This document shows, piece by piece, positions 1-64,000 of a DNA stretch of 64,000 bases. The DNA is from Nonomuraea rubra (GTDB taxonomy: Bacteria > Actinomycetota > Actinomycetes > Streptosporangiales > Streptosporangiaceae). Numbering within the stretch: position 1 is the first letter of the stretch; each line of letters opens with the position of its first letter. The stretch is taken from NCBI RefSeq assembly GCF_014207985.1, contig NZ_JACHMI010000001.1, positions 2,091,001-2,155,000 on the forward strand, written 5' to 3'. The position numbers were made by a program, and so were the translations under genes. The notes beneath the pieces were generated by a model, which was given only the letters and a program-made list of their open reading frames with translations, was not told the DNA's origin and searched no databases.

Positions 1-30
1 CTGCCTGGGGCAGATCTGCTCTGAGCAGCG

Positions 31-81
31 AGAGCTGCTGAGCAGGGAGAGCTGCTGAGCAGGGAGAGCTGCTGAGCAGGG
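31..81. repeat. Three tandem copies of a 17-bp repeat
   Basis: The unit AGAGCTGCTGAGCAGGG occurs three times head to tail (31-47, 48-64, 65-81), preceded by a partial copy. The rest of 1-279 shows no convincing gene. The array is too short and has no spacers, so it is a minor tandem repeat rather than a CRISPR. Confidence 0.85.
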
Positions 82-279
82 ACAGCGCGATTACCGGTCG
101 GTTCGGGGAGCGCGGTCCGGCTGGCGGGCCGGGTTCGAGCCGGCCCCAGTGAGCTGAGACCTTGCGACCACGGCAACGCGACGGCTCGCTAGGGCAGAGG
201 CGCCTGGATGCGATGGGCTCCGGCGAGGCGCCTGCCGAAGTGCCGCCAGAGGAAGGTGAGCAAGTCGTTCGCGCGTGCC

Positions 280-1266
280 TCAGCTCAGCACTCGACATCG
301 CTGGTCGGCCACGCCTCGACGGTACTCATACGTCCGAGCACTGTGCCGAGGTGGTCGGGAACGAGCAGGTCGTGATGCTCTTGCCAGGCTTCGTCCGGCG
401 CTTGCCAGTAGTGTCGTCGCGCGGCCGTCCCCGCTGATGCGCACGACCTTGTTCGGTACGTTGAGGGTCGCGATGACCTGGTCGTCCCCGGTTCCGGTGA
501 AGGCGATGTCGTCGATGCCGGCCAGCCCGGCGGCCTTGACCCTGACGGGTCCGGGACGGCCTCGGTCGATCGGGATCCGCAACAGGGTGCCCCGGTCCAG
601 GTTCGTGGCCCACACCGCGCCGTGACGCACCTTGATGCCGTTGGCGCCGAGGAACGTGGTGGCGGACAGTTCTCGCGCCGAGGACCAGACCTGGGCGTGG
701 CCGCCGTTCAGGGGCACGGTGGTGATGGTGCCGTGCACCGAGTCGGTGAGGTAGAAGGTCTTCGCCGGCTCGTCGTAGGCCAGGCCGTTGGGCAGCCCGG
801 TGGCCGGCAGCGCGGCGATGCGCCGCGGCTCCCGCCCGGGGGAGAGGCGGTAGAGGCCGGTGGTCGCGGCGTCGCCGCTGGCGTACAGGAAGTACAGCGT
901 CCCGTCGCCGGTGCGGACGATGCCGGTGGTGAGCGCGAACCCGAGGACCGGGGTGGCCGCGCCGCCGTCGGCGGGCGCGGGGAGGGTCGCCAGAATTCGG
1001 GTGGCGCCGGCCGGACTGATCGCGGCGACCTGGCGGGCGGCCGCGAAGGTGACGTAGGCCGTGCCGTCCGGGCCGAGCGCGATGTTCTCCGGCATCTGGC
1101 CCTTCGCCAGGTCGAAGTGCACGGCGATCCGTGACGTCACCGCCGGCGGGCGGGTCTGCGCGGCCGAGGGGGACGATGCGGCGGTGATCGTCGCCGCGTT
1201 CGCCGGAGGTACGCTCGCCAGAGCGATACCGGCGGCGAACGCGAGGGTGAGCATGCTGTTGCGCAC
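280..1266 (-). CDS. Secreted SMP-30/NHL-like beta-propeller protein, 3' end disrupted
   Basis: The GTG start at 1266 has AAAGGA about nine bases upstream. The product has a signal peptide (about residues 1-24, ending PPANA) and then propeller-like repeats with 'PENIALGPDGTAYV', 'LPNGLAYD' and 'ANGIKVRHGAVWATN', typical of SMP-30/gluconolactonase-like proteins. It is paralogous to the gene at 54933-55787 (shared NG[IL]K, [GA]xLWATN, TLLRI and RGRPG blocks). The paralogue continues for about 40 residues past '[ST]PDGTMTTLA', with a final propeller strand. Here the frame leaves the family after 'GDGRATTLLAS' and runs into an Arg/Ala-rich tail. The protein is therefore probably truncated, and the last blade may not close. 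Enzymatic activity cannot be inferred. Confidence 0.7.
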   Translation of the reverse strand: MRNSMLTLAFAAGIALASVPPANAATITAASSPSAAQTRPPAVTSRIAVHFDLAKGQMPENIALGPDGTAYVTFAAARQVAAISPAGATRILATLPAPADGGAATPVLGFALTTGIVRTGDGTLYFLYASGDAATTGLYRLSPGREPRRIAALPATGLPNGLAYDEPAKTFYLTDSVHGTITTVPLNGGHAQVWSSARELSATTFLGANGIKVRHGAVWATNLDRGTLLRIPIDRGRPGPVRVKAAGLAGIDDIAFTGTGDDQVIATLNVPNKVVRISGDGRATTLLASAGRSLARASRPARSRPPRHSARTYEYRRGVADQRCRVLS

Positions 1267-1382
1267 TGCTGGGTCCTTTCAGGATGACTGCGCGAACAGG
1301 GGGTTCGCGGGCATGCGACATCAGGCGCTCGGCTCGGAGCGCCTGGGCAGAGCGTGGAGAAGCGTGGGAAGGAGTCAGCCGG

Positions 1383-2279
1383 TCATGTCCGCACCGGCGC
1401 ATCGTGCCGGGGGTCCTGGGAGGCAGGGGTGCGACTGGTGAGCGCGTTGTGGATGAGCAGCGTCATCGCGGCGTGGGAGGGAGAGCCGGGTTCGGTGGTG
1501 GCGGCGACCACCACCTGGTCGTCGGAGATCCGCAGCGTCTGCTGGGTCACGTGCATGGTGCCCACCAGCGGATGCCGCATCTCGTAGACCGCGTCGCCGC
1601 CGGCCTTGACCCGGTAGTCGGCCCACATCGTGGCGAACTCCGGGCTCTTGACCGTCAGCTCCCCGAGCAGCGCGGCCAGGAGCGGGTCGTCCGGGTGGTG
1701 CCCCGTGGCCACCCGCAGGTTCGCCACCACGGCACGTGCCTTGGCGGTCCAGTCGGCGTACAGGTCACGGGTGTGCGCGTCCAGGAACAGCAGGCGTGCC
1801 ATGTTGGGCCGCTGCCGCGGTGTGTCCGGAGCGTCTGGGGCCAGGTGGCCGGCGTACAAGGCGTGTCCCGGCGGGTTCCACGCCAGCACGTCGATGTACC
1901 GGCCGAGCACCACCGCGGGCACGTCGCCCACCGTCGCGATCAGCTGGCGCGTCGCGGGGCTGACCCGTTCGGGCGCCGGCCGTCGCCTGGCACCCCGGCG
2001 GCGGCCGCCGGCCAGTTCGTGCAGGTGCCGGCGTTCCGCCTCCTTCAGGTTCAGCGCCCCGGCCAGTGCCTCCAACACCTCGGGGGAGGCGTTGGACGCC
2101 TGGCCCTGCTCCAGCCGCGAGTAGTACGACGCGCTCACCCCGGCCAGCAGGGCCAGCTCCTCCCGTCGCAGCCCGGGGACCCGGCGCCGGCCACCGTACG
2201 TGGTGACCCCCACATCCTCGGGCCGCAGCTGGGAACGCCTTGACTGAAGGAACTCCCCGAGCTGTCGTCTCGTGTTCAT
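1383..2279 (-). CDS. XRE-family regulator with MmyB-like ligand-binding domain
   Basis: Cytoplasmic transcription regulator of 298 aa. Residues about 5-80 form a helix-turn-helix containing 'VPGLRREELALLAGVSASYYSRLEQG', the signature of the actinobacterial XRE/MmyB family. Residues about 105-270 match the MmyB-type ligand-binding region ('VLAWNPPGHALY', 'FLDAHTRDLYADW', 'HPLVGTMHV', 'QTLRISDDQ'). Members usually control a nearby oxidoreductase or exporter gene and bind a small, often fatty-acid-like ligand. No intact divergent target lies upstream, because that side (2280-2980) holds only integrase debris. The co-oriented propeller gene downstream, 116 bp away, is the only close candidate partner. 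Confidence 0.9.
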   Translation of the reverse strand: MNTRRQLGEFLQSRRSQLRPEDVGVTTYGGRRRVPGLRREELALLAGVSASYYSRLEQGQASNASPEVLEALAGALNLKEAERRHLHELAGGRRRGARRRPAPERVSPATRQLIATVGDVPAVVLGRYIDVLAWNPPGHALYAGHLAPDAPDTPRQRPNMARLLFLDAHTRDLYADWTAKARAVVANLRVATGHHPDDPLLAALLGELTVKSPEFATMWADYRVKAGGDAVYEMRHPLVGTMHVTQQTLRISDDQVVVAATTEPGSPSHAAMTLLIHNALTSRTPASQDPRHDAPVRT

Positions 2280-2424
2280 GGCTCACAGTATTCGCGGCCG
2301 GTTCATAACCCAGCCACACCCTCCTGGGGATAGGCACGGCAGAGCTCTCATGGCCGTACTACGGATCCTGCTCACCGTGAATCCTGTGCCGCTCGAATAT
2401 CGAGTTACGTGGCTTGAGCTGCGG

Positions 2425-2548
2425 CTATGCGGCGAAGAGCGGGTCCCGATCGTGGATCAAGAACCGGAGCCCGGAGATGCGGTCACCCAGGTCCATGACC
2501 AGGTTGCGGGCCTGCTGCACCGTCCATGCTCCGGTCGGGTGCGCGGTT
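2425..2548 (-). pseudogene. Integrase (rve/DDE) core fragment, minus strand
   Basis: Reading the minus strand from about 2548 gives a short open stretch with '[17 protein letters not shown]', '[19 protein letters not shown]' and then a stop at 2425. This is the central part of the integrase core of IS3/IS481-like actinobacterial transposases, with the second catalytic Asp in the 'IHDRD' motif. There is no start codon, no N-terminal helix-turn-helix and no C-terminal end, so it is a remnant. Confidence 0.65.
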
Positions 2549-2549
2549 A

Positions 2550-2705
2550 CTCTGCTCGGGTAACCCAGCCGGGCCGCTCGCCTTCCGCTTTCTGGTCAGA
2601 GACCGGGACAGCAAGTACACCGCTCTGTTCGATGAGGTGTTCACGGCCGCGGGCAATCGCGTGGTGCTCACCGCACCTCAGGCTCCTCGCATGAACGCGA
2701 TCAGG
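2550..2705 (+). pseudogene. Integrase (rve/DDE) core fragment, plus strand
   Basis: The plus strand encodes '[22 protein letters not shown]' in two adjoining pieces followed by 'TAAGNRVVLTAPQAPRMNA', the familiar integrase-core block around the second catalytic Asp and its downstream helix. Neither the N-terminal part nor the final Glu region is present. It faces away from the minus-strand fragment at 2425-2548, so two copies of the same domain type have been joined back to back. A possible IS30-like scrap ('LLNDRPRKV') follows near 2810 but is too short to call. Confidence 0.65.
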
Positions 2706-2983
2706 AGCGGTGGGTGGGTCCCTTTGCGGACGCTACCCAAGCCCGTCGACGACGACATCAAGGCAACCCTTCAACGCCATTAGTGTCCTCGGTCACAGCC
2801 TCCTCAACGACAGGCCCCGTAAGGTTCAGGAGACAATCCGGCAGAGGGTGCCGCACGTGGGGAGCGACTGTGGCTGCGGCGGCTCTCACCTTAGGACGCT
2901 GGCATCATCGCGGCCGTCCGGTCGATTCGGCGGTCGCGGCCTTATCCGGCGGGGCAATGAGACAACCGGGAAACGGGGTAAAG

Positions 2984-3208
2984 ATGATCAGGAAGATCGT
3001 GACCGCTATGACGACGGCGGGTCTGCTGGCCACGGCCGCGGCGACGTTCGGTGGGACGGCGGCGTGGGCGGCTCCGTGCACGGGAAGCTGCATCGAGAGG
3101 ACGGCAGCGACGTCGGGCGTTGCCCGGCAGTTCCCCTGGGAGGCGTCCGCTGCCCCCATCTCGCCGACCGGCGGATACCAGCCTGATGGTGGGTATCACA
3201 ATGACTGA
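2984..3208 (+). CDS. Small secreted peptide of unknown function (74 aa)
   Basis: The ATG at 2984 follows the purine-rich stretch AAACGGGGTAAAG. Residues 1-29 are a clear Sec signal peptide (MIRK, hydrophobic core, 'GGTAAWA' cleavage site). The mature part is about 45 residues. It has two cysteines four residues apart ('PCTGSC'), no family I recognise, and a Gly/Tyr-rich C-terminus ('PTGGYQPDGGYHND'). The gene stands alone between integrase debris and a gene-free stretch. It could be a secreted peptide or the 5' remnant of a longer exported protein. Confidence 0.55.
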   Translation: MIRKIVTAMTTAGLLATAAATFGGTAAWAAPCTGSCIERTAATSGVARQFPWEASAAPISPTGGYQPDGGYHND

Positions 3209-3514
3209 TGTCCACGGGGAGAAGGAGCCCGGCAAGGCGGGGTCATGTCCCCGTCGTCGCTCGTAGTAGGGCGACTGTGGGATGGGGCATCTGCGGTCGG
3301 TAGGGCTCGGCTTGCTCGTGGTGGGTCTGAACGGAGGGCCTGATGCTCTTCAAGGCGGGCCGGTCAGTGCGCAGCCGGCGGGCCCGCATCGGCATGGCCT
3401 CCCTGGCGGATGCGCTGCCGCTGCCCGTCCAGTCCGCGCACCTGCACCGCGAACCGGATGAGCAACCGGCACCAGCAGAGTCCTCCTCGTTCGGGAGACT
3501 CGTCAGGGTTGTGC
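3209..3514. other. No gene seen (306 bp)
   Basis: I see no RNA gene, convincing promoter or family-like coding stretch here. The open frames present have no recognisable start or family signature and are probably chance frames in GC-rich DNA. Confidence 0.5.
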
Positions 3515-4396
3515 TCAGTTCTGCAGCGGCATGAGGTGGTCGGCGAACTCGTCGAGCCAGCGCTCGGCCGAAGACACGGGTGTGGCGGGCCGTACGACGA
3601 ATTTGGTGATCCCGGCCTCGACGAAGCGCCCGATCAGGTCGCGGGCGGCGGCCCAGCCGACCGGGACGATCTCGGTGGGGTCTGCGCCGGGGTTGCGCCG
3701 GGCGATGGCGTCGATCGTGGTGGCGGGGATCTCGGTCGCGGCCACGGCGAGGCTGGTGCCGTAGTGGTCGGCCTCGATCTCGCGGCCGGCCTCGGCCGCG
3801 TGCGCCGCGATCGCCGTGCGGCCGGCGGCGGCCTGGTCAGGGGTGAGGAAGCTGGCCAGCCAGCCGTCGGCGAGCCGGCCGGCGCGGCGCAGGGCGCGCT
3901 CCCCGCTGCCGCCGACCCAGATGTCGAGCGGCTTGGCCGGCAGCGGGCCGACCCCGGCGTTCTCGACCGTGAAGAACTCGCCGTGGAAGGTCACCTTTTC
4001 CTGCCGCAGGAGCAGCCTGAGCAGTTCGAGCGACTCGTCGAACACCGCGCCGCGTGGCCCGGGGACGGGGAACGCCTCCCGTTCGGCGGGCCTGGCCGGC
4101 GTCAGTCCGAAGGCCGGCAGCACGCGCTTGGGGGCGAGCGCGGCCAGCGATGCGAGTTGCTTGGCCACCCGCACCGGGTGGCGGCCCGGCAGGATCGCCA
4201 CCCCCGTGCCGACCTTCAGCCTGCGGGTGGCGGCCAGCGTGTAGGCCATGCCGACGATGGGCTCGACGGACGGCCCGTGGACGATCTCCGACAGCCACAG
4301 GGAGTCGATCCCGAGAGCCTCGGCCCGCTCCGCGAGCCCGGCGAGGCGGTCAGGGTGGTCTCCAGGTGGCGGCGCGACCCCGATACGTACCTTCAT
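3515..4396 (-). CDS. LLM-class, probably F420-dependent oxidoreductase
   Basis: A 293-aa single-domain luciferase-like TIM barrel. Diagnostic pieces are 'IDSLWLSEIVHGPSVEPI' (about 30-47), 'LKVGTGVAILPGRHPVRVAKQLASL' across about 60-85, and 'KPLDIWVGGSGERALRRAGRLADGW' in the second half. The pattern matches the MSMEG_3544-like group of probable F420-dependent oxidoreductases. These transfer hydride to or from deazaflavin F420; the substrate is unknown. It sits alone, facing away from the LAL regulator at 4777. Confidence 0.88.
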   Translation of the reverse strand: MKVRIGVAPPPGDHPDRLAGLAERAEALGIDSLWLSEIVHGPSVEPIVGMAYTLAATRRLKVGTGVAILPGRHPVRVAKQLASLAALAPKRVLPAFGLTPARPAEREAFPVPGPRGAVFDESLELLRLLLRQEKVTFHGEFFTVENAGVGPLPAKPLDIWVGGSGERALRRAGRLADGWLASFLTPDQAAAGRTAIAAHAAEAGREIEADHYGTSLAVAATEIPATTIDAIARRNPGADPTEIVPVGWAAARDLIGRFVEAGITKFVVRPATPVSSAERWLDEFADHLMPLQN

Positions 4397-4776
4397 CGGA
4401 CCATTATCGGCCCGGCCCCGAAATCCACTGCTTGTGCTCCTACGGGCCGGTGGCGGCTTTCAAGGCCGTCGGTGCGCTCCTCACAGAATCGGCGCTGCAC
4501 CAGCCGATCACATCAGAGCCGCGGCGGCGCTCTGAAAGCGGCGTCTGTTCCGGCGTTGTCCGCGTGGTTCGCCTCACGTGGACGGTGCCCGGGGAGGGCG
4601 CGGCGATCATGCTGGGTGACCGCTTCGTGGACCTCGTGGAGAGCGTGGTCCTCCACGGAGCGCCTCCAAGGGCGTCGCGCCATGCGACGTCGTTGATGTG
4701 CCGGCCGTGCCTGGCGAGGTCTACGATCGCGGCGGTCCTTTGCGGGTTCGGACGTGATATATAGACCCATAAAGGG
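4397..4776. promoter_or_regulatory. Divergent intergenic region with an AT-rich TATATA near 4758
   Basis: This 380-bp gap separates two divergent genes. Most of it is GC-rich with no family-like coding. The stretch GATATATAGACCCATAAAGGG (4756-4776, split by eye into TATATA and AAAGGG) is unusually AT-rich for this genome and lies just before the ATG at 4777. The TATATA could be a -10 element. Because AAAGGG abuts the ATG, the transcript may be nearly leaderless. Confidence 0.35.
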
Positions 4777-7704
4777 ATGAACGAAACTCATGTTCGGCGG
4801 AGTGCGCCCTCGGACGCGCTCCCGCCGGCGCTCATCGGCCGCGACGACGCCATGGCCGCAATGGTCGCCGCGGTGTCACAACACGCCCTCGTGCTCGTCG
4901 AGGGGGAGTCAGGCATCGGCAAGTCCCGCATGCTGGACGAGTGCCTGGCCGATCCCGCCTTACGCGGCCGTACCGTGCTGATGGCCGCCTGCCCGCCCCT
5001 GCGGGAACCGTTCCCGCTCGGCGCGGTGGTGGACGGGCTGCGGGCCTTCCACGAGCGCCTGGGCGAGCTGGCGCTGAGCCCGCTCGCCGGTGCGCTGCGC
5101 ACGCTGTTCCCCGAGTGGGCGTCGTGGCTGCCGCCGGCGCTGGAGGCGCTGCCCGACCCGCAGGAGACACGCCACCGGCTCTTCCGCGCGCTCGGCGAGC
5201 TGATCGACGCGCTCGGAGTGGACGTGCTGGTGGTCGAGGACGCGCACTGGGCGGACGCGGCCACGCTCGACTGGCTGCTCACCCTCACCACCTCGCATGG
5301 CGCCGCGCGCTCGATCGTGGTCACCTATCGGCCGCTCGACGTCGGCGAGGGCTCGCCGCTGCTGCGCCTGACCTCGCGCCCGCCCAGGAACATGTCCTGG
5401 GAACGCATCGCGCTGGAGCCGCTGGACGTGCCGCAGACCGGCGCCCTGGTGAAGTCGATGTTCGCGACCGCCGACGTGTCCGACCACTTCGCGGCCTTCC
5501 TGCACGAGCACACCGGCGGCATCCCGCTCGCGCTGGAGGAGACCGTACGCCTGCTGCGCGCCCGGCGCGACATCTTCCGGTCCGAGAGCGGCTGGCGCCG
5601 CCGCATCACCGAGGAGCTGCGCGTGCCGCCCACGGTGCGCGACTCCGTCCTGGAACGCGTGACCCGGCTCGACCCGCCCACCCGCGCCGTGCTGGAGGCC
5701 GCCGCCGTGCTGGAGGCGCCTGCGGGCGAGGCGCTCATCGCGGCGGTCGCGGGCCTCGACGAGGCCGCCGTCCAGGACAGTCTGGCCGTCGCGCTCGCCT
5801 CCGGCCTGCTGCGCGAGGCCGGCCGGGGCGCGTTCGGCTTCAACCATGTTCTGGCCTCGCGCGCGGTCGCCGAGGCGACCCCGATCCCGTCGCGCCGCCG
5901 GCTGCACCACCGCGCGGCCCTGGCCCTGAGCGAGAGCGAGCACCCTCCCGTCGTACGGCTGTGCCGCCACTTCCGCGAGTCCGGCGACGTCGAGGAGTGG
6001 TGCCGCTACGCCGAGGCGGCGGCCGAGCTCGCCATGGAGGCTGGCGACGGCCACACGACGGTCGCCATGATGCTGGACCTGCTGACCGCCGCCGACCACC
6101 CGGTGGAGCGCCTGGTCCGCCTGGCCAGGCGGCTCGGCGCGGCCGTCTCCGCCACCGCCGAGCCGCTGCTGGGGCTGGGGGAGCGGGTGCGCGCCGCGCT
6201 GGAGGAGACGCTCGCGCATCCCGGGCTGCCGGCCGAGGCCAGGGGAGAGCTCGGGCTGAGGCTGGGGCGGCTCCGCTTCCACCTCGGCGAGTTCGAGGCC
6301 GCGATGGCCGGCCTGGAGGCCGCCATGCCGGATCTGCAGGATCGGCCCGAGCTCGCCGTCCAGGCCATGCTCCTGCTGGCCAACCCGATGATCCGCGCCT
6401 GGCCGCGGGCCCGCCACCTGGAGTGGGCCGGCCGGGCGGAGCGGCTCTTCCCGCTGGTCGGCCTGCCGGTCGAGCGGGCCGCGTTCCTGTCCAACCAGGC
6501 CGCGGCGCTGCTCTGCCTCGGCGAGGAGGACGGCTGGCGCGTGGCGCGCGCACTTCCCACCGATGGGGACAGCCGCCTGGAGCGCCAGGAGATCGCCCGG
6601 GGGAGGCTGATGGCCGGTCAGTTCTGTACGTTATGGGGCCGGCACGACGACGCCCGCGCCTACCTCGATTCTTCCGCGGCGCTGGTGGAACGGGCGGGCT
6701 ACCGCCGGATCGAGGACGTGCTGAGGCTGGCGCGGGCACACCTGGCCTGGCACGACGGGCACTGGGACGGCCTGGACGACGTGGCGGCCGAGCTGGCCGG
6801 CTCGGAGACGGCCGACGAGGCGACCCGCCTGGAGGCCCGGATGATCCTCGGCTGCCTGGACCTGGCGCGCGGCGTACCGCAGCGGGCCGAGCAGCGGCTG
6901 CGCGAGGTTCTCGCCGCCAGCCTGGAGCGCGGGCACGCGGACCCGTTCATCTTCCCCGACGTGGCGCTGGCCCGGATCCTGCTCGCCCGCGGCGAGCCGG
7001 AGGCCGCGGTGGAGATCACCGAGCCGATGCTGGAGATGATCGTCCGCAAGGACGTGTGGCTGTGGGCCACGGAGCTGCTGCCGGTCCACCTGGACGTGCT
7101 GGCGGCCGTCGGGCGGACGGAGGAGCGGGCCGGCCTGGCGGCGGCCTTCGCCGCCGGGATGGCGGGACGTGACGCTCCGGCCGCCGCCGCGGCGGTCGTG
7201 ACCTGCCAGGCCATGGTCGCCGCCGACCCGGAGGCGGCGGCGGGCCTGTTCGGCCGGGCCGCGGCGATGTGGGCGGCGCTGCCCCGCCCCTACGACGGGC
7301 TGCTCGCCGCCGAGCGCCAGGGCCGCCGCCTGCTCGACGCGGGCGAGCGCGAGCGGGGGCTGGCCGTGCTGGAGGAGAGCCAGCGGGAGCTGGCCGCGCT
7401 GGGCGCGCGCTGGGACGCCGACCGGGTCGCTCACCTGCTGCGCGAGCAGGGGGTCGAGGTGGCCAGGCCGTGGCGCGGCGGGCGCAGGGGGTACGGCGAC
7501 CGCCTGTCCCCGCGCGAGCTGGAGATCGTCCGCCTGGTGGCGCTCGGATGGACCAACAAGCGCATCGCGGAGAGCCTGACGCTGTCGCCGCGTACGGTGG
7601 AGCGCCACCTCAGCGCGTCCATGCGCAAGCTGTCGGTCACCACGCGCACTGCCCTGGTCACCACGGCCGCCGCCGACGGACTGCTGGACGAGACACCGAC
7701 ATAG
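4777..7704 (+). CDS. LAL-type LuxR-family transcriptional regulator (975 aa)
   Basis: A large ATP-binding regulator of the LAL/MalT type. Residues 43-50 are a Walker A loop (GESGIGKS), and residues 150-160 are a Walker B with 'VVEDAHWAD'. A long helical, TPR-like region covers about 400-890. The last 65 residues are a LuxR-type helix-turn-helix ('LSPRELEIVRLVALGWTNKR', then 'SPRTVERHLSASMRKL'). Such proteins are signal-transduction ATPases that activate secondary-metabolism or catabolic genes. The start at ATG 4777 is needed to keep the 'LIGRD' lead-in to the P-loop. The exported-protein operon at 7996 lies just downstream on the same strand and is a plausible but unproven target. Confidence 0.93.
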   Translation: MNETHVRRSAPSDALPPALIGRDDAMAAMVAAVSQHALVLVEGESGIGKSRMLDECLADPALRGRTVLMAACPPLREPFPLGAVVDGLRAFHERLGELALSPLAGALRTLFPEWASWLPPALEALPDPQETRHRLFRALGELIDALGVDVLVVEDAHWADAATLDWLLTLTTSHGAARSIVVTYRPLDVGEGSPLLRLTSRPPRNMSWERIALEPLDVPQTGALVKSMFATADVSDHFAAFLHEHTGGIPLALEETVRLLRARRDIFRSESGWRRRITEELRVPPTVRDSVLERVTRLDPPTRAVLEAAAVLEAPAGEALIAAVAGLDEAAVQDSLAVALASGLLREAGRGAFGFNHVLASRAVAEATPIPSRRRLHHRAALALSESEHPPVVRLCRHFRESGDVEEWCRYAEAAAELAMEAGDGHTTVAMMLDLLTAADHPVERLVRLARRLGAAVSATAEPLLGLGERVRAALEETLAHPGLPAEARGELGLRLGRLRFHLGEFEAAMAGLEAAMPDLQDRPELAVQAMLLLANPMIRAWPRARHLEWAGRAERLFPLVGLPVERAAFLSNQAAALLCLGEEDGWRVARALPTDGDSRLERQEIARGRLMAGQFCTLWGRHDDARAYLDSSAALVERAGYRRIEDVLRLARAHLAWHDGHWDGLDDVAAELAGSETADEATRLEARMILGCLDLARGVPQRAEQRLREVLAASLERGHADPFIFPDVALARILLARGEPEAAVEITEPMLEMIVRKDVWLWATELLPVHLDVLAAVGRTEERAGLAAAFAAGMAGRDAPAAAAAVVTCQAMVAADPEAAAGLFGRAAAMWAALPRPYDGLLAAERQGRRLLDAGERERGLAVLEESQRELAALGARWDADRVAHLLREQGVEVARPWRGGRRGYGDRLSPRELEIVRLVALGWTNKRIAESLTLSPRTVERHLSASMRKLSVTTRTALVTTAAADGLLDETPT

Positions 7705-7775
7705 ATCGCTTTTCCCCATTAATTGGGTGATTTCCCGACTCGCGACGTCGGCAGGCCCGCCTGATCCTGATCTTC

Positions 7776-7943
7776 ATGCGTAACGATCAACCGGACGTCG
7801 AGCCGGACGCAGCGCCCGATGCAGCGCCCGATGCTGGGCCCGATGCTGGGCCCGATGCCGGACCCGACGTCGAGCCGGACGCCGTTTCTGAGGAGGGACT
7901 CCTGGGTGAGGCGGCGCCCGACGGCGCACACGAGCCGCTGTGA
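7776..7943 (+). CDS. Possible acidic repeat micro-ORF (55 aa)
   Basis: An ATG at 7776 opens a 55-codon frame ending at TGA 7943. The product is very acidic and built on a Pro-Asp-Ala repeat: 'PDVEPDAAPDAAPDAGPDAG' and on to 'PDVEP', then 'EEGLLGEAAPDGAHEPL'. No strong ribosome-binding site is visible. It lies 52 bp before the first gene of the exported-protein operon, so it could be a leader peptide, a small secreted-pathway partner, or a chance frame over a 15-bp DNA repeat. I do not recognise it. Confidence 0.3.
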   Translation: MRNDQPDVEPDAAPDAAPDAGPDAGPDAGPDVEPDAVSEEGLLGEAAPDGAHEPL

Positions 7944-7995
7944 ACCAGCACGTCGTGCGCCTGCCGTACAGGCGCGGTCAGAAAGCGGGACAGAG

Positions 7996-10398
7996 ATGAC
8001 AATCCACCACCGGTTAGGCTCCGCACGCCTTCCCCGCCTCGCCACGGCCGGCCTGGCACTGGCACTGGCGCTGGCGGCGGGAGCCGCACCCGCCGCGGCC
8101 GCCCCGCCGCTGGACCCCACCCCCCACGTCACCGATCCCGCCACCAGAGCGCCTGAGGCGAGCACCTCGACGGTGACCCTGCTGACCGGTGACCGCTTCC
8201 AGGTCGACGTCGACGAGCGCGGCGGCCAGCAGGTCAGCAGGCTCCCCGGCGGCGGCCCGGCCGGAGGAACGTTCTCGCAGTTCACCCTCGGCGGCGACAC
8301 CTACGTCGTGCCGTCCGAAGTGGTGCCCTACCTCGGCAGGACCATCGACCTGCGCCTGTTCAACGTCGGCTACCTGGTGCGGGCCAAGCTGGACGACGAG
8401 CGCAGCGCCACCCTCCCGGTCACCGTTCGGGCCGGTCGTGCCCAGGCCGAGGCCCTGCCCGCCACCAGCGTCACCGCCGCCGCGGGCAGCGCGGCCACCG
8501 CGACGGTGTCCAAGAAGGAGGCCCCGGCGCTCGGCAGGCTGCTGGCCGAGACCTGGCGCGGCGCGAAGGGCGACGCCGTCGGCACGCTGCCCGGAATCGA
8601 GCGGATCGAGCTGGCCGCCCCCAAGGGCGCTCCCGAGCCGCCGCCCTCGCCGCTGGCCGCCGACGCGCCCGCCGTCAAGGCGGCCGGCGGGGAGCTGAGC
8701 TACTACATGCTGACCGTCGACTCCATCGCCAGGGACGGCACGCCCGGCACGATGATCGGAGCCGTCCAGAACGTCAGTGACGGGGCCCTGGCCACCTTCG
8801 CCTTCACCTACCCGGGCGAGGGCAAGAAGTCGTTCATGGTGCCGGAAGGCACCTACAGCATCATGGCCAGCGTGCTCACCGTCCCGGCCACCGACCTCAC
8901 GTCGGAGACGGCACTGGTGATCGAGCCGGAGGTGCGGGTCGGCGCCGACACCAGCGTGGTGCTGGACGCCAGGAAGGCGGTCCGCTACCGGCCGACGCTG
9001 GCCTCGCCGCCGCAGGCGCCGCTGATCCGCTCCGAATCCCTGTCGTTCGTACGCACCAGCGCCGCGGGAGACGAGACGGGCATCAGCCCCTCGGGGTTGC
9101 TCGCGGGCTTCACCTGGAAGACCTACTCCGATCCGGTCACCGGCAACCCCGACCTCTACGTCACCCCGACCAGGCCGGTCAGGAAGGGCGACTTCAAGTT
9201 CACGGGCTTCACGCTGCTGGCCGAGAACGCCGACTCGGGCCCCGAGATGGGCGCGACGTACAAGCTGGTGTTCGCCTACGGCGACGCCGTGCCGGGCAGG
9301 CTGACGCCGGTCGTCAGGAAGTCGGAGCTGGCCGCGGTGCGCTCCACTCTCTACAACACGGCCTCCGACGCCGCCTCGCCAGGACCGGTGAGCCGGGCGT
9401 CCTTCGTGTTCCTGCCGTGGGGGTGGTCCGACGTGAGCCACGGCTACCTGCCGGCCGCCGGCGAGCGCGTCGACTACGTCTACAGCACCAGGCCCGGCGA
9501 GACGTACTGGCAGCACGTCATGCACGCCGACACCAACGAGGTCATCCTCGGGCAGCGCCGCAAGCTGCGCCCCGGCCAGGAGATCAGAGAGGTGTGGAAC
9601 CTCGGCCCCCGGACGCCGTCGGCGGCCGCCACCTACGTGCAGGAGACCCTTCTCGGGCTCGGAGGCCCGGGCAGCAGGGTGGACAAGCCGTGGCTGCAGG
9701 TGTGCCTGGCGTGCAGGCAGGGCTCGCTGGGCGCGGTCTACCTGAACGGGTTCGCCGACTCGGCGCCGCTGCACTCGACGTCGGAGGCGTACGCCGCGTC
9801 GCGGACGACGTTCTACCAGGACGGCAAGCTCGCCTTCGACCTGGGCACCGGCGGCTACGCGCCCCAGCTGCCCATGCCGTTGTCGCTGCCGCTGGCGCCG
9901 CGCCCGGCCGACTACCGCCTGGTGTGGGACTTCGCCGGCCAGGGGAACTCCCAGTCGCCGAGCCGTACCGAGTGGACCTTCCGCAGCGGCCCGCGTGACG
10001 CCGCCGCCGCGCTGCCCCGTACCGTGCAGTGCGCCGACTCCACGCGCCGGTGCTCCTTCCTGCCGCTGCTGTTCGTGCACTGGAACCTGTCGCTCGACCT
10101 CGACTCCCGGGCCCAGGCCGGGCAGCCGTTCGACGTCGCGTTCCGGGTCTCGCGCCAGGAGCACCAGGCCCGGCCCACCGGCGTGCGGGCCACGGCCGAG
10201 GTGTCGTACGACGACGGCAGGACCTGGTCGGCTCCGAAGGCCGCCACCGCCAGGCGCGACGGCACGTTCACTGCGCCGATCACGCATCCGGAGTACTCCG
10301 AGCCGGTCCGCTGGGTGTCGCTGCGGGTCAAGGCGCGGGCCGGTGACGGCAGCACCGTCACCCAGACCAACATCCGTGCCTACCGGCTCGCCGGCTGA
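7996..10398 (+). CDS. Secreted subtilase-like protein with no visible S8 catalytic domain
   Basis: The ATG at 7996 gives an 800-aa product with a signal peptide (Arg-rich start, Leu/Ala core, 'APAAAA' cleavage). Residues about 52-200 resemble the propeptide region of large actinobacterial S8 peptidases ('STVTLLTGDRFQVDVDERGG', 'YVVPSEVVPYL', 'DLRLFNVGYLVRAKLDDE'). After that, where a subtilase would show its D, H and GTSMAxP motifs, the sequence passes straight to C-terminal beta-rich repeats ('YYMLTVDSIARDGTPGTM', 'VPEGTYSIMASVL', 'VRWVSLRVKARAGDGS'). I find no catalytic triad. It is the first gene of a four-gene exported cluster. A chaperone, inhibitor or binding role is possible; proteolysis is unlikely. 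Confidence 0.75.
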   Translation: MTIHHRLGSARLPRLATAGLALALALAAGAAPAAAAPPLDPTPHVTDPATRAPEASTSTVTLLTGDRFQVDVDERGGQQVSRLPGGGPAGGTFSQFTLGGDTYVVPSEVVPYLGRTIDLRLFNVGYLVRAKLDDERSATLPVTVRAGRAQAEALPATSVTAAAGSAATATVSKKEAPALGRLLAETWRGAKGDAVGTLPGIERIELAAPKGAPEPPPSPLAADAPAVKAAGGELSYYMLTVDSIARDGTPGTMIGAVQNVSDGALATFAFTYPGEGKKSFMVPEGTYSIMASVLTVPATDLTSETALVIEPEVRVGADTSVVLDARKAVRYRPTLASPPQAPLIRSESLSFVRTSAAGDETGISPSGLLAGFTWKTYSDPVTGNPDLYVTPTRPVRKGDFKFTGFTLLAENADSGPEMGATYKLVFAYGDAVPGRLTPVVRKSELAAVRSTLYNTASDAASPGPVSRASFVFLPWGWSDVSHGYLPAAGERVDYVYSTRPGETYWQHVMHADTNEVILGQRRKLRPGQEIREVWNLGPRTPSAAATYVQETLLGLGGPGSRVDKPWLQVCLACRQGSLGAVYLNGFADSAPLHSTSEAYAASRTTFYQDGKLAFDLGTGGYAPQLPMPLSLPLAPRPADYRLVWDFAGQGNSQSPSRTEWTFRSGPRDAAAALPRTVQCADSTRRCSFLPLLFVHWNLSLDLDSRAQAGQPFDVAFRVSRQEHQARPTGVRATAEVSYDDGRTWSAPKAATARRDGTFTAPITHPEYSEPVRWVSLRVKARAGDGSTVTQTNIRAYRLAG

Positions 10399-10412
10399 CC
10401 GGGAGACCTGAC

Positions 10413-11678
10413 ATGCGCACCCATCGATGGACGACGCTCGCGGGCGTGGTGGCGATGCTGCTCACCACGATCGCCCCCCTGACCCTGCTCACCACTTCCG
10501 CCGCGGCCACCTCTATCGGGGCCACCTCTGTCGGGGCCACCTCTGTCGGGGCCACCTCTGCCGGGCCCACCTTCGCCGCGCCGCCCGCCACGAGTCCGGC
10601 CTGCCCCAAGGACGCCAAGGACACCGGGCCGGCGACGTGCCTCCTGCGCGCCGGCACGGGAGGCGGCGACCAGCCGCTGCCGCGCGTCACCGCCGGCCGC
10701 GGCCCGCTGACCGCCAGGGACCTCCAGGAGGCCTACCGGCTGCCCTCGGACTGGCTGGGCGGCGGCCAGAGCGTGGCCGTCGTCACCCCGTACGACAACC
10801 CCGAGGCCGGGGACGAGCTGGCCGAGTACCGCAAGGCGAACGGCATGCCCCCGTGCGACGCCGACTTCCCCTGCTTCAAGAAGATCAACCAGCGGGGCGG
10901 CGACACACCGCCCGCCCCGAGCCCCGCCTGGGCGGTGCACAGCAGCGTCGGGCTGCAGCTCGCCGCGGCGGCCTGCCCGAACTGCAAGCTCCTGCTGGTG
11001 CAGGCCGACGACCCGTCCCTGGCCAGCATGGCGGCGGCCGTGGACCAGGCCGCCGCGCAGGGCGCCACCGCGGTCGTGCCCATGTGGGGCGTGGCCGAGT
11101 ACGACGGCCAGAACGCCCTGGCCGCCCACTTCGACCACGCGCCGACCACCGTCGTCGCCCCCTCCGGCGTGGGCTTCAACAGCGGCGGCCGCCAGATCCT
11201 GCCCACCGCCTACCCGTCGGTGATCGCCGTCGGCGGCACCCAGCTCTACCGGGACCCCGCCACCACGCGCGGCTGGAACGAGTCCGCCTGGCGCGACACC
11301 GCCTCCGGCTGCTCGATGTACGCGCCGCGCCCGGCCTGGCAGCCGGCCGGAGCGTGCGGGAGCCGGCGCACCGTGGCCGACGTCGCGGCGGTGGCCTCCT
11401 CCGACACCCCGGTCCAGGTCTACAGCACCAGCCTGGGCGGCTGGGGCACCGCCGCGGGCACCCCCGTCGCGGCGGCGTTCATCGCCGGCGTGTACGGCCT
11501 GGCCGGCACCGATTCGGCCACCCCGGCGGGCAAGCGCCTCTACGCCGCCTCCCAGTACCTGAACGACATCGTCGCCGGAAGCAACGGCGCCTGCGGCGGC
11601 GGCAGGATCTGCACCGCCGTGCGCGGCTACGACGGGCCCAGCGGCATGGGCACCCCCAACGGCACCGGCGCCTTCTAG
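10413..11678 (+). CDS. Secreted sedolisin (S53)-like protein lacking catalytic residues
   Basis: The 421-aa product has a signal peptide and then a 'GATSV'-type linker. The body follows the actinobacterial S53 fold in order: 'LTARDLQEAYRLPS', 'GQSVAVVTPYDNPEAGDELA', 'CPNCKLLLVQADD', 'YPSVIAVGGTQLYRD', 'GYDGPSGMGTPNGTGAF'. At the catalytic sites the usual residues are missing. The 'GE-SLDLD' Glu/Asp block reads 'AVHSSVGLQLAA', the oxyanion Asp of 'SSGDSG' reads 'PSGVGF', and the nucleophile block 'GGTSASSP' reads 'AAGTPVAAAF'. I read it as a pseudo-protease. It starts 14 bp after the preceding gene with GGGAG as ribosome-binding site, so the two are probably co-transcribed. Confidence 0.85.
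   Translation: MRTHRWTTLAGVVAMLLTTIAPLTLLTTSAAATSIGATSVGATSVGATSAGPTFAAPPATSPACPKDAKDTGPATCLLRAGTGGGDQPLPRVTAGRGPLTARDLQEAYRLPSDWLGGGQSVAVVTPYDNPEAGDELAEYRKANGMPPCDADFPCFKKINQRGGDTPPAPSPAWAVHSSVGLQLAAAACPNCKLLLVQADDPSLASMAAAVDQAAAQGATAVVPMWGVAEYDGQNALAAHFDHAPTTVVAPSGVGFNSGGRQILPTAYPSVIAVGGTQLYRDPATTRGWNESAWRDTASGCSMYAPRPAWQPAGACGSRRTVADVAAVASSDTPVQVYSTSLGGWGTAAGTPVAAAFIAGVYGLAGTDSATPAGKRLYAASQYLNDIVAGSNGACGGGRICTAVRGYDGPSGMGTPNGTGAF
10506..10565. repeat. Four tandem 15-bp repeats in the coding region
   Basis: The unit GCCACCTCTGTCGGG (first copy with A, fourth with C at one position) occurs at 10506, 10521, 10536 and 10551. It encodes the 'ATS[IV]G' linker just after the signal peptide of the sedolisin-like protein. 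It probably arose by slippage, and copy number may differ between strains. Confidence 0.85.
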
Positions 11679-11688
11679 GAGGACCCTG

Positions 11689-12906
11689 ATGCGAACACCA
11701 CGATCTCCCCGCATGCGGTGGCGCCGGGCCACCGCCGCGGCCGGCCTGACCGCCCTGCTGAGCACCGCCGCCACCTCCGCCACCCAGGCTCCCGCCACCG
11801 CCGGGACGGACTGCGTACCGACCTGGACGATGCTCGACGCGCCCGCGAGCGAGGGCGTCGTCGACGTCGACGTGATCTCGCGTGACAACGTGCGCTTCTC
11901 CGAGCAACTCGAGGAGGGCGCCCGATCGCTGCGCTGGAACGGCCGCTCGCTGGTCGAGAACGGCCCCCAGATCCCTGTGCCCCCGCGCACCGCGAGCCGC
12001 TTCCAGGTGGGCGCCGGCTCGTTCGGCGTCACCGGCGGCTGGTCGCTGGTCAGCCTGCACGGCGCCTTCCAGCCGGACGGGGCAGGCGTGCTGGCCCGCC
12101 TCGACGGCGGCCGCTGGACGCTCACGACGGCGGGCGCGTCGCAGAGCCCGGAGACCGGCCCGTCCTGGCTGGCGGACGTCGCCACGGTGGACTCCTCCCA
12201 GGCGTGGGCGGTCGGCCGCGTCGAGGGGCCCGCGGGCGGCGCGCTCATCCAGCGCTGGGACGGCACGGAGTGGACGACGGTCGACCACCCCGCGGCCCGG
12301 CGCGCCTCCGCCAACCTGAGCTCGGTGAAAGCCGTGCCGGGCGGCGGCGTCTGGGCCGCCGGCTTCCAGAAGAACGAGCAGACGGGCTCGTACCAGCCGA
12401 TGGTCCTGCGCCACGACGGGACGGCCTGGGCAGACGTCGCGCTGCCGGACCCCGGCGCGGAAGGCATGTTGTACGCGCTCGACGCCTCCGGCCCCGACGA
12501 CGTCTGGGTCGCCGGCATCTCCGGCAGCCAGAGCAGCCCGAGGCCGCTCCTGCTCCACTGGGACGGCCGGAGCTGGACCACCATGCCCGCACCCGAGCCG
12601 GGCCCCTACGGCGGCGACATCTTCAAGCTGTACGCCCCCGCCCCCGGCCAGTTGTGGGCCCTCACCAACGACACCAGCACGGGCGTGTTCCACGTGCGGC
12701 ATTGGGACGGCGCCGCCTGGCAGGAGGTCAAGCCTCAGGGCGAGCAGCCGGAGGCGTTCGGCTTCATCTTCTACGACGTGGACGGCAGCGGCCCCGACGA
12801 CGTGTGGGTGACCGGCACCTCCAACCGGACGGTGCCCTCCGACATCGGCTACCCGCAGTTGCTGCCGCGCCGCCTGATCGCCCATCTGAGCTGCGGGAGT
12901 GAGTGA
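11689..12906 (+). CDS. Secreted beta-propeller-like protein
   Basis: The start at ATG 11689 has an excellent AGGAGG six bases upstream. The 405-aa product has an Arg-rich signal peptide (about 1-38). It then has repeated Trp/Asp blades such as 'RWDGTEWTTVD', 'LRHDGTAWADV', 'LHWDGRSWTTM', 'RHWDGAAWQEV' and 'GPDDVWV[AT]G'. This is typical of exported galactose-oxidase-like or 'DVWAVG' propellers in actinomycetes. It lies 10 bp after the sedolisin-like gene and 1 bp before the S8 peptidase. I see no catalytic motif, and a binding or scaffold role is most likely. Confidence 0.8.
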   Translation: MRTPRSPRMRWRRATAAAGLTALLSTAATSATQAPATAGTDCVPTWTMLDAPASEGVVDVDVISRDNVRFSEQLEEGARSLRWNGRSLVENGPQIPVPPRTASRFQVGAGSFGVTGGWSLVSLHGAFQPDGAGVLARLDGGRWTLTTAGASQSPETGPSWLADVATVDSSQAWAVGRVEGPAGGALIQRWDGTEWTTVDHPAARRASANLSSVKAVPGGGVWAAGFQKNEQTGSYQPMVLRHDGTAWADVALPDPGAEGMLYALDASGPDDVWVAGISGSQSSPRPLLLHWDGRSWTTMPAPEPGPYGGDIFKLYAPAPGQLWALTNDTSTGVFHVRHWDGAAWQEVKPQGEQPEAFGFIFYDVDGSGPDDVWVTGTSNRTVPSDIGYPQLLPRRLIAHLSCGSE

Positions 12907-12907
12907 C

Positions 12908-15412
12908 GTGAGAGTACCCCGTAAGGTGCCCGCGCTGGCGTGCGCCCTGACCCTGCTGGCCACCGCCCTGTCGGGCGCCGTCCCCGCATGGGCCGCCGCG
13001 GACGATCCGGTGATCGCGCCGGAGGTGCTGGCGAGCTTCGACACGCGCGCCACCACGGACTTCTGGGTGCGCATGTCGGGCAAGGCCGACCTCGCCCCCG
13101 CCAGGAAGATCGCCGGCGGCGCCGCCCGCGGCCGGGACGTGGTCGAGCGGCTGCACGCCAGAGCCGACCGCGACCAGGAGCCGCTGCGCAAGCTGCTCAA
13201 GGCGGAGAGAGTGGAGTCCACGGCGTTCTGGGTCACGAACGCCGTCTACGTGAAGAACGCCTCGGAGGCGCTGGCCAAGAAGATCGCGAAGTTACCCGGG
13301 GTCGAGGAGATCCGCGCGCCCGTCACGTACAGCATCCCCGAGCCGATCCGGAGCACGCCCGCCGGGGCCGCCGCCGCGACGGGCCTCACCTGGGGCGTGT
13401 CCAACATCAACGCCGACGACGTGTGGGCGCAGACCGGCCGCCGCGGCGAGGACATCGTCATCGCCAACATCGACTCCGGCGTCCAGTACGACCACCCCGC
13501 CCTTGCCAGGAGCTACCGGGGCAGCAACGGAGACGGCACCTTCACCCACGACTACAACTGGTACGACCCGCTGAGCGAGTGCCCGAGCGACGCGCCGTGC
13601 GACAACAACTCCCACGGCACCCACACCATGGGCACCATGGCCGGCGACGACGGCCAGGGCAACCAGATCGGCGTCGCCCCGGGCGTGCGCTGGATCGCCG
13701 CCAAGGGCTGCACCACCGACCAGTGCTCGGAGGAGGCCCTCGTCGCGTCCTCGCAGTGGATGCTCGCGCCCACCGACTCCACCGGCGCCAACCCCGACGC
13801 GTCCAGGCGCCCGCACATCGTCAACAACTCGTGGGGCGCGAGGCTGACCACCCAGCCGTTCATGGAGGACATCCAGCTCGCCTGGGCGGCCTCCGGCATC
13901 ATGGGCATCTGGTCCAACGGCAACGACGGCCCGGCCTGCCAGACCTCCGGAACGCCCGGCGGGCGCGTCATCAACTACTCGGTGGGCGCGTACGACGTCG
14001 ACAACAGGATCGCGAGCTTCTCCAGCCGCGGTCCCGGCCAGGACGGCGAGATCAAGCCGAACATCTCCGCACCGGGCGTGAACGTCCGCTCCTCGGTACC
14101 GGGCGGCGCCTACGCGTTCTACAACGGCACCTCGATGGCGGCGCCGCACGTCGCGGGAGCGGTCGCGCTGCTGTGGTCGGCCCGCCCCGAGTACATACGC
14201 GACACCGCGGCCACCCGCCTGCTGCTGGACCTGTCGGCCATCGACACCGAGGACACCACCTGCGGCGGCACCGCGGCCGACAACGCCGTCTACGGCGAAG
14301 GCCGCCTCGATGCCCTGGCCCTGGTCGAGGCCGGAACGCGCGGCACCGCCACGCTGGCCGGCACCGTCACGGACGCGACCACCGGCCGGCCGGTCGAGGG
14401 CGCCACCGTCACCCTCACCGGCCCGCTGACCCGCACCTCCACCCTCGGCGCCGAAGGCGCCTACCGCTACACCCTCGTCGCGGGGGAGTACCAGCTCAAG
14501 GCCGAGGCGTTCGGCTACCAGACCACGACGAAGACCGCCACCCTGGCCAAGGACGGCTCCCTCACCCTGGACGTCGCCCTGCCGCAGACCGAGCGGATCA
14601 ACCTGACCGGCACCGTCTCCGACGGCTCCGGCCTCGGGCGCGGGCTCGCCGCGAACATCACCGCCGACGACGGCAAGGGCCACACGTGGAACGCCGAGTC
14701 CGACCCCGCCACCGGCGCCTACACCTTGTCCCTGCTCCCGTCGACGACCTACACCCTCACCACCCGGGCCACGGAGCCCGGCTACGACCCGTCCGTCCAG
14801 CAGGTCACCATGGGTGAGACCGGCCGGCGGCTCGACCTCGGCCTGACCGTCTCCCTGTCCTGCGTCGCCCGCGGCTACGAGGTGATCCGCGACGGCAGCA
14901 CCGAGCCGTTCGACGGCGCCGCGGCGCCCAAGGGCTGGACGGTCACCAACGTCGACCCCCGCATCCCCAACTACGCCTACCAGCCCGGCTGGGTCTTCAC
15001 CGACGCCGGCGGACGCGGCAACCACACCGGCGGCGCGGGCGGGTTCGCCATCGTCGACTCCCTGCACTCCGGCAAGGGCCACCTCCAGGACACCTACCTG
15101 ACCAGCCCCTCCTACAACCTGACCGCCCGGACCTCGGCGACCCTGGAGTTCGCCCACGACCTGAAGCCGGCGGTCAACTCCACGACCGGCGTCGGCCTCA
15201 GCGTGGACGGGGGCCGTACCTGGAAGACCGTGTGGTCGGCCAAGGGCTTCCCCGGCGCTCCGGGACCGGCCGTCCACGTCGTCCCGCTGCCGGACGCGGC
15301 CGGGCAGGCCGACGTGCGGATCCGCCTCCACTACCGGGGCCAGCTGTCCGGCTGGTGGGCCGTCGACGACCTGTTCGTCGGCGACCGCACCTGCCGGCCC
15401 GCGGCGACCTGA
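12908..15412 (+). CDS. Secreted S8 subtilisin-like serine peptidase
   Basis: The GTG at 12908 is preferred because GGGAG lies nine bases upstream and the preceding gene's stop ends at 12906. The 834-aa exoenzyme has a signal peptide (to about 'PAWAA') and an inhibitor-like propeptide. Its subtilase domain has an intact triad: Asp189 ('NIDSGVQYDHP'), His236 ('NNSHGTHTMG') and Ser409 ('NGTSMAAPHVAG'). Two carboxypeptidase-regulatory-like repeats follow ('LAGTVTDATTGRPVEGATVTL', 'LTGTVSDGSG'). The C-terminal beta domain ends 'GWWAVDDLFVGDRTC' and resembles the C-termini of bacillopeptidase-F-like enzymes. It is the only apparently active enzyme of the four-gene cluster, so the other three may assist, localise or restrain it. 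Confidence 0.92.
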   Translation: MRVPRKVPALACALTLLATALSGAVPAWAAADDPVIAPEVLASFDTRATTDFWVRMSGKADLAPARKIAGGAARGRDVVERLHARADRDQEPLRKLLKAERVESTAFWVTNAVYVKNASEALAKKIAKLPGVEEIRAPVTYSIPEPIRSTPAGAAAATGLTWGVSNINADDVWAQTGRRGEDIVIANIDSGVQYDHPALARSYRGSNGDGTFTHDYNWYDPLSECPSDAPCDNNSHGTHTMGTMAGDDGQGNQIGVAPGVRWIAAKGCTTDQCSEEALVASSQWMLAPTDSTGANPDASRRPHIVNNSWGARLTTQPFMEDIQLAWAASGIMGIWSNGNDGPACQTSGTPGGRVINYSVGAYDVDNRIASFSSRGPGQDGEIKPNISAPGVNVRSSVPGGAYAFYNGTSMAAPHVAGAVALLWSARPEYIRDTAATRLLLDLSAIDTEDTTCGGTAADNAVYGEGRLDALALVEAGTRGTATLAGTVTDATTGRPVEGATVTLTGPLTRTSTLGAEGAYRYTLVAGEYQLKAEAFGYQTTTKTATLAKDGSLTLDVALPQTERINLTGTVSDGSGLGRGLAANITADDGKGHTWNAESDPATGAYTLSLLPSTTYTLTTRATEPGYDPSVQQVTMGETGRRLDLGLTVSLSCVARGYEVIRDGSTEPFDGAAAPKGWTVTNVDPRIPNYAYQPGWVFTDAGGRGNHTGGAGGFAIVDSLHSGKGHLQDTYLTSPSYNLTARTSATLEFAHDLKPAVNSTTGVGLSVDGGRTWKTVWSAKGFPGAPGPAVHVVPLPDAAGQADVRIRLHYRGQLSGWWAVDDLFVGDRTCRPAAT

Positions 15413-15429
15413 CCCCACCGCCGCGCGCC

Positions 15430-15463
15430 GCTGCCCCCGGGACGGAGACCGCCCGGGGGCAGC
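15430..15463 (+). terminator. Strong stem-loop after the exported-protein operon
   Basis: A perfect 12-bp stem (GCTGCCCCCGGG at 15430-15441 with CCCGGGGGCAGC at 15452-15463) and a 10-nt loop begin 17 bp after the stop of the S8 peptidase. There is no U-tract, which is usual for actinobacterial terminators. Confidence 0.75.
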
Positions 15464-15511
15464 AGCTTGGACGGAGGGCGCGACTTCAACCGAGGGCGCC
15501 GCGGGCCGGGC

Positions 15512-15649
15512 TCAACGGTGATCTCGAAGTCCCTCCCGGTCGTCCGGATGCAGGTGGCCGACCATGGCGTCGATCACCTTGGCCACCTTTTCGGCACCGC
15601 GCCCGGAGCAGAGCGCCCCGGGAGTGCGCCTGCCATTGATTCCGTCCAT
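15512..15649 (-). pseudogene. Possible 3' remnant of an unknown gene (45 codons)
   Basis: On the minus strand an ATG at 15649 opens 45 codons with normal-looking coding composition: 'GAEKVAKVIDAMVGHLHPDD' followed by 'REGLRDHR' and stop. No ribosome-binding site or upstream continuation is visible. It looks like the tail of a longer helical protein left behind by deletion, but the family is not recognisable. The rest of 15464-15801 shows no gene. Confidence 0.3.
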
Positions 15650-15801
15650 GCTGGGCCAGATCTACTGGACGCAGGACTCGCCGCCCGCCGACCCTGCGGG
15701 AAGTCGGTGCGGCTGATGGTGAACCTGACTCGTGGCGCCGCCCGTACCTCCCAGGAGCAAGCAATTCGGCCTCACCGATGAGGCAGACGAAAGGGCCGGC
15801 C

Positions 15802-16701
15802 ATGAAGAACCGCACCCTCGCTGTTCCAGGTCTGGCCGTCGCCACGGCCATGATCGCCACCTCTGTCACCCCCGTCGCCGCGTCGTCGAGCACCCCCGTG
15901 TACCTGGCCGCCTCTCTCACGGGCGGGAACGAGGTCCCCGCCTCCGGCACGAAGGCCGGCGACAAGGACGGGAGCGCGCTCGCCGTGTTCCGCATCCACG
16001 GGCAGCGGGTGGACTACGCGGTGCGATGGCAGAACGTGAAGGCGCCCAGCGGGTTCCACATCCATCGGGGCGCGGCGGGCGAGAACGGCGAGGTCAGGAT
16101 CCCGTTCTTCGCCACGGCGCTGCCCGCCCAGCTCCACGCCGTCAAGGGCACGGTCGTCGTCAAGGACCGCGCCCTGCTCGGCCGCATACTCAACGCTCCG
16201 CAGAACTGGTACGCCAACCTGCACAACGCCGAGTTCGGCGGCGGCGCCGTACGAGCTCAGCTGCACCGCGTCCGGCCGGTGTCCATGGAGTCGGTGCTGG
16301 CGCACGGGTTCGGCCACACGCTCACCGCCCGGGCCGACGGGCGGCAGGAGATCCCGGCACCCGGCACGAAGGTCGGCGACCGCGATGGGCGCGCCGCGTG
16401 GCTGGTGCAGCCGGAGGGGCGGCTGGTGTGGTTCGCCGCCGCCTGGAAGAAGATCAGCGCCCCGACGGCCGCACATATCCACCGAGCGCCGAAAGGCAGG
16501 AACGGGCCCGTCGTGGTGCCGTTCTTCGAGGCCAAGGGCGGCCTGCCGGCCAGCGTCAACGGGCTCGCGGGCAGTGCCGTGACGTCCGCCGCCGTCGCCC
16601 GCCGCATCTGGAACAACCCCAAGAACTGGTACGCCAACCTGCACAACGCGAAGTTCCCCGGGGGCGCGGTACGCGGCCAGCTCTACCGAGGCGACTGGTG
16701 A
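15802..16701 (+). CDS. Secreted protein with two CHRD domains
   Basis: The ATG at 15802 follows GACGAAAGGG. The 299-aa product has a signal peptide (to about 'VTPVAAS') and two CHRD domains in tandem. Each starts 'L[TA].G..E[VI]PA[SP]GTK.GD.DG', passes through 'HIHR', and ends 'NWYANLHNA[EK]F.GGAVR[AG]QL'. CHRD domains were defined in chordin and are common in bacterial exported proteins. Their biochemical role in bacteria is not settled, and binding rather than catalysis is assumed. The gene appears monocistronic. Confidence 0.9.
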   Translation: MKNRTLAVPGLAVATAMIATSVTPVAASSSTPVYLAASLTGGNEVPASGTKAGDKDGSALAVFRIHGQRVDYAVRWQNVKAPSGFHIHRGAAGENGEVRIPFFATALPAQLHAVKGTVVVKDRALLGRILNAPQNWYANLHNAEFGGGAVRAQLHRVRPVSMESVLAHGFGHTLTARADGRQEIPAPGTKVGDRDGRAAWLVQPEGRLVWFAAAWKKISAPTAAHIHRAPKGRNGPVVVPFFEAKGGLPASVNGLAGSAVTSAAVARRIWNNPKNWYANLHNAKFPGGAVRGQLYRGDW

Positions 16702-16997
16702 GACCGCTCACCCAGAGGCGCCCGGCCCGCCCCCCACCTGGGACGGGGGATGCCGTGGCGCGTACGCCGACGTTCCCCTGAGATGATGATCGCGACCGGA
16801 GCCGGAGCGGCATCGTATCGGCCCGCGAGCCGGCCCGTCGCAGTGCTCGGGGCCTGCCGGCCTGCCGCAGATCCCGCCAGGATCAGCGACGAGCCGACCA
16901 GCCGGTCCGTCGCAGGCGGCGTCATGCGCGAGTAGATCAGCGCGCCCGTCATGAGAGCGAAGCCGGCCACCGAGATCGCCAACCACATCTTGCGCAT
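16683..16997 (-). CDS. Small membrane protein, doubtful
   Basis: On the minus strand, residues 1-45 look like a real small membrane protein: 'MRKMWLAISVAGFALMTGAL', then 'IYSRMTPPATDRLVGSSLIL'. This gives two hydrophobic segments either side of a short loop. The remaining 60 residues are Arg/Gly/Pro-rich and run into the 3' end of the CHRD gene on the other strand, so the true C-terminus may have been lost to a frameshift near 16870. Confidence 0.4.
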   Translation of the reverse strand: MRKMWLAISVAGFALMTGALIYSRMTPPATDRLVGSSLILAGSAAGRQAPSTATGRLAGRYDAAPAPVAIIISGERRRTRHGIPRPRWGAGRAPLGERSHQSPR

Positions 16998-17093
16998 GGA
17001 CGCACTATCCCCTGCCGGACTGGTGGCCGCCGTTTCACCCGCGCCCCGGGCATCGGCGATGCCCAGCAGCTCTCCGCGGCCTCCACCGTCTCC

Positions 17094-17516
17094 TCAGGGG
17101 GCGGCCTCGGGCACCCGATTGATGATCTCCACCTGCCGGGCCAGTCGCACCGCGTCGTGCTCGCCCCGTACCGAGCGCAGGGCCCGCCGGGTGCGCGCGG
17201 CCGGCCGGCGCGAAATACGCATGCCGCGGCCGGAAAGATCCAGGTGGACCGTGTGCGCGATGCCGAAGTCGATGACCCGTGGGCCGTCGGGCCCGCGCAG
17301 CACGTTGTCCGGATTGAGGAACGACCACACCCGCCGCGCGGCCGTCGTCTCCTTCACGAACCTGTCGCGGCCCGCACGGTCGCCGGCCGCGTGCAGCACC
17401 TTGACCGCGACCCGGTTGCCGCCGGCGTCATGAGTGTCGTGGATTTGCCCTCGTTCTCCTCCTGAGCTGACCTCACGCCGCGTAGGCGAGCGGATAGACA
17501 AGAAACGAACTGGCAA
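17094..17516 (-). pseudogene. Serine/threonine protein kinase remnant with internal deletion
   Basis: The minus-strand frame carries an N-lobe piece ('GGNRVAVKVLHAAGDRAGRD', then 'RFVKE', with the ATP-binding Lys of 'AVKVLH'). It passes directly into a catalytic-loop and DFG piece ('LNPDNVLRGPDGPRVIDFGI'). The stretch between them (about 70-80 residues including the HRD Asp) is missing, and the Gly-rich loop upstream is also unrecognisable. The C-lobe is reduced to a short tail ('VEIINRVPEAAP'). It cannot encode an active kinase. It resembles the PknB-like kinases of actinomycetes. Confidence 0.75.
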
Positions 17517-17596
17517 GTGGTCAGTGCCCGCCGCCAGGCTGCTCCGGAACGAGGTGAGGTCCGCTCATCCCCGAGAACATGCCAATGGAGGCTTCC

Positions 17597-18529
17597 ATGC
17601 TGCGCAATGTCCGCTTACGCCGCGTCCAGCGCCTGATCGTGACGGCGACGGCCCTGCTCGGTGCCTGCGCCTCGGTCGCCGCCGCGGGCCCGGCCGCGAA
17701 CGCGGAGGCCGGCGCGACCGGCACGCACTACGTCGCCCTCGGCGACTCGTACGCCACCGGCTACGGCACCACACCGATCGTGGACGCGGCCTGCGGCCGG
17801 GCCAAGAAGAACCTGCCGTACATCCTGAACCTCGCCACCGAGGCGGACAGTTACCAGAACGTCGCCTGCGCCGGCGCCACCACCGCGGACGTCCTGCAGG
17901 CGAGAAACGGCCGGCCGGCGCAGCTCGACGCCCTCAAGCCCGACACCAACCTGGTCACGGTGAGCATCGGCGGCAACGACCTCGGCTTCACCAGCATCGC
18001 CGTCACCTGCGCCACCGTCAGCCAGCGCCAGCCGACCGGCGACCCGTGCCGGCAGAGCTTCAGGAACGCCGACGGCTCGGACAAGCTCCAGCTCAAGCTG
18101 GACGCGATCAAGCCGGAGATCGCCAAGGTGGTGACCGAGGTCAAGAAGCGCAGCCCGAGGGCCATGGTCGCCCTGACCGGCTACCCGTCGCTGGTGCCGG
18201 ACAGCGGCCAGAGCTGCCGCTCGGCGCAGGTGCCGTTCGCCGACGGGGACTTCGCCTACCTGCGCGACACCACCGTCCGGCTCAACAGGGCCATCGCCGA
18301 GCAGGCCCGGAACACCGGCGCCAAGTACATCGACCTCTACACCCCCTCGATCGGCCATGACATGTGCGCGACCGGGTACCGCCGCTGGATCGAGCCCCTG
18401 CTGACGGAACAGGGCTCCATCGCCCCCGCGGCGGCGCACCCGAACTCCCAGGGGATCCTCGGACTGGGCTCAGCGTTCGCCCTGGCGATCCTCGAGTACC
18501 AGAAGACGCGCATCGTCAACCCCGCGTGA
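17597..18529 (+). CDS. Secreted SGNH/GDSL-family hydrolase (lipase/esterase)
   Basis: The ATG at 17597 is chosen over two upstream in-frame ATGs because GGAGG (17587-17591) lies five bases before it. The 310-aa product has a signal peptide (about 1-37). It has the SGNH blocks: 'VALGDSYATGYG' with nucleophile Ser51, Gly in 'CAGATT', Asn127 in 'SIGGNDLG', and His281 in 'AAAHPNSQG'. The six cysteines suit an exported enzyme of the Streptomyces extracellular lipase type, which cleaves fatty-acyl esters or phospholipids. The gene stands alone, with decayed genes on both sides. Confidence 0.9.
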   Translation: MLRNVRLRRVQRLIVTATALLGACASVAAAGPAANAEAGATGTHYVALGDSYATGYGTTPIVDAACGRAKKNLPYILNLATEADSYQNVACAGATTADVLQARNGRPAQLDALKPDTNLVTVSIGGNDLGFTSIAVTCATVSQRQPTGDPCRQSFRNADGSDKLQLKLDAIKPEIAKVVTEVKKRSPRAMVALTGYPSLVPDSGQSCRSAQVPFADGDFAYLRDTTVRLNRAIAEQARNTGAKYIDLYTPSIGHDMCATGYRRWIEPLLTEQGSIAPAAAHPNSQGILGLGSAFALAILEYQKTRIVNPA

Positions 18530-18601
18530 GACCATCGACGTCCCACAGTTTGAAGCGATTCATCTCTGAATGAGAGACGGTCGCCACGCTCGCACGACGT
18601 G

Positions 18602-18722
18602 CAGAGAAGATCTCCATGGGTCGCGCTCGGGCTGGGCACGGTCGCCCAGACCTCGGGCACGCTCTACCTGTACGGCCTGGTGGTGGCCTGCCCGTCGAAA
18701 ATCATGGCCCTGCTCGGCGGTG
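18602..18722 (+). pseudogene. MFS-transporter N-terminal scrap
   Basis: The plus strand reads 'SPWVALGLGTVAQTSGTLYL' and then 'YGLVVACP', which resembles the first transmembrane helix of a major-facilitator transporter. It then loses similarity. Too short to be sure. Confidence 0.3.
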
Positions 18723-18816
18723 TACGCGGCGAGCGGGCGGCTGGTTGCGGGGTGGTTCGAGCCGGGGCGGCGTCGGGCCGGCCATGGGCGGCAGCCGCTG
18801 CGGGCCGGGCGGGTCG

Positions 18817-19250
18817 TCAGCCGAGGCGGGCCAGGCGGCGCACGGCTTCCGCCAGTTCGGCCCACAGGTGCAGGCCGGCGGACGGGCGGCGGGCCAGGCG
18901 CCGGCCCGGCAGGTCCCGGGCCAGGGCGTCGGCCAGGGCGGAGCAGCGTTCGCGCAGGGAGGACGACAAGGCCCGCAGATGCCGGTCCCAGGCCGGGGAG
19001 CTGACCAGCTCGACGGCCGCCTCCTGCAGCGGGCGGGGGAGGGGGCGGCCGTGGCTCAGGAGCCGGGCGTAGTCGTCCTCGATCAGGAACGCGCCGGCGG
19101 CCCTCAGCAGGTCGGGGCGCAGGCCGTCGTCGTCCATGGGGACGGGGACCGGGGCGCAGCCCCGCGGCCCGCGCGGCGGCCAGGGCCCCGGGGTAGGCGG
19201 GCGACTCGACCAGGACCGGGGAACCAGGTGCGGCCACCACCGGGCCGAGG
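18817..19250 (-). pseudogene. MocR/aminotransferase-class remnant with deletion and frameshift
   Basis: The minus strand carries pieces of a PLP-dependent aminotransferase of the GntR/MocR type, in order. First come '[20 protein letters not shown]' (in one frame near 19220-19170) and '[20 protein letters not shown]', then '[20 protein letters not shown]', and finally 'RHLRALSSSLRERCSALADAL' across about 18990-18930. The middle with the PLP Lys is missing and a frameshift separates the first piece. The upstream end is cut at about 19250, where the alpha/beta hydrolase begins on the opposite strand. Confidence 0.65.
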
Positions 19251-20080
19251 TCAACGGGACGACCCTGCACTACGCCGCCGCGGGAACCGGAGGGTCCCCG
19301 ATCCTGCTGGTGCACGGGTTCCCCGAGACCTGGTGGACGTTCCACAAGCTCATCCCGCTGCTCGCCGTCCACCACCGCGTCTTCGCCGTCGATCTGCGCG
19401 GGTTCGGCGACTCCGGCAACGGCCCGGGCGAGTACGACAGTGCGACCGCGGCCGAGGACCTGCACCAGCTGATCGCCCGCCTCGATGCCGGCCCTGTCCA
19501 CCTCACCGGGCAGGACATCAGCGGCGCGACCGTGTTCCGTCTGGCCACCACCCATCCCGAGGACGTGCTCAGCCTCACCGCCATCGAGATGGGGCTGCCC
19601 GGGTTCGGCCTGGAAGCGCTGGCCGACGTCACCCGCGGCGGGGCCTGGCACATCGGGGTCCTCGCCGCGCCCGGCATCCCGGAACTGCTGCTCGCCGGCC
19701 GCGAACGCGAGTTCCTCGGACAGTACGCGTTCCCGTCCATGACCGCGGCCCCGGGCGCGTTCACCGAGACCGACGTCGAGGAGTTCGCCCGCACCTACTC
19801 ACGTCCCGACGGCTGGCGCGGCGCGATCGGCCTCTACCGGTCGATGCTGCGGGAGGGTGCCGACATCCAGGCCCTCGCGCAAGAGCGCGGGCTGAAGGTG
19901 CCCGTGCTCGCGGTCGGCGCCGGCGGCGGTCCGTTCACGGCCGCCACCATGGAGCGGGCCGCGGCGGTGGAGGTCCGGTCCGTGCAGCTCGACGGCGTGG
20001 GTCACTACGCCGCGATGGAGGCCCCGGAGGAGCTGGCGAAGGCGATCCTCGGGTTCATCGCGAGCGTTGGGGCCGTCTGA
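19136..20080 (+). CDS. Alpha/beta hydrolase, epoxide-hydrolase-like, 5' end uncertain
   Basis: From about 19247 the product is a normal alpha/beta hydrolase: '[18 protein letters not shown]', the oxyanion block '[13 protein letters not shown]', the acidic nucleophile block '[15 protein letters not shown]', and the final His in '[17 protein letters not shown]'. An Asp nucleophile with HGFPETW is typical of epoxide hydrolases and haloacetate or haloalkane dehalogenases. The first in-frame ATG (19136) lies inside the antisense of an aminotransferase fragment and would add about 37 foreign residues. No in-frame start is visible near residue 'EVNG', so the natural 5' end was probably lost at the junction near 19247. 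Confidence 0.65.
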
Positions 20081-20193
20081 GGCAGCGGAAGTCGCACCGG
20101 GGCCGTGCGTTCGAACTGGATGCCCGGCGGCAGATCGCCGGTGATGCGGGCCTGGTGCCTGGACGGGCTGCTCCGGTCCGGACGCGGCAGGCG

Positions 20194-20253
20194 ACGGGCA
20201 CTGCCCGACACGGAAAGCGCCGTGAGGCGGTACGAGCCATCACCTCCCTGGCC
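20194..20253 (+). pseudogene. Possible ISAs1-type transposase scrap
   Basis: Twenty codons read 'TGTARHGKRREAVRAITSLA', which resembles the '...G K .. ET VYAITSLT' block near the C-terminal end of ISAs1-family transposases. No flanking inverted repeats or further domain are visible. Confidence 0.25.
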
Positions 20254-20254
20254 A

Positions 20255-20660
20255 GGTCGCTTCTGCCACGTCGGCGCAGCTCAAGCAGCTCCGTACGATG
20301 TGGAAGTCCCAATTGACCCACTCGCTCACACCGGGTGGGCGGCTGCCGCGTTGGCCGGGCGCGGGGTCGAGCCGGTCGAAGACGACGCCTGGCATGCCGA
20401 GCGGGCTGCCGAGGGTGACAAGCCGGTTGACGCGCAAGTCCGGGTGCGCCCACAGCACCTCGTAGACCACGACGCTGCCCAGTGAATGCGCCACCACGGT
20501 GACGGCCTCGCCTTGCCGCGCGGCGGATGGTCTCGGCGACGGCGTCGCGGGCGGCCAGCCGGCGTCTGCTGTTCGGTGTCTTCAGGTACGAGGAGACCTC
20601 CCTGGCGAAGATCATGGCGAATCTGCGGGCTGTCTCGCCGTAGGGCGCGGACTGGGGTGT
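20255..20660 (-). pseudogene. Lipase/alpha-beta hydrolase remnant with frameshift
   Basis: On the minus strand, 'RRFAMIFAREVSSYLKTPNS' and 'RRRLAARDAVAETIRRAA' continue after a one-base shift near 20515 into 'GEAVTVVAHSLGSVVVYEVL', then 'WAHPDLRVNRLVTLGSPLGM'. The 'AHSLGS' block is the nucleophile elbow of a lipase-like alpha/beta hydrolase of the kind found in actinobacterial serine hydrolases. The start and the C-terminal third are gone. No other gene is seen in 20661-21031. Confidence 0.65.
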
Positions 20661-21018
20661 TGATGACCATACTGTGAGGATGGCGCGTCCACGGTGCCCG
20701 CATTGTTCGGCCGACACCCTGCTGGTGCTCTTCGGCCTGCCCGCTCCCGCCGCCCGCCGATGTGAGCCGCCACAGGACGCCGTAGCCCCTACCGGCACTC
20801 GGGCGCTGAGTGTGTAATCCGGGAAGGGGCAACTGTCTTCAACTCTGGCTGTCGCTTACCAGTGTGCTGTGAATGCGTAATTGGGGTTGATCTCAGTGTG
20901 AGGCTCGCCGGGAAAGTTTCGGCCCTGTTGGGTCCCGGTGGGCAAGAAATGGGCAGCGAAGTGGACTGTTTGCAGGTTCAGGGTCTGGTATACGCTCCCC
21001 GACACTAGATCTTCCTCC

Positions 21019-21024
21019 AAAGGA
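21019..21024 (+). promoter_or_regulatory. Ribosome-binding site of the crystallin-like gene
   Basis: AAAGGA lies eight bases before ATG 21032 and fixes the start. A TATACG element at 20989-20994 is a possible -10 box, but I see no well-spaced -35. Confidence 0.5.
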
Positions 21025-21031
21025 AAAGGCC

Positions 21032-21394
21032 ATGAAGAAGTCGTACCTCGGTAAGGCCCTCGCCGGCTGCGCTGCCGCGCTGGCCGTCATGCTGGCCCTC
21101 CCCGCCCCCGCATTCGCCATCAACCACGCAGACTGCGGCGTGAGCTGGAGTCGTGAATTCCTGCAGATCTTCAATGGCTGGGACCGCCACTGCTTTGCGA
21201 ACGGCGGCGTGATGGACGTGGCCATCTACGGTGTCGACGAAATCTCCGCAGGGAACAACGATGTGGCCATCGAATACATCGATGACTTGGGAGGGCCCGC
21301 CAGAGCCATGCTGCTTCCGAAGTGGAACCTCTGGGGCGGATCGCCGAATATCAATGGCAACCTGCATAAGGTTTACCGGATCAGAATCCTCTAG
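21032..21394 (+). CDS. Secreted beta/gamma-crystallin-like protein (120 aa)
   Basis: The product has a Sec signal peptide (MKKS..., cleavage after 'APAFA') and an about 90-residue mature domain with two cysteines. The pattern 'HCFANGGVMDVAIYGVDEIS' then 'AGNNDVAIEYIDDLGG' matches the small Streptomyces beta/gamma-crystallin-fold proteins (the group containing the killer-toxin-like protein SKLP and related to the metalloproteinase inhibitor SMPI). The role could be antimicrobial, inhibitory or structural; the sequence does not decide. A clear paralogue lies at 54399-54752 on the other strand, sharing HCFANGG, VAIYGVE/D, SGNN/AGNN, YIDDLGG and ML[LP].KW. Confidence 0.85.
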   Translation: MKKSYLGKALAGCAAALAVMLALPAPAFAINHADCGVSWSREFLQIFNGWDRHCFANGGVMDVAIYGVDEISAGNNDVAIEYIDDLGGPARAMLLPKWNLWGGSPNINGNLHKVYRIRIL

Positions 21395-21462
21395 CGCGCG
21401 ACCGGGCGGCCTGGCGAGGCGTCGATGGACGGGGCGTTCGGCGTGCACGGCTCCAGGTTCGT

Positions 21463-21837
21463 TCAGGAGGGGAGGAACTTGGTCAGGAGGTCGGCGAGTT
21501 TGCTGAGCGAGTCGGCGAAATCGGCGATCGGGCGCAGGCGGTCGCGCAGCCGGCGAAAGGCGTCGGCGAGGCGGCCCGTGTCCCGCTCCGCCGCTGGGCG
21601 GGCGGCCTCGGTGAGGATCTCCTCCGCGTCGCGGCCGGCCCGTTCGGGGTGGTCGATCTCCGTGGAGTGGGCTGCGACGCGGGCCATCAGGTCGGTGAGC
21701 AGCGCCTGGAGCTGTACCAGGTTCGGGTCCGCGGATGGGCCGCTCGTCGTGACGTTCTGGGTGAAGTGGGAGCCGGGGCCGCCGAACTGGCTGCCGGTGA
21801 ACGTTCCGCTGTAGGTGTACTTGTCCTCGTCGGTCAT
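21463..21837 (-). CDS. Small helical protein with N-terminal Gly/Gln-rich motif
   Basis: A 124-aa soluble protein with no family I can name. Residues about 8-31 carry 'YSGTFTGSQFGGPGSHFTQN' followed by VTTSG. From about 37 the rest is alpha-helical with coiled-coil character ('NLVQLQALLTDLMARVAAHS', 'GRLADAFRRLRDRLRPIADF', 'SLSKLADLLTKFLPS'). The start codon overlaps the stop of the upstream membrane-protein gene by four bases, so the two are translationally coupled. The N-terminal motif is repeated at the C-terminus of that membrane protein, which suggests the two proteins recognise each other through it. Confidence 0.75.
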   Translation of the reverse strand: MTDEDKYTYSGTFTGSQFGGPGSHFTQNVTTSGPSADPNLVQLQALLTDLMARVAAHSTEIDHPERAGRDAEEILTEAARPAAERDTGRLADAFRRLRDRLRPIADFADSLSKLADLLTKFLPS

Positions 21838-23582
21838 GAGTTCGCCTCGCCCCGCTGCGTGTTGACGTTCTGGACGAACTGGGAGCCGGGGCCGCCGAAC
21901 TGCGCGCCCGGGTAGTTGCCGCTGTACTCGTAGTGGGTCGTGCTGGAGATCGAGACCGCGGTGGCCTGGCGCCGGTAGGCGGTGGTGTCGACGCCCTTGT
22001 CCTCCAGGAAGTCGAGGACGGCCGAGGTCAGCCGCTCCTCGACGAGCTTGGTGTACTTGAAGGTGTCCAGCTCCTGGATGAGGGTGTCGGCCCGCTCGGC
22101 CGCGCCCAGCTCGCGCAGGCTCAGCCGGGCTCCGTAGTCGTAGGCGGTGTAGGCCCGCGGGTCGTCCACGCCGATGGCCTGCCGGAACGCCTGCCAGGCC
22201 ATGCGCAGCAGCCGTACCGGGGCGGCGACGATGTCGCGGAACAGGTACAGCCAGCGCCCGCGCAGCGCGTGGTAGACCAGGAGCGGGGGCGAGGAGAGCG
22301 GCAGCTCGTCCACCGAGCGGTACACCCCGGTCACGGGCGGCAGCACCGTGACGACGAACTCGGTGTAGAGCATCCGGCCCTCGACCGCGAGGTGCACGAA
22401 CGCGGTGACGGAGGTCCCCCGGTCCACGGCCGGGATGACGGTGCGGCCCGCCGGGTCCAGGACGTGCGGGCCCTCGGAGTTGATGTCCAGCCGCTGGTAG
22501 TGCCGCGCGCCTGCCTGCGGGGTACGGATCACCGCGGCGACGACCTGCTCCGGCAGGTTCGTCCACGGGCAGAGCTGACCGGGATCCACCAGTGGATGCA
22601 GCGCCGAGCCCTTGCCGTTCCAGCCGTGCAACTGGTTGAAGCGGCCGGTGGCGACGATCTGGTCGCGGATGTGCAGGTTGATGATGCCAGCGGGGTGGGA
22701 CTGCGCGCTCATCTGCGCCAGCCGTTCCCGTACGAACGCGTGCAGCTCCACCGGGTCGATCTCGATCAGGGGCCGCGCCGGCCCCGAGCCTTCGCGCGGG
22801 CCCGGCGCGCGGTCCAGCTCGACCGCGATGGTCCAGGCCCGGGCCGTGTCGCCGGCTCCGAGGAACGCGTTGCGGCCGGAGTAGAGCGTGACGTTCCCGT
22901 GCTGCGCCGCGCCGATCCAGCGCAGCCGCTGCTCGGTCGCCGCGTCGGCGGCCGGGCCGGGCGGCGGTGGCGGCGCTCCGGGTCGCAGGTCGCGACCGAT
23001 GACGCGGAACACGGCGATCCGGTAGCCGGCCGCCACGCCGAGGGACAGGAGCACCACGATGAGCAACTGCAGCGACAGCGCGGCACCGCTCGGCGGCGCG
23101 CCCCCTTCGAGGAAGGAGCTGATCGCACGTGCGGTGGCAACGGCCACGACCGCGAAGGCGGCCGGTATCGCCACCAGCGTCGAGATGACGAACCAGACGA
23201 GGATCTTGTACGGGCGGGAGAGCCGGCGCAGCGGCCGCACGGTGAGCAGCGCGAACGGGATCACCACGGCGAGCCACTGGATCGTGACCTCGGTGAGCAG
23301 GAGAAGGCCGCCGGCGAGCACGACGGTCAGGACGATCTCCCGCGCGAGCAGGAACGATCGTGCGCGCAGGCAGTGCCGCAACACCGGGACCACGTCGAAG
23401 CCGCCGTGCGAGGGCGCCACGCCCCGGTGCCGGTTGCGGACGAGCTCGCGCAGCGCCGTCTCGCGGAACGACGGATCGAGGTACGCCGCGACCGCCATGT
23501 ACCGGGTCGCGTTCCGCATGGCCGCGCCGAAGGGGACCTGTGGAGTGGCCGTCGGGTCCGCTGCGGGGGGACTGGTGTACAT
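21834..23582 (-). CDS. Membrane protein ending in the same Gly/Gln-rich motif (582 aa)
   Basis: No known family is recognised. Residues about 80-195 contain four or five hydrophobic segments ('IVLTVVLAGGLLLLTEVTIQ', 'WLAVVIPFALLTV', 'ILVWFVISTLVAIPAAFAVV', 'LLIVVLLSLGVAAGYRIAVF'). A large cytosolic or external part follows with 'LHIRDQIVATGRFNQLHGWN' and 'CPWTNLPEQVVAAVIRTPQA'. The last 30 residues read 'HYEYSGNYPGAQFGGPGSQF' then VQNVNTQRGEANS. This repeats, with the same spacing, the start of the protein encoded immediately downstream (ATGA overlap). GAGAGGAG precedes ATG 23582. Confidence 0.8.
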   Translation of the reverse strand: MYTSPPAADPTATPQVPFGAAMRNATRYMAVAAYLDPSFRETALRELVRNRHRGVAPSHGGFDVVPVLRHCLRARSFLLAREIVLTVVLAGGLLLLTEVTIQWLAVVIPFALLTVRPLRRLSRPYKILVWFVISTLVAIPAAFAVVAVATARAISSFLEGGAPPSGAALSLQLLIVVLLSLGVAAGYRIAVFRVIGRDLRPGAPPPPPGPAADAATEQRLRWIGAAQHGNVTLYSGRNAFLGAGDTARAWTIAVELDRAPGPREGSGPARPLIEIDPVELHAFVRERLAQMSAQSHPAGIINLHIRDQIVATGRFNQLHGWNGKGSALHPLVDPGQLCPWTNLPEQVVAAVIRTPQAGARHYQRLDINSEGPHVLDPAGRTVIPAVDRGTSVTAFVHLAVEGRMLYTEFVVTVLPPVTGVYRSVDELPLSSPPLLVYHALRGRWLYLFRDIVAAPVRLLRMAWQAFRQAIGVDDPRAYTAYDYGARLSLRELGAAERADTLIQELDTFKYTKLVEERLTSAVLDFLEDKGVDTTAYRRQATAVSISSTTHYEYSGNYPGAQFGGPGSQFVQNVNTQRGEANS

Positions 23583-23735
23583 GCCGGGCTCCTCTCGGGG
23601 GAGAGATCAGCCTCACATACGTTAGACGAACGGTAACCGCGCGACTACTGAACACTGATTCGGGAATGTATCCTTTTCGTCACGCCCTGTGAGACAGAGC
23701 TCACGACTCCGGACTCGACCTTCAGACGGCGGCGG

Positions 23736-25346
23736 TCAGGGCGACTCCATGGACCGAAGCCGCTTGACCACCGCTCGCTCGGCCTCGTCCGAGCCCTCCA
23801 CCTGCACGATCACGCGGCCCACCCGGATGACGTCCTCGGCGATCTCGTCGGCGTCCGGCGGCGTTTCGGGTTTCCCGTCGAGCAGGGCATCGGCCTCCTG
23901 CGGCCGTTTGGTCACCCACAGGACGGTGACGCGGACGCGGCCGATGCCGGCGATGTCGGCGCGGCAGGTGAACGGCACCCACATGGCCTCCCGGAGGAGG
24001 CTGTCGTCCGACCGGGCCTTGGTGTCGGGCGAACCGGGGCGCCGCTTGCCCGGCACGGCGGCCAGCAGTTCAGCGCAGTCGGGCCAGTCGCGGGGGTCCA
24101 CGCCACCGTATTCGAGCGGCTCCGCCGCGGGGATCGAACGGTAGGCGGTCAACCGGAACCTGGCCGGCTGCTCATGATGGCGTTCCGTCGTGATCAACCG
24201 ACCGCCCGCGGTGCCCGCCCAATGCAGGAACTCGTGATCCGGCCCGTTGTGGACGGGCAGGGCCCTGGACGAGCCCGTGATCGGATCGATGACCGTCGCC
24301 CAATGGCGCGGCGTGCCTTCGGCTCCACCCGCGAGCCACTGCAGGCGGCCGTACAGCCGGCGCCCGTCAGAGATCAGGTCCCAGGACGGCGCCGACGATT
24401 TCACGACCTTCACGGCCCCGGTGCGGACGTTGACGACGGTCACGCGCGGCTGTCGCGCGTCGTGCTTGTCCCGCCAGGCGACCTGATCGCCCGCGACGAC
24501 GGGCCGGCACCGGTCACATCCGGCCGCCGGGACCTGCCGCACCCCGTCGCGGCCGAGGACGATCACGCTCCTGGACGACGGGCTGATGACCACGCTGCCC
24601 GCCACCACCGAGATCGTCCCGTGGACGTCGAAAGGGGAGGGGGTGTCGAGGCTCCAGAGCGGATCACCGCCGGCGGGGTCCAGGCCGTGGAGGCGTTCCG
24701 TACGTCCGGAGCACTCCTCGGCCATCACCACGAGGCTGCCGTCGCCGCTCAGCCCCGCCCAGGGCAGGTGGGCCTGGCATCCCGCCCCGAGACTGGGCAC
24801 GCCGTTCCACAGCTCGTCACCGGTACGCGCGTCGAACGCGGTGAATTCGTTCTTGTGCTCGGACAAGCGGTAGACCTCTTGGACCAGGACCCCTCGTGCG
24901 ACGACATAGGCGGTGTTGGGCTCGGGGTCGCGCTCCCAGAGCAGGCGTCCGGTACCGGAGTCGAGCGCGACGAGCCTGTCGCCTGCTTCGCCCTTCGTCC
25001 TGAGGAGGACCGCACCACCTGTCACCTTCGACCAGGTGGTGGTCCGCCCGGGCTCCCGGTAGTGCCACGCCTTCTTCCCGGTGGTGGCGTCGAACCCCGT
25101 CACGCCGTCGGTGGCGAAGGCCAGCAGGGTGCCGCCGTCCACCTGGAACTCGGTGGACACGTCCGTCAGGTCGGCTTCGACCTGCCAATCCGCCGTGAGG
25201 AGCCCGAGGGCGGGACCGTCACCGCTGACGCCGGCCCGTGCGGCCTGGCCTACCTGGTGGTCGGTCGGCACGTCCGAAAGGTCCAGCGGGCTGCACGCCC
25301 CGGCCGCCAGGATGAGGGTCAGGACGAGGGTGAGCATTCTGGCCAT
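23736..25346 (-). CDS. Exported PQQ-type beta-propeller protein, probably a lipoprotein
   Basis: A 536-aa protein with an N-terminal hydrophobic segment and a loose lipobox (Cys18 in 'LAAGACSP'), suggesting anchoring outside the membrane. The body has PQQ/quinoprotein-like blades: 'GVTGFDATTGKKAWHYREPG', 'LVALDSGTGRLLWERDPEPN', 'EFTAFDARTGDELWNGVPSL', 'RLHGLDPAGGDPLWSLDTPS'. PQQ-binding residues cannot be judged, and most such actinobacterial proteins are binding propellers rather than dehydrogenases. The C-terminal 110 residues form a separate domain ('VPFTCRADIAGIGRVRVTVL'). The start could also be Met4, because no good ribosome-binding site is seen. Confidence 0.8.
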   Translation of the reverse strand: MARMLTLVLTLILAAGACSPLDLSDVPTDHQVGQAARAGVSGDGPALGLLTADWQVEADLTDVSTEFQVDGGTLLAFATDGVTGFDATTGKKAWHYREPGRTTTWSKVTGGAVLLRTKGEAGDRLVALDSGTGRLLWERDPEPNTAYVVARGVLVQEVYRLSEHKNEFTAFDARTGDELWNGVPSLGAGCQAHLPWAGLSGDGSLVVMAEECSGRTERLHGLDPAGGDPLWSLDTPSPFDVHGTISVVAGSVVISPSSRSVIVLGRDGVRQVPAAGCDRCRPVVAGDQVAWRDKHDARQPRVTVVNVRTGAVKVVKSSAPSWDLISDGRRLYGRLQWLAGGAEGTPRHWATVIDPITGSSRALPVHNGPDHEFLHWAGTAGGRLITTERHHEQPARFRLTAYRSIPAAEPLEYGGVDPRDWPDCAELLAAVPGKRRPGSPDTKARSDDSLLREAMWVPFTCRADIAGIGRVRVTVLWVTKRPQEADALLDGKPETPPDADEIAEDVIRVGRVIVQVEGSDEAERAVVKRLRSMESP

Positions 25347-25473
25347 GGCTGTGGACCGTAGACGTCGTGGGTATATCCCCGGTATGCCGGGTCCTCCGGG
25401 TCGGCCTCGGTGAGCCCGAGACGGTCAACGGCCTCGCCCGAGGGTGCTCCTTCGCCTGACCTCGCGGTGGACA

Positions 25474-25497
25474 CGCCGTGCAGACCGTTACACGGCG
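25474..25497 (-). terminator. Stem-loop just after the sulfatase gene
   Basis: CGCCGTG (25474-25480) pairs with CACGGCG (25491-25497) around a 10-nt loop, four bases beyond the sulfatase stop on the minus strand. The 7-bp stem is GC-rich but short. Confidence 0.4.
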
Positions 25498-25501
25498 GCT
25501 G

Positions 25502-26965
25502 TCATGGGCGCCAGGGGTATCGGTCACGGATCGGGTCGCCGGTGTCGCGCAGCCAGGTATCGAGGGCGGCCCGCTTGGCGGTGAGCACGGCGACGGTCTC
25601 CGGGCGGGTGTCCTGGGCCAGGTTGTGCAGGGCGTGCGGGTCCTGGGCGAGGTCGTACAGCTCCTCGGGGACGCGGTGCTGGTAGAAGGTGACGCGTTCG
25701 GCGACGGCGGGGTCGGTGGCGGCGGCGGTGACCATGGCGCGCCAGGTCAGGCCGGACATGTTCTCCGCCTGGTAGGTGGCCTGGCCGTCGGACCAGGCGT
25801 TCCAGACGTAGCTCCAGCGTGGGCCGTGCACGCCGCGCATGTCGTAGCGGGTGTCGGAGGCGGACTGGTGGAAGACGGTGGTGATCGAGTCGCGGCCGGT
25901 CTGGCTGCCGCCGTCCAGGAGCGGGGTGAGGTCGCGTCCGTCGAGACCGTCCGGCACCTGCGCGCCGGCCGCCCGGCAGAGCAGCGGGAACAGGTCCATG
26001 GTGGAGACGAAGTGCCGGTGGTCGGCGTGGCCGGGACGGGTGGTGCCGGGCCAGCGGATGATCAGCGGGGTGCGGGTGCTGTGCTGGTAGCAGTTGGCCT
26101 TCGCGTACGGCACCGCGATGCCGTTGTCGGACATGAAGATCACGATCGTGGACGAGGCCAGCCCGGCGGTCTCCAGCGCGGCGAGCACGGCGGCGAGCGT
26201 GTCGTCGGCGCGGCGGGCGCTGCTGAGGTACTCCGACAACTCCTGGCGGATGCCGGGCAGGTCGGGCAGGTAGCCGGGCACGGTGGCCTCGCCGGGGCCG
26301 TAGACCCGCGACGGGGTGGCCATGGTGGCGCGCTGCTCGGGGGTGAAGCCGATCTGTTCGGCGGCGCTGCCGTGGTAGGGGCGGTGCGGGTCCTCGGCGT
26401 TGGCCATCAGGAAGAACGGCCTGCCCTCGGCCTTGGCGCGTTCGAACAGCGTGGTGGCCGCCTCGGCGTAGCGGGCCGGGTTGCGGCCCATGCCCAGGTC
26501 GGCCGGGTCGGCGCGCAGGTCCCAGGCGAACCGTTCGACGGGGGTGAGGTGGCCGGCCTTGCCGAGGATGCCGGTCAGGTAGCCGCGCGGGCGGAGCAGG
26601 TCGTTCAGGACCGGGACGTCGTCGCGGATCGGCTCGAAGCCCTCGGCGCCGTTGCGGTGCGGGTAGCGGCCGGTCAGCATCGCCGAGCGGCTCGGCTGGC
26701 AGATGGCCACCGGCACGTGCGCGCGGTGGAAACTGGCGCCCTGCCGGTGGAGCCGGTCGATCGCCGGGGTGAGATCGGCCCGTCCGCCGAAACAGCCGGG
26801 GCTGTCGCCGCCCATGTCGTCGACCGTGAACAGCAGGATGTTCGGCGTGGCCTGCGCGGAGTCACCGCGAGCGGAGGCCGCGGGAACGGTGAAAGGAGAC
26901 ACGGCGGCGACCGCGGCTGCCCTGGTCAGCAGGGTGCGGCGGGAAATCGCTGACGCTCGGTTCAC
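25502..26965 (-). CDS. Exported sulfatase (arylsulfatase family)
   Basis: A 487-aa enzyme with a twin-arginine signal ('SRRTLLTRAAAVAAVSPF'), cleaved near 'AASA'. The sulfatase metal motif is 'LLFTVDDMGGDSPG' (Asp49/Asp50). The active-site box 'CQPSRSAMLTGRYPHRNG' carries Cys89, the residue converted to formylglycine in Cys-type sulfatases. Later motifs are 'FMSDNGIAVPYAK' and 'STRTPLIIRWPG'. The 'NAEDPHRPYHG' segment resembles heparan-N-sulfatase-like members. It hydrolyses sulfate esters or sulfamates; the substrate is unknown. The GTG start at 26965 has AAAGGA upstream. No formylglycine-generating enzyme gene is in the window. Confidence 0.92.
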   Translation of the reverse strand: MNRASAISRRTLLTRAAAVAAVSPFTVPAASARGDSAQATPNILLFTVDDMGGDSPGCFGGRADLTPAIDRLHRQGASFHRAHVPVAICQPSRSAMLTGRYPHRNGAEGFEPIRDDVPVLNDLLRPRGYLTGILGKAGHLTPVERFAWDLRADPADLGMGRNPARYAEAATTLFERAKAEGRPFFLMANAEDPHRPYHGSAAEQIGFTPEQRATMATPSRVYGPGEATVPGYLPDLPGIRQELSEYLSSARRADDTLAAVLAALETAGLASSTIVIFMSDNGIAVPYAKANCYQHSTRTPLIIRWPGTTRPGHADHRHFVSTMDLFPLLCRAAGAQVPDGLDGRDLTPLLDGGSQTGRDSITTVFHQSASDTRYDMRGVHGPRWSYVWNAWSDGQATYQAENMSGLTWRAMVTAAATDPAVAERVTFYQHRVPEELYDLAQDPHALHNLAQDTRPETVAVLTAKRAALDTWLRDTGDPIRDRYPWRP

Positions 26966-26989
26966 TCCATGATCCTTTTCGTCGCGGAC

Positions 26990-27690
26990 GGGTAGGTCCA
27001 GGTGTAACCGGGCGGGCGTTTCCGCAGCGTTTGCACGAGTGGGAAGTGGCGGAGTGCCGCGTGCGCCAGGACGCCGGGCCCCCGGCCGCCGCTACTCGGC
27101 CAGTGGTGATCAGTTTCCGGGTGTCGACCCGCCGGCCCGCGGGCGAGGTCGTGTACGGGTGGGTGATGTCGTCGTTGGAGAGCTGCTGCGGGCGGGTGTA
27201 GTGGTCCGTGCGCGACACGCCGGCGGCGTCGAAGACGTGCTCGCGTAACGTAGTTGTAGAAGGACTGGCCGGACACTTCCTGCACGATCGCGCCGAGGGT
27301 GCAGAAGCCCGAGTTGCTGCTGCATGATCGCGGTGGCCGTGAAGAGCTTGGCCACCGACGCGGGCGCGAAAATCGTGTCGGATCGGTTGGGCAGCGACTT
27401 GCGCTCGTTGGCCTTGCCGTAGGAGCGGGACAGCACCGTCCGCTTCCGGTGCGTCAACAGCACGGTTCCCGAAAGCTTCCCCATCCTCGGCGAGCTTGTC
27501 CAGTTCTTGTCGAACGCGCCACCGGGCCGAAGGCCTGCGGGTACGCGCCCGGTAGCGGCGCTCGTTGCCGCAGCGGCGCGATCCCGCGGCCGCAAAGGTC
27601 CCACTGGCCGCGATGGGTGCGACGCCCAGCAGGCGCAGGGCGGATCGACGTGACCATCGAAGGCTTTCCACGGCATGGACTCCGTCAGAT
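26990..27690 (-). pseudogene. Serine hydrolase (beta-lactamase/PBP-like) remnant with frameshifts
   Basis: The minus strand carries a broken beta-lactamase-type serine hydrolase. An N-terminal signal-like stretch ('RRSALRLLGVAPIAASGTFA') leads to 'GKLSGTVLLTHRKRTVLSRS' and the SxxK block 'FAPASVAKLFTATAIMQQ'. In other frames come 'GFCTLGAIVQEVSGQSFYNY', 'REHVFDAAGVSRTDHYTRPQ' and 'DITHPYTTSPAGRRVDTRKL'. At least two shifts and a short deletion (the Tyr-containing block) separate the pieces. The gene would have lain immediately upstream of the sulfatase, in the same direction. Confidence 0.75.
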
Positions 27691-28191
27691 TGATATGGGA
27701 AGTGGCGGCGCACATACAACACAGCCGGAAGTTTCCTCCGCGTTATCACGCCCCTGCCGCCACGGTTCCGATCAAGGACGACCACCCCAGTGCGGAGATC
27801 GTCTGCCATGCGGCCGGGTTTGGTGACGATGCGGCGCGTGGCGATGATTCCAGCGGTGTCCGGCAGGAGGATCACGGCGGGGCGGCTGCTCGCAACCAGC
27901 CGAACTCCGGCGGAAAGTTTATGTTAATTTTCGGCCGGAAGCGGCGCGCGGAAATGCCGAATGCGTCAGATGAGTAACCGCCGTTGGCCAGGGCTGATGT
28001 CTCGTCTTCCGCAGTTGATATGCGCGTATGTGCCGCATTTCGCACCCGTGGAGCAGTGCGGGCGGTATCGTCGTCGCCTGACGCACTTTCCTTGTTTCGG
28101 AAATGTCATGATCTATTCTGTTGAATTCTTCTGTGGATGGTTCACCGAGAATCCGGCCGGCGCGCCCGGGGTTCGGAGGGGGAACAGGGAG
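27691..28191. promoter_or_regulatory. AT-richer leader region of the first STAND gene
   Basis: About 500 bp with no recognisable gene. From about 27900 to 28140 the composition is clearly less GC-rich than the neighbours. The stretch ends in a purine-rich GGGAACAGGGAG just before ATG 28192. Open frames that run upstream of 28192 in frame have no family similarity and are best read as untranslated leader. Confidence 0.45.
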
Positions 28192-30240
28192 ATGTCATCG
28201 GGGAGCAGCGGTAAGTCCGGGTTGCTGGGATCGCGCCTGGAAGCAGCACGCGAGCTCGCGTTCGTGGGGCGGGAGGAGGAGCTCGCGGTCTTCCACACGG
28301 CGCTGTACGGCGGCGGTGGCAGCGTGCTGTACGTGCACGGCCCGGGCGGCATCGGCAAGTCGGCCCTGCTGCGGCGGCTCGCGCACGAGGCCGCGGTGGC
28401 GGGCCGGCCGGTGTCGATGGTGGACGGGCGCACGATGGAGCCGTCGCCGGCGACGTTCGGGGACGAGGCCGAGCCGGCGCTCGGCGACGCGGACGCGGTG
28501 CTGCTGATCGACCACTTCGAACGCATCCAGGGCCTGGAGGGGTGGCTGCGTGAGCGGTTCCTGCCGCGGCTGCCCGTGGGAGCGCTGGTGGTGATCGCGG
28601 GCCGGTACCCGCCGGACATGCGCTGGCAGGCCGATCCGGGATGGGCGGGAGCGCTGGAGGTGCTGGCGCTGCGGGACCTGCCGGCCGCCGACGCCCAGGC
28701 CCTGCTTGACTCGTGCGGGGTGCCGGACGAGCTGCGCGAGCCGCTGCTGGCCTTCGCCGGCGGTCATCCGCTGGCGCTGCTGCTGGGGGCGGCTGTGGCG
28801 GTCAAGGACGGCGGGGCGAGCAGGCGGTGGGTGCCGGACCAGGACGTGGTGGCCACGCTGCTGGACCAGCTGGTGGGCGAGCTGCCGTCGGCGGCGCATC
28901 AGCACGCGCTGGAGATCTGCGCGCATGCGCACGTGACGACGGAGGCCCTGCTGCGGGCGGCGTTGCCGCAGGACGCCGGGACGTTGTTCCGGTGGCTGCG
29001 GCGGCTGCCGTTCGTGGAGTCGAGCAGTTCCGGACTGTTCCCGCACGACGTGGTGCGCGAGCTGCTGGAGGCGGACCTGCGGTGGCGCGACCCCGAGGGG
29101 TATGCGGTGATGCACGACCGCATCCACGCGCACCTGGCGGAGAAGGTGCGTACGGCGGGCGACGCGGACGTGCTCGGCGCGGTGGCCGCGCTGCTCTACC
29201 TGCATCGGGACAACGGGGCGCTGACCGATTTCCACCGTTGCCGCGACGAGGGCGAGTTCCAGGAGGAGCCGTTCAGGCAGGAGGACACCGGCACACTGGT
29301 CCGGGTGGCCACGGCAGCCGAGGGCGCGGCGTCCGCGGGCTGCGCCGCCTTCTGGGCCGGACGCCGGCCGGAGGCGTTCCGGCTGTACCGGCGGACGGAG
29401 ACCGGCGAGCCCGTGGCGTTCTCGGCCTGGCTGCGCCTGGAGAAGCTGGACGAGGAGGAGGTGGCGGCCGATCCCGTCGTGGCCGCGGCGTGGGCGCACG
29501 CGCGCGCCACCACGCCGGTGCGCGCCGGCGAGCATCTGGCGGTCAGCCGGCTGTGGGTGCTGCCGGAGCATCGCGGGAGGTCCACGGTGATGGATCTCAT
29601 CCAGTGGCGAATGATCGGCAACTGCCTGCGGGCCGAGCGGATGGCGTGGTCCTACACCGCGATCCAGCACCCGAACCACCGGGCCTGGGTGACGTGCTTA
29701 CGGCGTTACGGGATGCTGGACATCCCCGAGCGGCCGCGGCTGGGGGACGACTCGTACACGCTGTTCGTCCATGACTGGCGCGCGGTGCCGCAACAGACGT
29801 GGCTGGAGTGGATGAACCGGCCACTCGCCGAGGGTGCCGCCGAGGGCCCGGATGCCGCACCGGGGCTGGTGGTGCTGTCCCAGGCGGAGTTCGCCGGGGC
29901 GGTGCGCAAGGCGTTGCGCCACCTGTCACGGCCGGACGCCCTGGCCGCCTCTCCGCTGACGCGCACCCGGCTGATCGCCGAGCGGGCCGGGCAGGACCCG
30001 GTGGCCGCGCTGGGCGAGCTGCTCCGCGGGGCGATCGCCGACCTGGGTGAGGACCCGCGCACGGGCAAGTTCCACCGGGCGCTGTCCGCCACCTTCCTGC
30101 GCGGCACCCCCACCCAGGAGCTGGCCGCGGAGCAGCTCGGCCTGCCGTTCACCACCTACCGCCGCCACCTGACGGCCGGTATCGAACGCGTCTGCGCCGA
30201 CCTGTGGCATCGCGAGCTCTACGGCGCCGGCGCGTCGTGA
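28192..30240 (+). CDS. STAND-type P-loop protein with GNAT-like region and C-terminal HTH (682 aa)
   Basis: ATG 28192 is chosen because it aligns with the starts of the two paralogues. Domains: 'FVGREEELAVF' lead-in (24-34), Walker A 'GPGGIGKS' (50-57), Walker B 'AVLLIDHFE' (102-110), and the STAND hallmark 'FAGGHPLAL' (188-196). A winged-helix region spans about 240-320 ('FPHDVVRELLEADLRWRDPE'). A GNAT-acetyltransferase-like region covers about 390-540, with 'LYRRTETGEPVAFSAWLRLE', 'VLPEHRGRSTVMDLIQWRMI' and 'YTLFVHDWRAVP'. A helix-turn-helix lies at about 640-662 ('TQELAAEQLGLPFTTYRRHL'). The build suggests an ATP-switch DNA-binding regulator. Whether the GNAT part acetylates or only binds acyl-CoA is unknown. 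Paralogues: 58137-60176 and 60263-62314. Confidence 0.85.
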   Translation: MSSGSSGKSGLLGSRLEAARELAFVGREEELAVFHTALYGGGGSVLYVHGPGGIGKSALLRRLAHEAAVAGRPVSMVDGRTMEPSPATFGDEAEPALGDADAVLLIDHFERIQGLEGWLRERFLPRLPVGALVVIAGRYPPDMRWQADPGWAGALEVLALRDLPAADAQALLDSCGVPDELREPLLAFAGGHPLALLLGAAVAVKDGGASRRWVPDQDVVATLLDQLVGELPSAAHQHALEICAHAHVTTEALLRAALPQDAGTLFRWLRRLPFVESSSSGLFPHDVVRELLEADLRWRDPEGYAVMHDRIHAHLAEKVRTAGDADVLGAVAALLYLHRDNGALTDFHRCRDEGEFQEEPFRQEDTGTLVRVATAAEGAASAGCAAFWAGRRPEAFRLYRRTETGEPVAFSAWLRLEKLDEEEVAADPVVAAAWAHARATTPVRAGEHLAVSRLWVLPEHRGRSTVMDLIQWRMIGNCLRAERMAWSYTAIQHPNHRAWVTCLRRYGMLDIPERPRLGDDSYTLFVHDWRAVPQQTWLEWMNRPLAEGAAEGPDAAPGLVVLSQAEFAGAVRKALRHLSRPDALAASPLTRTRLIAERAGQDPVAALGELLRGAIADLGEDPRTGKFHRALSATFLRGTPTQELAAEQLGLPFTTYRRHLTAGIERVCADLWHRELYGAGAS

Positions 30241-30279
30241 GCCCGCGGGCGCGTTCCGGTAGGCAGACCCACAGCGGGA

Positions 30280-31212
30280 TCAGGGCTCGATGACCACCTT
30301 GATCGCACCGGCTCCGCGGTCGCCCGCGACGCGGAACGCCTCCCGGGCCTCGTCGATCGGGAACCGGTGCGTGATGATCGTCTGCGCGATGTCCGGCTTC
30401 TTGGCCAGCATGGAGGCGACCTCCTCGACCTCGCGGACCCCCTCAGGCCGGCCGTAGGCGATGCTGTTGACGTAGGTCAGCTCCTTGACCAGGCTCACGG
30501 TCCCGGGGATCGGCATCGTCTTCCGGTACACGCCCAAGGAGACGATCCGGCCTCCCGGCCGTGCGGAGTCCGCGGATCGGGCCAGGCTCGACTCGCTCCC
30601 GGCCGCGTCTATCACCACGTCGTAGGTTCCGCTCGGGTGGCCGAAGCCCAGCCGCTCGGCCGCTGCCAGCTGATGGCCGTGCCGGGTGTCCACATCGGCG
30701 TCCAGTCCTTGATGCCGGGCCGCTGCGGCTGCCAGGAGCCCGATCGACCCTCCGCCGACCACGAGCATGCGCTCTCCCGGCCGCGCCTGCGCGCGGCGCA
30801 CCGCGTGCCAGGCGACGGCGCCGGGCTCGACCAGGCACGCGTCCTTCACGTCCAGTTGCGAGGGCAGGGCCAGGAGCGTGTACTCCGGCACGACCACCGC
30901 TTCGGCCAGACCGCCGTCGCGGTGGATCCCGAGGATTCCGTGGCCGGGTTCGGTGCACCGCTGTGGGTTACCGGAGCGGCATTCCGTGCATTCGCCACCG
31001 TAGATGGCCGGTTCGACGAAATAGCGGTTACCGGCGTCGTCGACTCCAGCGAACTCGTGCCCATAGATGAATCCGGTCACGCCGCCGCCGGCGAACATGA
31101 CATCGGTGCCGCAGATTCCCACAGCGGCCACTGAAAGCCGGATCCCTGCTCCACCAGGTTCATCGACCTCGACGGTGCGGATACCGTCGTCGGTGTTCAG
31201 CACAGCGCGCAT
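30280..31212 (-). CDS. Zinc-type alcohol dehydrogenase family protein
   Basis: The ATG at 31212 has CGGAG eight bases upstream and is preferred over an in-frame start at 31251. The 310-aa medium-chain dehydrogenase has the catalytic-zinc motif 'GICGTDVMFAGG' (Cys) and 'YGHEFAG' (His-Glu). A structural-zinc-like Cys cluster reads 'YGGECTECRSGNPQRC', and the NAD(P) loop is 'MLVVGGGSIGLLAA'. It oxidises an alcohol or polyol, possibly a sugar. At 310 aa it is shorter than the usual 340-360. It ends convergently 39 bp from the STAND gene. Confidence 0.87.
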   Translation of the reverse strand: MRAVLNTDDGIRTVEVDEPGGAGIRLSVAAVGICGTDVMFAGGGVTGFIYGHEFAGVDDAGNRYFVEPAIYGGECTECRSGNPQRCTEPGHGILGIHRDGGLAEAVVVPEYTLLALPSQLDVKDACLVEPGAVAWHAVRRAQARPGERMLVVGGGSIGLLAAAAARHQGLDADVDTRHGHQLAAAERLGFGHPSGTYDVVIDAAGSESSLARSADSARPGGRIVSLGVYRKTMPIPGTVSLVKELTYVNSIAYGRPEGVREVEEVASMLAKKPDIAQTIITHRFPIDEAREAFRVAGDRGAGAIKVVIEP

Positions 31213-31326
31213 GTGTTCTCCGTCCATGTCGATACGGCAGGCCGCGTTCATGCTGGCCGCCCTCGCGCCGCGGTCGCGTCGGCGACCATCGCCTATGAAC
31301 GTCGTCCAGCGATGTCCGGTCGGAGG

Positions 31327-34113
31327 TCAGGGAAGCCGCAGGTTCCTGAGCTGCCGGCGGGAGGTGAGGCCGAGCTTGCGGAAGATGTTGCGCAAATGCG
31401 CGTCGATCGTGCGCGGGCTCAGGAACAGCTGCGCGCCGGCCTCCTTGGAAGTGGCCCCGCCGGCCACCAGCCGCGCGATGAGCAGCTCGTGGGCGGTGAG
31501 CGCGTCGGCCGGCTGAACGGTCCGCTTGCGCGGCTGCTCGCCGGTGGCGCGCAGCTCACGGGCGGCGCGCTCCGCGAACCCCTCCGCGCCCATGCCCGAC
31601 AGCAGCTCGTGGGCGGTGCGGAGCTGCGCTCGCGCATCCTTGCGCCGGCCTTCGCGGCGCAGCCACTCGCCGTAGACCAGGCGGGCGCGGGCCAGGTGGG
31701 TGACCATCCGGCAGTCGCCGAGCCGCTCGATCGCTTCGCGATACAGCTCCTCGGCTGCCGGGCCGGTGCTCACCAGCGCCCGCGAGCGTGCCTCCAGGCC
31801 GAGCGCCCACGGGGTACCGCTGGCACGGGCCCGGGGGCTGAGCCGTTCCAGCGCGGCGGCCGCGCGGGCCGGTTCGCCGGCACGGACGGCCGCCTCGACC
31901 AGCTCCGGCAGTGCCAGGCTGCTGTGCGCCAGCAGGTCGAACCCGGCCGCGTCCGCGGCGGCGGCGAGCGCGGCGGGGTAGTTGCCCAGGCCGTTGTGCA
32001 GCACCGCCAGCTCGTACTGGGCAAGGGTGACCGCCATGCCCTCGCCCCGCCCGGTCGCCTCCTGGACGGCGGCCGCGTACAGCTCGGAGGTCTCGGCCCG
32101 CCTGCCGCGCCAGGCGGCGAGCATGAGCCTGGCGTTGGGCAGCGGCGCGCCGCCGGTCGCCTGCGTGATCGCGGCCTCCTCGGCGATCAGCTCGGCGGCG
32201 TGGGCGAACGCGCCGGTGGGCACGAGCACGGCGGCGAGCGTGTTGAGGGCGCCGGGAAGCGTGTTCAGCGCGCCCGCTTGGCGCGCAAGGCGGACGTGGC
32301 GGCCGGCGAGCACGTAGACCGCCTCGTCGTCCCACAACATCGCCGCGATGTGGCAGGCGAGCCACAGCCAGCGGCGGCTGTCGTCGTCGGCTCGGGGCTC
32401 ATGGCCGCCAAGCGACTCCAGAGCCAGCCGCAGACCGGGCACGCTCGCCTCGTACCCTTGCGTGAACCTCGTCACTAGCCCGTCGAGCAGGAGGTCGACC
32501 GGCCGCGGCGGCGTCGACGGCGCGGGCGCGTCCCGGGCGGCGTCGGCCACCTCCAGGACCCCACGGCCCTGACCGAGCGGGCCGGCGTGGATGGACGCCT
32601 CCATGGCATCCAGGTAGGTCTCGCGGGCCAGTGCGGCATCCAGCGGACCGAGCGTCTTGGCCGCGTCCAGCAGCATCCCCGGCACGTCGCTGCCGCGCGT
32701 CTGCACGAACGCGATCTGCGCGCGCAGCAGCTCGACCCTGGCGCGTCGCAGCGCGTCCAACGGCCCGGCCTCCGCGACCATCAGCAGCTCCGAGGCGGCA
32801 TCGGGCGTACCGGCCTGGTGCTTGGCGTGCGCGGCGGCCAGCGCCCGGCGAGCCCGCTCCGCCGGCTCGGGCGTCAGCGCCACCGCTCGTTCCAGGAACG
32901 CGGCCGCCGCGGCCAGCCCGCCGCGCGAGCGGGCCCGGCCGGCCGAGCGCTCCAGCTCCGCGGCGACCGTCTCGTCGGTGCCGAGCACGGCCTGCGCGCG
33001 GTGCCAGGCGCGGCGGTCGGGGTCGGTGTGCGGGTCGGTGGCCTCGGCCAGCGCCCCGTGCGCGCGGCGGCGATCCCACGGCCCGGCGGCCCGGTAAACC
33101 GCCGAACGCACCAGCGGATGCGAGAACCGTACCCTGGTGCCGATCTCCAGCAACCCGGCCGCCTCCGCCGGTAGGGCGGCCTCGGTGCCGATGCCCAGGT
33201 GCTCGGCCGCGCGCCACAGCAACGCCGCGTCGCCGACCGGCTCGGCCGCCGCGACCAGCAGCAGCAGCTGCGTGTCGGCGGGCAGGCTGCCGGAGCGGCG
33301 CTCGAAGCTCTCCTCGACCCGGCGCGGCACGCCCAGCGCGTCCGGCAGCGCGAACCCGCCCGCTAGCTCGGCCGACGCTGCCGGCAGCGCGAACCCGCCC
33401 GCCAGCTCCGCCGGCGCGGCCGGCTCCGCCCCGTGGGGCAGCTCCAGCAGCGCCAGCGGGTTGCCGCGAGCCTCGGCGATGATCCGGTCGCGTACCCGCT
33501 CATCCAGCGGCGCTCGGACAGCCGCGGCCAGCAACGCCCGCGCGTCGGCTTCACCGAGCCCGTTCAGTCGCAGCTCCGGCAGCCCGGCCAGCAGCTCGGC
33601 GCCACCCCTGTCGGGGCCCGGGTCGCGCAGGGCGAAGACCAGCACGACCTGCTCCGCCTCCACGCGCCGCGCCACGAACGCGAGGATCTGCACGGAGGCC
33701 GCGTCCAGCCACTGCGCATCGTCCACCAGGCACAGCAGCGGCCGCTCCTCGGCGGCCTCGGCCAGCAGGCCGAGCACGGCCAGCCCGACCAGGAACCGGT
33801 CCGGCGGGTCGCCGGCGCGTCGTCCCAGCGCCACGCCCAGAGCGGCCTGCTGCGGTTCTGGCAGCGCCCCCAGCCGATCCAGTAGCGGCGCGCACAACTG
33901 GTGCAACCCGGCGAACGCGAACTCCATCTCGGACTCCACCCCGGTCGCGCGCTCGACCCGGTACCCGGCCGCGGCGTCGCGGGCATGCTCCAGCAGCGCG
34001 GTCTTGCCGATGCCCGCCTCCCCGCGCACGACCAGCACGCCGCTGCGCCCGTCCCGCGCCCGGGCGAGCAACCGTTCGACGACCTCACGTTCGGCGCGTC
34101 GGCCTCGAAGCAT
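31327..34113 (-). CDS. LAL-type LuxR-family transcriptional regulator (928 aa)
   Basis: The N-terminal AAA/STAND ATPase has Walker A 'GEAGIGKT' (31-38) and Walker B 'LLCLVDDAQWLD' (127-138). A long TPR-like helical region covers about 330-850. The LuxR-type C-terminal helix-turn-helix reads 'LTAHELLIARLVAGGATSKE', then 'SPRTIDAHLRNIFRKLGL'. This is the common actinomycete LAL type with 'GLHQLCAPLLDRL' after the P-loop. A 13-residue segment ('ELAGGFALPAASA'/'ELAGGFALPDALG') is duplicated near residue 240 (DNA repeat at 33342-33419). It is followed 75 bp later by the alcohol dehydrogenase gene on the same strand, a possible target. Confidence 0.93.
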   Translation of the reverse strand: MLRGRRAEREVVERLLARARDGRSGVLVVRGEAGIGKTALLEHARDAAAGYRVERATGVESEMEFAFAGLHQLCAPLLDRLGALPEPQQAALGVALGRRAGDPPDRFLVGLAVLGLLAEAAEERPLLCLVDDAQWLDAASVQILAFVARRVEAEQVVLVFALRDPGPDRGGAELLAGLPELRLNGLGEADARALLAAAVRAPLDERVRDRIIAEARGNPLALLELPHGAEPAAPAELAGGFALPAASAELAGGFALPDALGVPRRVEESFERRSGSLPADTQLLLLVAAAEPVGDAALLWRAAEHLGIGTEAALPAEAAGLLEIGTRVRFSHPLVRSAVYRAAGPWDRRRAHGALAEATDPHTDPDRRAWHRAQAVLGTDETVAAELERSAGRARSRGGLAAAAAFLERAVALTPEPAERARRALAAAHAKHQAGTPDAASELLMVAEAGPLDALRRARVELLRAQIAFVQTRGSDVPGMLLDAAKTLGPLDAALARETYLDAMEASIHAGPLGQGRGVLEVADAARDAPAPSTPPRPVDLLLDGLVTRFTQGYEASVPGLRLALESLGGHEPRADDDSRRWLWLACHIAAMLWDDEAVYVLAGRHVRLARQAGALNTLPGALNTLAAVLVPTGAFAHAAELIAEEAAITQATGGAPLPNARLMLAAWRGRRAETSELYAAAVQEATGRGEGMAVTLAQYELAVLHNGLGNYPAALAAAADAAGFDLLAHSSLALPELVEAAVRAGEPARAAAALERLSPRARASGTPWALGLEARSRALVSTGPAAEELYREAIERLGDCRMVTHLARARLVYGEWLRREGRRKDARAQLRTAHELLSGMGAEGFAERAARELRATGEQPRKRTVQPADALTAHELLIARLVAGGATSKEAGAQLFLSPRTIDAHLRNIFRKLGLTSRRQLRNLRLP
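33342..33419. repeat. Tandem 39-bp duplication inside the LAL gene
   Basis: Two adjacent near-identical 39-bp units begin with CCGGCAGCGCGAACCCGCCC (at 33342 and 33381). They encode a repeated 13-aa segment. The frame is kept, so the gene stays open. Confidence 0.8.
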
Positions 34114-34348
34114 CGTCTGGTTCTCCCGCAGGCGTCAATCCGGTGTCCGCAAACCTGGCTTTCCGCCCAAGACTAGGGGATTTCCGGCGAAGTACTACGG
34201 GTGTGGCTCGTTCTGGGGGCCCCTGCTGATCGGGTGATGAGCGCTTTCACGGCCGCCGCCCAGCCATTCCAGTTTCTGCTGCTGTCCGGGCTGGGCCAGG
34301 TACGGGATGCTCATGGTGCTTCCCTCAACTCAGGAAAGCCGCGGAGTT

Positions 34349-35824
34349 CTATGCGAGCTGGGAGGCGGCGGTCGCGTACGTCTTGAGGTTCTGGAACTCG
34401 GTGATGGCCGCGAGGCCGCACAGGAGGCCGTACCCGCTCTGCTTGAAGCCACCCTGCTCGAAGTGCTCGGAGAGCACGCCCCAGGTGTTGAACCAGACTC
34501 CACCGAAGCGGAGCTCGCGTCCTACCCTGCGGGCCCGGAGGTCGCTACGGGTGAACACGGACGCGGCCAGGCCGAACTGGGTGGCGTTCGCGCGGTGGAT
34601 CGCGTCCGCCTCGTCGTCGAAGACCTCGAACGTCTGGACCGGACCGAACACCTCCTGCTGCACCAAGGGCACATCGAGCTGTTCCACCTCGACCAGCGAC
34701 GGGCGGTAGAACGCGCCGCCGGCCAGCTCGGGATCGGTCACGGGCCCGCCCCTGACGAGGACCTTGGCGTACGAGGCGGCCTCCTCGACGACGTGGTCGA
34801 CCCTGGCGACGCCGGCCTTGTCGATCAGCGGCCCCAGCTGGCTGGAAGGATCTTCCGCGGGCCCCACCTTGACGGCCTCCAGCGCGGCGGCCAGCCGGGC
34901 CCGCAGCTCATCGGCGATGCCGCGCTGGGCGAGCACCCGCGAGCCGGTGCAGCAGTACTGCCCGTTCATCAGGATGCAGCTCGTCACCAGCTGCGGGACC
35001 ACGACGTCCAGGTCGGCGTCGTCGAAGACGATCATCGGGGTCTTGCCGCCCAGTTCGAGGTTGACGCGCTTGAGCGTCCGGGCGGCCGCGGCGGCGATGG
35101 CGCGTCCGACGTGCGTGCTGCCGGTGTAGCTGAGCACGTCGACGTCCGGTGACTCGACGAGGAACGGTGCCACCTCGTTGCCTGCCTCGGTGAGGACGTT
35201 GACGACGCCCGCGGGGAGGGACTTCGTGGCGGCGACGGCTTCGGCGAAGAGCGCGTTGGTCAGCCCGGTCTGCCCGGGCATCTTCACCACCGTCGTGCAG
35301 CCGGCGCCGAGCGCCGGCCCGAGGGCGCGGACCAGCAGGATCACCGGGGAGTTCCACGGCGCGATGATGCCGGCGACCCCCATCGCCTCGGGGGTCGAGT
35401 GGAAGTAGGCGCCCGGCTCGGGCTCGCCGGCCCGGCCCGCGATCTGGGTCAGCGCGGAGGCGGCGCTGTAACGCAGCCAGTCGACGGAGAGCGCCACCTC
35501 CCAGGTCGTCTGCTGGAGCAGCTTGCCGTTCTCCCGGGCCAGAGTACGGCCCAGGTCAGGGACGCGTTCGGCGAGCCGGTCGGCCAGCTCGTCGAGTGCC
35601 CTGGCCCGCAGCGACGCGTGGCGGGACCAGCCGGTGGTGTCGAACGCGGCGCCTGCGGAGGCGACCGCGGCCTGTGCCTCGGGCCGGCCCGCTGAGACGT
35701 AGGTGCCGACGACGTCGCCGGTCGAGGGGTTGATGGACTCGTGTACGGAGCCGGCGTCACTCCACCGCCCGTTGATCAGGTTGCGGGCGGCGGTGGAGCG
35801 GATGCCGGTGGTGGTGGGCGCCAT
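34349..35824 (-). CDS. NAD(P)-dependent aldehyde dehydrogenase
   Basis: The ATG at 35824 with GGAAGGA close upstream gives 491 aa, the normal family length. Signatures are 'GIIAPWNSP' (cofactor), 'YTGSTHVGRAI', the general base Glu258 in 'NLELGGKTP', and the nucleophile Cys291 in 'MNGQYCCTGSRVL', followed by the second half 'EVFGPVQTFEVFDDEADAI'. It oxidises an aldehyde to the acid; the substrate is not apparent. The gene is divergent from the small gene at 36033. Confidence 0.93.
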   Translation of the reverse strand: MAPTTTGIRSTAARNLINGRWSDAGSVHESINPSTGDVVGTYVSAGRPEAQAAVASAGAAFDTTGWSRHASLRARALDELADRLAERVPDLGRTLARENGKLLQQTTWEVALSVDWLRYSAASALTQIAGRAGEPEPGAYFHSTPEAMGVAGIIAPWNSPVILLVRALGPALGAGCTTVVKMPGQTGLTNALFAEAVAATKSLPAGVVNVLTEAGNEVAPFLVESPDVDVLSYTGSTHVGRAIAAAAARTLKRVNLELGGKTPMIVFDDADLDVVVPQLVTSCILMNGQYCCTGSRVLAQRGIADELRARLAAALEAVKVGPAEDPSSQLGPLIDKAGVARVDHVVEEAASYAKVLVRGGPVTDPELAGGAFYRPSLVEVEQLDVPLVQQEVFGPVQTFEVFDDEADAIHRANATQFGLAASVFTRSDLRARRVGRELRFGGVWFNTWGVLSEHFEQGGFKQSGYGLLCGLAAITEFQNLKTYATAASQLA

Positions 35825-36032
35825 GGTCGTCCTTCCGGTGAAGACTGAGCGGCTCTGCCTGGCGCGTCCACCGTCGATCGGCGCAGGGCGGCCGGTGACG
35901 GCGGGACTCGCGGTATCACTCTGTCCGCGGGCAGGTGCTGCCTGCATCGGCGACGATCGCCTAGAAGAAGCTCCGGCGGGAATCGCCTAGTCTCGGTCCG
36001 AACCTGGCGATCGGGGGGAAGGCAGGACGACC

Positions 36033-36476
36033 ATGCGCGACGAGACCCTGCTCGGCCTGTGGGACAGCGGTCCCTACGACTACGGCGTCATGGAGACGAG
36101 CTGGATGGCGTTCCTGCCGGACGGCCGGGGCTGGAGCGCATGGGCGACCTTCGGCGGCGAAATGGACGTGGGCCGCTTCCGCTGGCACTGCCCCGAGCCC
36201 GCGGTTCTGCGGCTCCGCTACGAGTGCCACCTCGCGGGAGACTGGGCGGATTCGGACGACGACTTCCGGTTCGACGCGATCACCAGCCGACGGCCGGGGG
36301 GCGACGTGGTGACCACCACGTACACCATCGGACCGGACGAAACCCTGATCAGCGAGGGGCCGATCACCGCTCTCCACCTGGGTGACCACGTGAACTCTTG
36401 CACGACCTACGGCCTACGCCGGCGCGAGCTGAAGATCGAGGACGATCCCGCCCACGACCTCGTGCCATGGCACTGA
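36033..36476 (+). CDS. Conserved-looking hypothetical protein (147 aa)
   Basis: ATG 36033 has GGAAGG upstream. The product is soluble, rich in Trp, Asp and Gly, with alternating hydrophobic strands ('MAFLPDGRGWSAWATFGGEM', 'RFRWHCPEPAVLRLRYECHL', 'GGDVVTTTYTIGPDETLI'). This suggests a small beta-barrel (lipocalin-like shape), but I recognise no family. It has no signal peptide or membrane segment. Confidence 0.7.
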   Translation: MRDETLLGLWDSGPYDYGVMETSWMAFLPDGRGWSAWATFGGEMDVGRFRWHCPEPAVLRLRYECHLAGDWADSDDDFRFDAITSRRPGGDVVTTTYTIGPDETLISEGPITALHLGDHVNSCTTYGLRRRELKIEDDPAHDLVPWH

Positions 36477-36573
36477 CAAGGATGCGGCACTGACGGGGAG
36501 GCGAGCGCGGGCGTGACGGGCCGGGCGATGGCTACGCTTTCCGCAGCCGTTGCCGGACATGGAAGGTCGTACC

Positions 36574-37458
36574 GTGCGCATCGCACTCGCCGGGCTCGCC
36601 ACCAGCCACCCCTACACCGACGCCCGCACCCTGTCCCGCCATGCCGAGCTCGTGGTGTGGGAGCAGGATCCCGAGCGGCTCGGCAGGTTCACCGCCGAGC
36701 ACCCGCGCGCGAAGGTGGCGGGCAGCCTGGCGGAGGTGCTGGCGGGCCCGCTCGACGGGGTGGTGCTGACCGTGCCCAACCCGCAGGTCCCGGCGGCGCT
36801 GGCCGAGGTGCTGGAAACGGGGCTGCCCTGCTTCGTGAACAAGCCCGCCGCCGCCAGCCGGGCGCAACTGGAGCAGCTCGACCGGCTGCCGATCCACGAC
36901 CGGGTGCTGTCCGGCTCGGTGCTGCGGTTCGCCCCCGCGTTCGCGGGCGCGCGGGTCGATCGTGACGAGGTGCTGGCGGTGCGGGCGACCGTACGGCACG
37001 ACGTGGGCATGTGGGCGACCGGTTACAACGCCTGGCAGGACACGCCGGGTGAGGGCGGCGGCACGATGGTCACCATGGGAATCCACGGGGTGGAGCTGCT
37101 GGTGGCGCTGCTCGGGCCCGAGGTCAGGCTGGTGGGCGCCGCGGGGGCGAGGCGGCACTACGCGACGCTCCGCTCGGAGGACACCGGGGTGATGGCGCTG
37201 CGCTGGGACGATGGCATCACCGGCACCGTCGAAGTCCTCGGCGTGTCCGAGTCGGAGTCCTACAGCGTCACGCTGCACACGCGCGACGGCAGCGAGACGA
37301 TCGTGATCGAGGGCGGGGACGACGTGGTCCGCGGGCTCGGGTACGAGGGGACGATCGAGGCGTTCCTCGCGATGGTGAACGGCGCGCCCAGCCCCGTGCC
37401 GTGGGCGGAGACCAGGGCCGTTCTCGACGTGCTGGTCCGCGCGCGCGAGGACTTCTGA
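36574..37458 (+). CDS. Gfo/Idh/MocA-family oxidoreductase
   Basis: The GTG at 36574 has GGAAGG seven bases upstream and opens directly into the Rossmann fold ('VRIALAGLATSHPYTDARTL'). The 'LPCFVNKPAAASRAQLEQL' block carries the family's conserved catalytic Lys (EKP-like, here NKP). The C-terminal part has 'GGGTMVTMGIHGVELLVALL', the substrate-side helix with the conserved His. Length 294 aa is slightly short for the family. Members oxidise or reduce a hydroxyl of sugars, inositols or their derivatives with NAD(P). It opens a catabolic-looking gene block that runs to 54.4 kb. Confidence 0.88.
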   Translation: MRIALAGLATSHPYTDARTLSRHAELVVWEQDPERLGRFTAEHPRAKVAGSLAEVLAGPLDGVVLTVPNPQVPAALAEVLETGLPCFVNKPAAASRAQLEQLDRLPIHDRVLSGSVLRFAPAFAGARVDRDEVLAVRATVRHDVGMWATGYNAWQDTPGEGGGTMVTMGIHGVELLVALLGPEVRLVGAAGARRHYATLRSEDTGVMALRWDDGITGTVEVLGVSESESYSVTLHTRDGSETIVIEGGDDVVRGLGYEGTIEAFLAMVNGAPSPVPWAETRAVLDVLVRAREDF

Positions 37459-37464
37459 ACGCCT

Positions 37465-37508
37465 GAGGCCGGGGAGGGGTGCCCGGCGTTCACCCAGGCC
37501 CCGGCCTC
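37465..37508 (+). terminator. Stem-loop after the Gfo/Idh gene
   Basis: GAGGCCGGGG (37465-37474) pairs perfectly with CCCCGGCCTC (37499-37508) across a 24-nt loop, seven bases after the stop codon. It separates the Gfo/Idh gene from the operator-controlled promoter that follows. Confidence 0.6.
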
Positions 37509-37516
37509 CCCTGCCG

Positions 37517-37546
37517 TTGACAGCCGGAGCTTCGCCCAGTTACGGT
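37517..37546 (+). promoter_or_regulatory. Sigma70-like promoter overlapped by operator 1
   Basis: TTGACA (37517-37522) and TACGGT (37541-37546) are separated by 18 bp. The -10 box lies inside the palindrome at 37540-37557, so a bound regulator would block the promoter. Confidence 0.6.
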
Positions 37547-37557
37547 CTGGACCGTAA
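37540..37557. promoter_or_regulatory. Operator palindrome 1: TTACGGTCTGGACCGTAA
   Basis: Perfect 8-bp inverted repeat TTACGGTC/GACCGTAA around a TG centre, 21 bp before GTG 37579. Best copy of a motif found five times in this block. Confidence 0.8.
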
Positions 37558-37578
37558 ATCGAGGACGGAGGAGACCGC

Positions 37579-38589
37579 GTGCGCACGACAGCGGAACTCG
37601 AGGAGCGGCTCGCGCGGCCGAGCCCCGGGCTCGTCGACGATCTGGGCAGGCTCGACGGCGACATCATGATCCTGGGCGCAGGCGGCAAGCTCGGCCCGAG
37701 CCTCGTACGGCTGGCGCTGAAGGCCACCGGCGGAGACAGGCGGATCATCGCGGTGTCCCGCTTCTCCGAGCCGGGCCTGGCCCAGGCGCTCCAGGAGGAG
37801 GGCGCCACGGTGGTCGCGGCCGACGTCGCCGACGAGCGGGCCCTGCGCGAGCTGCCGGACGCGCCGAACGTGGTGTTCCTGGTCGGGGCCAAGTTCGGCA
37901 CGAGCAGCGGCCAGGAGCACGCCGCCTGGTTCACCAACACCTACCTGCCGGGCCGGGTCGCCGACCGGTTCGCGGGCAGCAGGATCGCCGCGCTGTCCAC
38001 CGGGAACGTCTATCCCCTCGTCCCCGTCACCAGCGGCGGCAGCACCGAGGGCTCGCCCACCGGGCCCGTGGGCGACTACGCGATGAGCTGCCTCGGCCGC
38101 GAACGCGTGCTGACGTACTTCGCCGCGAAGAACGGCACCCCCGTGGCGCTGCTGCGCCTCAACTACGCGGTCGAGCTGCGCTACGGCGTGCTGGTCGACC
38201 TCGCCCAGAAGGTGCTCGCCGGGGAGCCCGTCGACCTGACGACGGGCCAGGTGAACGTGGTCTGGCAGGGCTACGCCAACGAGGTGGCGCTGCGGTCGCT
38301 GCTGCTCGCCGGCGTGCCTCCGTACGTGCTCAACGTCACCGGCCCCGAGCTGATCTCGGTGCGGCAGGCGGCGGTGGCGCTCGGTGAGGCGCTCGGCAAG
38401 GAGCCGGTGTTCACCGGCGAGGAGGCGCCGACGGCGCTGCTGTCGAACGCCTCCCGCTGCCACCGCCTGTTCGGCTATCCGGAGCTGACGCCCGCCGAGC
38501 TGATCGAGCACACGGCGCGCTGGGTCGCCGACGGCGGGCCGCTGCTGGGCAAGCCCACCAAGTTCGAACGCCGCGACGGGCGTTTCTGA
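37579..38589 (+). CDS. NAD-dependent epimerase/dehydratase-like protein
   Basis: GTG 37579 follows GGAGGAG. The 336-aa product has a Rossmann start 'IMILGAGGKLGPSLVRLALK', then 'VVAADVADERAL', 'VFLVGAKFGTSSGQEHAAWF', 'STGNVYPL' and the C-terminal 'LNVTGPELISVRQAAVALGE'. This is the extended short-chain dehydrogenase family. The usual YxxxK is modified: the equivalent 'GDYAMSCLGRERVL' keeps Tyr but lacks Lys at the normal spacing, so the chemistry may differ from a classical epimerase. It is the first gene after operator 1, probably co-transcribed with the aldolase-like gene that follows after 97 bp. Confidence 0.85.
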   Translation: MRTTAELEERLARPSPGLVDDLGRLDGDIMILGAGGKLGPSLVRLALKATGGDRRIIAVSRFSEPGLAQALQEEGATVVAADVADERALRELPDAPNVVFLVGAKFGTSSGQEHAAWFTNTYLPGRVADRFAGSRIAALSTGNVYPLVPVTSGGSTEGSPTGPVGDYAMSCLGRERVLTYFAAKNGTPVALLRLNYAVELRYGVLVDLAQKVLAGEPVDLTTGQVNVVWQGYANEVALRSLLLAGVPPYVLNVTGPELISVRQAAVALGEALGKEPVFTGEEAPTALLSNASRCHRLFGYPELTPAELIEHTARWVADGGPLLGKPTKFERRDGRF

Positions 38590-38686
38590 CGCGCGTGCTC
38601 GCATCGCACGGCGGGCGGCGAGCGCACGCGCTCGCTCCGCACGGCAGGCGTGCGTGCTCACCTCACACGGAAAAGGGGGACCTCAC

Positions 38687-39757
38687 GTGCTCGGCACGGC
38701 TTCAGGGGCGCAGGCTCCACAGGCACAGGAGTCCGTACGCGACCTGTTCAGGCGCGGTCTGGTGATCCCGGCGCATCCGCTGGCCCTGACCGAGGACAGG
38801 AGGCTGGACGAGCGCCGCCAGCGCGCGCTGACGCGCTACTACGTCGAGGCGGGCGCGGGCGGGCTGGCGGTGGGCGTGCACACCACGCAGTTCGCCATCC
38901 ACGGCACCGGCCTGCTCGCGCCCGTGCTCGAACTGGCCGCGGGAACGGCGAAGGAGTTCGAGCGCGAGGTGGTGCTGGTCGCCGGCGTGACCGGGCCCAC
39001 CGGCCAGGCGGTGGCCGAGGCGGAGCTGGCCCGGTCGCTCGGTTACCACATGGTGCTGCTGAGCCCGTACCGGGAGCTCGACGAGGACGGGCTGATCGCG
39101 CGGGCCAGGGCCGTGGGCGAGGTGCTGCCCGTGATCGGCTTCTATCTGCAGCCCGCGGTCGGCGGGCGGCCCCTGTCGCGCGACTTCTGGACGCGGCTGG
39201 CGGGCATCGAGTCGGTGGTGGGCGTCAAGGTCGCGCCCTTCGACCGGTACCGCACCCTCGACGTGCTGCACGGCGTCGTACGGGCGGGGCGGGCCGGGGA
39301 GGTGGCGCTCTACACGGGCAACGACGATCACATCCTCGCCGATCTCATCACCTCCCACCGGGTGGTCGTGGACGGGCGGCAGGTGGAGGTCGAGTTCGTG
39401 GGTGGCCTGCTCGGGCAGTGGGCCGTCTGGGTGCGGCGGGCGGTGGAACTGCTGGAGGAGGCCACGCTGGCGCGGTCGGGCGACGACGCCGCGGTGCGCC
39501 GGCTGCTCGGGCTGGACGGTCACCTCACCGACGCCAACGCGGCCATCTTCGACTCGGCGAACGGCTTCCACGGGTGCATCCCGGGCATCCACGAGGTGCT
39601 GCGCCGCCAGGGGCTGCTGGCCGGCCGATGGTGCCTGGACCCCGGGGAGGACCTGTCGCCGGGGCAGCTCGCCGAGATCGACCGCGTCTGGGCCGCCTAC
39701 CCGTGGCTGCGCGACGACGACTTCGTCGCGCAGGGCCTGGACCGATGGCTGGCCTGA
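38687..39757 (+). CDS. DHDPS/N-acetylneuraminate-lyase-family aldolase (356 aa)
   Basis: The GTG at 38687 is preferred because GGGGGA lies about eight bases before it. The product is a TIM-barrel lyase of the dihydrodipicolinate-synthase superfamily: 'VIPAHPLALTEDRRLDERRQ' at the N-terminus, 'AGGLAVGVHTTQFAIHGTGL', Tyr in 'VIGFYLQPAVGG', and the presumed Schiff-base Lys in 'SVVGVKVAPFDRYR'. It is about 60 residues longer than the usual 295, with the extra length at the C-terminus ('FDSANGFHGCIPGIHEVLRR'). Members cleave or form carbon-carbon bonds to pyruvate or related 2-oxo acids. A second member of the same superfamily lies at 45391. Confidence 0.85.
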   Translation: MLGTASGAQAPQAQESVRDLFRRGLVIPAHPLALTEDRRLDERRQRALTRYYVEAGAGGLAVGVHTTQFAIHGTGLLAPVLELAAGTAKEFEREVVLVAGVTGPTGQAVAEAELARSLGYHMVLLSPYRELDEDGLIARARAVGEVLPVIGFYLQPAVGGRPLSRDFWTRLAGIESVVGVKVAPFDRYRTLDVLHGVVRAGRAGEVALYTGNDDHILADLITSHRVVVDGRQVEVEFVGGLLGQWAVWVRRAVELLEEATLARSGDDAAVRRLLGLDGHLTDANAAIFDSANGFHGCIPGIHEVLRRQGLLAGRWCLDPGEDLSPGQLAEIDRVWAAYPWLRDDDFVAQGLDRWLA

Positions 39758-39769
39758 GCGGAAGGCCGG

Positions 39770-40975
39770 CTACAGGGTGAGGCGATAGAGCGTGAGCGGA
39801 CGGCCGCTGGTGCCGCTGGTCAGGTTCCCCGTGCGTTCGGCCAGCCCGGCCAGCTCCAGCCGGTGCAGCATGCGGCGGGCGGTGCGCTGCTGGACGGCGA
39901 GCCGCTCGGCGATCTCGCGGGTCGTCAGCGCCTCGCCGCCGGCCGCGTCGCGGGCCTCCAGCAGCTTCTCCAGGGTCGGCACCGACAGCCCCACGCGCCG
40001 CGCGATCAGCGGCAGGTTCTGCTCGCCGGCCGGTGCGCTGATCACCGACTCCAGCACGATGTCGGTGTCGGCGCGCAGGGACAGGACGGCGGCCACGTTC
40101 CCGATGCGCCTGGCCCTGGCCAGGGCGCGGCGGGCCAGGCTCTCGGCCTCGGCGGCGCTGCGCCCGAGGCCGAAGCCCACCCGCGCAACGCTGCTGTGAC
40201 CGGCCAGCCGCGCCAGCATGGGCAGCCCGGTGAAGCCGCCCGTGGCCTCGTAGAGCGGCCCGCGGGTGGTCACCAGCAGGTGCTTGCCCCCGCGGAACCC
40301 GGCCAGGGTGCCGGCCAGCGCGCCGGCCTCGCGCAGCAGGCCCTCGTCGCCGTCCATCTCCACCAGGCCGAGCGCGATCTGGGCGTCCTCCTGGGCCTGC
40401 CCCTCGGCGGTCAGCAGGAGCTGGCGCAGCGCCGTGCGGACGGAGTGCTCGGACGGCGCCAGCCGCAGCACCTGCATCTCGTCGCGCAACGCCTCGTGCA
40501 CGGAGCTGAGGCAGGTGATCACGGGATGGTCGGGGGAGCGGCGGTGGAAGGCGATGATCTTCTTGGACGTCGTCTCCGGCCGGTAGCCGAGCGTGCGCAG
40601 GTCGCCGGTGGGCAGCCCGGCCTCGTCGAAGGTCGCGGTGACGTCGGCGGGCGAGATCGTGTCGATGGACAGGCGCGTGATGTCCTGACCCTCGTGCTGG
40701 AGGCGCACCAGGGCGCTCAGCAGCGTCGCGCCGGAGTAGTCGACGAACACGGCGGGCCGGGTGAGCACGTCGGCGCCGCGCGCCAGCATGTACGGCACGA
40801 TGCCGGTGAACAGCCAGCCCTCGACCGAGTTCGCGTGCGCCTCGACGATGGCGGGCGCCTGCGACTCGTGGTCGTAGTCGAGCCGCAGCGCGCTCACGCC
40901 GGGCTGCTCCTCGCAGGTGGCCGCGACGTCGTCGACCAGATCGTGCGGGCCGACGACTCCGATGACGAAACCCAC
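39770..40975 (-). CDS. Predicted transcriptional regulator of the catabolic block (401 aa)
   Basis: The N-terminal about 120 residues look like a periplasmic-binding or PrpR-like sensor fold ('MGFVIGVVGPHDLVDDVAAT', 'VEGWLFTGIVPYMLARGADV', 'PAVFVDYSGATLLSAL'). A middle region (about 200-300) has 'GFGLGRSAAEAESLARRALA', similar to a degenerate nucleotidyl-cyclase/GGDEF-like fold. The C-terminal about 90 residues are winged-helix DNA-binding: 'LTTREIAERLAVQQRTARRM', then 'LHRLELAGLAERTGN'. I do not recognise a named family. Its start lies 20 bp from operator 2, which also fronts the divergent aminotransferase gene. Autoregulation and control of the five operators is the simplest reading. Confidence 0.75.
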   Translation of the reverse strand: MGFVIGVVGPHDLVDDVAATCEEQPGVSALRLDYDHESQAPAIVEAHANSVEGWLFTGIVPYMLARGADVLTRPAVFVDYSGATLLSALVRLQHEGQDITRLSIDTISPADVTATFDEAGLPTGDLRTLGYRPETTSKKIIAFHRRSPDHPVITCLSSVHEALRDEMQVLRLAPSEHSVRTALRQLLLTAEGQAQEDAQIALGLVEMDGDEGLLREAGALAGTLAGFRGGKHLLVTTRGPLYEATGGFTGLPMLARLAGHSSVARVGFGLGRSAAEAESLARRALARARRIGNVAAVLSLRADTDIVLESVISAPAGEQNLPLIARRVGLSVPTLEKLLEARDAAGGEALTTREIAERLAVQQRTARRMLHRLELAGLAERTGNLTSGTSGRPLTLYRLTL

Positions 40976-40995
40976 CCGCGTCTCCTTCCCCTTCT

Positions 40996-41013
40996 TTACG
41001 GTCTAGACCGAAA
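40996..41013. promoter_or_regulatory. Operator palindrome 2: TTACGGTCTAGACCGAAA
   Basis: Inverted repeat TTACGGTC/GACCGAAA with a TA centre (7 of 8 arm positions pair). It sits in the 47-bp gap between the regulator gene and the divergent aminotransferase gene, so it could control both. Confidence 0.75.
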
Positions 41014-41022
41014 GGCTATCCG

Positions 41023-42216
41023 GTGACCCTGCACTTTCCCAACATGGCCGAACCCGCGGGCCGCACCCTCGGTGACGAGGAGGTGGCCGCGCTGGACCGC
41101 GTCATCCGCTCCGGCATGCTCAACTCCGTGTGGGGGACCGAGGCGCGGGCGCTGGAACGCGAGGTCGCGGAGCTGTACGGCTCCCGCCACGCGATCGCCT
41201 GCGCGTCCGGCACCGCGGCCCTCCACCTGTCGGTCGTGGCGGCGGCGCCGGACCCCGGTGACGAGATCATCACGACGCCGATCACGGACTTCGGGACCGT
41301 GGCCCCCATCTTGGCGCAGAACGCGGTTCCTGTCTTCGCCGACGTGGACCCGTCCGACGGCAACCTCGACCCGGACGCCGTCGCCGCGCTCATCGGGCCG
41401 CGCACCCGCGCCATCATGGCGGTGCACCTGTTCGGCGCGCCCGCCAGGGTGGAGGAGCTGCGCCGGCTGGCGGACCGGCACGGTCTCACGCTCATCGAGG
41501 ACTGCGCGCAGGCGTGGCTGGCCGAGCTGCCCGGCGGCCGGTACGCGGGCACGGCCAGCCACGTCGGCACCCTGAGCCTGCAGCAGTGGAAGCACATCAC
41601 GTGCGGGGACGGCGGGCTGACCCTCACCGACGACGACGAGCTGGCCAGGCGCATGCGGCTGTTCGCGGACAAGGGCTGGGACCGGGCGGCCGGGCGTTCG
41701 CACGAGAGCCTGGGGCTGAACTACCGGATGACCGAGCTGCAGGCCGCGGTGGCCCGCGCCCAGCTCGCGAAGCTGCCCGGCGTGGTGGAGTCCAGGCGCC
41801 GCACGGCCCGGCAGCTCATCGAGGCCCTGCGCGGGCTCGACGGGGTCCATGAGAGCGGGCGTGACGAGGGCGGCGGCGGGATCGGGCTCCCGCGCCCCGG
41901 CGGGCACGCCTGGTGGCTGTTCCCCCTCGTCCTGCCCCGCGGCGACGCCTCCGAGCTGGCCGCGCACCTGGCCGCGGCCGGAATTCCGGCACGGGCCGGT
42001 TACCTCAAGGAGCCGCTCAACCGGGCCCCGCTGTGGGACGGGCCGATCTACGGCTCCTCCCGCTACCCCCTGGAGGGCTACCGCCCGGCCCCCTGCCCCG
42101 AGGCCGAACGCCTGGTCGCCGCCACCCTGCTCATCGTCGACTGGAACGAGCACTACACGTCCGAGCACGTCAAAGCCGTGGCGGAGGCGATCGCCGGATA
42201 CCCCGGCCGGTCGTAG
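41023..42216 (+). CDS. DegT/DnrJ/EryC1/StrS-family PLP aminotransferase
   Basis: A 397-aa PLP enzyme starting at GTG 41023. Signatures are 'ACASGTAALHLSVVAAAPDP', 'ITTPITDFGTVAPILAQNAV', Asp160 in 'TLIEDCAQAW' and the internal-aldimine Lys190 in 'LSLQQWKHITCGDGG', followed by 'LGLNYRMTELQAAVARAQLA'. The family transaminates keto-sugars or keto-cyclitols, in either biosynthetic or catabolic direction. Because it lies beside an ABC importer and dehydrogenases, a role in handling an amino sugar or aminocyclitol is plausible. A second member lies at 53196. Confidence 0.9.
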   Translation: MTLHFPNMAEPAGRTLGDEEVAALDRVIRSGMLNSVWGTEARALEREVAELYGSRHAIACASGTAALHLSVVAAAPDPGDEIITTPITDFGTVAPILAQNAVPVFADVDPSDGNLDPDAVAALIGPRTRAIMAVHLFGAPARVEELRRLADRHGLTLIEDCAQAWLAELPGGRYAGTASHVGTLSLQQWKHITCGDGGLTLTDDDELARRMRLFADKGWDRAAGRSHESLGLNYRMTELQAAVARAQLAKLPGVVESRRRTARQLIEALRGLDGVHESGRDEGGGGIGLPRPGGHAWWLFPLVLPRGDASELAAHLAAAGIPARAGYLKEPLNRAPLWDGPIYGSSRYPLEGYRPAPCPEAERLVAATLLIVDWNEHYTSEHVKAVAEAIAGYPGRS

Positions 42217-42236
42217 TCACGTTCATGTATCAGGCA

Positions 42237-42265
42237 TTGACCGGACCATCCCCGGTCATTAGGTT
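42237..42265 (+). promoter_or_regulatory. Promoter of the ABC importer operon
   Basis: TTGACC (42237-42242) and TAGGTT (42260-42265) are 17 bp apart. A separate 7-bp inverted repeat (TGACCGG 42238-42244, CCGGTCA 42252-42258) overlaps the -35, and operator 3 begins at the -10 box. Confidence 0.5.
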
Positions 42266-42281
42266 TCGGTCAGGACCGGTA
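42264..42281. promoter_or_regulatory. Operator palindrome 3: TTTCGGTCAGGACCGGTA
   Basis: Inverted repeat TTTCGGTC/GACCGGTA around AG, 21 bp before ATG 42303. The inner GGTC/GACC and outer T/A positions match the other copies. Confidence 0.65.
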
Positions 42282-42302
42282 TTCAGGAAAGGAACGCCGC
42301 CG

Positions 42303-43550
42303 ATGAGAAACAAAGCGGCAGCAGGCATCGCGGTCGCCCTCAGCGTCGTGATCGGCGGGTGCGGTTCCGGTGGCTCGGGCTCGGACAAGAGCGCGGTGAC
42401 TCTCTGGATGTACCCCGTGATCTCGGACCAGGCCAAGAACAAGGCCTTCTGGGACAAAATCGAGAAGGACTTCGAGGCCAAGAACCCGGCGATCGACGTC
42501 ACGATCGACCAGCAGCCCTGGGACGGCCGCCAGGAGAAGATCACCACGGCGCTGGCCTCCAGGAAGGGCTTCGACCTGGTCGTGCTCGGCCCCGACCAGA
42601 TCCCGCAGTACGCCGAGCAGGGCACGCTGGAGGCCGTGGACGACGTGATCGCGGCCGAGAAGAGCGGCTACCTGCCCAACGCCCTCACCGCGCTGACCGT
42701 GAACGGCAAGCTCTACGGCGTGCCCATCTACCAGACGATCACCGCCCCTATCTACAACAAGAAGCTCTTCGCCGACGCGGGCGTGACCAAGGTGCCGGAG
42801 ACGCTGGCCGAGCTGAAGGAGGCCGCACCCAAGCTGGCCGCCAAGAAGGTCGCGGTGCTCGACTATCCCGGCAAGCCGGAGGTCTCGCTCAACCAGAGCT
42901 TCTACCCGATCCTGTGGGCCAACGGCGGCTCGGTGTTCTCCCCCGACGGCAAGAGCGTGACCGTCAACAGCCAGGAGGGCATCGCCAGCCTCCAGTTCCT
43001 GCTCGACCTCAAGGCCGTCGGCGGCCTGCCGGAGAACGCCGCCAGCAAGGGCAACGACATCGAGGGCGGCCCGCTGGCCGGCGGCAGGACCGCGATGTAC
43101 CACGCGGCCACGGCCCTGAACGCCGACCAGCTCGGCGCCGCCATCGGCGCGGAGAACGTCGGCATCGGCCTGCCGCTGGAAGGCGCCAAGCGGGTCGCGT
43201 TCGGCATCCCCGGCGGCCTGGTCCTGGCCAAGCACTCCGAGAACAAGGACGCGGCCAGGAAGCTGGCCGCCTACATCGCCTCGCCCGAGGTCGCCGGCTC
43301 GCTGGCCAAGGAGTCCGGCTTCTTCTCCGCGCGTACCGACGTGACGATCCCCGGCCAGTCGGCCACGTCCAAGGAGTTCGCCAAGTCGCTGCAGTACGCC
43401 TTCCCCGGCGACACCCACCCCAAGGCCCGCCAGGTGATGGCGATGGTCGCGGCCCACGTCCAGGCGGCGCTGATCGGCAAGGAGGACGCCAAGACGGCAC
43501 TCGACGCCGCCGCCAAGGAGGGCAACGACCTGCTGGCCAGCGGTGGCTGA
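42303..43550 (+). CDS. ABC importer substrate-binding lipoprotein (carbohydrate type)
   Basis: ATG 42303 with AGGAAAGGA upstream. A 415-aa lipoprotein (lipobox 'VVIGGC', Cys20) of the family-1 sugar-binding type: 'SAVTLWMYPVISDQAKNKAF', 'QPWDGRQEKITTALASRKGF', 'DLVVLGPDQIPQYAEQGTLE', 'LYGVPIYQTITAPIYNKKLF'. It captures the substrate outside the membrane and delivers it to the two permeases that follow (55 bp to the first). No ATPase gene is present. Actinomycetes commonly use one shared MsiK-type ATPase for such importers. Confidence 0.93.
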   Translation: MRNKAAAGIAVALSVVIGGCGSGGSGSDKSAVTLWMYPVISDQAKNKAFWDKIEKDFEAKNPAIDVTIDQQPWDGRQEKITTALASRKGFDLVVLGPDQIPQYAEQGTLEAVDDVIAAEKSGYLPNALTALTVNGKLYGVPIYQTITAPIYNKKLFADAGVTKVPETLAELKEAAPKLAAKKVAVLDYPGKPEVSLNQSFYPILWANGGSVFSPDGKSVTVNSQEGIASLQFLLDLKAVGGLPENAASKGNDIEGGPLAGGRTAMYHAATALNADQLGAAIGAENVGIGLPLEGAKRVAFGIPGGLVLAKHSENKDAARKLAAYIASPEVAGSLAKESGFFSARTDVTIPGQSATSKEFAKSLQYAFPGDTHPKARQVMAMVAAHVQAALIGKEDAKTALDAAAKEGNDLLASGG

Positions 43551-43605
43551 CACGACCAGGGCCGTCTCGGGGGCGGCCCGCCTGCTCGGAAGGGTGTGAG
43601 ATCCG

Positions 43606-44472
43606 GTGCGTCATCGCCTGCGTGACCCGATCACGGGACTGCTGTTCGTGCTCCCGATGCTCGTGCTGTTCCTGATCTTCAAGATCTTCCCCACGCTCGG
43701 GGCGGCGGGCATGAGCCTGACGAACTGGAACATCGGCGGCGAGTGGAGCTTCATCGGCGCCGACAACTACACCCGGCTCGTGAACGACCCGAACTTCTGG
43801 TCCAGCCTGCAGGCCACGCTGGTCTACACCGTCATCTACGTGCCGCTCGTCATGGCCGTCTCGCTCGCCACCGCCCTGCTGCTCAACTCGATCGTCTTCC
43901 TGCGCGGGCTGTTCCGCGGCATCCTCTTCCTGCCGTACGTGACCAGCTTCGTCTTCGCCGGCCTCATCTGGCGCTGGATCTACGAGTTCGACGGCCTGAT
44001 CAACGGGGTGCTGGCCAAGCTGGACCTGGGGCCCGTCGGCTTCATGGAGCGGGCGGAGCTGGTGCTGCCCGCCCTGGCCGTCGTCTCCTGCTGGAAGGGC
44101 TTCGGCTACTCCATGCTGATCCTGCTGGCGGGGCTGAAGGCCATCCCCGGCTCCTACCTGGAGGCGGCCAAGGTCGACGGGGCCGGCCCGTGGCAGCGCT
44201 TCCGCGGCATCACCCTGCCCCTGCTGAAGCCGGCGATCTTCTTCGTGCTGGTGATCGAGACCATCTCCTCGTTCCAGGTCTTCGACACGATCTACGTGAT
44301 GACCGGCGGCGGGCCCGCCAAGGCCAGCTACACCCTCATCTACGGCATCTTCGAACGCGGCTTCAGGTTCTGGGAGTTCGGCTACGCGGCCACCTGGGGG
44401 ATGGTGCTGTTCGCCATCGTGCTGGTCGTCTCGCTGATCCAGCGCCGGTTCATCGGCAAGGAGAACACATGA
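43606..44472 (+). CDS. ABC importer permease, MalF/UgpA-like
   Basis: GTG start at 43606, 288 aa with six hydrophobic segments, beginning 'GLLFVLPMLVLFLIFKIFPT'. The cytoplasmic EAA loop reads 'EAAKVDGAGPWQRFRGITLP', where the importer contacts its ATPase. It overlaps the next permease gene by four bases (ATGA). Confidence 0.93.
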   Translation: MRHRLRDPITGLLFVLPMLVLFLIFKIFPTLGAAGMSLTNWNIGGEWSFIGADNYTRLVNDPNFWSSLQATLVYTVIYVPLVMAVSLATALLLNSIVFLRGLFRGILFLPYVTSFVFAGLIWRWIYEFDGLINGVLAKLDLGPVGFMERAELVLPALAVVSCWKGFGYSMLILLAGLKAIPGSYLEAAKVDGAGPWQRFRGITLPLLKPAIFFVLVIETISSFQVFDTIYVMTGGGPAKASYTLIYGIFERGFRFWEFGYAATWGMVLFAIVLVVSLIQRRFIGKENT

Positions 44473-45332
44473 CGATGACGGCCACGCGCCCCGCCGCCGT
44501 CCGTGACCGGCAGGCCACCAGGCCGCGCCGCCACGGCCGGCGGTGGCCGCTCTACACGCTGCTCGCGGTCATGTCGCTGCTGACGCTCGGCCCGTTCGCC
44601 GCGATGATCGTCGTGGCGCTGTCGCCGCGCGGCGAGCCCACCGTGCCGGCGCAGTGGCCCGGCTCGCTCACCCTCGACAACGTCGTGCAGGTCCTGAGGG
44701 CGTCGGGGTTCGCCGAGTGGACGCTGAACTCGCTGATCTACTCGGGTGTCTCCGTGGTGATCATCCTGCTCACCGCGTCGATGGCCGGCTACGCGTTCGC
44801 CAAGAAGCGCTTCCCCGGGCGCGACACCATGTTGTGGACGTTCCTGGCCACCATGATGGTGCCGTTCCAGGCCACGCTCATCCCGCTGTACGTGCTCGTC
44901 TCCGACTTCGACGGCGCCGACACCTTCTGGGGCCTGATCGTGCCGACGCTGGCCAACTCCCAGGCGGTCTTCCTGATGCGCCAGTTCATCCTGGGGCTGC
45001 CGGACGAGCTGTTCGACGCCGCCAAGGTCGACGGGGCCTCCGAGCTGCGCGTCTACTGGACGATCGTGGTGCCGCTGACCAAGCCGATCCTGGCCACCCT
45101 CGGCGTGTTCGTCTTCCTGTGGCACTGGAACGACTTCCTGTGGCCGCTGGTGATCTCGCAGAGCGACGCCACGCGGACGCTGACGGTCGGGCTCACCGTG
45201 CTGAAGACGGAGGAGATGCAGTGGTCGCTGCTGATGTCCTCCGCGGCCGTCTCGGCGGTGCCCTGCCTGGTCGTCTTCTTCCTGCTGCAGCGCTACCTGG
45301 TCAACAGCATCGCGATGACGGGCCTGAAGTGA
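44469..45332 (+). CDS. ABC importer permease, MalG/UgpE-like
   Basis: ATG 44469 overlaps the stop of the upstream permease gene. The 287-aa product has an Arg-rich cytoplasmic start, six hydrophobic segments and the EAA loop 'DAAKVDGASELRVYWTIVVP'. With the two preceding genes it forms a complete carbohydrate-type importer except for the ATPase. Confidence 0.93.
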   Translation: MTMTATRPAAVRDRQATRPRRHGRRWPLYTLLAVMSLLTLGPFAAMIVVALSPRGEPTVPAQWPGSLTLDNVVQVLRASGFAEWTLNSLIYSGVSVVIILLTASMAGYAFAKKRFPGRDTMLWTFLATMMVPFQATLIPLYVLVSDFDGADTFWGLIVPTLANSQAVFLMRQFILGLPDELFDAAKVDGASELRVYWTIVVPLTKPILATLGVFVFLWHWNDFLWPLVISQSDATRTLTVGLTVLKTEEMQWSLLMSSAAVSAVPCLVVFFLLQRYLVNSIAMTGLK

Positions 45333-45342
45333 CCGGCTGAGC

Positions 45343-45374
45343 GGGACGTCCTACGCTTGTCGCCCGGGACGTCC
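45343..45374. promoter_or_regulatory. Two copies of the palindrome GGGACGTCC flanking a -10-like box
   Basis: GGGACGTCC occurs at 45343-45351 and 45366-45374 with TACGCT (45352-45357) between them, just before ATG 45391. This motif differs from the TTACGGTC operators. It may be a separate control site for the aldolase gene. Confidence 0.35.
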
Positions 45375-45390
45375 GGTGAGGGGAGCGAGG

Positions 45391-46284
45391 ATGGGCACGC
45401 CGATCGACGCGCGGGCCGCGGGGTTGCGCGACCGCCTGCGCGGGAGCCTGGCCGCCGCCGCGCTGACGCCGATGACCTGGGCGGGCGAGGTGGATCTCGA
45501 CGTCGCGGAGTCGTACTTCCGCCGGCTGGTCGCCTCGGGCGCCGGCGTCCTGGCCGTGCTCGCGCACACCGGGCGCGGGCCCTACCTGCCCGCGGAGGTG
45601 CGGGCCGGCGTGATCGCCCGTGCCCGCCGCGCGGGCGTCCCCGTCGTCGTCGGCATCGGCGGCACGCGCGACGGCGGCCAGGCGGGCGCGGTCGCCGACG
45701 CGCGGATGGCCGCCGAGCTGGGGGCCGACGGGGTGCTGGTGTTCCCCGAGGCGGGGGACCGGGTGGCGCTGCACGAGGCGGTGTGGGCGGCCGCGGGGCT
45801 GCCGATGATCGCCTTCGACCTCTACACGAACCCGTGCCCGCCCGCCACGCTGCGCCGGATCCTGAGCCTGCCCGGGGTCGCCGGCCTCAAGACGGCGCTG
45901 CTGTCTGACGCGATGGCGTGCCAGGAGACGATCGCCCTGACCCTCGAGGCCGGCAGGCTGGCGATCACGGGGGAGGACCGCATGTTCGCCGCCTCGCTGC
46001 TGTGGGGCGCGCAGGCGGCGCTGGTGGGCATCGCGGCCGCGTCGGTGGAGACGACGGCGGCGGTGCTGCGCGCGTACGAGGGCGAGGACCTGCGCGGTTT
46101 CGAGAAGGCCGCCTCGCGGCTGGACCGGCTGGCGGCGGCCACGTTCACCGCTCCGATGGAGGGCTACGTCCAGCGCATGGCCTGGCTCGCCGCCGCGGAG
46201 GGGCTCATCCCCGGGGACCGGGCCCACGACCCGTACGGCCCCGCGCTTCCGGACGGCGAGCGCGCCAGGGTGCTGGCCTGGTAG
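45391..46284 (+). CDS. DHDPS/N-acetylneuraminate-lyase-family aldolase (297 aa)
   Basis: ATG 45391 after GGGAGCGAGG. Normal family length. Motifs are 'LAAAALTPMTWAGEVDLDVA', 'LVASGAGVLAVLAHTGRGPY', Tyr in 'IAFDLYTNPCPP', and the presumed Schiff-base Lys in 'GVAGLKTALLSD'. It is likely to cleave a 2-keto-3-deoxy-type acid or a related substrate to pyruvate, but specificity cannot be read from sequence. It follows the importer genes by 58 bp, and its end meets the convergent propeller gene with one base between stops. Confidence 0.87.
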   Translation: MGTPIDARAAGLRDRLRGSLAAAALTPMTWAGEVDLDVAESYFRRLVASGAGVLAVLAHTGRGPYLPAEVRAGVIARARRAGVPVVVGIGGTRDGGQAGAVADARMAAELGADGVLVFPEAGDRVALHEAVWAAAGLPMIAFDLYTNPCPPATLRRILSLPGVAGLKTALLSDAMACQETIALTLEAGRLAITGEDRMFAASLLWGAQAALVGIAAASVETTAAVLRAYEGEDLRGFEKAASRLDRLAAATFTAPMEGYVQRMAWLAAAEGLIPGDRAHDPYGPALPDGERARVLAW

Positions 46285-46285
46285 C

Positions 46286-48214
46286 TCAGAGGGCCACCCG
46301 GATCAGGTTGCGCCCCTTGAGCGCGTAGAGCGCCTTGCGGGACGGGTCGATGTTGATCCGGGAGCCGCCGCCGAACCAGTCGCTCGCCAGCCCCTCCACG
46401 AGCTTGCGGGAGGTGAGCTTGACCAGGTCGATCTCGTAGACCGCGTCCTCGTCGCTCGTGTAGGCATGCCGCCCGGCGAGCACCAGGTCGCCGCCCCGGT
46501 CGCACACCTTCAGCGTGCGCGTGACCTTGCGCCGGCGCAGGTCGAACTCGAACAGCACGCCCGCGTCGGTGATCCCGTACAGGGCGAGCGCGCCGTGCTT
46601 GAGACTCGTGACGGCCTTCGCGCCGGCCACCGGCTCGACCTCCCACCTCACCTCGCGGGTACGCAGGTCGAACGCCGCCAGCCGGGCCGTGGACGTCACC
46701 GGCGGCGACCCGAGACCCTCCTGCGTGCTGGTGCCCAGGTAGACGGTGCCCAGCCGGGCGGCCAGCGAGAACACGGTCTGGCGCTCGACGACCGGGCGGT
46801 AGGTGTCCACCCGGCCGGTCCTCGGGTCGTAGACGTCGAGCGCGCCGTTCTGGTGCCCCGGCTCCGGCTGGGTGGACATCACGATCAGGCCGGTCAGCCT
46901 GTCGTGGACGAGGTCCTTCGGCCGGTCCTGGTTGTGGCCGGTGCGCAGGAGCAGCCTGGCCTCCGGGTCGCCCGCGCGGTGGGAGTAGAGGGCGGCCTGG
47001 GTGTAGACCCCGAGGTAGGTGGTCGTCCCCGCGGTCATGATGGTCTTCGGCTCGCCGGGGATGGGCAGCCGGGTGACCTGGCCCGTGGCCAGGTCGTGCA
47101 GGTCGCAGCCGCCCTTGCCGCCCACGTAGATGCGCTCGCCGTCGCAGTGCACGGACATGGGCTCCTCGGGGGCGGCCCTGAACCCCTTCTGCACGTGGCT
47201 GACATAGCTCAGGTCGCCGGTGGCGGGGTCGTAGACGAAGATGCCCGGCTCCTGGACGCCATAGATGCGGCCGCCGTGCTCCAGGATGCGGACGGTCTGC
47301 GCCTCCGGGAACGGCACGCCGAGCACCTCGTACGCGCCGGTCGCGATCTCGTAGCGGTAGAAGGTCCCGGAGGGACGGCCGGCGAAGTACACCCAGCCGT
47401 CGTGGATCAGCACAGAGACGACGTACTTCTCGCCCGGGGCGGTGGCCTTGACCACCTTGTACGCGGCCGGGTCCGCCTTCTCCAGCACGAGCAGCTCCGC
47501 CAGCGAGTTCATGCCGCCCGCCACGTGCGTGTCGCTGATCGACATGCTCGACACCCAGTCGCGGTCGGCCACCTCGGCGGGCAGCAGCTCGCGCTTCTCG
47601 CCGGTCCGCCGGTCGATGGCGATCAGGTGGGCGTTGGCGCCGACGCCCGCGTAGACGTGCGTGTCGTCGGCCTGGATGCTGCGGACGTACGCCTCGCCCG
47701 GAGCGGGCTGGCCCAGGTCGCGGGTGGCGCCGGTGGCGGGGTCGTACTCCAGCACGCGGCCGGGCTGGGAGGTGCCCATGAACACCTTGCCGTCGGGGGA
47801 GGCGGCCATGGTCCAGATGTAGGGGTCGGGGTACTGGGCCAGCAGGGTGGTGCTGCCGGTCAGCGTGTCGATCTTGTAGAGGTCGGAGCGGCTGTGGGTG
47901 CCGACGTAGACGTCGGTGCCCACCTTGCACATCGCCCAGATGCCCACGCCGGTCGGGATGTCGAAGTGTGCCGTGACCCGGTCCTGGCCCAGGTCCCAGG
48001 CGCCCACGACGTTCGGCGCCAGGCCGCGCGAGCCGAGGTAGAGCACGTCGCCGACGAACTCGGCGTTGCCCAGGGGGCTGGTCACGCTGGCCGGGCCGAG
48101 GTCGGTGATCGTGCCCTTCGGCTCACGGGTGCCGGCCGCCGCGGGAGCGGCCTGGAGGGTGGCGGCGCCCGCGGAGATGGCTGCGGCTTGGAGGAAACGG
48201 CGGCGGGGGATCAT
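46286..48214 (-). CDS. Exported beta-propeller protein, twin-arginine signal (642 aa)
   Basis: The N-terminus 'MIPRRRFLQAAAISAGAATL' is a Tat signal, cleaved near 'APAAAG'. The rest is one or two beta-propellers with blades such as 'VYVGTHSRSDLYKIDTLTGS', 'IWTMAASPDGKVFMGTSQPG', 'IFVYDPATGDLSYVSHVQKG' and 'RLAAFDLRTREVRWEVEPVA'. It is a paralogue of the protein encoded at 49791-51776, with matching 'PGRVLEYDPATGATRDLG'/'DGRVREYVPATGAVRDFG' and 'AAFDLRTR.V.W...P.AG' blocks. No catalytic motif is seen. An extracytoplasmic binding or polysaccharide-lyase-like role is possible. It is the last gene of the leftward mirror operon. Confidence 0.85.
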   Translation of the reverse strand: MIPRRRFLQAAAISAGAATLQAAPAAAGTREPKGTITDLGPASVTSPLGNAEFVGDVLYLGSRGLAPNVVGAWDLGQDRVTAHFDIPTGVGIWAMCKVGTDVYVGTHSRSDLYKIDTLTGSTTLLAQYPDPYIWTMAASPDGKVFMGTSQPGRVLEYDPATGATRDLGQPAPGEAYVRSIQADDTHVYAGVGANAHLIAIDRRTGEKRELLPAEVADRDWVSSMSISDTHVAGGMNSLAELLVLEKADPAAYKVVKATAPGEKYVVSVLIHDGWVYFAGRPSGTFYRYEIATGAYEVLGVPFPEAQTVRILEHGGRIYGVQEPGIFVYDPATGDLSYVSHVQKGFRAAPEEPMSVHCDGERIYVGGKGGCDLHDLATGQVTRLPIPGEPKTIMTAGTTTYLGVYTQAALYSHRAGDPEARLLLRTGHNQDRPKDLVHDRLTGLIVMSTQPEPGHQNGALDVYDPRTGRVDTYRPVVERQTVFSLAARLGTVYLGTSTQEGLGSPPVTSTARLAAFDLRTREVRWEVEPVAGAKAVTSLKHGALALYGITDAGVLFEFDLRRRKVTRTLKVCDRGGDLVLAGRHAYTSDEDAVYEIDLVKLTSRKLVEGLASDWFGGGSRINIDPSRKALYALKGRNLIRVAL

Positions 48215-48250
48215 TCGCTGGTCACTCCTTGTGAGGGTGGCCGCACGGTA

Positions 48251-48268
48251 TAACGGACTAGGCCGTAA
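48251..48268. promoter_or_regulatory. Operator palindrome 4: TAACGGACTAGGCCGTAA
   Basis: A weaker copy of the motif around a TA centre, 36 bp before the start of the exported propeller gene. It overlaps the stop codon of the upstream amidohydrolase gene. It suggests an internal, separately controlled promoter. Confidence 0.55.
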
Positions 48269-48986
48269 TGTCCAGATCGAAAAGCCGTGCGGCGTTCCGC
48301 CACGCGACCAGCTCGGCCGTCTCCGCGTCCAGGCCCGCCGCCGCCACCGCGCCGAACGCCGAGGCCGGGTCGATGAGGGTCGAGTCGGTGCCGAAGAGCA
48401 GCCGCGTGCGGTCCACCGCCGCCGCCACCTGCGCGAAGCGGCCGGCGGGGGCGTGGGAGTAGCACGGTTCGAGGTAGAGGCGGTCGCAGGCGCCGGCCGC
48501 CTCGATGGCGTGGGCGTGGCCGTCGGCGCCCATGTGCCCGGCGATCACACGCAGGCCGGGCGTGTCCAGGCAGACCTGGGCCAGGTCCAGCACCGTGGCG
48601 CCCCACGTGTGCACGAGCGCGGGCACCCCGGCCTGCGCGACCATGGCCAGCGCCTCGCGCGTCTGGGGCGAGGAGACGGGCGAGCGGGTGTAGTCGGTGT
48701 GGATCTTGACGCCGGCGAACCTGCCGGTGGGCAGGTACGTGCGCAGGTCCCGCTCGGCGTCCGCCTGCCTGCGGGGGTTGACGGTGACGTAGCCCAGGTG
48801 GCGGTCCTGGCCCTCCAGCCAGGCGGCCAGGGCCCGGTTGCCGGCAGGGGCGTCGTAGATCACCGCCTCGGTGGCCGAGACGATCGACAGGTCGATGCCG
48901 TATCGGTCCATGGTGGCCACGTTCGCGCCGGCCACGTCCATGGTGAAGAACCACGGGCCCCAGTGCGCGTGCACGTCGATGATCAT
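48258..48986 (-). CDS. Amidohydrolase (PF04909-type) with intact metal motif
   Basis: A 242-aa metal-dependent hydrolase with the family's N-terminal HxH ('MIIDVHAHWG', His6/His8), 'AGVKIHTDYTRSPVSS', 'VPALVHTWG', 'RVIAGHMGADG' and the late Asp in 'LLFGTDSTLIDP'. The set of His/Asp ligands for one metal is complete. Relatives decarboxylate or hydrolyse small cyclic or lactone substrates. It overlaps the upstream partner gene by four bases. Confidence 0.87.
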   Translation of the reverse strand: MIIDVHAHWGPWFFTMDVAGANVATMDRYGIDLSIVSATEAVIYDAPAGNRALAAWLEGQDRHLGYVTVNPRRQADAERDLRTYLPTGRFAGVKIHTDYTRSPVSSPQTREALAMVAQAGVPALVHTWGATVLDLAQVCLDTPGLRVIAGHMGADGHAHAIEAAGACDRLYLEPCYSHAPAGRFAQVAAAVDRTRLLFGTDSTLIDPASAFGAVAAAGLDAETAELVAWRNAARLFDLDITA

Positions 48987-49720
48987 CCGAGCAGCCTCCT
49001 CGCGTTGCCGCCGGCCACGGCGGCGATCTCCTCCGGCTTCAGGCCGCTGGTCGCCAGGCGCAGCAGGGGGACGACCGGCTCGTAGTGGGGGGTGCGGGAG
49101 CCGTACAGCAGCCGGTCGGCCGGTACGGTCTCCAGCGCGTCGGGCGAGTTCAGCAGGCGGGTCGAGGTGTGGAAGCCCGGCTCGTCGGCGGCCACGACCA
49201 GGAAGTCGCCCAGGTGGTAGAAGTGCGTGTCGAGAAAGACCACCGTGGCGTCCAGACCGGCGAACGGCTGCCAGAAGCGCCGCACGTCACCCCCGGTCAG
49301 CACGGCGAGCCCGAGCCCCGCGCACGTCCTGGCCACGTGGCGGACCGAGGGGAAGCCCGCCTCCACGCCCTGCTCGTCGGGGAAGAGCCTGACGGCCCTG
49401 ACGCCCAGCCCCGCCAGCCGGTCGATCTCCCGTACGGCACCGATGGGGTCGCGCAGGTCCACCGTCCCTACCGGGACCACCGGCGGGTCCAGCCCCAGGA
49501 CCTCGTCGTTCCCGCCGCGCACGTCGAACAGCGCGGCGCGCAGGGACGCGACCGCGCCCGCCCGGACACGGTGCGCGGCCAGCGTGTCCAGCACCGCCCG
49601 GGGCGTGCCCGGCGGGCCGTCGCGGTCGGGATAGGCGCCGACCAGGACATCCACGTCGAGGCTCACCTCAAGGTCGCCGATCAGCTTGCTCGCGTCGAAC
49701 GCCGTCACAACCGCCTCCAT
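48983..49720 (-). CDS. Amidohydrolase-like protein lacking the HxH motif
   Basis: A 245-aa TIM-barrel-like protein related to its neighbour and to the protein at 51776. The position of HxH reads 'EVSLDVDVLVGAYPDRDG', with no histidines. Later blocks are preserved in outline ('LGVRAVRLFPDEQGVEAGFP', 'VVFLDTHFYHLGDFLVVAAD', 'PADRLLYGSRTPHYEPVVPL', 'IAAVAGGNARRLLG'). It has a few histidines elsewhere but not the standard ligand set. It is probably a non-catalytic or differently acting partner of the canonical enzyme encoded right after it (ATGA overlap). Confidence 0.78.
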   Translation of the reverse strand: MEAVVTAFDASKLIGDLEVSLDVDVLVGAYPDRDGPPGTPRAVLDTLAAHRVRAGAVASLRAALFDVRGGNDEVLGLDPPVVPVGTVDLRDPIGAVREIDRLAGLGVRAVRLFPDEQGVEAGFPSVRHVARTCAGLGLAVLTGGDVRRFWQPFAGLDATVVFLDTHFYHLGDFLVVAADEPGFHTSTRLLNSPDALETVPADRLLYGSRTPHYEPVVPLLRLATSGLKPEEIAAVAGGNARRLLG

Positions 49721-49748
49721 TGACTTATCAAGCTCAGCACATTACGGT
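49720..49748 (+). promoter_or_regulatory. Sigma70-like promoter of the rightward mirror operon
   Basis: TTGACT (49720-49725) and TACGGT (49743-49748) are 17 bp apart. As at 37517, the -10 box lies within the palindrome. Confidence 0.6.
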
Positions 49749-49759
49749 CTGGGCCAAAA
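49742..49759. promoter_or_regulatory. Operator palindrome 5: TTACGGTCTGGGCCAAAA
   Basis: The left arm TTACGGTC is perfect and the right arm GGCCAAAA is partly degenerate. It lies in the 70-bp gap between the two divergent mirror operons and could control both. Confidence 0.7.
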
Positions 49760-49790
49760 TTGGGCAACACGCTCACGTGGAGGTGCGGCC

Positions 49791-51776
49791 GTGCCGCGGA
49801 AACCCCTCGCAGTCCTCGCGGCCCTGGCCGCCGGGCTGCTCCTGCCGGTCGTCCCGGCTCAAGCGGCCCCGGCGTCATCGTGCGCCGGGCCGCGGGTGGA
49901 GACGTTCGGGGCGGCGTCGATGACCGGGGCCATCGTGGGCGCCACGGTGCACGAGGGCAGGGCGTACGTGGTCACGCGCGGCCAGAAGCCGCCCGTACTG
50001 GCCGAGATCGACCTGAGCACCCGCAAGGTCGTCAGAAGCGTGCGGCTGCCCGACGGCCCCGCCACCGGGGAACCGGAAGGCGGCTGGGCCACCACCGTGT
50101 CGGGCGGCAAGATCTACGTCGGCACCTACCCCGTCCCCGACCTCTACCGCTTCGACCCGGCCACCGGCGAGGTGGCGCACCTGGCCTCGTTCGGCAGGAA
50201 CGGCGGCTACATCTGGGCGCTGGCCACCGCCCCCGACGGCACGATCTACGCGGGCACCTACCCGGACGGCCGGGTCAGGGAGTACGTCCCGGCCACCGGC
50301 GCCGTGCGCGACTTCGGCGTGCTGGCCGCGGGCGAGCGGTACGTCAGGGCGGTCGCCGCCGACGCCGAGAACGTCTACGCGGGCCTGCTCGACAAGGGCA
50401 AGCTCGTCGCGATCAACCGGACCACCGGCGCCGTCACCGAGCTGGCCCAGGGCACGACCGGCATCGGGGTGGTCGCCGAGCACGGTGACCGGATCCTCGC
50501 GACGAGCGGCCAGACCCTCATCGACGTGCGCAAGGACGGCACCGACCTCCGGCGGGTCCCGCTCGGCACGAGCAGCTTCGACGCCCTGACCGTGGCCGCC
50601 GACGGCACGGTCTACGCCACCTCGCGCCCCGACGGCGCCGTCCACCGCTACCGCACCGGCGACAGCGCCCCCACCAGGGTCGCCGGCCCTCCGTCGCAGG
50701 ACGACGAGACCAGGCGGCTGGCGCTGACCGATGACGGCACCCTGGTCGGGTTCTCCGGCAGCGGCGGCATGTGGTCGCTGGACCTGGGCACCGGGCAGTG
50801 GGAGTTCACCGACCTGATCGAGGCAGGACTGCCCGCCGGCGCCGAACGCCCCCAGAGCATGCTGCTGGTGCCCGGACGCGCCGTCTACGTGGGCGGCCAC
50901 TTCTTCATGGACGTGCGCGACCTGCGCACCGGCGAGCAGCGCCGCTTCCGCGTCCCCGGAGAGCCCAAGGACCTCGTGCGCCGCGGCAACCAGATCTACG
51001 CCGCCATCTACCCCAGCGGGAACATCATCTCCATCGACCTGCGCACCGACGCCGTCCGCAGCCTCGGCCACCTGGGGCAGGGCCAGCAGCGCCCGTGGGA
51101 CATCGAGTACGACCCGGTGCGCGACAAGCTGCTGGTCGCCTCCGCCCCGCTGGGCGCCGAGCTGGAGGGCGCCCTGTCGGTCGTGGACCCCGACACCGGC
51201 GAGATCGACGTCTACAAGGGCGTCATCCCCGGGCAGAGCCTGATGAGCCTGTCGCTGGACGCCGGCAAGGGCATCGTGTACCTCGGCGGCGACGTGCTCG
51301 GCGGCGGCGGCACCCCGCCGGTGCACGCGTCGGCGTCCGTCGCGGCCTTCGACCTGCGCACCCGTACGGTGCTGTGGCAGACGGACCCGATCGCCGGATA
51401 CCGCACCTTCCAGGACGTCAAGATCCACGACGGGCTGCTCTACGGCGTGTACAAGCGCAACTCCGGCGCCTGGATCGCCCTGGACCCGGCCACCCGGACG
51501 ATCGAGCACCAGGGCACCCTGTCCGGGTACGGCGAGCTGACCACGCACCGCGGCAGGGTGTTCGCCAGCACGTTCTTCGGCGGGGGCAACGCCTACGAGC
51601 TGGGCGAGCAGGCCACGCGGCTCGCCACCGGCCTGGGCGACGAGTGGTACACCAACCCGCAGCTCCACTTCGAGCCCGGCTCCTGGAAGGCGTGGGCCCT
51701 GAGCGGCCGGCACCTGGCCAGGATCGACCTCGATCCGCGCTGCCCGCCGCTGACCGTCACCCCGCGGCAGCTCTGA
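49791..51776 (+). CDS. Exported beta-propeller protein, Sec signal (661 aa)
   Basis: The GTG at 49791 has GGAGG seven bases upstream (49779-49783). A Sec signal peptide ends at 'PVVPAQAA'. The mature part is a large propeller: 'IYVGTYPVPDLYRFDPATGE', 'IWALATAPDGTIYAGTYPDG', 'NIISIDLRTDAVRSLGHLGQ', 'VAAFDLRTRTVLWQTDPIAG'. It is the paralogue of the protein at 46286-48214, although that one uses a twin-arginine signal. The next gene starts on its stop codon (TGATG). Confidence 0.85.
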   Translation: MPRKPLAVLAALAAGLLLPVVPAQAAPASSCAGPRVETFGAASMTGAIVGATVHEGRAYVVTRGQKPPVLAEIDLSTRKVVRSVRLPDGPATGEPEGGWATTVSGGKIYVGTYPVPDLYRFDPATGEVAHLASFGRNGGYIWALATAPDGTIYAGTYPDGRVREYVPATGAVRDFGVLAAGERYVRAVAADAENVYAGLLDKGKLVAINRTTGAVTELAQGTTGIGVVAEHGDRILATSGQTLIDVRKDGTDLRRVPLGTSSFDALTVAADGTVYATSRPDGAVHRYRTGDSAPTRVAGPPSQDDETRRLALTDDGTLVGFSGSGGMWSLDLGTGQWEFTDLIEAGLPAGAERPQSMLLVPGRAVYVGGHFFMDVRDLRTGEQRRFRVPGEPKDLVRRGNQIYAAIYPSGNIISIDLRTDAVRSLGHLGQGQQRPWDIEYDPVRDKLLVASAPLGAELEGALSVVDPDTGEIDVYKGVIPGQSLMSLSLDAGKGIVYLGGDVLGGGGTPPVHASASVAAFDLRTRTVLWQTDPIAGYRTFQDVKIHDGLLYGVYKRNSGAWIALDPATRTIEHQGTLSGYGELTTHRGRVFASTFFGGGNAYELGEQATRLATGLGDEWYTNPQLHFEPGSWKAWALSGRHLARIDLDPRCPPLTVTPRQL

Positions 51777-52444
51777 TGTCGTACCCCGTCGTGGACGCCC
51801 ACCGGCTCATCGGCCCCGTACCCTTCGACGACCTGCCGGAGGACCCGCGGCCGGACATGGGCCGGCTGGGCATCGACCGCGCCTACGTGACCCACACCCT
51901 CAGCCTCTACTCCGACGTCCGCGCCGGGAACGAGGCGCTGCTCGCGCTCGGCGACCCCCGGCTCGTCCCGGTGCCCGTGCTGCTGCCCGAGCCGTTCGAG
52001 CCCGTGCCGCACTGGGACGTGCCCGTGGTCCGGCTCTGCCCGGCCAGGCACCGCTTCGAGCTGACCGGGCCGACCGCCCTGCGCTGGCTGGCGGAGCTCG
52101 GCGTCACGGCGGCCATCGATCTCGACGAGACCTCGCCGGGACAGCTCCTCACCCTCGCCCGGGAGCTGCCCGAGCAGCGCGTCCTGCTGCTCAACCCCGG
52201 CTACCGGCGGCTGCGCGCCGTCGCCGAGCTCATGGCCGCCATCCCGAACCTGTGGCTGGAGATCGGCACCGTGAACACCCAGCGCGGTGTCGAATGGCTG
52301 GCCGGGCACTTCGGGGCCGGGCGGCTGGTGTTCGGCACCGGCGCCCCCGTCATGGACGACTGCGGCCCCCGCTTCCTCCTCGACCACCTCGACCTGCCGG
52401 AGGACGACATCGCCCTGATCGCCTCGGGGGGTGACCTGCTGTGA
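51776..52444 (+). CDS. Amidohydrolase-like protein with degenerate metal motif (222 aa)
   Basis: ATG 51776 overlaps the preceding stop by one base. The N-terminus 'MSYPVVDAHRLIGPVPFDDL' keeps the first His of HxH but has Leu at the second position, and the later His/Asp ligand blocks are weak ('LWLEIGTVNTQRGVEWLAGH', 'RLVFGTGAPVMDDCGPR'). Blocks such as 'SDVRAGNEALLALG' match 'FDVRGGNDEVLGLD' of the degenerate protein at 48983. It is the second non-canonical member, again paired with a canonical enzyme (52441) by a four-base overlap. Confidence 0.78.
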   Translation: MSYPVVDAHRLIGPVPFDDLPEDPRPDMGRLGIDRAYVTHTLSLYSDVRAGNEALLALGDPRLVPVPVLLPEPFEPVPHWDVPVVRLCPARHRFELTGPTALRWLAELGVTAAIDLDETSPGQLLTLARELPEQRVLLLNPGYRRLRAVAELMAAIPNLWLEIGTVNTQRGVEWLAGHFGAGRLVFGTGAPVMDDCGPRFLLDHLDLPEDDIALIASGGDLL

Positions 52445-53199
52445 TCCTCGACGCGCACGGCCACCTCGGCCCGTGGCCCGACTTCCTCATCCCCGACCCG
52501 TCGGCCGGCGGCATGGTCGCCCTCATGGACCGCCTCGGCATCGACGCCATCGGCATCAGCCACCTGCTCGCCGTCGGCCCCAGCGCGGAGGAGGGCAACC
52601 GGCTCGCCTTCGCCGCCGCCGAGCGGTACCCCGGCCGGTTCGGGGTGTGGCAGGTGTACAACCCGCACCAGCGCAACCGGCTCGCCGAGCGGGGCGTCTG
52701 GGGTGTCAAGATCCATCCGGACGTGCACCAGTGCGCCCTCGACGACCGCCGCTACGACCCGGTGTGGGAGCTGGGCCTGCCCGTGCTCGCCCACGGCCAG
52801 ACGGACTCGCCCTGGAGCGACCCGGAGCGGTTCGTCACCGTGGCGCGCCGGTATCCCGGGGTTCCGCTGCTGCTCGGGCACGCGGGGCTCTGGCCGTACG
52901 GGTTCGCCCGCGCGGCCGGGCTCGTCCGCGACCATCCGAGCCTGTACCTGGAGATCTGCGGCTCCAAGATGACCGGGCGGTGGATCTCCCGGCTGGCGGA
53001 GGCGGTCGGCGCCGATCGTGTCGTGTACGGCTCCGACGCCTGCTTCCTCGACCTGCGGGTCGGCTTCGGCCGCGTCGCCCTGGCGCCGCTCGACGACGCC
53101 GACCGGGCCCTCATCCAGGGCGGCAACCTCGCCCGCATCCTGGGCGGCGACCCCGCCCGCATCCTGGGCGGCGACCTCGCGGAAGGACATCAGCCATGA
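52441..53199 (+). CDS. Amidohydrolase (PF04909-type) with intact metal motif
   Basis: GTG 52441, 252 aa. Metal ligands are present: His6/His8 in 'MILDAHGHLGPW', 'GVKIHPDVHQC', 'LPVLAHGQTDSP', 'PLLLGHAGLWPYG' and Asp in 'VVYGSDACFLDL'. It is the mirror counterpart of the enzyme at 48258. The C-terminus carries a short tandem repeat ('ARILGGDPARILGGD') encoded by two 21-bp identical copies. Overlaps with both neighbours show tight translational coupling. Confidence 0.87.
   Translation: MILDAHGHLGPWPDFLIPDPSAGGMVALMDRLGIDAIGISHLLAVGPSAEEGNRLAFAAAERYPGRFGVWQVYNPHQRNRLAERGVWGVKIHPDVHQCALDDRRYDPVWELGLPVLAHGQTDSPWSDPERFVTVARRYPGVPLLLGHAGLWPYGFARAAGLVRDHPSLYLEICGSKMTGRWISRLAEAVGADRVVYGSDACFLDLRVGFGRVALAPLDDADRALIQGGNLARILGGDPARILGGDLAEGHQP
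53131..53175. repeat. Two 21-bp direct repeats, 24-bp period
   Basis: GCCCGCATCCTGGGCGGCGAC plus one shared codon occurs at 53131-53151 and 53155-53175 inside the amidohydrolase 3' end. It keeps the frame and adds eight residues. Confidence 0.8.
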
Positions 53200-54371
53200 C
53201 CCTGGCGATCGACGGCGGCACCCCCGTGCGCACCGCCCCCTGGCCGGCGTGGCCGCCCCCGATGGACCACGCCCAGCGCGCGCTCGTCACCGCCGTGCTG
53301 GACAGCGGCCAGTGGGGCGCCACCCAGGGAGGCCAGGCGTGCGCCGACCTGGTGGCCGCGTTCGCCCGCCGCTCCGGGGTCGAGCACGGCGTCGCCGTCG
53401 GCAACGCCACGCTCGGCCTGTTCGCCGCGCTGCGCGGGCTCGGCGTCGGGCCCGGCGACGAGGTGATCGTGCCGGCGTACACGTTCGTCGCCACCGCGAC
53501 GGCGGTCCTGCTCGCCGGCGCCACCCCGGTCATCGTGGACGTCGACGCCGCCGACCTCCACCTGTCCGCGCCCGCGGTGGAAGCGGCGCTCACCCCCCGC
53601 ACCGCGGCGATCGTGCCGGTGCACCTCGCGGGCAGCCCGGCCGACATGGACCCGCTGAACGCCCTCGCGGCACGGCACGGCCTGGCCGTCGTCGAGGACG
53701 CGGCCCAGGCGCACGGCGCCGCCTACCGCGACCGCCCCGTCGGCGGGCTGGGCGACGCCGGGGTCTACAGCTTCCAGTCCAGCAAGGCGATGACGGCAGG
53801 GGAGGGCGGCCTGATCGTCTGCCGCGCCGGCGAGGTCCACGAGGCCGTCTGGTCGCTCTGCAACGTCGGCCGCGCACTCGACGGCGCCTGGTACGGCCAT
53901 CCGCGCGCCGGCTGGAACCTGCGCCTGACCGAGATCCAGGCCGCCCTGCTGCTGCCCTGGCTGGACCGGCTCGACGACGAGATCGACCGCAGGAACACCT
54001 TCGCCGCCGCCGTCGAACGCGACCTGCCCGGGGACCGGGTGAGCGTGGTCCCGCAGCCACCCGGCACCACGCGCGACTCGCGCCACCTGCTCATGCTGCG
54101 CGTCCACGTCCCCTTCGACCGGCCGTTCCTGCTGGCGGCCATGGATGCGGAAGGGGTCCCCCTCGACGGCGGCTATCCACCGCTCGGCACGATGCCCGCC
54201 CTGACGGAGGCGGGCGCCCGCCCCGAGCCCTGCCCGTCGGCCGAGGCCGCGGCACGCGACGTGCTCTGGGTTCGCCAGCCCATGCTCATGGACGACCTCA
54301 CCGGCGCCGCGCACATCGCCGAGGCCCTGGCCAAGGTGCTCGCCGGCGCTGCCCGGGGACCTCGTCCATGA
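53196..54371 (+). CDS. DegT/DnrJ/EryC1/StrS-family PLP aminotransferase
   Basis: ATG 53196 overlaps the upstream stop (ATGA). The 391-aa product opens 'MTLAIDGGTPVRTAPWPAWP', typical of StrS-like enzymes. It has 'GVAVGNATLGLFAALRGLGV', 'IVPAYTFVATATAVLLAGAT', Asp168 in 'AVVEDAAQAHGAAY' and the PLP Lys197 in 'YSFQSSKAMTAGEGG'. It completes the rightward mirror operon. With the aminotransferase at 41023 it argues that the substrate passes through a keto/amino interconversion. Confidence 0.92.
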   Translation: MTLAIDGGTPVRTAPWPAWPPPMDHAQRALVTAVLDSGQWGATQGGQACADLVAAFARRSGVEHGVAVGNATLGLFAALRGLGVGPGDEVIVPAYTFVATATAVLLAGATPVIVDVDAADLHLSAPAVEAALTPRTAAIVPVHLAGSPADMDPLNALAARHGLAVVEDAAQAHGAAYRDRPVGGLGDAGVYSFQSSKAMTAGEGGLIVCRAGEVHEAVWSLCNVGRALDGAWYGHPRAGWNLRLTEIQAALLLPWLDRLDDEIDRRNTFAAAVERDLPGDRVSVVPQPPGTTRDSRHLLMLRVHVPFDRPFLLAAMDAEGVPLDGGYPPLGTMPALTEAGARPEPCPSAEAAARDVLWVRQPMLMDDLTGAAHIAEALAKVLAGAARGPRP

Positions 54372-54398
54372 GGGCCGGGAAAGTCCCTGGTGCCGGAA

Positions 54399-54752
54399 CT
54401 AGTAGATCGAGATGGAGGTGACCTTGTGGATGCGGTCGTGGCCGTCGTCGGAGAAGTCCCACATCCTCCACTTGTCCAGAAGCATGCCGCCGCTCGGACC
54501 GCCCAGGTCGTCGATGTAGGTGATGGCCACCCGGTTGTTGCCCGACCAGATGGTTTCGACACCGTAGATGGCCACGCCCATCGTGCCACCGTTGGCGAAG
54601 CAGTGTCCGTTGACGTAGAGGAACTCGTCGACCAACGGATTGTTGCGGCACGCCACCCCGTTGATGGCGTACGCGGGACCGGCCGGAACCGTGACCACGG
54701 CGGCCAGCGCGACGGCTCCCGTGGCAACGACCTTGCGGAGGGAATTCTTCAT
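54399..54752 (-). CDS. Secreted beta/gamma-crystallin-like protein (117 aa)
   Basis: The start at 54752 has AGGAGAG upstream. A signal peptide ends at 'AGPAYA'. The mature domain has 'GHCFANGGTMGVAIYGVETI', 'WSGNNRVAITYIDDLGG' and 'MLLDKWRMWDF'. It is a close paralogue of the protein at 21032-21394, with the two cysteines conserved. The fold group includes secreted antimicrobial and protease-inhibitor-like proteins of Streptomyces; the actual function is unknown. Confidence 0.87.
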   Translation of the reverse strand: MKNSLRKVVATGAVALAAVVTVPAGPAYAINGVACRNNPLVDEFLYVNGHCFANGGTMGVAIYGVETIWSGNNRVAITYIDDLGGPSGGMLLDKWRMWDFSDDGHDRIHKVTSISIY

Positions 54753-54932
54753 GGCTCTCTCCTGCGCTCTCCAGAGACTCTTCCTGCGGGAGGCCACGCT
54801 TCCGCGCTCCGGTGACCGCTTCACAGTCCATCCGATGCCCAGGTGGCGCACGGGGAACAACTGACCCCCGCGTACCCTGGTGAACCCGCCTGCCCCCGGC
54901 CAGGGGCCGCTGAAGATTGGACGGCGCATCCC

Positions 54933-55787
54933 ATGATCCTCACAACCTTCGATCACGGCGCGGGCGAGACGCCGGAGAACATCGTCGTGCTCGCGGACGG
55001 CACGATCTGCGCGACGCTGCTGCTGGCGGGCACCGTCTGGCTGTCCGACGGCGAGCCGGAACGGGTGGTCCCCGGAGAGACAGACGTGCTGGTGGTGGGC
55101 CTCGCCTCGGACGCCGAGAGCCGGCTCTACGCCGCCGTGCGCAGCGCGACCGGCTCCGTGGCGGGGATCTGGCGGCGCGAGGCTCCCCGCCGCTGGGTAC
55201 GGTTCGCCGCCGCGGAAGCCCGGGCAGGGCTCAACGGCATCACCTTCGCCGAGGACGGCACGCTGTTCGCGGCCGACTCCGTCAACGGCGAGATCCTCTG
55301 CTGCCCTCCCGGTGACCGCGCCCTCCGGCTCTGGCTCGCCGACGAGCGCCTGGCGCCGACGTCGCCGGACGACCCGGTGTCGTCCACGGGCGTGAACGGC
55401 CTCAAGATCTGGGACGGCGCCCTGTGGGCGACCAACACGGCCCAGGGCACCGTCCTGCGCATCGGCATCGACCAAGGGCGCCCGGGCGAGGTGAGACCGG
55501 TGTACACCGGCATACCCGCTGACGACTTCGCCTTCGATCGCTCGGGGACGCTGTACCTCGCCGTCCATCCGCGCGACACCGTCGTCCGGATCTCCCCGGA
55601 CGGCACCATGACCACGCTTGCCACCGAGGCGGACGGACTCGACGGCCCCACCGCGATCGCCGTCCTCGACGACGGTCTCCTCGTGACGAGCCTGGGAATG
55701 CTCGGTTCGCGTCACCGGCCCACCATCGTCCGCCTCAGCCTGGACGTGGCCGGCCCCGCGCTGCCCCGTCCGAGCATGCCCGGCTGA
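54933..55787 (+). CDS. SMP-30/NHL-like beta-propeller protein
   Basis: ATG 54933 ('MILTTFDHGAGETPENIVVL') fits the family start. Frames further upstream add unrelated residues. The 284-aa product has no signal peptide at this start and is a six-bladed-type propeller with 'LNGITFAEDGTLFAADSVNG', 'VNGLKIWDGALWATNTAQGT' and the closing strand 'AIAVLDDGLLVTSLG'. It is the complete paralogue of the truncated secreted protein at 280-1266. A lactonase-like activity is possible but the metal ligands were not verified. Confidence 0.8.
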   Translation: MILTTFDHGAGETPENIVVLADGTICATLLLAGTVWLSDGEPERVVPGETDVLVVGLASDAESRLYAAVRSATGSVAGIWRREAPRRWVRFAAAEARAGLNGITFAEDGTLFAADSVNGEILCCPPGDRALRLWLADERLAPTSPDDPVSSTGVNGLKIWDGALWATNTAQGTVLRIGIDQGRPGEVRPVYTGIPADDFAFDRSGTLYLAVHPRDTVVRISPDGTMTTLATEADGLDGPTAIAVLDDGLLVTSLGMLGSRHRPTIVRLSLDVAGPALPRPSMPG

Positions 55788-55863
55788 CCCGCGGAACGCT
55801 CCCGTCGCCGCAGCTCTGCGTGGCGGCCACTACACGCTGTGATCGAACGGGATACTGAACGAC

Positions 55864-56472
55864 ATGCGTGTCGATTTCGACCCCGCGGCCCTGGGCGGGG
55901 CGGCCTTCTTCAAGTTCATGACGTCGGTCGTCGTTCCACGTCCGATCGCGTGGGTGTCCACCGTCACCCCGGATGGAGCGGTCGACAACCTCGCTCCGCA
56001 CTCCTTCTTCAGCATCGCCAGCACTGATCCGCCGATCGTGCAGTTCACCTCGATCGGCCGCAAGGACTCCCTGCGCAATGTCGAGGACACCGGTGAGTTC
56101 GTCGTCAATTTCTCCTCAGAACCACTGCTGCACCTGATCCGCGACACCGCCACCGATTTCCCGCGGACTGTCAGCGAGTTCGGCACCGCGGGAATCGAAC
56201 GCGAACCCAGCCGTCATGTGCGGCCGCCCCGGGTGGCCGCCTCTCCGGTCGTCCTGGAGTGCCGTTCGCACACCACCTTGCGCATGGGCAACTCCACCCT
56301 CGTCTTCGGCAGGGTGTTCCTCGCGGCGGTGCACGAAGAGTACATCGTCAACGGCCGGCCTGACGCCGAGCGGCTGCGTCCGCTGACCAAGCTCGGCGGC
56401 GACGAATGGGGGACGCTCGGCGAGATCCTGCACCTGAACCGCATCCCCTACGAGGAGCCGCAGGCCGTATGA
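55864..56472 (+). CDS. Flavin-reductase-family FMN-binding split-barrel protein
   Basis: A 202-aa protein with 'FFKFMTSVVVPRPIAWVSTV', 'DNLAPHSFFSIASTDPPIVQ', 'KDSLRNVEDTGEFVVNFSSE' and 'VLECRSHTTLRMGNSTLVFG'. This is the pattern of flavin-reductase-like (DIM6/NTAB) proteins that bind FMN. It may reduce flavin for an oxygenase or act on its own substrate. It lies 76 bp after the propeller gene on the same strand. The LLM oxidoreductase at 57147 is a nearby but opposite-strand possible partner. Confidence 0.88.
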   Translation: MRVDFDPAALGGAAFFKFMTSVVVPRPIAWVSTVTPDGAVDNLAPHSFFSIASTDPPIVQFTSIGRKDSLRNVEDTGEFVVNFSSEPLLHLIRDTATDFPRTVSEFGTAGIEREPSRHVRPPRVAASPVVLECRSHTTLRMGNSTLVFGRVFLAAVHEEYIVNGRPDAERLRPLTKLGGDEWGTLGEILHLNRIPYEEPQAV

Positions 56473-56493
56473 GTCATACCCGGGTGCTCGCGG

Positions 56494-56958
56494 TCAGACG
56501 GGCTCACCCAACTGTTCGGCCAGCCGCTCCAGCCCGCCCTTGATGAGCCGCCCATAGTCGTCGTCGCCAAGGGCGCCGATCCCGTCCCGCGCATGCTGGA
56601 GGTGCTCACGGGCGCGGTCGAGATCGCCCAGCTTGCGATAGCACTCGCTCAGGTTCAGGTGCAACGACGGATACAGGCCGGCCACCGAAAGCGGCACCCC
56701 GGCCTGGGCCACCCGCTCATCGGTGACCAGGCCGACGGCGGCCAGCGCGCGCAGGTCCCACATCAGCTCCTGGTCCACGTCGTCCTGCACATCGGCCATC
56801 GAGTGGGCGAGAACGCAGACATGCAGCGGGTCGCCCTGCTCGCCGCCGATGTCGTCCCAGATCTGCGCGAACAACTCGCGCGCGGCCTCACGCTCGCCCT
56901 GGTGGTGATGCAACTCCACCCCCTGGCCGATCCGGGCCATCGTGGGGTCGGCGGTCAT
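56494..56958 (-). CDS. TPR-like helical protein (154 aa)
   Basis: ATG 56958 is chosen because AAGGAG lies eight bases before it; an in-frame GTG lies 15 bases further upstream. The product is all-helical: 'QGEREAARELFAQIWDDIGG', 'LCVLAHSMADVQDD'-like middle ('HVCVLAHSMADVQDDVDQEL'), and a clear TPR unit near the end, 'SLHLNLSECYRKLGDLDRAR' then EHLQHARDGI. Small actinobacterial TPR proteins of this kind have no assigned function. Confidence 0.75.
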   Translation of the reverse strand: MTADPTMARIGQGVELHHHQGEREAARELFAQIWDDIGGEQGDPLHVCVLAHSMADVQDDVDQELMWDLRALAAVGLVTDERVAQAGVPLSVAGLYPSLHLNLSECYRKLGDLDRAREHLQHARDGIGALGDDDYGRLIKGGLERLAEQLGEPV

Positions 56959-57146
56959 GAGCGGCTCCTTCACCGTCGCAGGGGATCATGGTCAGCCTAC
57001 TCGCCTTACCTGGCTTGACGGCGACCCGTCCACCACGGGCACGCGCGGCACCGGACACGTTCCCCGGCCGGGCCCGCACCTCGTTTCGCTGCGTACGGAC
57101 TCAGGCAACGCTGCCTGTCACCACACGTCGCGTCTGCTACGGCGGC

Positions 57147-57977
57147 TCAACGTCCGGCGAGCTCGGCAACGACAGGAGCGAGCACGTCGGCGTGGCCGGC
57201 GCCGAAGACGAAGTAGGAGAAGCCGATCTCCTCACGTCGCCGCTGGATCTCCTCGGCCGCCGCCGCCGGGTCAGCCGGAAGGGCCGCCAGCGAGTCCACC
57301 GCGTGAAGTGCGGCAGGGTCGGTGTCGGGGGACGCCATGAACGGCGCGACGGTGTCGCCGATCACCGCCACGTGCTGCGCGAGCTCCACGTCTCGGGTGG
57401 CGCGGAAGCCGCGTACCACCTGTGTGATCTCACCCCGGTCCTCTCCCGGCATCAGTGCGAAGGCGACCGTGTCCGCCAGCTCGGCCGCCAGCGCCTGGGC
57501 CCTGGGCCCGCGTACGGCCATCACCACCGGCGTGTGTGCGTCGGGGCCGTCGAGATCGCGCAGCGTCGTGACGGCCTCACGCACCTGGGCCAGCCGCTCG
57601 CCCGGTGGCACGGCGGGCAGCCCCAGCTCGCGTAGTTCGTCTTCGATGCCGGGCCTGCCGGTGCCGATGCCCAGCTCGAAGCGACCGCCGGTGAGCACCG
57701 ACAGCGAGTGCGCCTCCCACGCGGTGCTCCACGCCGGGCGCAGCGGGGAGGCGTACACCCACGTGCCCACCCGCAGGTCGGTAAGGGTAGCCGCGACGGC
57801 CAGCGTGGGGCCGGGCGCCGGCTGCCATCGTGGGACATCGGGCATCAGCAGCGTGGAGTAGCCGCTGTCGGCGAGGCGGCGCACCTGGTCCCGCCACGTC
57901 GGCAGGTCTGTCCTGAGCGGGGCAACGACCCCGAATCGGAAGGGCCTGGTTCCGCCGGTTGCCGTCGAATCGGTCAT
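57147..57977 (-). CDS. LLM-class, probably F420-dependent oxidoreductase
   Basis: ATG 57977 is preferred (GAGGACAGGA upstream) over one 18 bases earlier. The 276-aa TIM barrel has 'PFRFGVVAPLRTDLPTWRDQ', 'GYSTLLMPDVPRWQPAPGPT', 'LSVLTGGRFELGIGTGRPGI' and the late 'IGFSYFVFGAGHADVLAPVV'. The pattern matches the MSMEG_2516-like group of probable F420-dependent enzymes. Substrate unknown. It is different in subgroup from the LLM protein at 3515-4396. Confidence 0.87.
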   Translation of the reverse strand: MTDSTATGGTRPFRFGVVAPLRTDLPTWRDQVRRLADSGYSTLLMPDVPRWQPAPGPTLAVAATLTDLRVGTWVYASPLRPAWSTAWEAHSLSVLTGGRFELGIGTGRPGIEDELRELGLPAVPPGERLAQVREAVTTLRDLDGPDAHTPVVMAVRGPRAQALAAELADTVAFALMPGEDRGEITQVVRGFRATRDVELAQHVAVIGDTVAPFMASPDTDPAALHAVDSLAALPADPAAAAEEIQRRREEIGFSYFVFGAGHADVLAPVVAELAGR

Positions 57978-58136
57978 CGTTCCTGTCCTCGTCATCAGTA
58001 GGGACGGGGCCCTGTTTCCTCGGGCGCCATGGTCTGCGTCTCACCCCTACTACGAACGCCGCTGCCCCGATCCGACAACGCGACGGTCCGGGACACACGC
58101 AAATCTCAGGCGCGCACGGTGCGAGCCGTTGCGAGG

Positions 58137-60176
58137 TCAGCCGTCGCTGGTTCCGTACAGTTCGCGTTGCCAGAGGTCCTCGCAGATGCGTTCGACGCCG
58201 GTGGTCAGATGGCGGCGGTAGGTGGTGAAGGGCAGGCCGAGCCGTTCGGCGGCGGCTTCCTGGTTGGGGACGCCGCGCAGGTAGGTGGTGTCCAGGGCAC
58301 GATGGAGCTTGCTCGCGCGCGGGTCCCGGCCCAGCCTGTGGATGGCCTCTTCCAGGCGTTCGCGCAGGGCCTGGACGGGGTCGGGATGCCCGGCGACCAG
58401 CCTGCCGCGCACCAGGGGATTGGCGGCCAGCTCGGAGGTACGTGACAGGTGCCGCAGGGCCTTGCGGACGGCGTCGGTGAACTCCGCCCGCGACAGGACC
58501 GCGAGTTCGGGCTCTCGTACGGAGGAGGCGGCGGCGGGTGTGTCGGCCGACATCAGCCGCTCCAGCCAGACCTGTGCGGGCAGGGCCCGCCAGTCGTGGG
58601 CGAACAGGGTGTATTCGCTGTCTCCCAGCCAGGTGTGCTCGTCGAGCTCGTACGGACTGTAGCGCCGGTAGTAGCCGACCCTGGGGTCGTCGGCGGGCAC
58701 GGCCATGAACGACCAGGCCATGCGTTCGGAGCGCAGGGAGTGGCCGACTCCGCGCCATTCCATCGCCGAGGACAGGCCGCGGCTCGCGTCGCGTACCCAG
58801 ATCCGGCCGACGCCCAGGTGCTCGCCCGGCCTCAGCGGGGCGACGGCCCGGGCATGGGTCCAGGCGGCGGCGACGACCGGGTCGGCCTTGGCCTCCTCGT
58901 CGCTGGGCCGGTCCAGGCGGAGCCAGACGCAGACGCCGGCCAGCTCGCCGGTCGCGGTGTGCCGGTAGAGGTGGAACGCCTCCGGCTGCCGGGTGGCCCA
59001 GAAGGCGACGGCGGCCGCCGACTCCCCGCTGTCGGCCTCGGCGACCAGAGCCACCGTGTTCCCGGTCTCCCCGGGACGGAACGCCTCCTCGTACACGTCG
59101 TCCTCCTGGTGCCAGAAGTCCCGCCCCGGCAGGGACCTGCGATGGTGGCGGAGGTAGAACAGGGAGCCGACGACCCGGAGCACGTCGGTGTCGGCCACCG
59201 TACGGACCTGGGCCATGAGGTGACCGCCGATGCGCTGCTGCAGCTCGGCGTAGCGCTGCGGGTCCCGCCAGCTCAGGTCGGCCCGCAGGATCTCGCGTAC
59301 CACGTCGTGCGGGTGCAGCCCCGGCGTCCCCGACTCCATGAACGGCAGCCGCCGCAGCCACGAGAACAGGGTGGCGGCGTCGTCGTAGGGCAGCACCGCG
59401 CGCAGCAGGTCCTCGGTCGTGACGTACGCCTGCGCGCAGACCTCCAGCGCGTGCCGGTGCGCGGGACTCGGCACCTCCCCCACGAGCTGGTCGAGCAGGG
59501 TGGCCACCACGTTCTGGGTCGGCTTCCAGCGCGAGCTCGCCCTCTCGTCCTTGATCGCCACCGCGGCGCCCAGGGACAGGGCCAGCGGGTGGCCGCCGGC
59601 GAAGGCCAGCAGCGACTCGCGCAGGCCGCCGACGGCCACGCCACGGGCCTCCAGCAGCGCCGCGGCGTCCGTGGGCGAGAGGTCACGCAGCGGCAGCACC
59701 ATCAGCGTGCCCGCCCAGGTGGGGTCGGCCTGCCACGTCAGGTCCGGCGGAACGCGCCCGGCCAGCACGACCAGCGCGCCGACCGGGATGCGGGGCAGGA
59801 ACCGCTCGCGCAGCCAGCCCTCCAGGCTCTGGATGTCCTCGAAGCTGTCGACGAGCAGCACGGCACGCTCATCGGCGAACACCGCCTCGGCGGCGGACTC
59901 GAACGCGGCCGGGGACGGGCCCAGCGTGCGCCCGTCCAGCAGCGTGACGCTGCGCTCGGCCGCCAGGGCCTCCTGTGCCAGCCGGCGCAGCAGCGCCGAC
60001 TTTCCGACCCCGCCAGGGCCGTGCACGAACAGCACCCTGCCACCGCTCCGCAGCGCTGCGCCGAAGGCGGCGAGCTCCTCCTGACGGCCGACGAACGTCC
60101 CATTCCCCGCGGCCAGCAGCCGCTGCCCGAGCAGGTCTGAACCCTGGTCGTTCACCGATCGCATACCGTTTATCAC
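58137..60176 (-). CDS. STAND-type P-loop protein with GNAT-like region and C-terminal HTH (679 aa)
   Basis: GTG 60176 follows GGAGAA. Same plan as the protein at 28192: 'FVGRQEELAAF', Walker A 'GPGGVGKS', Walker B 'AVLLVDSFE', 'FAGGHPLAL', and the winged-helix block 'LHPHDVVREILRADLSWRDP'. The GNAT-like region has 'LYRHTATGELAGVCVWLRLD', 'ADPVVAAAWTHARAVAPLRP', 'RIWVRDASRGLSSAMEWRGV' and 'YTLFAHDWRALP'. The C-terminal HTH is 'NQEAAAERLGLPFTTYRRHL', then TTGVERICEDLWQRELYG. It lies downstream of the 60263 gene on the same strand with an 86-bp gap, so the two form a tandem pair. Confidence 0.85.
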   Translation of the reverse strand: MINGMRSVNDQGSDLLGQRLLAAGNGTFVGRQEELAAFGAALRSGGRVLFVHGPGGVGKSALLRRLAQEALAAERSVTLLDGRTLGPSPAAFESAAEAVFADERAVLLVDSFEDIQSLEGWLRERFLPRIPVGALVVLAGRVPPDLTWQADPTWAGTLMVLPLRDLSPTDAAALLEARGVAVGGLRESLLAFAGGHPLALSLGAAVAIKDERASSRWKPTQNVVATLLDQLVGEVPSPAHRHALEVCAQAYVTTEDLLRAVLPYDDAATLFSWLRRLPFMESGTPGLHPHDVVREILRADLSWRDPQRYAELQQRIGGHLMAQVRTVADTDVLRVVGSLFYLRHHRRSLPGRDFWHQEDDVYEEAFRPGETGNTVALVAEADSGESAAAVAFWATRQPEAFHLYRHTATGELAGVCVWLRLDRPSDEEAKADPVVAAAWTHARAVAPLRPGEHLGVGRIWVRDASRGLSSAMEWRGVGHSLRSERMAWSFMAVPADDPRVGYYRRYSPYELDEHTWLGDSEYTLFAHDWRALPAQVWLERLMSADTPAAASSVREPELAVLSRAEFTDAVRKALRHLSRTSELAANPLVRGRLVAGHPDPVQALRERLEEAIHRLGRDPRASKLHRALDTTYLRGVPNQEAAAERLGLPFTTYRRHLTTGVERICEDLWQRELYGTSDG

Positions 60177-60262
60177 GACTTTCTCCGAAATTCTGGGCCA
60201 TCATCATTTCGCAAGCCTGCGATGCACCGCCGGGGCCGCGCAGGTCGCTGCAGTGCGGGCTC

Positions 60263-62314
60263 TCAGGCCCTCGCGGCCGCACCGTAGAGCTCCCGCTGCC
60301 ACAAATGCTGGCAAACGTGCTCGACGCCCGCGGTCAGGTGGCGGCGGTAGGTGGTGAAGGGCAGGCCGAGCCGTTCGGCGGCCAGCTCCTGTGTCGGGGC
60401 GCCGCCCATGAAGGTGGCGGTCAGCGCGCGGTGCAGCTTGGCGGAGCGGGGATCCCCATCGAGCGCTTCGATCGTCCCCTCCAGCAGCTCGCGCAGCGCC
60501 TCGGCAGGATCGCCGCCGGGGTGCTCGGCAACCAGCCGGGTACGGGTCAGCGGCGAGCCGGCCAGGGCCCCGGGGCGGGCCAGGTGCCGCAGAGCCTGGC
60601 GGACGGCCTCGGAGAACTCCTCCTGTGACAGCACCGCCAGCTCGTCCGCCTGCGGCTCGGACGGGTCCGGCACCGGCGTCCGGTTGAGCCGCCTCAGCCA
60701 CGACCGAGGCGGCACCGCACGCCAATCGTGCACGAACAAGGTGTACGACTGCCCGCCCATGCAGGCCACATCCGGGATCTCGCGCATGCCATGCCGGCGG
60801 CAGCTCTCCCTCCGGTCCCGGCCGGGGCCTCGAACCGCTATGCACGACCAGGCCATCCGCTCCGACCGCAGGCAGTCACCGATCACCCGCCACTGCACCA
60901 GGTCGGTGACCGGCGAGTTGCCCCGGTAGGCGGGCAGCACCCATGACCGGCCGACGGCCAGGTGCTCGCCCGCGCGCAAGGGCGAGGTGGCGCGCGCGTG
61001 CTCCCACGCCGCGGCCACGATCGGGTCGGCGGCGCACTCCTCGTCGTCCGGCGTCTCCAGCCGCAGCCACGCGTGGCAGGCCACCGGCTCCCCGGTCCCG
61101 GCCCGCCGGTAGACGCGGAAGGCCGCGGGCCGGCGTTCCAGCCAGAACGCGGCACAGGCGGCGGACTCCTCTCCTTCCGCCATGCGGGCCAGCCGCAGCA
61201 GCTTCTCGGCGTCCCCGGCCCGTAAGGCGCCCTCCTGGATCTCGCCCTCCTCGTACCAGCTGTGCGGCTCGATCATCGCGTTCTTGCCGCGGTACAGGTA
61301 GAACAGCGCCGTGACGGTGCTCAGCACGTCGGATTCCGCGGCCGTGCACACCTTCTCCGCCAGGGCCGTGTGGATGCGCTCGTGCATGGCCGCATAGCCC
61401 TGCGGGTCGCGCCAGCGCAGGTCGGCGTTCAGCACTTCCCGCACCACGTCGTGCGGATACAGGCCGAGACTGCTCGACTCCACGAACGGCAGCCGCCGTA
61501 GCCAGTCGAACAGCCGTCCCGCGTCTCCGGGCAGCGCGGCGCGCAGCAGGTCCTCGGTCGTCACGTACGCGTGCGCGCAGATCTCCAGCGCGTGCCGGTG
61601 CGCCCGGCTGGGAACCTCGCCCACGAGCTGGTCCAGCAAGGTCGCCACCACGTCGTGCTTGGGCGTCCACCGCGTGCTCGCGCCCCCGTCCTGCACCGCG
61701 ACCGCCGCTCCCAGCAGCAGCGCCAGCGGATGCCCGCCGGCGAAGGCCAGCAGCGGCTCGCGCAGCTCGTCCGCGACCCCGCAGCAGTCCATGAGAGCCT
61801 CGGCGTCCCGGGCGGGGAGGTCACGCAGCGCGAGCACCTCCAGCGCCCCCGCCCATCCCGGGTCGGCCCGCCACAGTACGTCCGGCGGGAGTCGTCCCGC
61901 GATCACCACGAGCGCGCCCACCGGCAGGCGGGGCAGGAACCTGTCGCGCAGCCACCCCTCCAGGCCCTGGACACGCTCCACGGTGTCCACGAACAGCACC
62001 GCCCGCTCGTCGCGCAGCACGGCCTCGGCCTGGGCCTGGGCCTCGGCCTCGGCCTCGGGTGCGGGCCCCAGCGTCCGGCCGTCCAGCTGGACGACCGGGC
62101 GCCCGGCCGACACGGCCTCCCGGGCGAACCGCCGCAGCAGCGCCGACTTCCCGATTCCTCCGGGACCATGAAGGTAGAGAACGTTGCACCGGCCCCCGGA
62201 CAGCGCGGCGCGGAAGATCGCGAGCTCTTCCCGGCGGCCCACGAACGCCGACTCGCGTGCCGCCTGCAGGCGCCGGCCCAGTAACTCGGAGTTTCCCTTT
62301 CTTCCCGACGGCAT
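60263..62314 (-). CDS. STAND-type P-loop protein with GNAT-like region and C-terminal HTH (about 683 aa)
   Basis: The frame stays open to 62422, but ATG 62314 ('MPSGRKGNSELLGRRLQAAR') aligns with the start of the 28192 paralogue ('MSSGSSGKSGLLGSRLEAAR'), so I use it; no strong ribosome-binding site supports either. Motifs: Walker A 'GPGGIGKS', Walker B 'AVLFVDTVE', 'FAGGHPLAL', 'LYPHDVVREVLNADLRWRDP', 'VLPAYRGNSPVTDLVQWRVI', 'YTLFVHDWRAVP' and 'TQELAAERLGLPFTTYRRHL'. An 'EAEAEAQAQAEA' run between Walker A and B comes from a 6-bp DNA repeat near 62030 and is absent from the paralogues. Confidence 0.83.
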   Translation of the reverse strand: MPSGRKGNSELLGRRLQAARESAFVGRREELAIFRAALSGGRCNVLYLHGPGGIGKSALLRRFAREAVSAGRPVVQLDGRTLGPAPEAEAEAQAQAEAVLRDERAVLFVDTVERVQGLEGWLRDRFLPRLPVGALVVIAGRLPPDVLWRADPGWAGALEVLALRDLPARDAEALMDCCGVADELREPLLAFAGGHPLALLLGAAVAVQDGGASTRWTPKHDVVATLLDQLVGEVPSRAHRHALEICAHAYVTTEDLLRAALPGDAGRLFDWLRRLPFVESSSLGLYPHDVVREVLNADLRWRDPQGYAAMHERIHTALAEKVCTAAESDVLSTVTALFYLYRGKNAMIEPHSWYEEGEIQEGALRAGDAEKLLRLARMAEGEESAACAAFWLERRPAAFRVYRRAGTGEPVACHAWLRLETPDDEECAADPIVAAAWEHARATSPLRAGEHLAVGRSWVLPAYRGNSPVTDLVQWRVIGDCLRSERMAWSCIAVRGPGRDRRESCRRHGMREIPDVACMGGQSYTLFVHDWRAVPPRSWLRRLNRTPVPDPSEPQADELAVLSQEEFSEAVRQALRHLARPGALAGSPLTRTRLVAEHPGGDPAEALRELLEGTIEALDGDPRSAKLHRALTATFMGGAPTQELAAERLGLPFTTYRRHLTAGVEHVCQHLWQRELYGAAARA

Positions 62315-62852
62315 GCGCTCAACTATTGCCTGCGAATCTTGCGAGAGTGTGAGGTGGCGCATTGTCGCAGCATTCATCGAACCGACCTGGGCTTTCATTC
62401 GGTAGATGCAGGAATCATGCATTCTGTGGCGTTGAGGTGATCTCGGCGTGATGGCTTATTGTGCCATCGGCATTCACGCCGATCTGATATCACGTCACTG
62501 GGCACACCCGTTGTCAGTTTTCATTGATGGCGCCGGCAGTAAGCATTTTCACTTCTGCGGGATTCGATGCGGGGCGCTGTTCCCGGGTTCAGACCTGATT
62601 ATGTGATCCCGGTCACACACAGCGGTGTCACGCTCTCTCTCGCGATGTGATCTCATGGCGTCGGGAATGGCTCGGGGCCGGGCAACGGCCAATGAGTGGA
62701 CAGGAAACCGGACTGGTCCCGTTGTCGCCGGAGGCACATGCTTTCCGTCAACGGTGGAGTCGCCTGTCGCATTCGAACCGATGATCACGGGGCATCCTGA
62801 GTCGAGGACCGGCCGCGTGCCACCCGGCGAGCCGATCAACGATGGGAGCAAT
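62315..62852. promoter_or_regulatory. Divergent promoter region, AT-richer near 62310-62560
   Basis: About 540 bp between two divergent genes. The STAND-gene side (62315-62560) is visibly less GC-rich than average, as is the region before the paralogue at 28192. I see no RNA gene or recognisable coding sequence. GGGAG at 62844-62848 is the ribosome-binding site of the rightward gene. Confidence 0.4.
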
Positions 62853-64000
62853 GTGCCAAGAAGAACTTCTCCGCTCGCCCTCGTCCTCGTGGCGATGGCG
62901 ACGTTGCTGGCCGCCACGACGTCGTGCGGGGCCGGCGGGACGGGGACCGGAGAGGAGGCCCCAGGCGCCGGCGGGAAGGGCGGCATCACCTGGGAGCCGT
63001 GCGAGGAGGAGCCCGCCGTCGAGTGCGGCAGGCTGGCTGTACCGATCGACTGGTCCAAGCCGGACGGCCCCAAGGTCGACCTGGCCCTTGCCCGGCGCAA
63101 GGCCACCGATCCCTCCGCGCGGATCGGATCCCTGCTGATCAACCCGGGCGGCCCCGGTAACTCCGGCGTGAACGGCATGTTCCGTCCCGCCGGCTTCAGC
63201 GCGGAAGTCCAGCGGCACTTCGACATCGTCGGCTACGACCCTCGCGGCGTCGCCCGCAGCGGCTCGGTGACCTGCTCGGCCTCGGTGTACAACGAGATGC
63301 CGAGCCCGATCATGACCAGCCAGGACGACTACGACAAGTGGATCTCCTTCAACAAGAGGCTGCACGCGGACTGCCGCAAGCGCACCGGCCCCCTGTACGA
63401 CCACCTCGACTCGCTCAACGTGGCACGTGACATGGACGCCATCCGCGCGGCGCTCGGGGATGACAAGCTGACCTCGTACGGCGTCTCCTACGGCACGCTC
63501 GCCCAGCAGATGTACGCCGAGCTGTTCCCGGACCGGATCCGGGCCATGGTGCTGGACGGCAGCATGGACCACAGCCTGGACGCCAAGGCGTTCCAGGTGA
63601 GCGAGGCGGCCGCCGTCCAGGACGGCTTCGACGAGTTCGTCGCCTGGTGCGAACGGGACACCGGGTGCGTCCTGCACGGGCGCGACGTCCGCGCGCTGTG
63701 GCAGGGACTGCTGGAGAAGGCGAGCCGCGGCGAGCTGTACTGGCCGGGCGTCACCGGCCGCCCGGTGAGCGCCCACAACCTCAGATGGCTGGGCGTGATC
63801 CTCAACGAGGCGCCCGACTGGCGGCTGGAGGCCCAGGTGCTCAACGCCCTGGACGGCGGGCCGGTGCCGGACAACATGCCGGGCCCTCCGGGTAACGGTC
63901 CCGTGAGCGGGAACACCGCCGAACTCCCCACCGCGATCCTCTGCTCGGACTTCGACCTGTCGCTGCGGGACTACGACGAGTACGCCGACGTGATGAGCGG
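62853..64000 (+). CDS. Exported S33-type alpha/beta-hydrolase peptidase, cut by window end
   Basis: The GTG at 62853 with GGGAG just upstream opens a frame that is still open at the window edge (382 codons seen). The N-terminus is a signal sequence with a possible lipobox Cys ('LLAATTSCGAGG'). The body matches the Streptomyces tripeptidyl-aminopeptidase/S33 group: 'ITWEPCEEEPAVECGRLAVP', 'LLINPGGPGNSGVNG', 'FDIVGYDPRGVARSGSVTCS', and the nucleophile elbow 'YGVSYGTLAQQMYAELFPDR'. The catalytic Asp and His lie beyond the edge. These enzymes remove short peptides from protein N-termini outside the cell. Confidence 0.88.
   Translation, partial: MPRRTSPLALVLVAMATLLAATTSCGAGGTGTGEEAPGAGGKGGITWEPCEEEPAVECGRLAVPIDWSKPDGPKVDLALARRKATDPSARIGSLLINPGGPGNSGVNGMFRPAGFSAEVQRHFDIVGYDPRGVARSGSVTCSASVYNEMPSPIMTSQDDYDKWISFNKRLHADCRKRTGPLYDHLDSLNVARDMDAIRAALGDDKLTSYGVSYGTLAQQMYAELFPDRIRAMVLDGSMDHSLDAKAFQVSEAAAVQDGFDEFVAWCERDTGCVLHGRDVRALWQGLLEKASRGELYWPGVTGRPVSAHNLRWLGVILNEAPDWRLEAQVLNALDGGPVPDNMPGPPGNGPVSGNTAELPTAILCSDFDLSLRDYDEYADVMS

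Follow-up and report, generated by a model that had tools for sequence, protein, structure and literature searches.

Which pathway does a 16-gene block of Nonomuraea rubra encode, and do its genes form one unit? The block lies at positions 36574–54371 of the window, that is, the whole 64,000-nucleotide stretch of DNA analysed, and its genes and their order (Table 1) were established from open reading frames, codon composition, translations and Pfam matches. A sequence-only reading had described a candidate catabolic regulon with an importer, several enzymes, two exported propellers and mirror-duplicated operons. All of the genes it named are present at the coordinates it gave, where reading frame, translation and Pfam agree, although it overlooked the regulator R and the operators.

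Table 1. Genes and operator copies of the block (window positions)
Feature	Positions	Strand	Description	Pfam or other basis
A	36574..37458	+	Gfo/Idh/MocA-family oxidoreductase	PF22725/PF02894
Operator 1	37540..37557		0 mismatches; upstream of B	
B	37579..38589	+	NAD-dependent epimerase/dehydratase-like protein	PF01370
C	38654..39757	+	DHDPS/NAL-family protein	PF00701
R	39770..40975	-	regulator, 401 aa	
Operator 2	40996..41013		1 mismatch; between divergent R and D	
D	41023..42216	+	DegT/StrS-family aminotransferase 1	PF01041
Operator 3	42264..42281		3 mismatches; upstream of E	
E	42303..43550	+	carbohydrate-type solute-binding lipoprotein, starts at ATG 42303	PF01547
F	43606..44472	+	ABC permease	PF00528
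G	44469..45332	+	ABC permease	PF00528
H	45376..46284	+	divergent DHDPS-family protein	PF00701
P1	46286..48214	-	exported protein, predicted tandem double beta-propeller	AF2 and folds
Operator 4	48251..48268		3 mismatches; upstream of P1, overlaps M1 3' end	
M1	48258..48986	-	Amidohydro_2 enzyme with intact HxH, Lys, His, His, Asp	PF04909
N1	48983..49720	-	degenerate Amidohydro_2 partner, overlaps M1 by 4 nt	PF04909
Operator 5	49742..49759		3 mismatches; between divergent N1 and P2	
P2	49791..51776	+	exported propeller	PF21959/PF13360
N2	51776..52444	+	degenerate Amidohydro_2 partner	PF04909
M2	52441..53199	+	Amidohydro_2 enzyme with intact ligands	PF04909
T	53196..54371	+	DegT/StrS-family aminotransferase 2	PF01041

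Gene content and relation of the two operons

The two operons diverge at 49720/49791, with N1 running leftward and P2 rightward, and both have the gene order that had been claimed for them. Their matching content stands, but their origin by local duplication does not: BLASTP identity is 33% for M1/M2, 27% for N1/N2, 32% for P1/P2 and 33% for D/T, and these values of 27–33%, together with a tree of moderate support that places the hydrolases in different old N–M subfamilies, led us to reject a recent duplication. On sequence grounds the paralogy between the two hydrolase pairs is ancient.

None of the 13 block genes scanned (all but F, G and T) reached a curated NCBIfam cut-off, and curated names thus gave no substrate. 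Solved structures were similarly uninformative for two proteins: the sole PDB match to M1 at E ≤ 0.1 is a weak one to 3cjp, itself a predicted amidohydrolase, and R has no relatives by sequence worth using.

An operator shared by the block and its relatives

The palindromic operator TTACGGTCnnGACCGTAA occurs five times in the window against an expectation of 0.10, each copy just upstream of a cluster gene. We extended the search to 80 loci from 21 named actinomycete genera, selected by R and with 10 kb on each side, and found 254 operators in 77 of them; 61 lie upstream of B, 49 upstream of E and 28 upstream of P1-like genes. In total 242 of the 254 precede a gene that matches one of the window, at -40 to 260 nt upstream; this count is a non-independent test, since visual inspection of the window and of some of these loci had revealed the operator beforehand. 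Shuffled palindromes (n = 20) gave a mean of 3.0 and a maximum of 20. No good operator site was present in three of the R loci (L121, L125 and L156), nor in genome G004, whose R is 78% identical.

Unlinked sites come closer to an independent test. The N. rubra genome has 27 operator-like places, five in the cluster and three at unlinked propellers, namely two genes at 5.44 Mb that have sites at their starts. At four others (2442800, 8242522, 8490984 and 11860950) no cluster homologue stands alongside, and operator positions that are nearly invariant, as judged from sites in the R-anchored loci, are broken. Eleven further operator regions from relatives, hand-picked among the matches listed (part of those for genome G123, none of those for G142), have propellers or cluster genes at 3/3 flanking and 4/8 unlinked sites; in G123, R, A, H and P1 are found in this way at a distance of some 5.6 Mb from the main cluster. 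No cluster gene stands beside the site in L240 (two sites), L244, L248 or L250. Sites within one mismatch of TTWCGGTCNNGACCGWAA number 1–4 in each of the seven cluster genomes with all matches listed and zero in six of seven genomes without a detected cluster or close R; genome G016 carries two 1-mismatch sites without R. At two mismatches the counts overlap (6–16 places in cluster genomes, 2–7 in cluster-free ones).

Because the operator marks cluster genes in the window, in relatives and at unlinked propellers of the same genome, the block looks, as far as sequence can tell, like a real regulon, in agreement with the single regulon proposed earlier. R would be the protein that binds the operator. 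Its fold model predicts a PrpR_N-like sensor (residues ~1–195), a GGDEF/cyclase-like domain (~199–309) and a winged HTH (~321–399); the sensor fold is seen in the predicted model only, and suggests a small-molecule inducer. In contrast to PrpR-type regulators (2pju, 2q5c), R gave no Pfam match to a sigma-54 AAA+ module, and the model has a different domain order, with the cyclase/GGDEF-like domain and winged HTH instead. A paralogue of R at 12.227 Mb adjoins EPSP-synthase-like and GARS genes, without an N–M pair.

Co-occurrence across actinomycetes

When M1 alone was used as the query, N1 directly adjoined M1 at every one of the 21 loci (N. gerenzanensis and 20 fetched regions), and the remaining block genes recurred around the pair. 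The R-anchored loci were chosen by R, so its presence in 80/80 is by design, and their reach of 10 kb each way makes the counts for P2, N2, M2 and T lower bounds. Within them, A is found in 51/80 at ≥40% identity, B adjoins C in 59 of 61 and T adjoins M2 in 20 of 22; D adjoins N1 in only 11 of 66. In Jiangella and Actinophytocola, D-N1-M1 forms one contiguous run and N2-M2-T another; in other genera the genes of the two divergent operons run in one direction or are split up, and the propellers are absent from part of the loci. The block genes co-occur in many genera, as the neighbourhood check had asked, and many of the actinomycetes that have the block are from soil. The earlier statement that no characterised pathway has this gene set also held up: no gene-for-gene described counterpart was found in those parts of the literature that our search covered, and to that extent the regulon looks undescribed.

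Paired degenerate and intact amidohydrolases

As in the Amidohydro_2 superfamily (PF04909), M1 and M2 keep the metal ligands, namely HxH, the beta-4 Lys, two His and the final Asp (50/50 to 52/52 for M1; 22/22 at each for M2). What differs here is that a homologue poor in ligands is encoded alongside each M. The ligand Lys is Arg in N1 (48/48) and N2 (23/23), the final Asp is missing in both (49/49 and 23/23), and of the HxH motif N1 has neither His (43/43) and N2 only the first (22/24). N1 adjoins M1 in 49 of 52 cases, the other three being at locus ends, and N2 adjoins M2 in 21 of 22. Four-nucleotide overlaps join 47/50 N1–M1 and 21/22 N2–M2 pairs, as compared with 55/60 for the permeases F–G, in a count that takes the in-frame start nearest the upstream stop and so favours such overlaps. 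N and M would, from this coupling, form a complex; no dead/active amidohydrolase pair of this type was found in the literature within the coverage of our search.

The N sequences form one group in the tree (support 94/87), and M2 joins the M proteins of heparinase-type systems, away from M1 (89/93, moderate); the tree has one long outgroup row among the Humimicrobiaceae-type M, and its branching order among the N subfamilies is provisional. Twenty separately fetched loci of related M have an N-like match beside M in 12, two M-like proteins in three and M alone in five. Ligand loss in these loci was judged by alignment for four N from three loci, the Humimicrobiaceae-type sequences in which Arg again replaces Lys, and by a crude HxH test on upstream open reading frames in all 20.

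Enzymes, importer and propellers

Both DHDPS/N-acetylneuraminate lyase family proteins share the Schiff-base Lys but depart from the family elsewhere. Aligned to 3pud, C has Lys192 (64/64), Tyr164 (64/64), Thr77 (63/64) and Thr78 (64/64), with HTTQF for GTTGE, and so keeps both the Schiff-base Lys and the catalytic Tyr of a lyase (64/64 each); H has Lys172, an HTGR motif (HTGRG) and Phe147 in place of the catalytic Tyr (58/58 for each). The PLP-binding Lys is Lys190 in D (64/65) and Lys197 in T (22/22).

E is MalE/GanS-like, far under the cut-offs. As in carbohydrate ABC importers with SBP_bac_1, a binding lipoprotein is accompanied by two BPD_transp_1 permeases, but there is no ABC ATPase among the block's genes. 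The AF2 model of P1 (pLDDT 89.9) predicts a tandem double beta-propeller, behind a leader that, judged by eye, looks twin-Arg-like. Compared with known carbohydrate-active propellers, the listed matches of P1 and P2 (Foldseek, VIA) are generic WD40/PQQ-type or sensor propellers.

Sister systems and variant loci

Heparinase II/III-like lyases adjoin related N–M pairs. Three such sister systems (L049, L051, L052) share the N–M pair, an R paralogue and sugar permeases with the window, and DegT is present in L049 and L050; the heparinase-like gene lies beside N or T, whereas in the window N2 adjoins a propeller. N–M-like pairs of a deep actinobacterial lineage are found near sugar kinases and transporters, and the carbohydrate neighbours of related pairs comprise a rhamnulokinase-like FGGY kinase, a ribose-type ABC system and a class II aldolase. 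Variant loci add an F420-type luciferase-like oxidoreductase and an MR/MLE enzyme (in L152; L153 and L155 have homologues). We considered the latter as a sugar-acid dehydratase and rejected this, as it resembles muconate-lactonising enzymes and epimerases.

Proposed pathway and alternatives

Which genes are present and conserved, what the operator is and where it lies, which residues are kept or lost and how the N and M genes are coupled can all be read directly from the genomes, and the best reading of these facts is the uptake and breakdown of a carbohydrate-like compound, possibly amino or acidic. We think it probable that the block is one catabolic regulon under R, comprising propellers, importer, two dead/active amidohydrolases and breakdown enzymes. 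R would act at the operator and control the whole block as a unit; the exported tandem propellers would handle an extracellular carbohydrate-like substrate, the importer would bring the product in, and cytoplasmic enzymes would degrade it. Two steps would each use an amidohydrolase in which a dead subunit, N, is combined with an active, metal-bearing one, M, with D paired with N1–M1 and T with N2–M2; redox would fall to the Gfo/Idh enzyme, isomerisation to the epimerase-like protein and C–C cleavage to the lysine-dependent lyases, in an order that we can only propose. The substrate is most likely an amino- or acid-sugar, a sugar oligomer or an aminocyclitol.

Amino sugar and aminocyclitol biosynthesis typically involves DegT/StrS, Gfo/Idh and epimerase genes, and D resembles PseC/LegC-type aminotransferases (at 173–178 bits, far under the cut-off) and has sugar and scyllo-inosose aminotransferases among its solved relatives, all of which would suit a cluster that makes such a compound. 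A solute-binding importer within the regulon, two lysine-bearing DHDPS-family proteins, sister systems beside heparinase-like lyases and sugar kinases, and block genes among which Pfam finds no glycosyltransferase, nucleotidyltransferase or core synthase make this quite unlikely. Also unlikely is a conventional oxidative route for sugar acids (dehydrogenase, Amidohydro_2 lactonase, dehydratase and DHDPS-family aldolase) that has gained extra genes and in which N would be a copy of M in decay. Gfo/Idh, Amidohydro_2 and DHDPS families are found in such routes, and an exact operator copy stands beside the variant MR/MLE gene (L047, the same Actinomadura locus as L152), but that gene is of the muconate-lactonising type, DegT genes are not known to have a role there, and N makes up a separate clade that conserves residues of its own (the invariant Arg for Lys), which is not expected from decay.

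From the MR/MLE and F420-type genes of the variant loci, a cyclic non-sugar substrate fits equally well. PF04909 includes decarboxylases, and M could be a C–C hydrolase or decarboxylase in the catabolism of a cyclic or aromatic-like compound; this is quite unlikely given that the importer is of the carbohydrate type and that a polymer or glycoside is suggested both by the exported propellers that belong to the regulon and by the sister systems that carry lyases. Returning to the catabolic regulon, a bolder version of it, to which we lend only tentative credence, holds that N–M is an obligate amidohydrolase of two subunits in which dead N shapes or gates active M. The pair would have arisen once in early actinobacteria and spread, copied as a pair, into many sugar-degrading systems; each of the two enzymes would work with its own DegT aminotransferase in a novel amino-sugar-like pathway, and the propellers would be new exported sugar processors.

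Regulator, operator and member genes together define a regulon for a pathway not found in the literature as far as it was covered, in host genera known for drug discovery, and the operator offers a cheap route to the inducer and hence to the substrate. The putative dead/active hydrolase pair turns up repeatedly in sugar systems of distantly related actinobacteria. Should M depend on N, many genes annotated simply as 'amidohydrolase family protein' would encode half enzymes, misleading when assayed alone.

A conserved gene block in actinomycetes

Gene calling and Pfam searches bore out the gene list, the coordinates and the order of genes on either side of 49.75 kb that a sequence-only reading had given for the block, and yielded one gene absent from that list, a regulator, R, with 97% identity to its counterparts in N. 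monospora and N. thailandensis. The other genes are designated A (Gfo/Idh), B (epimerase-like), C and H (DHDPS family), D and T (DegT/StrS aminotransferases), E (binding lipoprotein), F and G (permeases), P1 and P2 (exported propellers), M1 and M2 (canonical Amidohydro_2) and N1 and N2 (degenerate Amidohydro_2). The 147-aa protein preceding A has no Pfam match at E 0.01, and a small protein near the right-hand end looks secreted, its signal peptide being read within a longer ORF.

Features in and beside the block, in window coordinates
Feature	Position	Strand	Relation to the block
147-aa protein	36033-36476		immediately precedes A
Operator site	37540		just upstream of a cluster gene
R	39770-40975	minus	
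Operator site	40996		just upstream of a cluster gene
Operator site	42264		just upstream of a cluster gene
Operator site	48251		overlaps the M1 3' end and precedes P1
Operator site	49742		just upstream of a cluster gene
Small secreted-looking protein	about 54399-54760	minus	
SMP-30/strictosidine-synthase-like gene	54843-55787		immediately after T

A gene-neighbourhood search showed that the block genes recur together in other genomes. When M1 alone was used as the query against 200 genomes of the family, 21 gave matches, own genome counted, and the best region from each of the 20 others was combined with Nonomuraea gerenzanensis into a set of 21 loci. N1 directly adjoins M1 in all 21; with a threshold of 40% identity, D, E, F, G and H were each recovered from 19, R from 16, M2, N2 and T from 15 each, C from 14, P2 from 11, P1 from 10, B from 9 and A from 7, all of these counts being lower bounds, as several fetched stretches stop inside the cluster. 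A second sample, obtained by scanning contigs with R alignment, comprised 80 loci from 21 named genera and MAGs, ranging from Nonomuraea to Micromonospora, Jiangella, Actinomadura and Streptomyces. These contain D (65 loci), C (64), B (61), H (58), M1 (52), P1 (26), M2 (22) and P2 (13), the 10-kb flanks having cut away the right-hand genes in many. No homologue of the SMP-30/strictosidine-synthase-like gene was seen across the 80 loci, many of which end short of that position, and this gene seems not to be part of the block. Four loci (L099, L121, L125 and L156) carry an R gene of 65-85% identity, and in none of them does the fetched stretch contain a cluster gene that reaches 40% identity; L099 has the operator described below, and the other three are without it. 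In one genome (G064, loci L021/L025) M1 was matched as two separate pieces.

A shared operator within and outside the cluster

On reading the intergenic regions, we saw the palindrome TTACGGTCnnGACCGTAA, which occurs five times in the window at up to 3 mismatches, against 0.10 expected. The 80 R-anchored loci contain 254 such sites, spread over 77 loci, and 242 of these are positioned upstream (-40 to 260 nt) of genes with a match in the window, a LuxR-type neighbour in L116 accounting for one of the 242; 20 shuffled palindromes averaged 3.0, with 20 as the highest value. Of the remaining sites, 11 are elsewhere and one is within N1.

The 12.9 Mb host genome holds 27 operator-like places, against 5 with the reversed pattern. 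Three of them, at 5.4388-5.4428 Mb, coincide with the start positions called for two convergent, unlinked propeller genes that are about 30% identical to P1. Next to this propeller pair (L216:428-8932) are a separate ABC importer, a GntR regulator and a 916-aa beta-helix (pectate-lyase-like) protein with CBM6 domains. In nine cluster-bearing relatives the degenerate pattern TTWCGGTCNNGACCGWAA occurs at 6-16 places per genome within 2 mismatches (control, 0-3). Eleven operator regions were fetched outside the stretches already analyzed, three of them flanking a cluster and eight unlinked. Propellers adjoin the operator in all three flanking regions (L245, L246 and L249) and in unlinked L241, L242 and L247; no cluster gene lies beside the site in unlinked L240, L244, L248 or L250. 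Unlinked L243, with R, A, H and P1 beside the operator, is a telling test case outside the cluster: in its genome (G123), R, A and H are missing from the 20 kb surrounding M1 and are found with operators about 5.6 Mb away.

Nine genomes without an M1 match have TTWCGGTCNNGACCGWAA at 2-7 places within 2 mismatches, so the counts at this threshold overlap with those of cluster-bearing genomes. Within 1 mismatch, each of the seven cluster genomes with a complete listing has 1-4 sites, while among seven M1-negative genomes without a close R six have none and one (G016) has two. G004, with R at 78% identity and no M1 match, has no site within 1 mismatch. G007, with R at 45% identity and no M1 match, has five, two of which adjoin its R and a gene of luciferase-like type; an H homologue is adjacent. 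This genome (L259, L260) carries a reduced system comprising homologues of R and H and the luciferase-like gene, together with operators; a further unlinked operator lies between two divergent genes. Because of this distribution of sites within and outside the cluster, the predicted binding of R to the operator is well supported. It is nearly certain that the block is one regulon.

Paired amidohydrolases

In alignment, M1 and M2 keep all metal-site residues checked, while most of these are missing from N1 and N2, where Arg replaces Lys in 48/48 and 23/23 sequences, respectively. N1 is adjacent to M1 in 49 of 52 loci (the other three are at locus ends) and N2 to M2 in 21 of 22, and the N and M genes overlap by 4 nt in 47/50 (N1-M1) and 21/22 (N2-M2) cases, an arrangement similar to that of the permease pair (55/60). 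In Jiangella and Actinophytocola, D-N1-M1 and N2-M2-T are each contiguous. T adjoins M2 in 20/22 loci but D adjoins N1 in just 11/66, making the tie of D to N1-M1 the weaker one.

The sequence-only reading had described the two operons as mirror-duplicated, and a local copying event is not what the tree indicates. In a tree built from 30 N rows, 30 M rows and 5 outgroup rows, N forms one group (94/87), M forms one group except for one long outgroup row inside it, and the same four subfamilies appear on both sides. M2 clusters with M of other systems (89/93) rather than with M1, which argues that the window contains two anciently diverged, paralogous pairs.

Such pairs also occur in other systems. 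As in the window, the sister loci L049, L051 and L052 combine an R paralogue with an N-M pair, and in them a gene resembling heparinase II/III adjoins N or T; in L050 that place is occupied by a gene similar in length. An M-type match at E 1e-30 was obtained in 18 of 396 genomes of the phylum (own genome counted), 13 of these 18 belonging to one family, AT-rich in the four loci measured, which we take to be Candidatus Humimicrobiaceae solely from the names attached to related N proteins. An N-like match lies beside M in 12 of 20 regions fetched, and four N sequences from these regions align as degenerate. In two loci of this AT-rich lineage (L159 and L161), the M genes each contain one in-frame TAG. 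Neighbours in the scanned loci include an FGGY kinase (rhamnulokinase-like but below the cut-off), a DeoR regulator, a class II aldolase and ribose-type ABC genes, together with unrelated genes. These wider neighbourhoods support a role in carbohydrate metabolism generally and point to no particular substrate.

Variant enzymes and proposed function

The Schiff-base Lys and the catalytic Tyr of the DHDPS family are both conserved in C (64/64 sequences). H keeps the Lys in 58/58, but Phe replaces the catalytic Tyr in all 58, and judging from this substitution H may catalyze a different reaction. P1 is predicted to be a tandem double propeller (pLDDT 89.9), and the predicted structure matches generic propellers. 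Two enzymes, one of the muconate-lactonising MR/MLE type and the other an oxidoreductase of the F420 type, are added in the variant locus L152, with homologues in L153 and L155; in L047, which is the same Actinomadura locus, the two genes flank an exact copy of the operator. L126 and L128 have an additional 2-hydroxyacid dehydrogenase.

A carbohydrate role for the regulon is likely. Most likely, the exported propellers would bind or act on an external carbohydrate-like substrate, the importer would take the product into the cell, and the Gfo/Idh protein, epimerase, DegT proteins, N-M hydrolases and DHDPS-type lyases would degrade it, with R switching all these genes.
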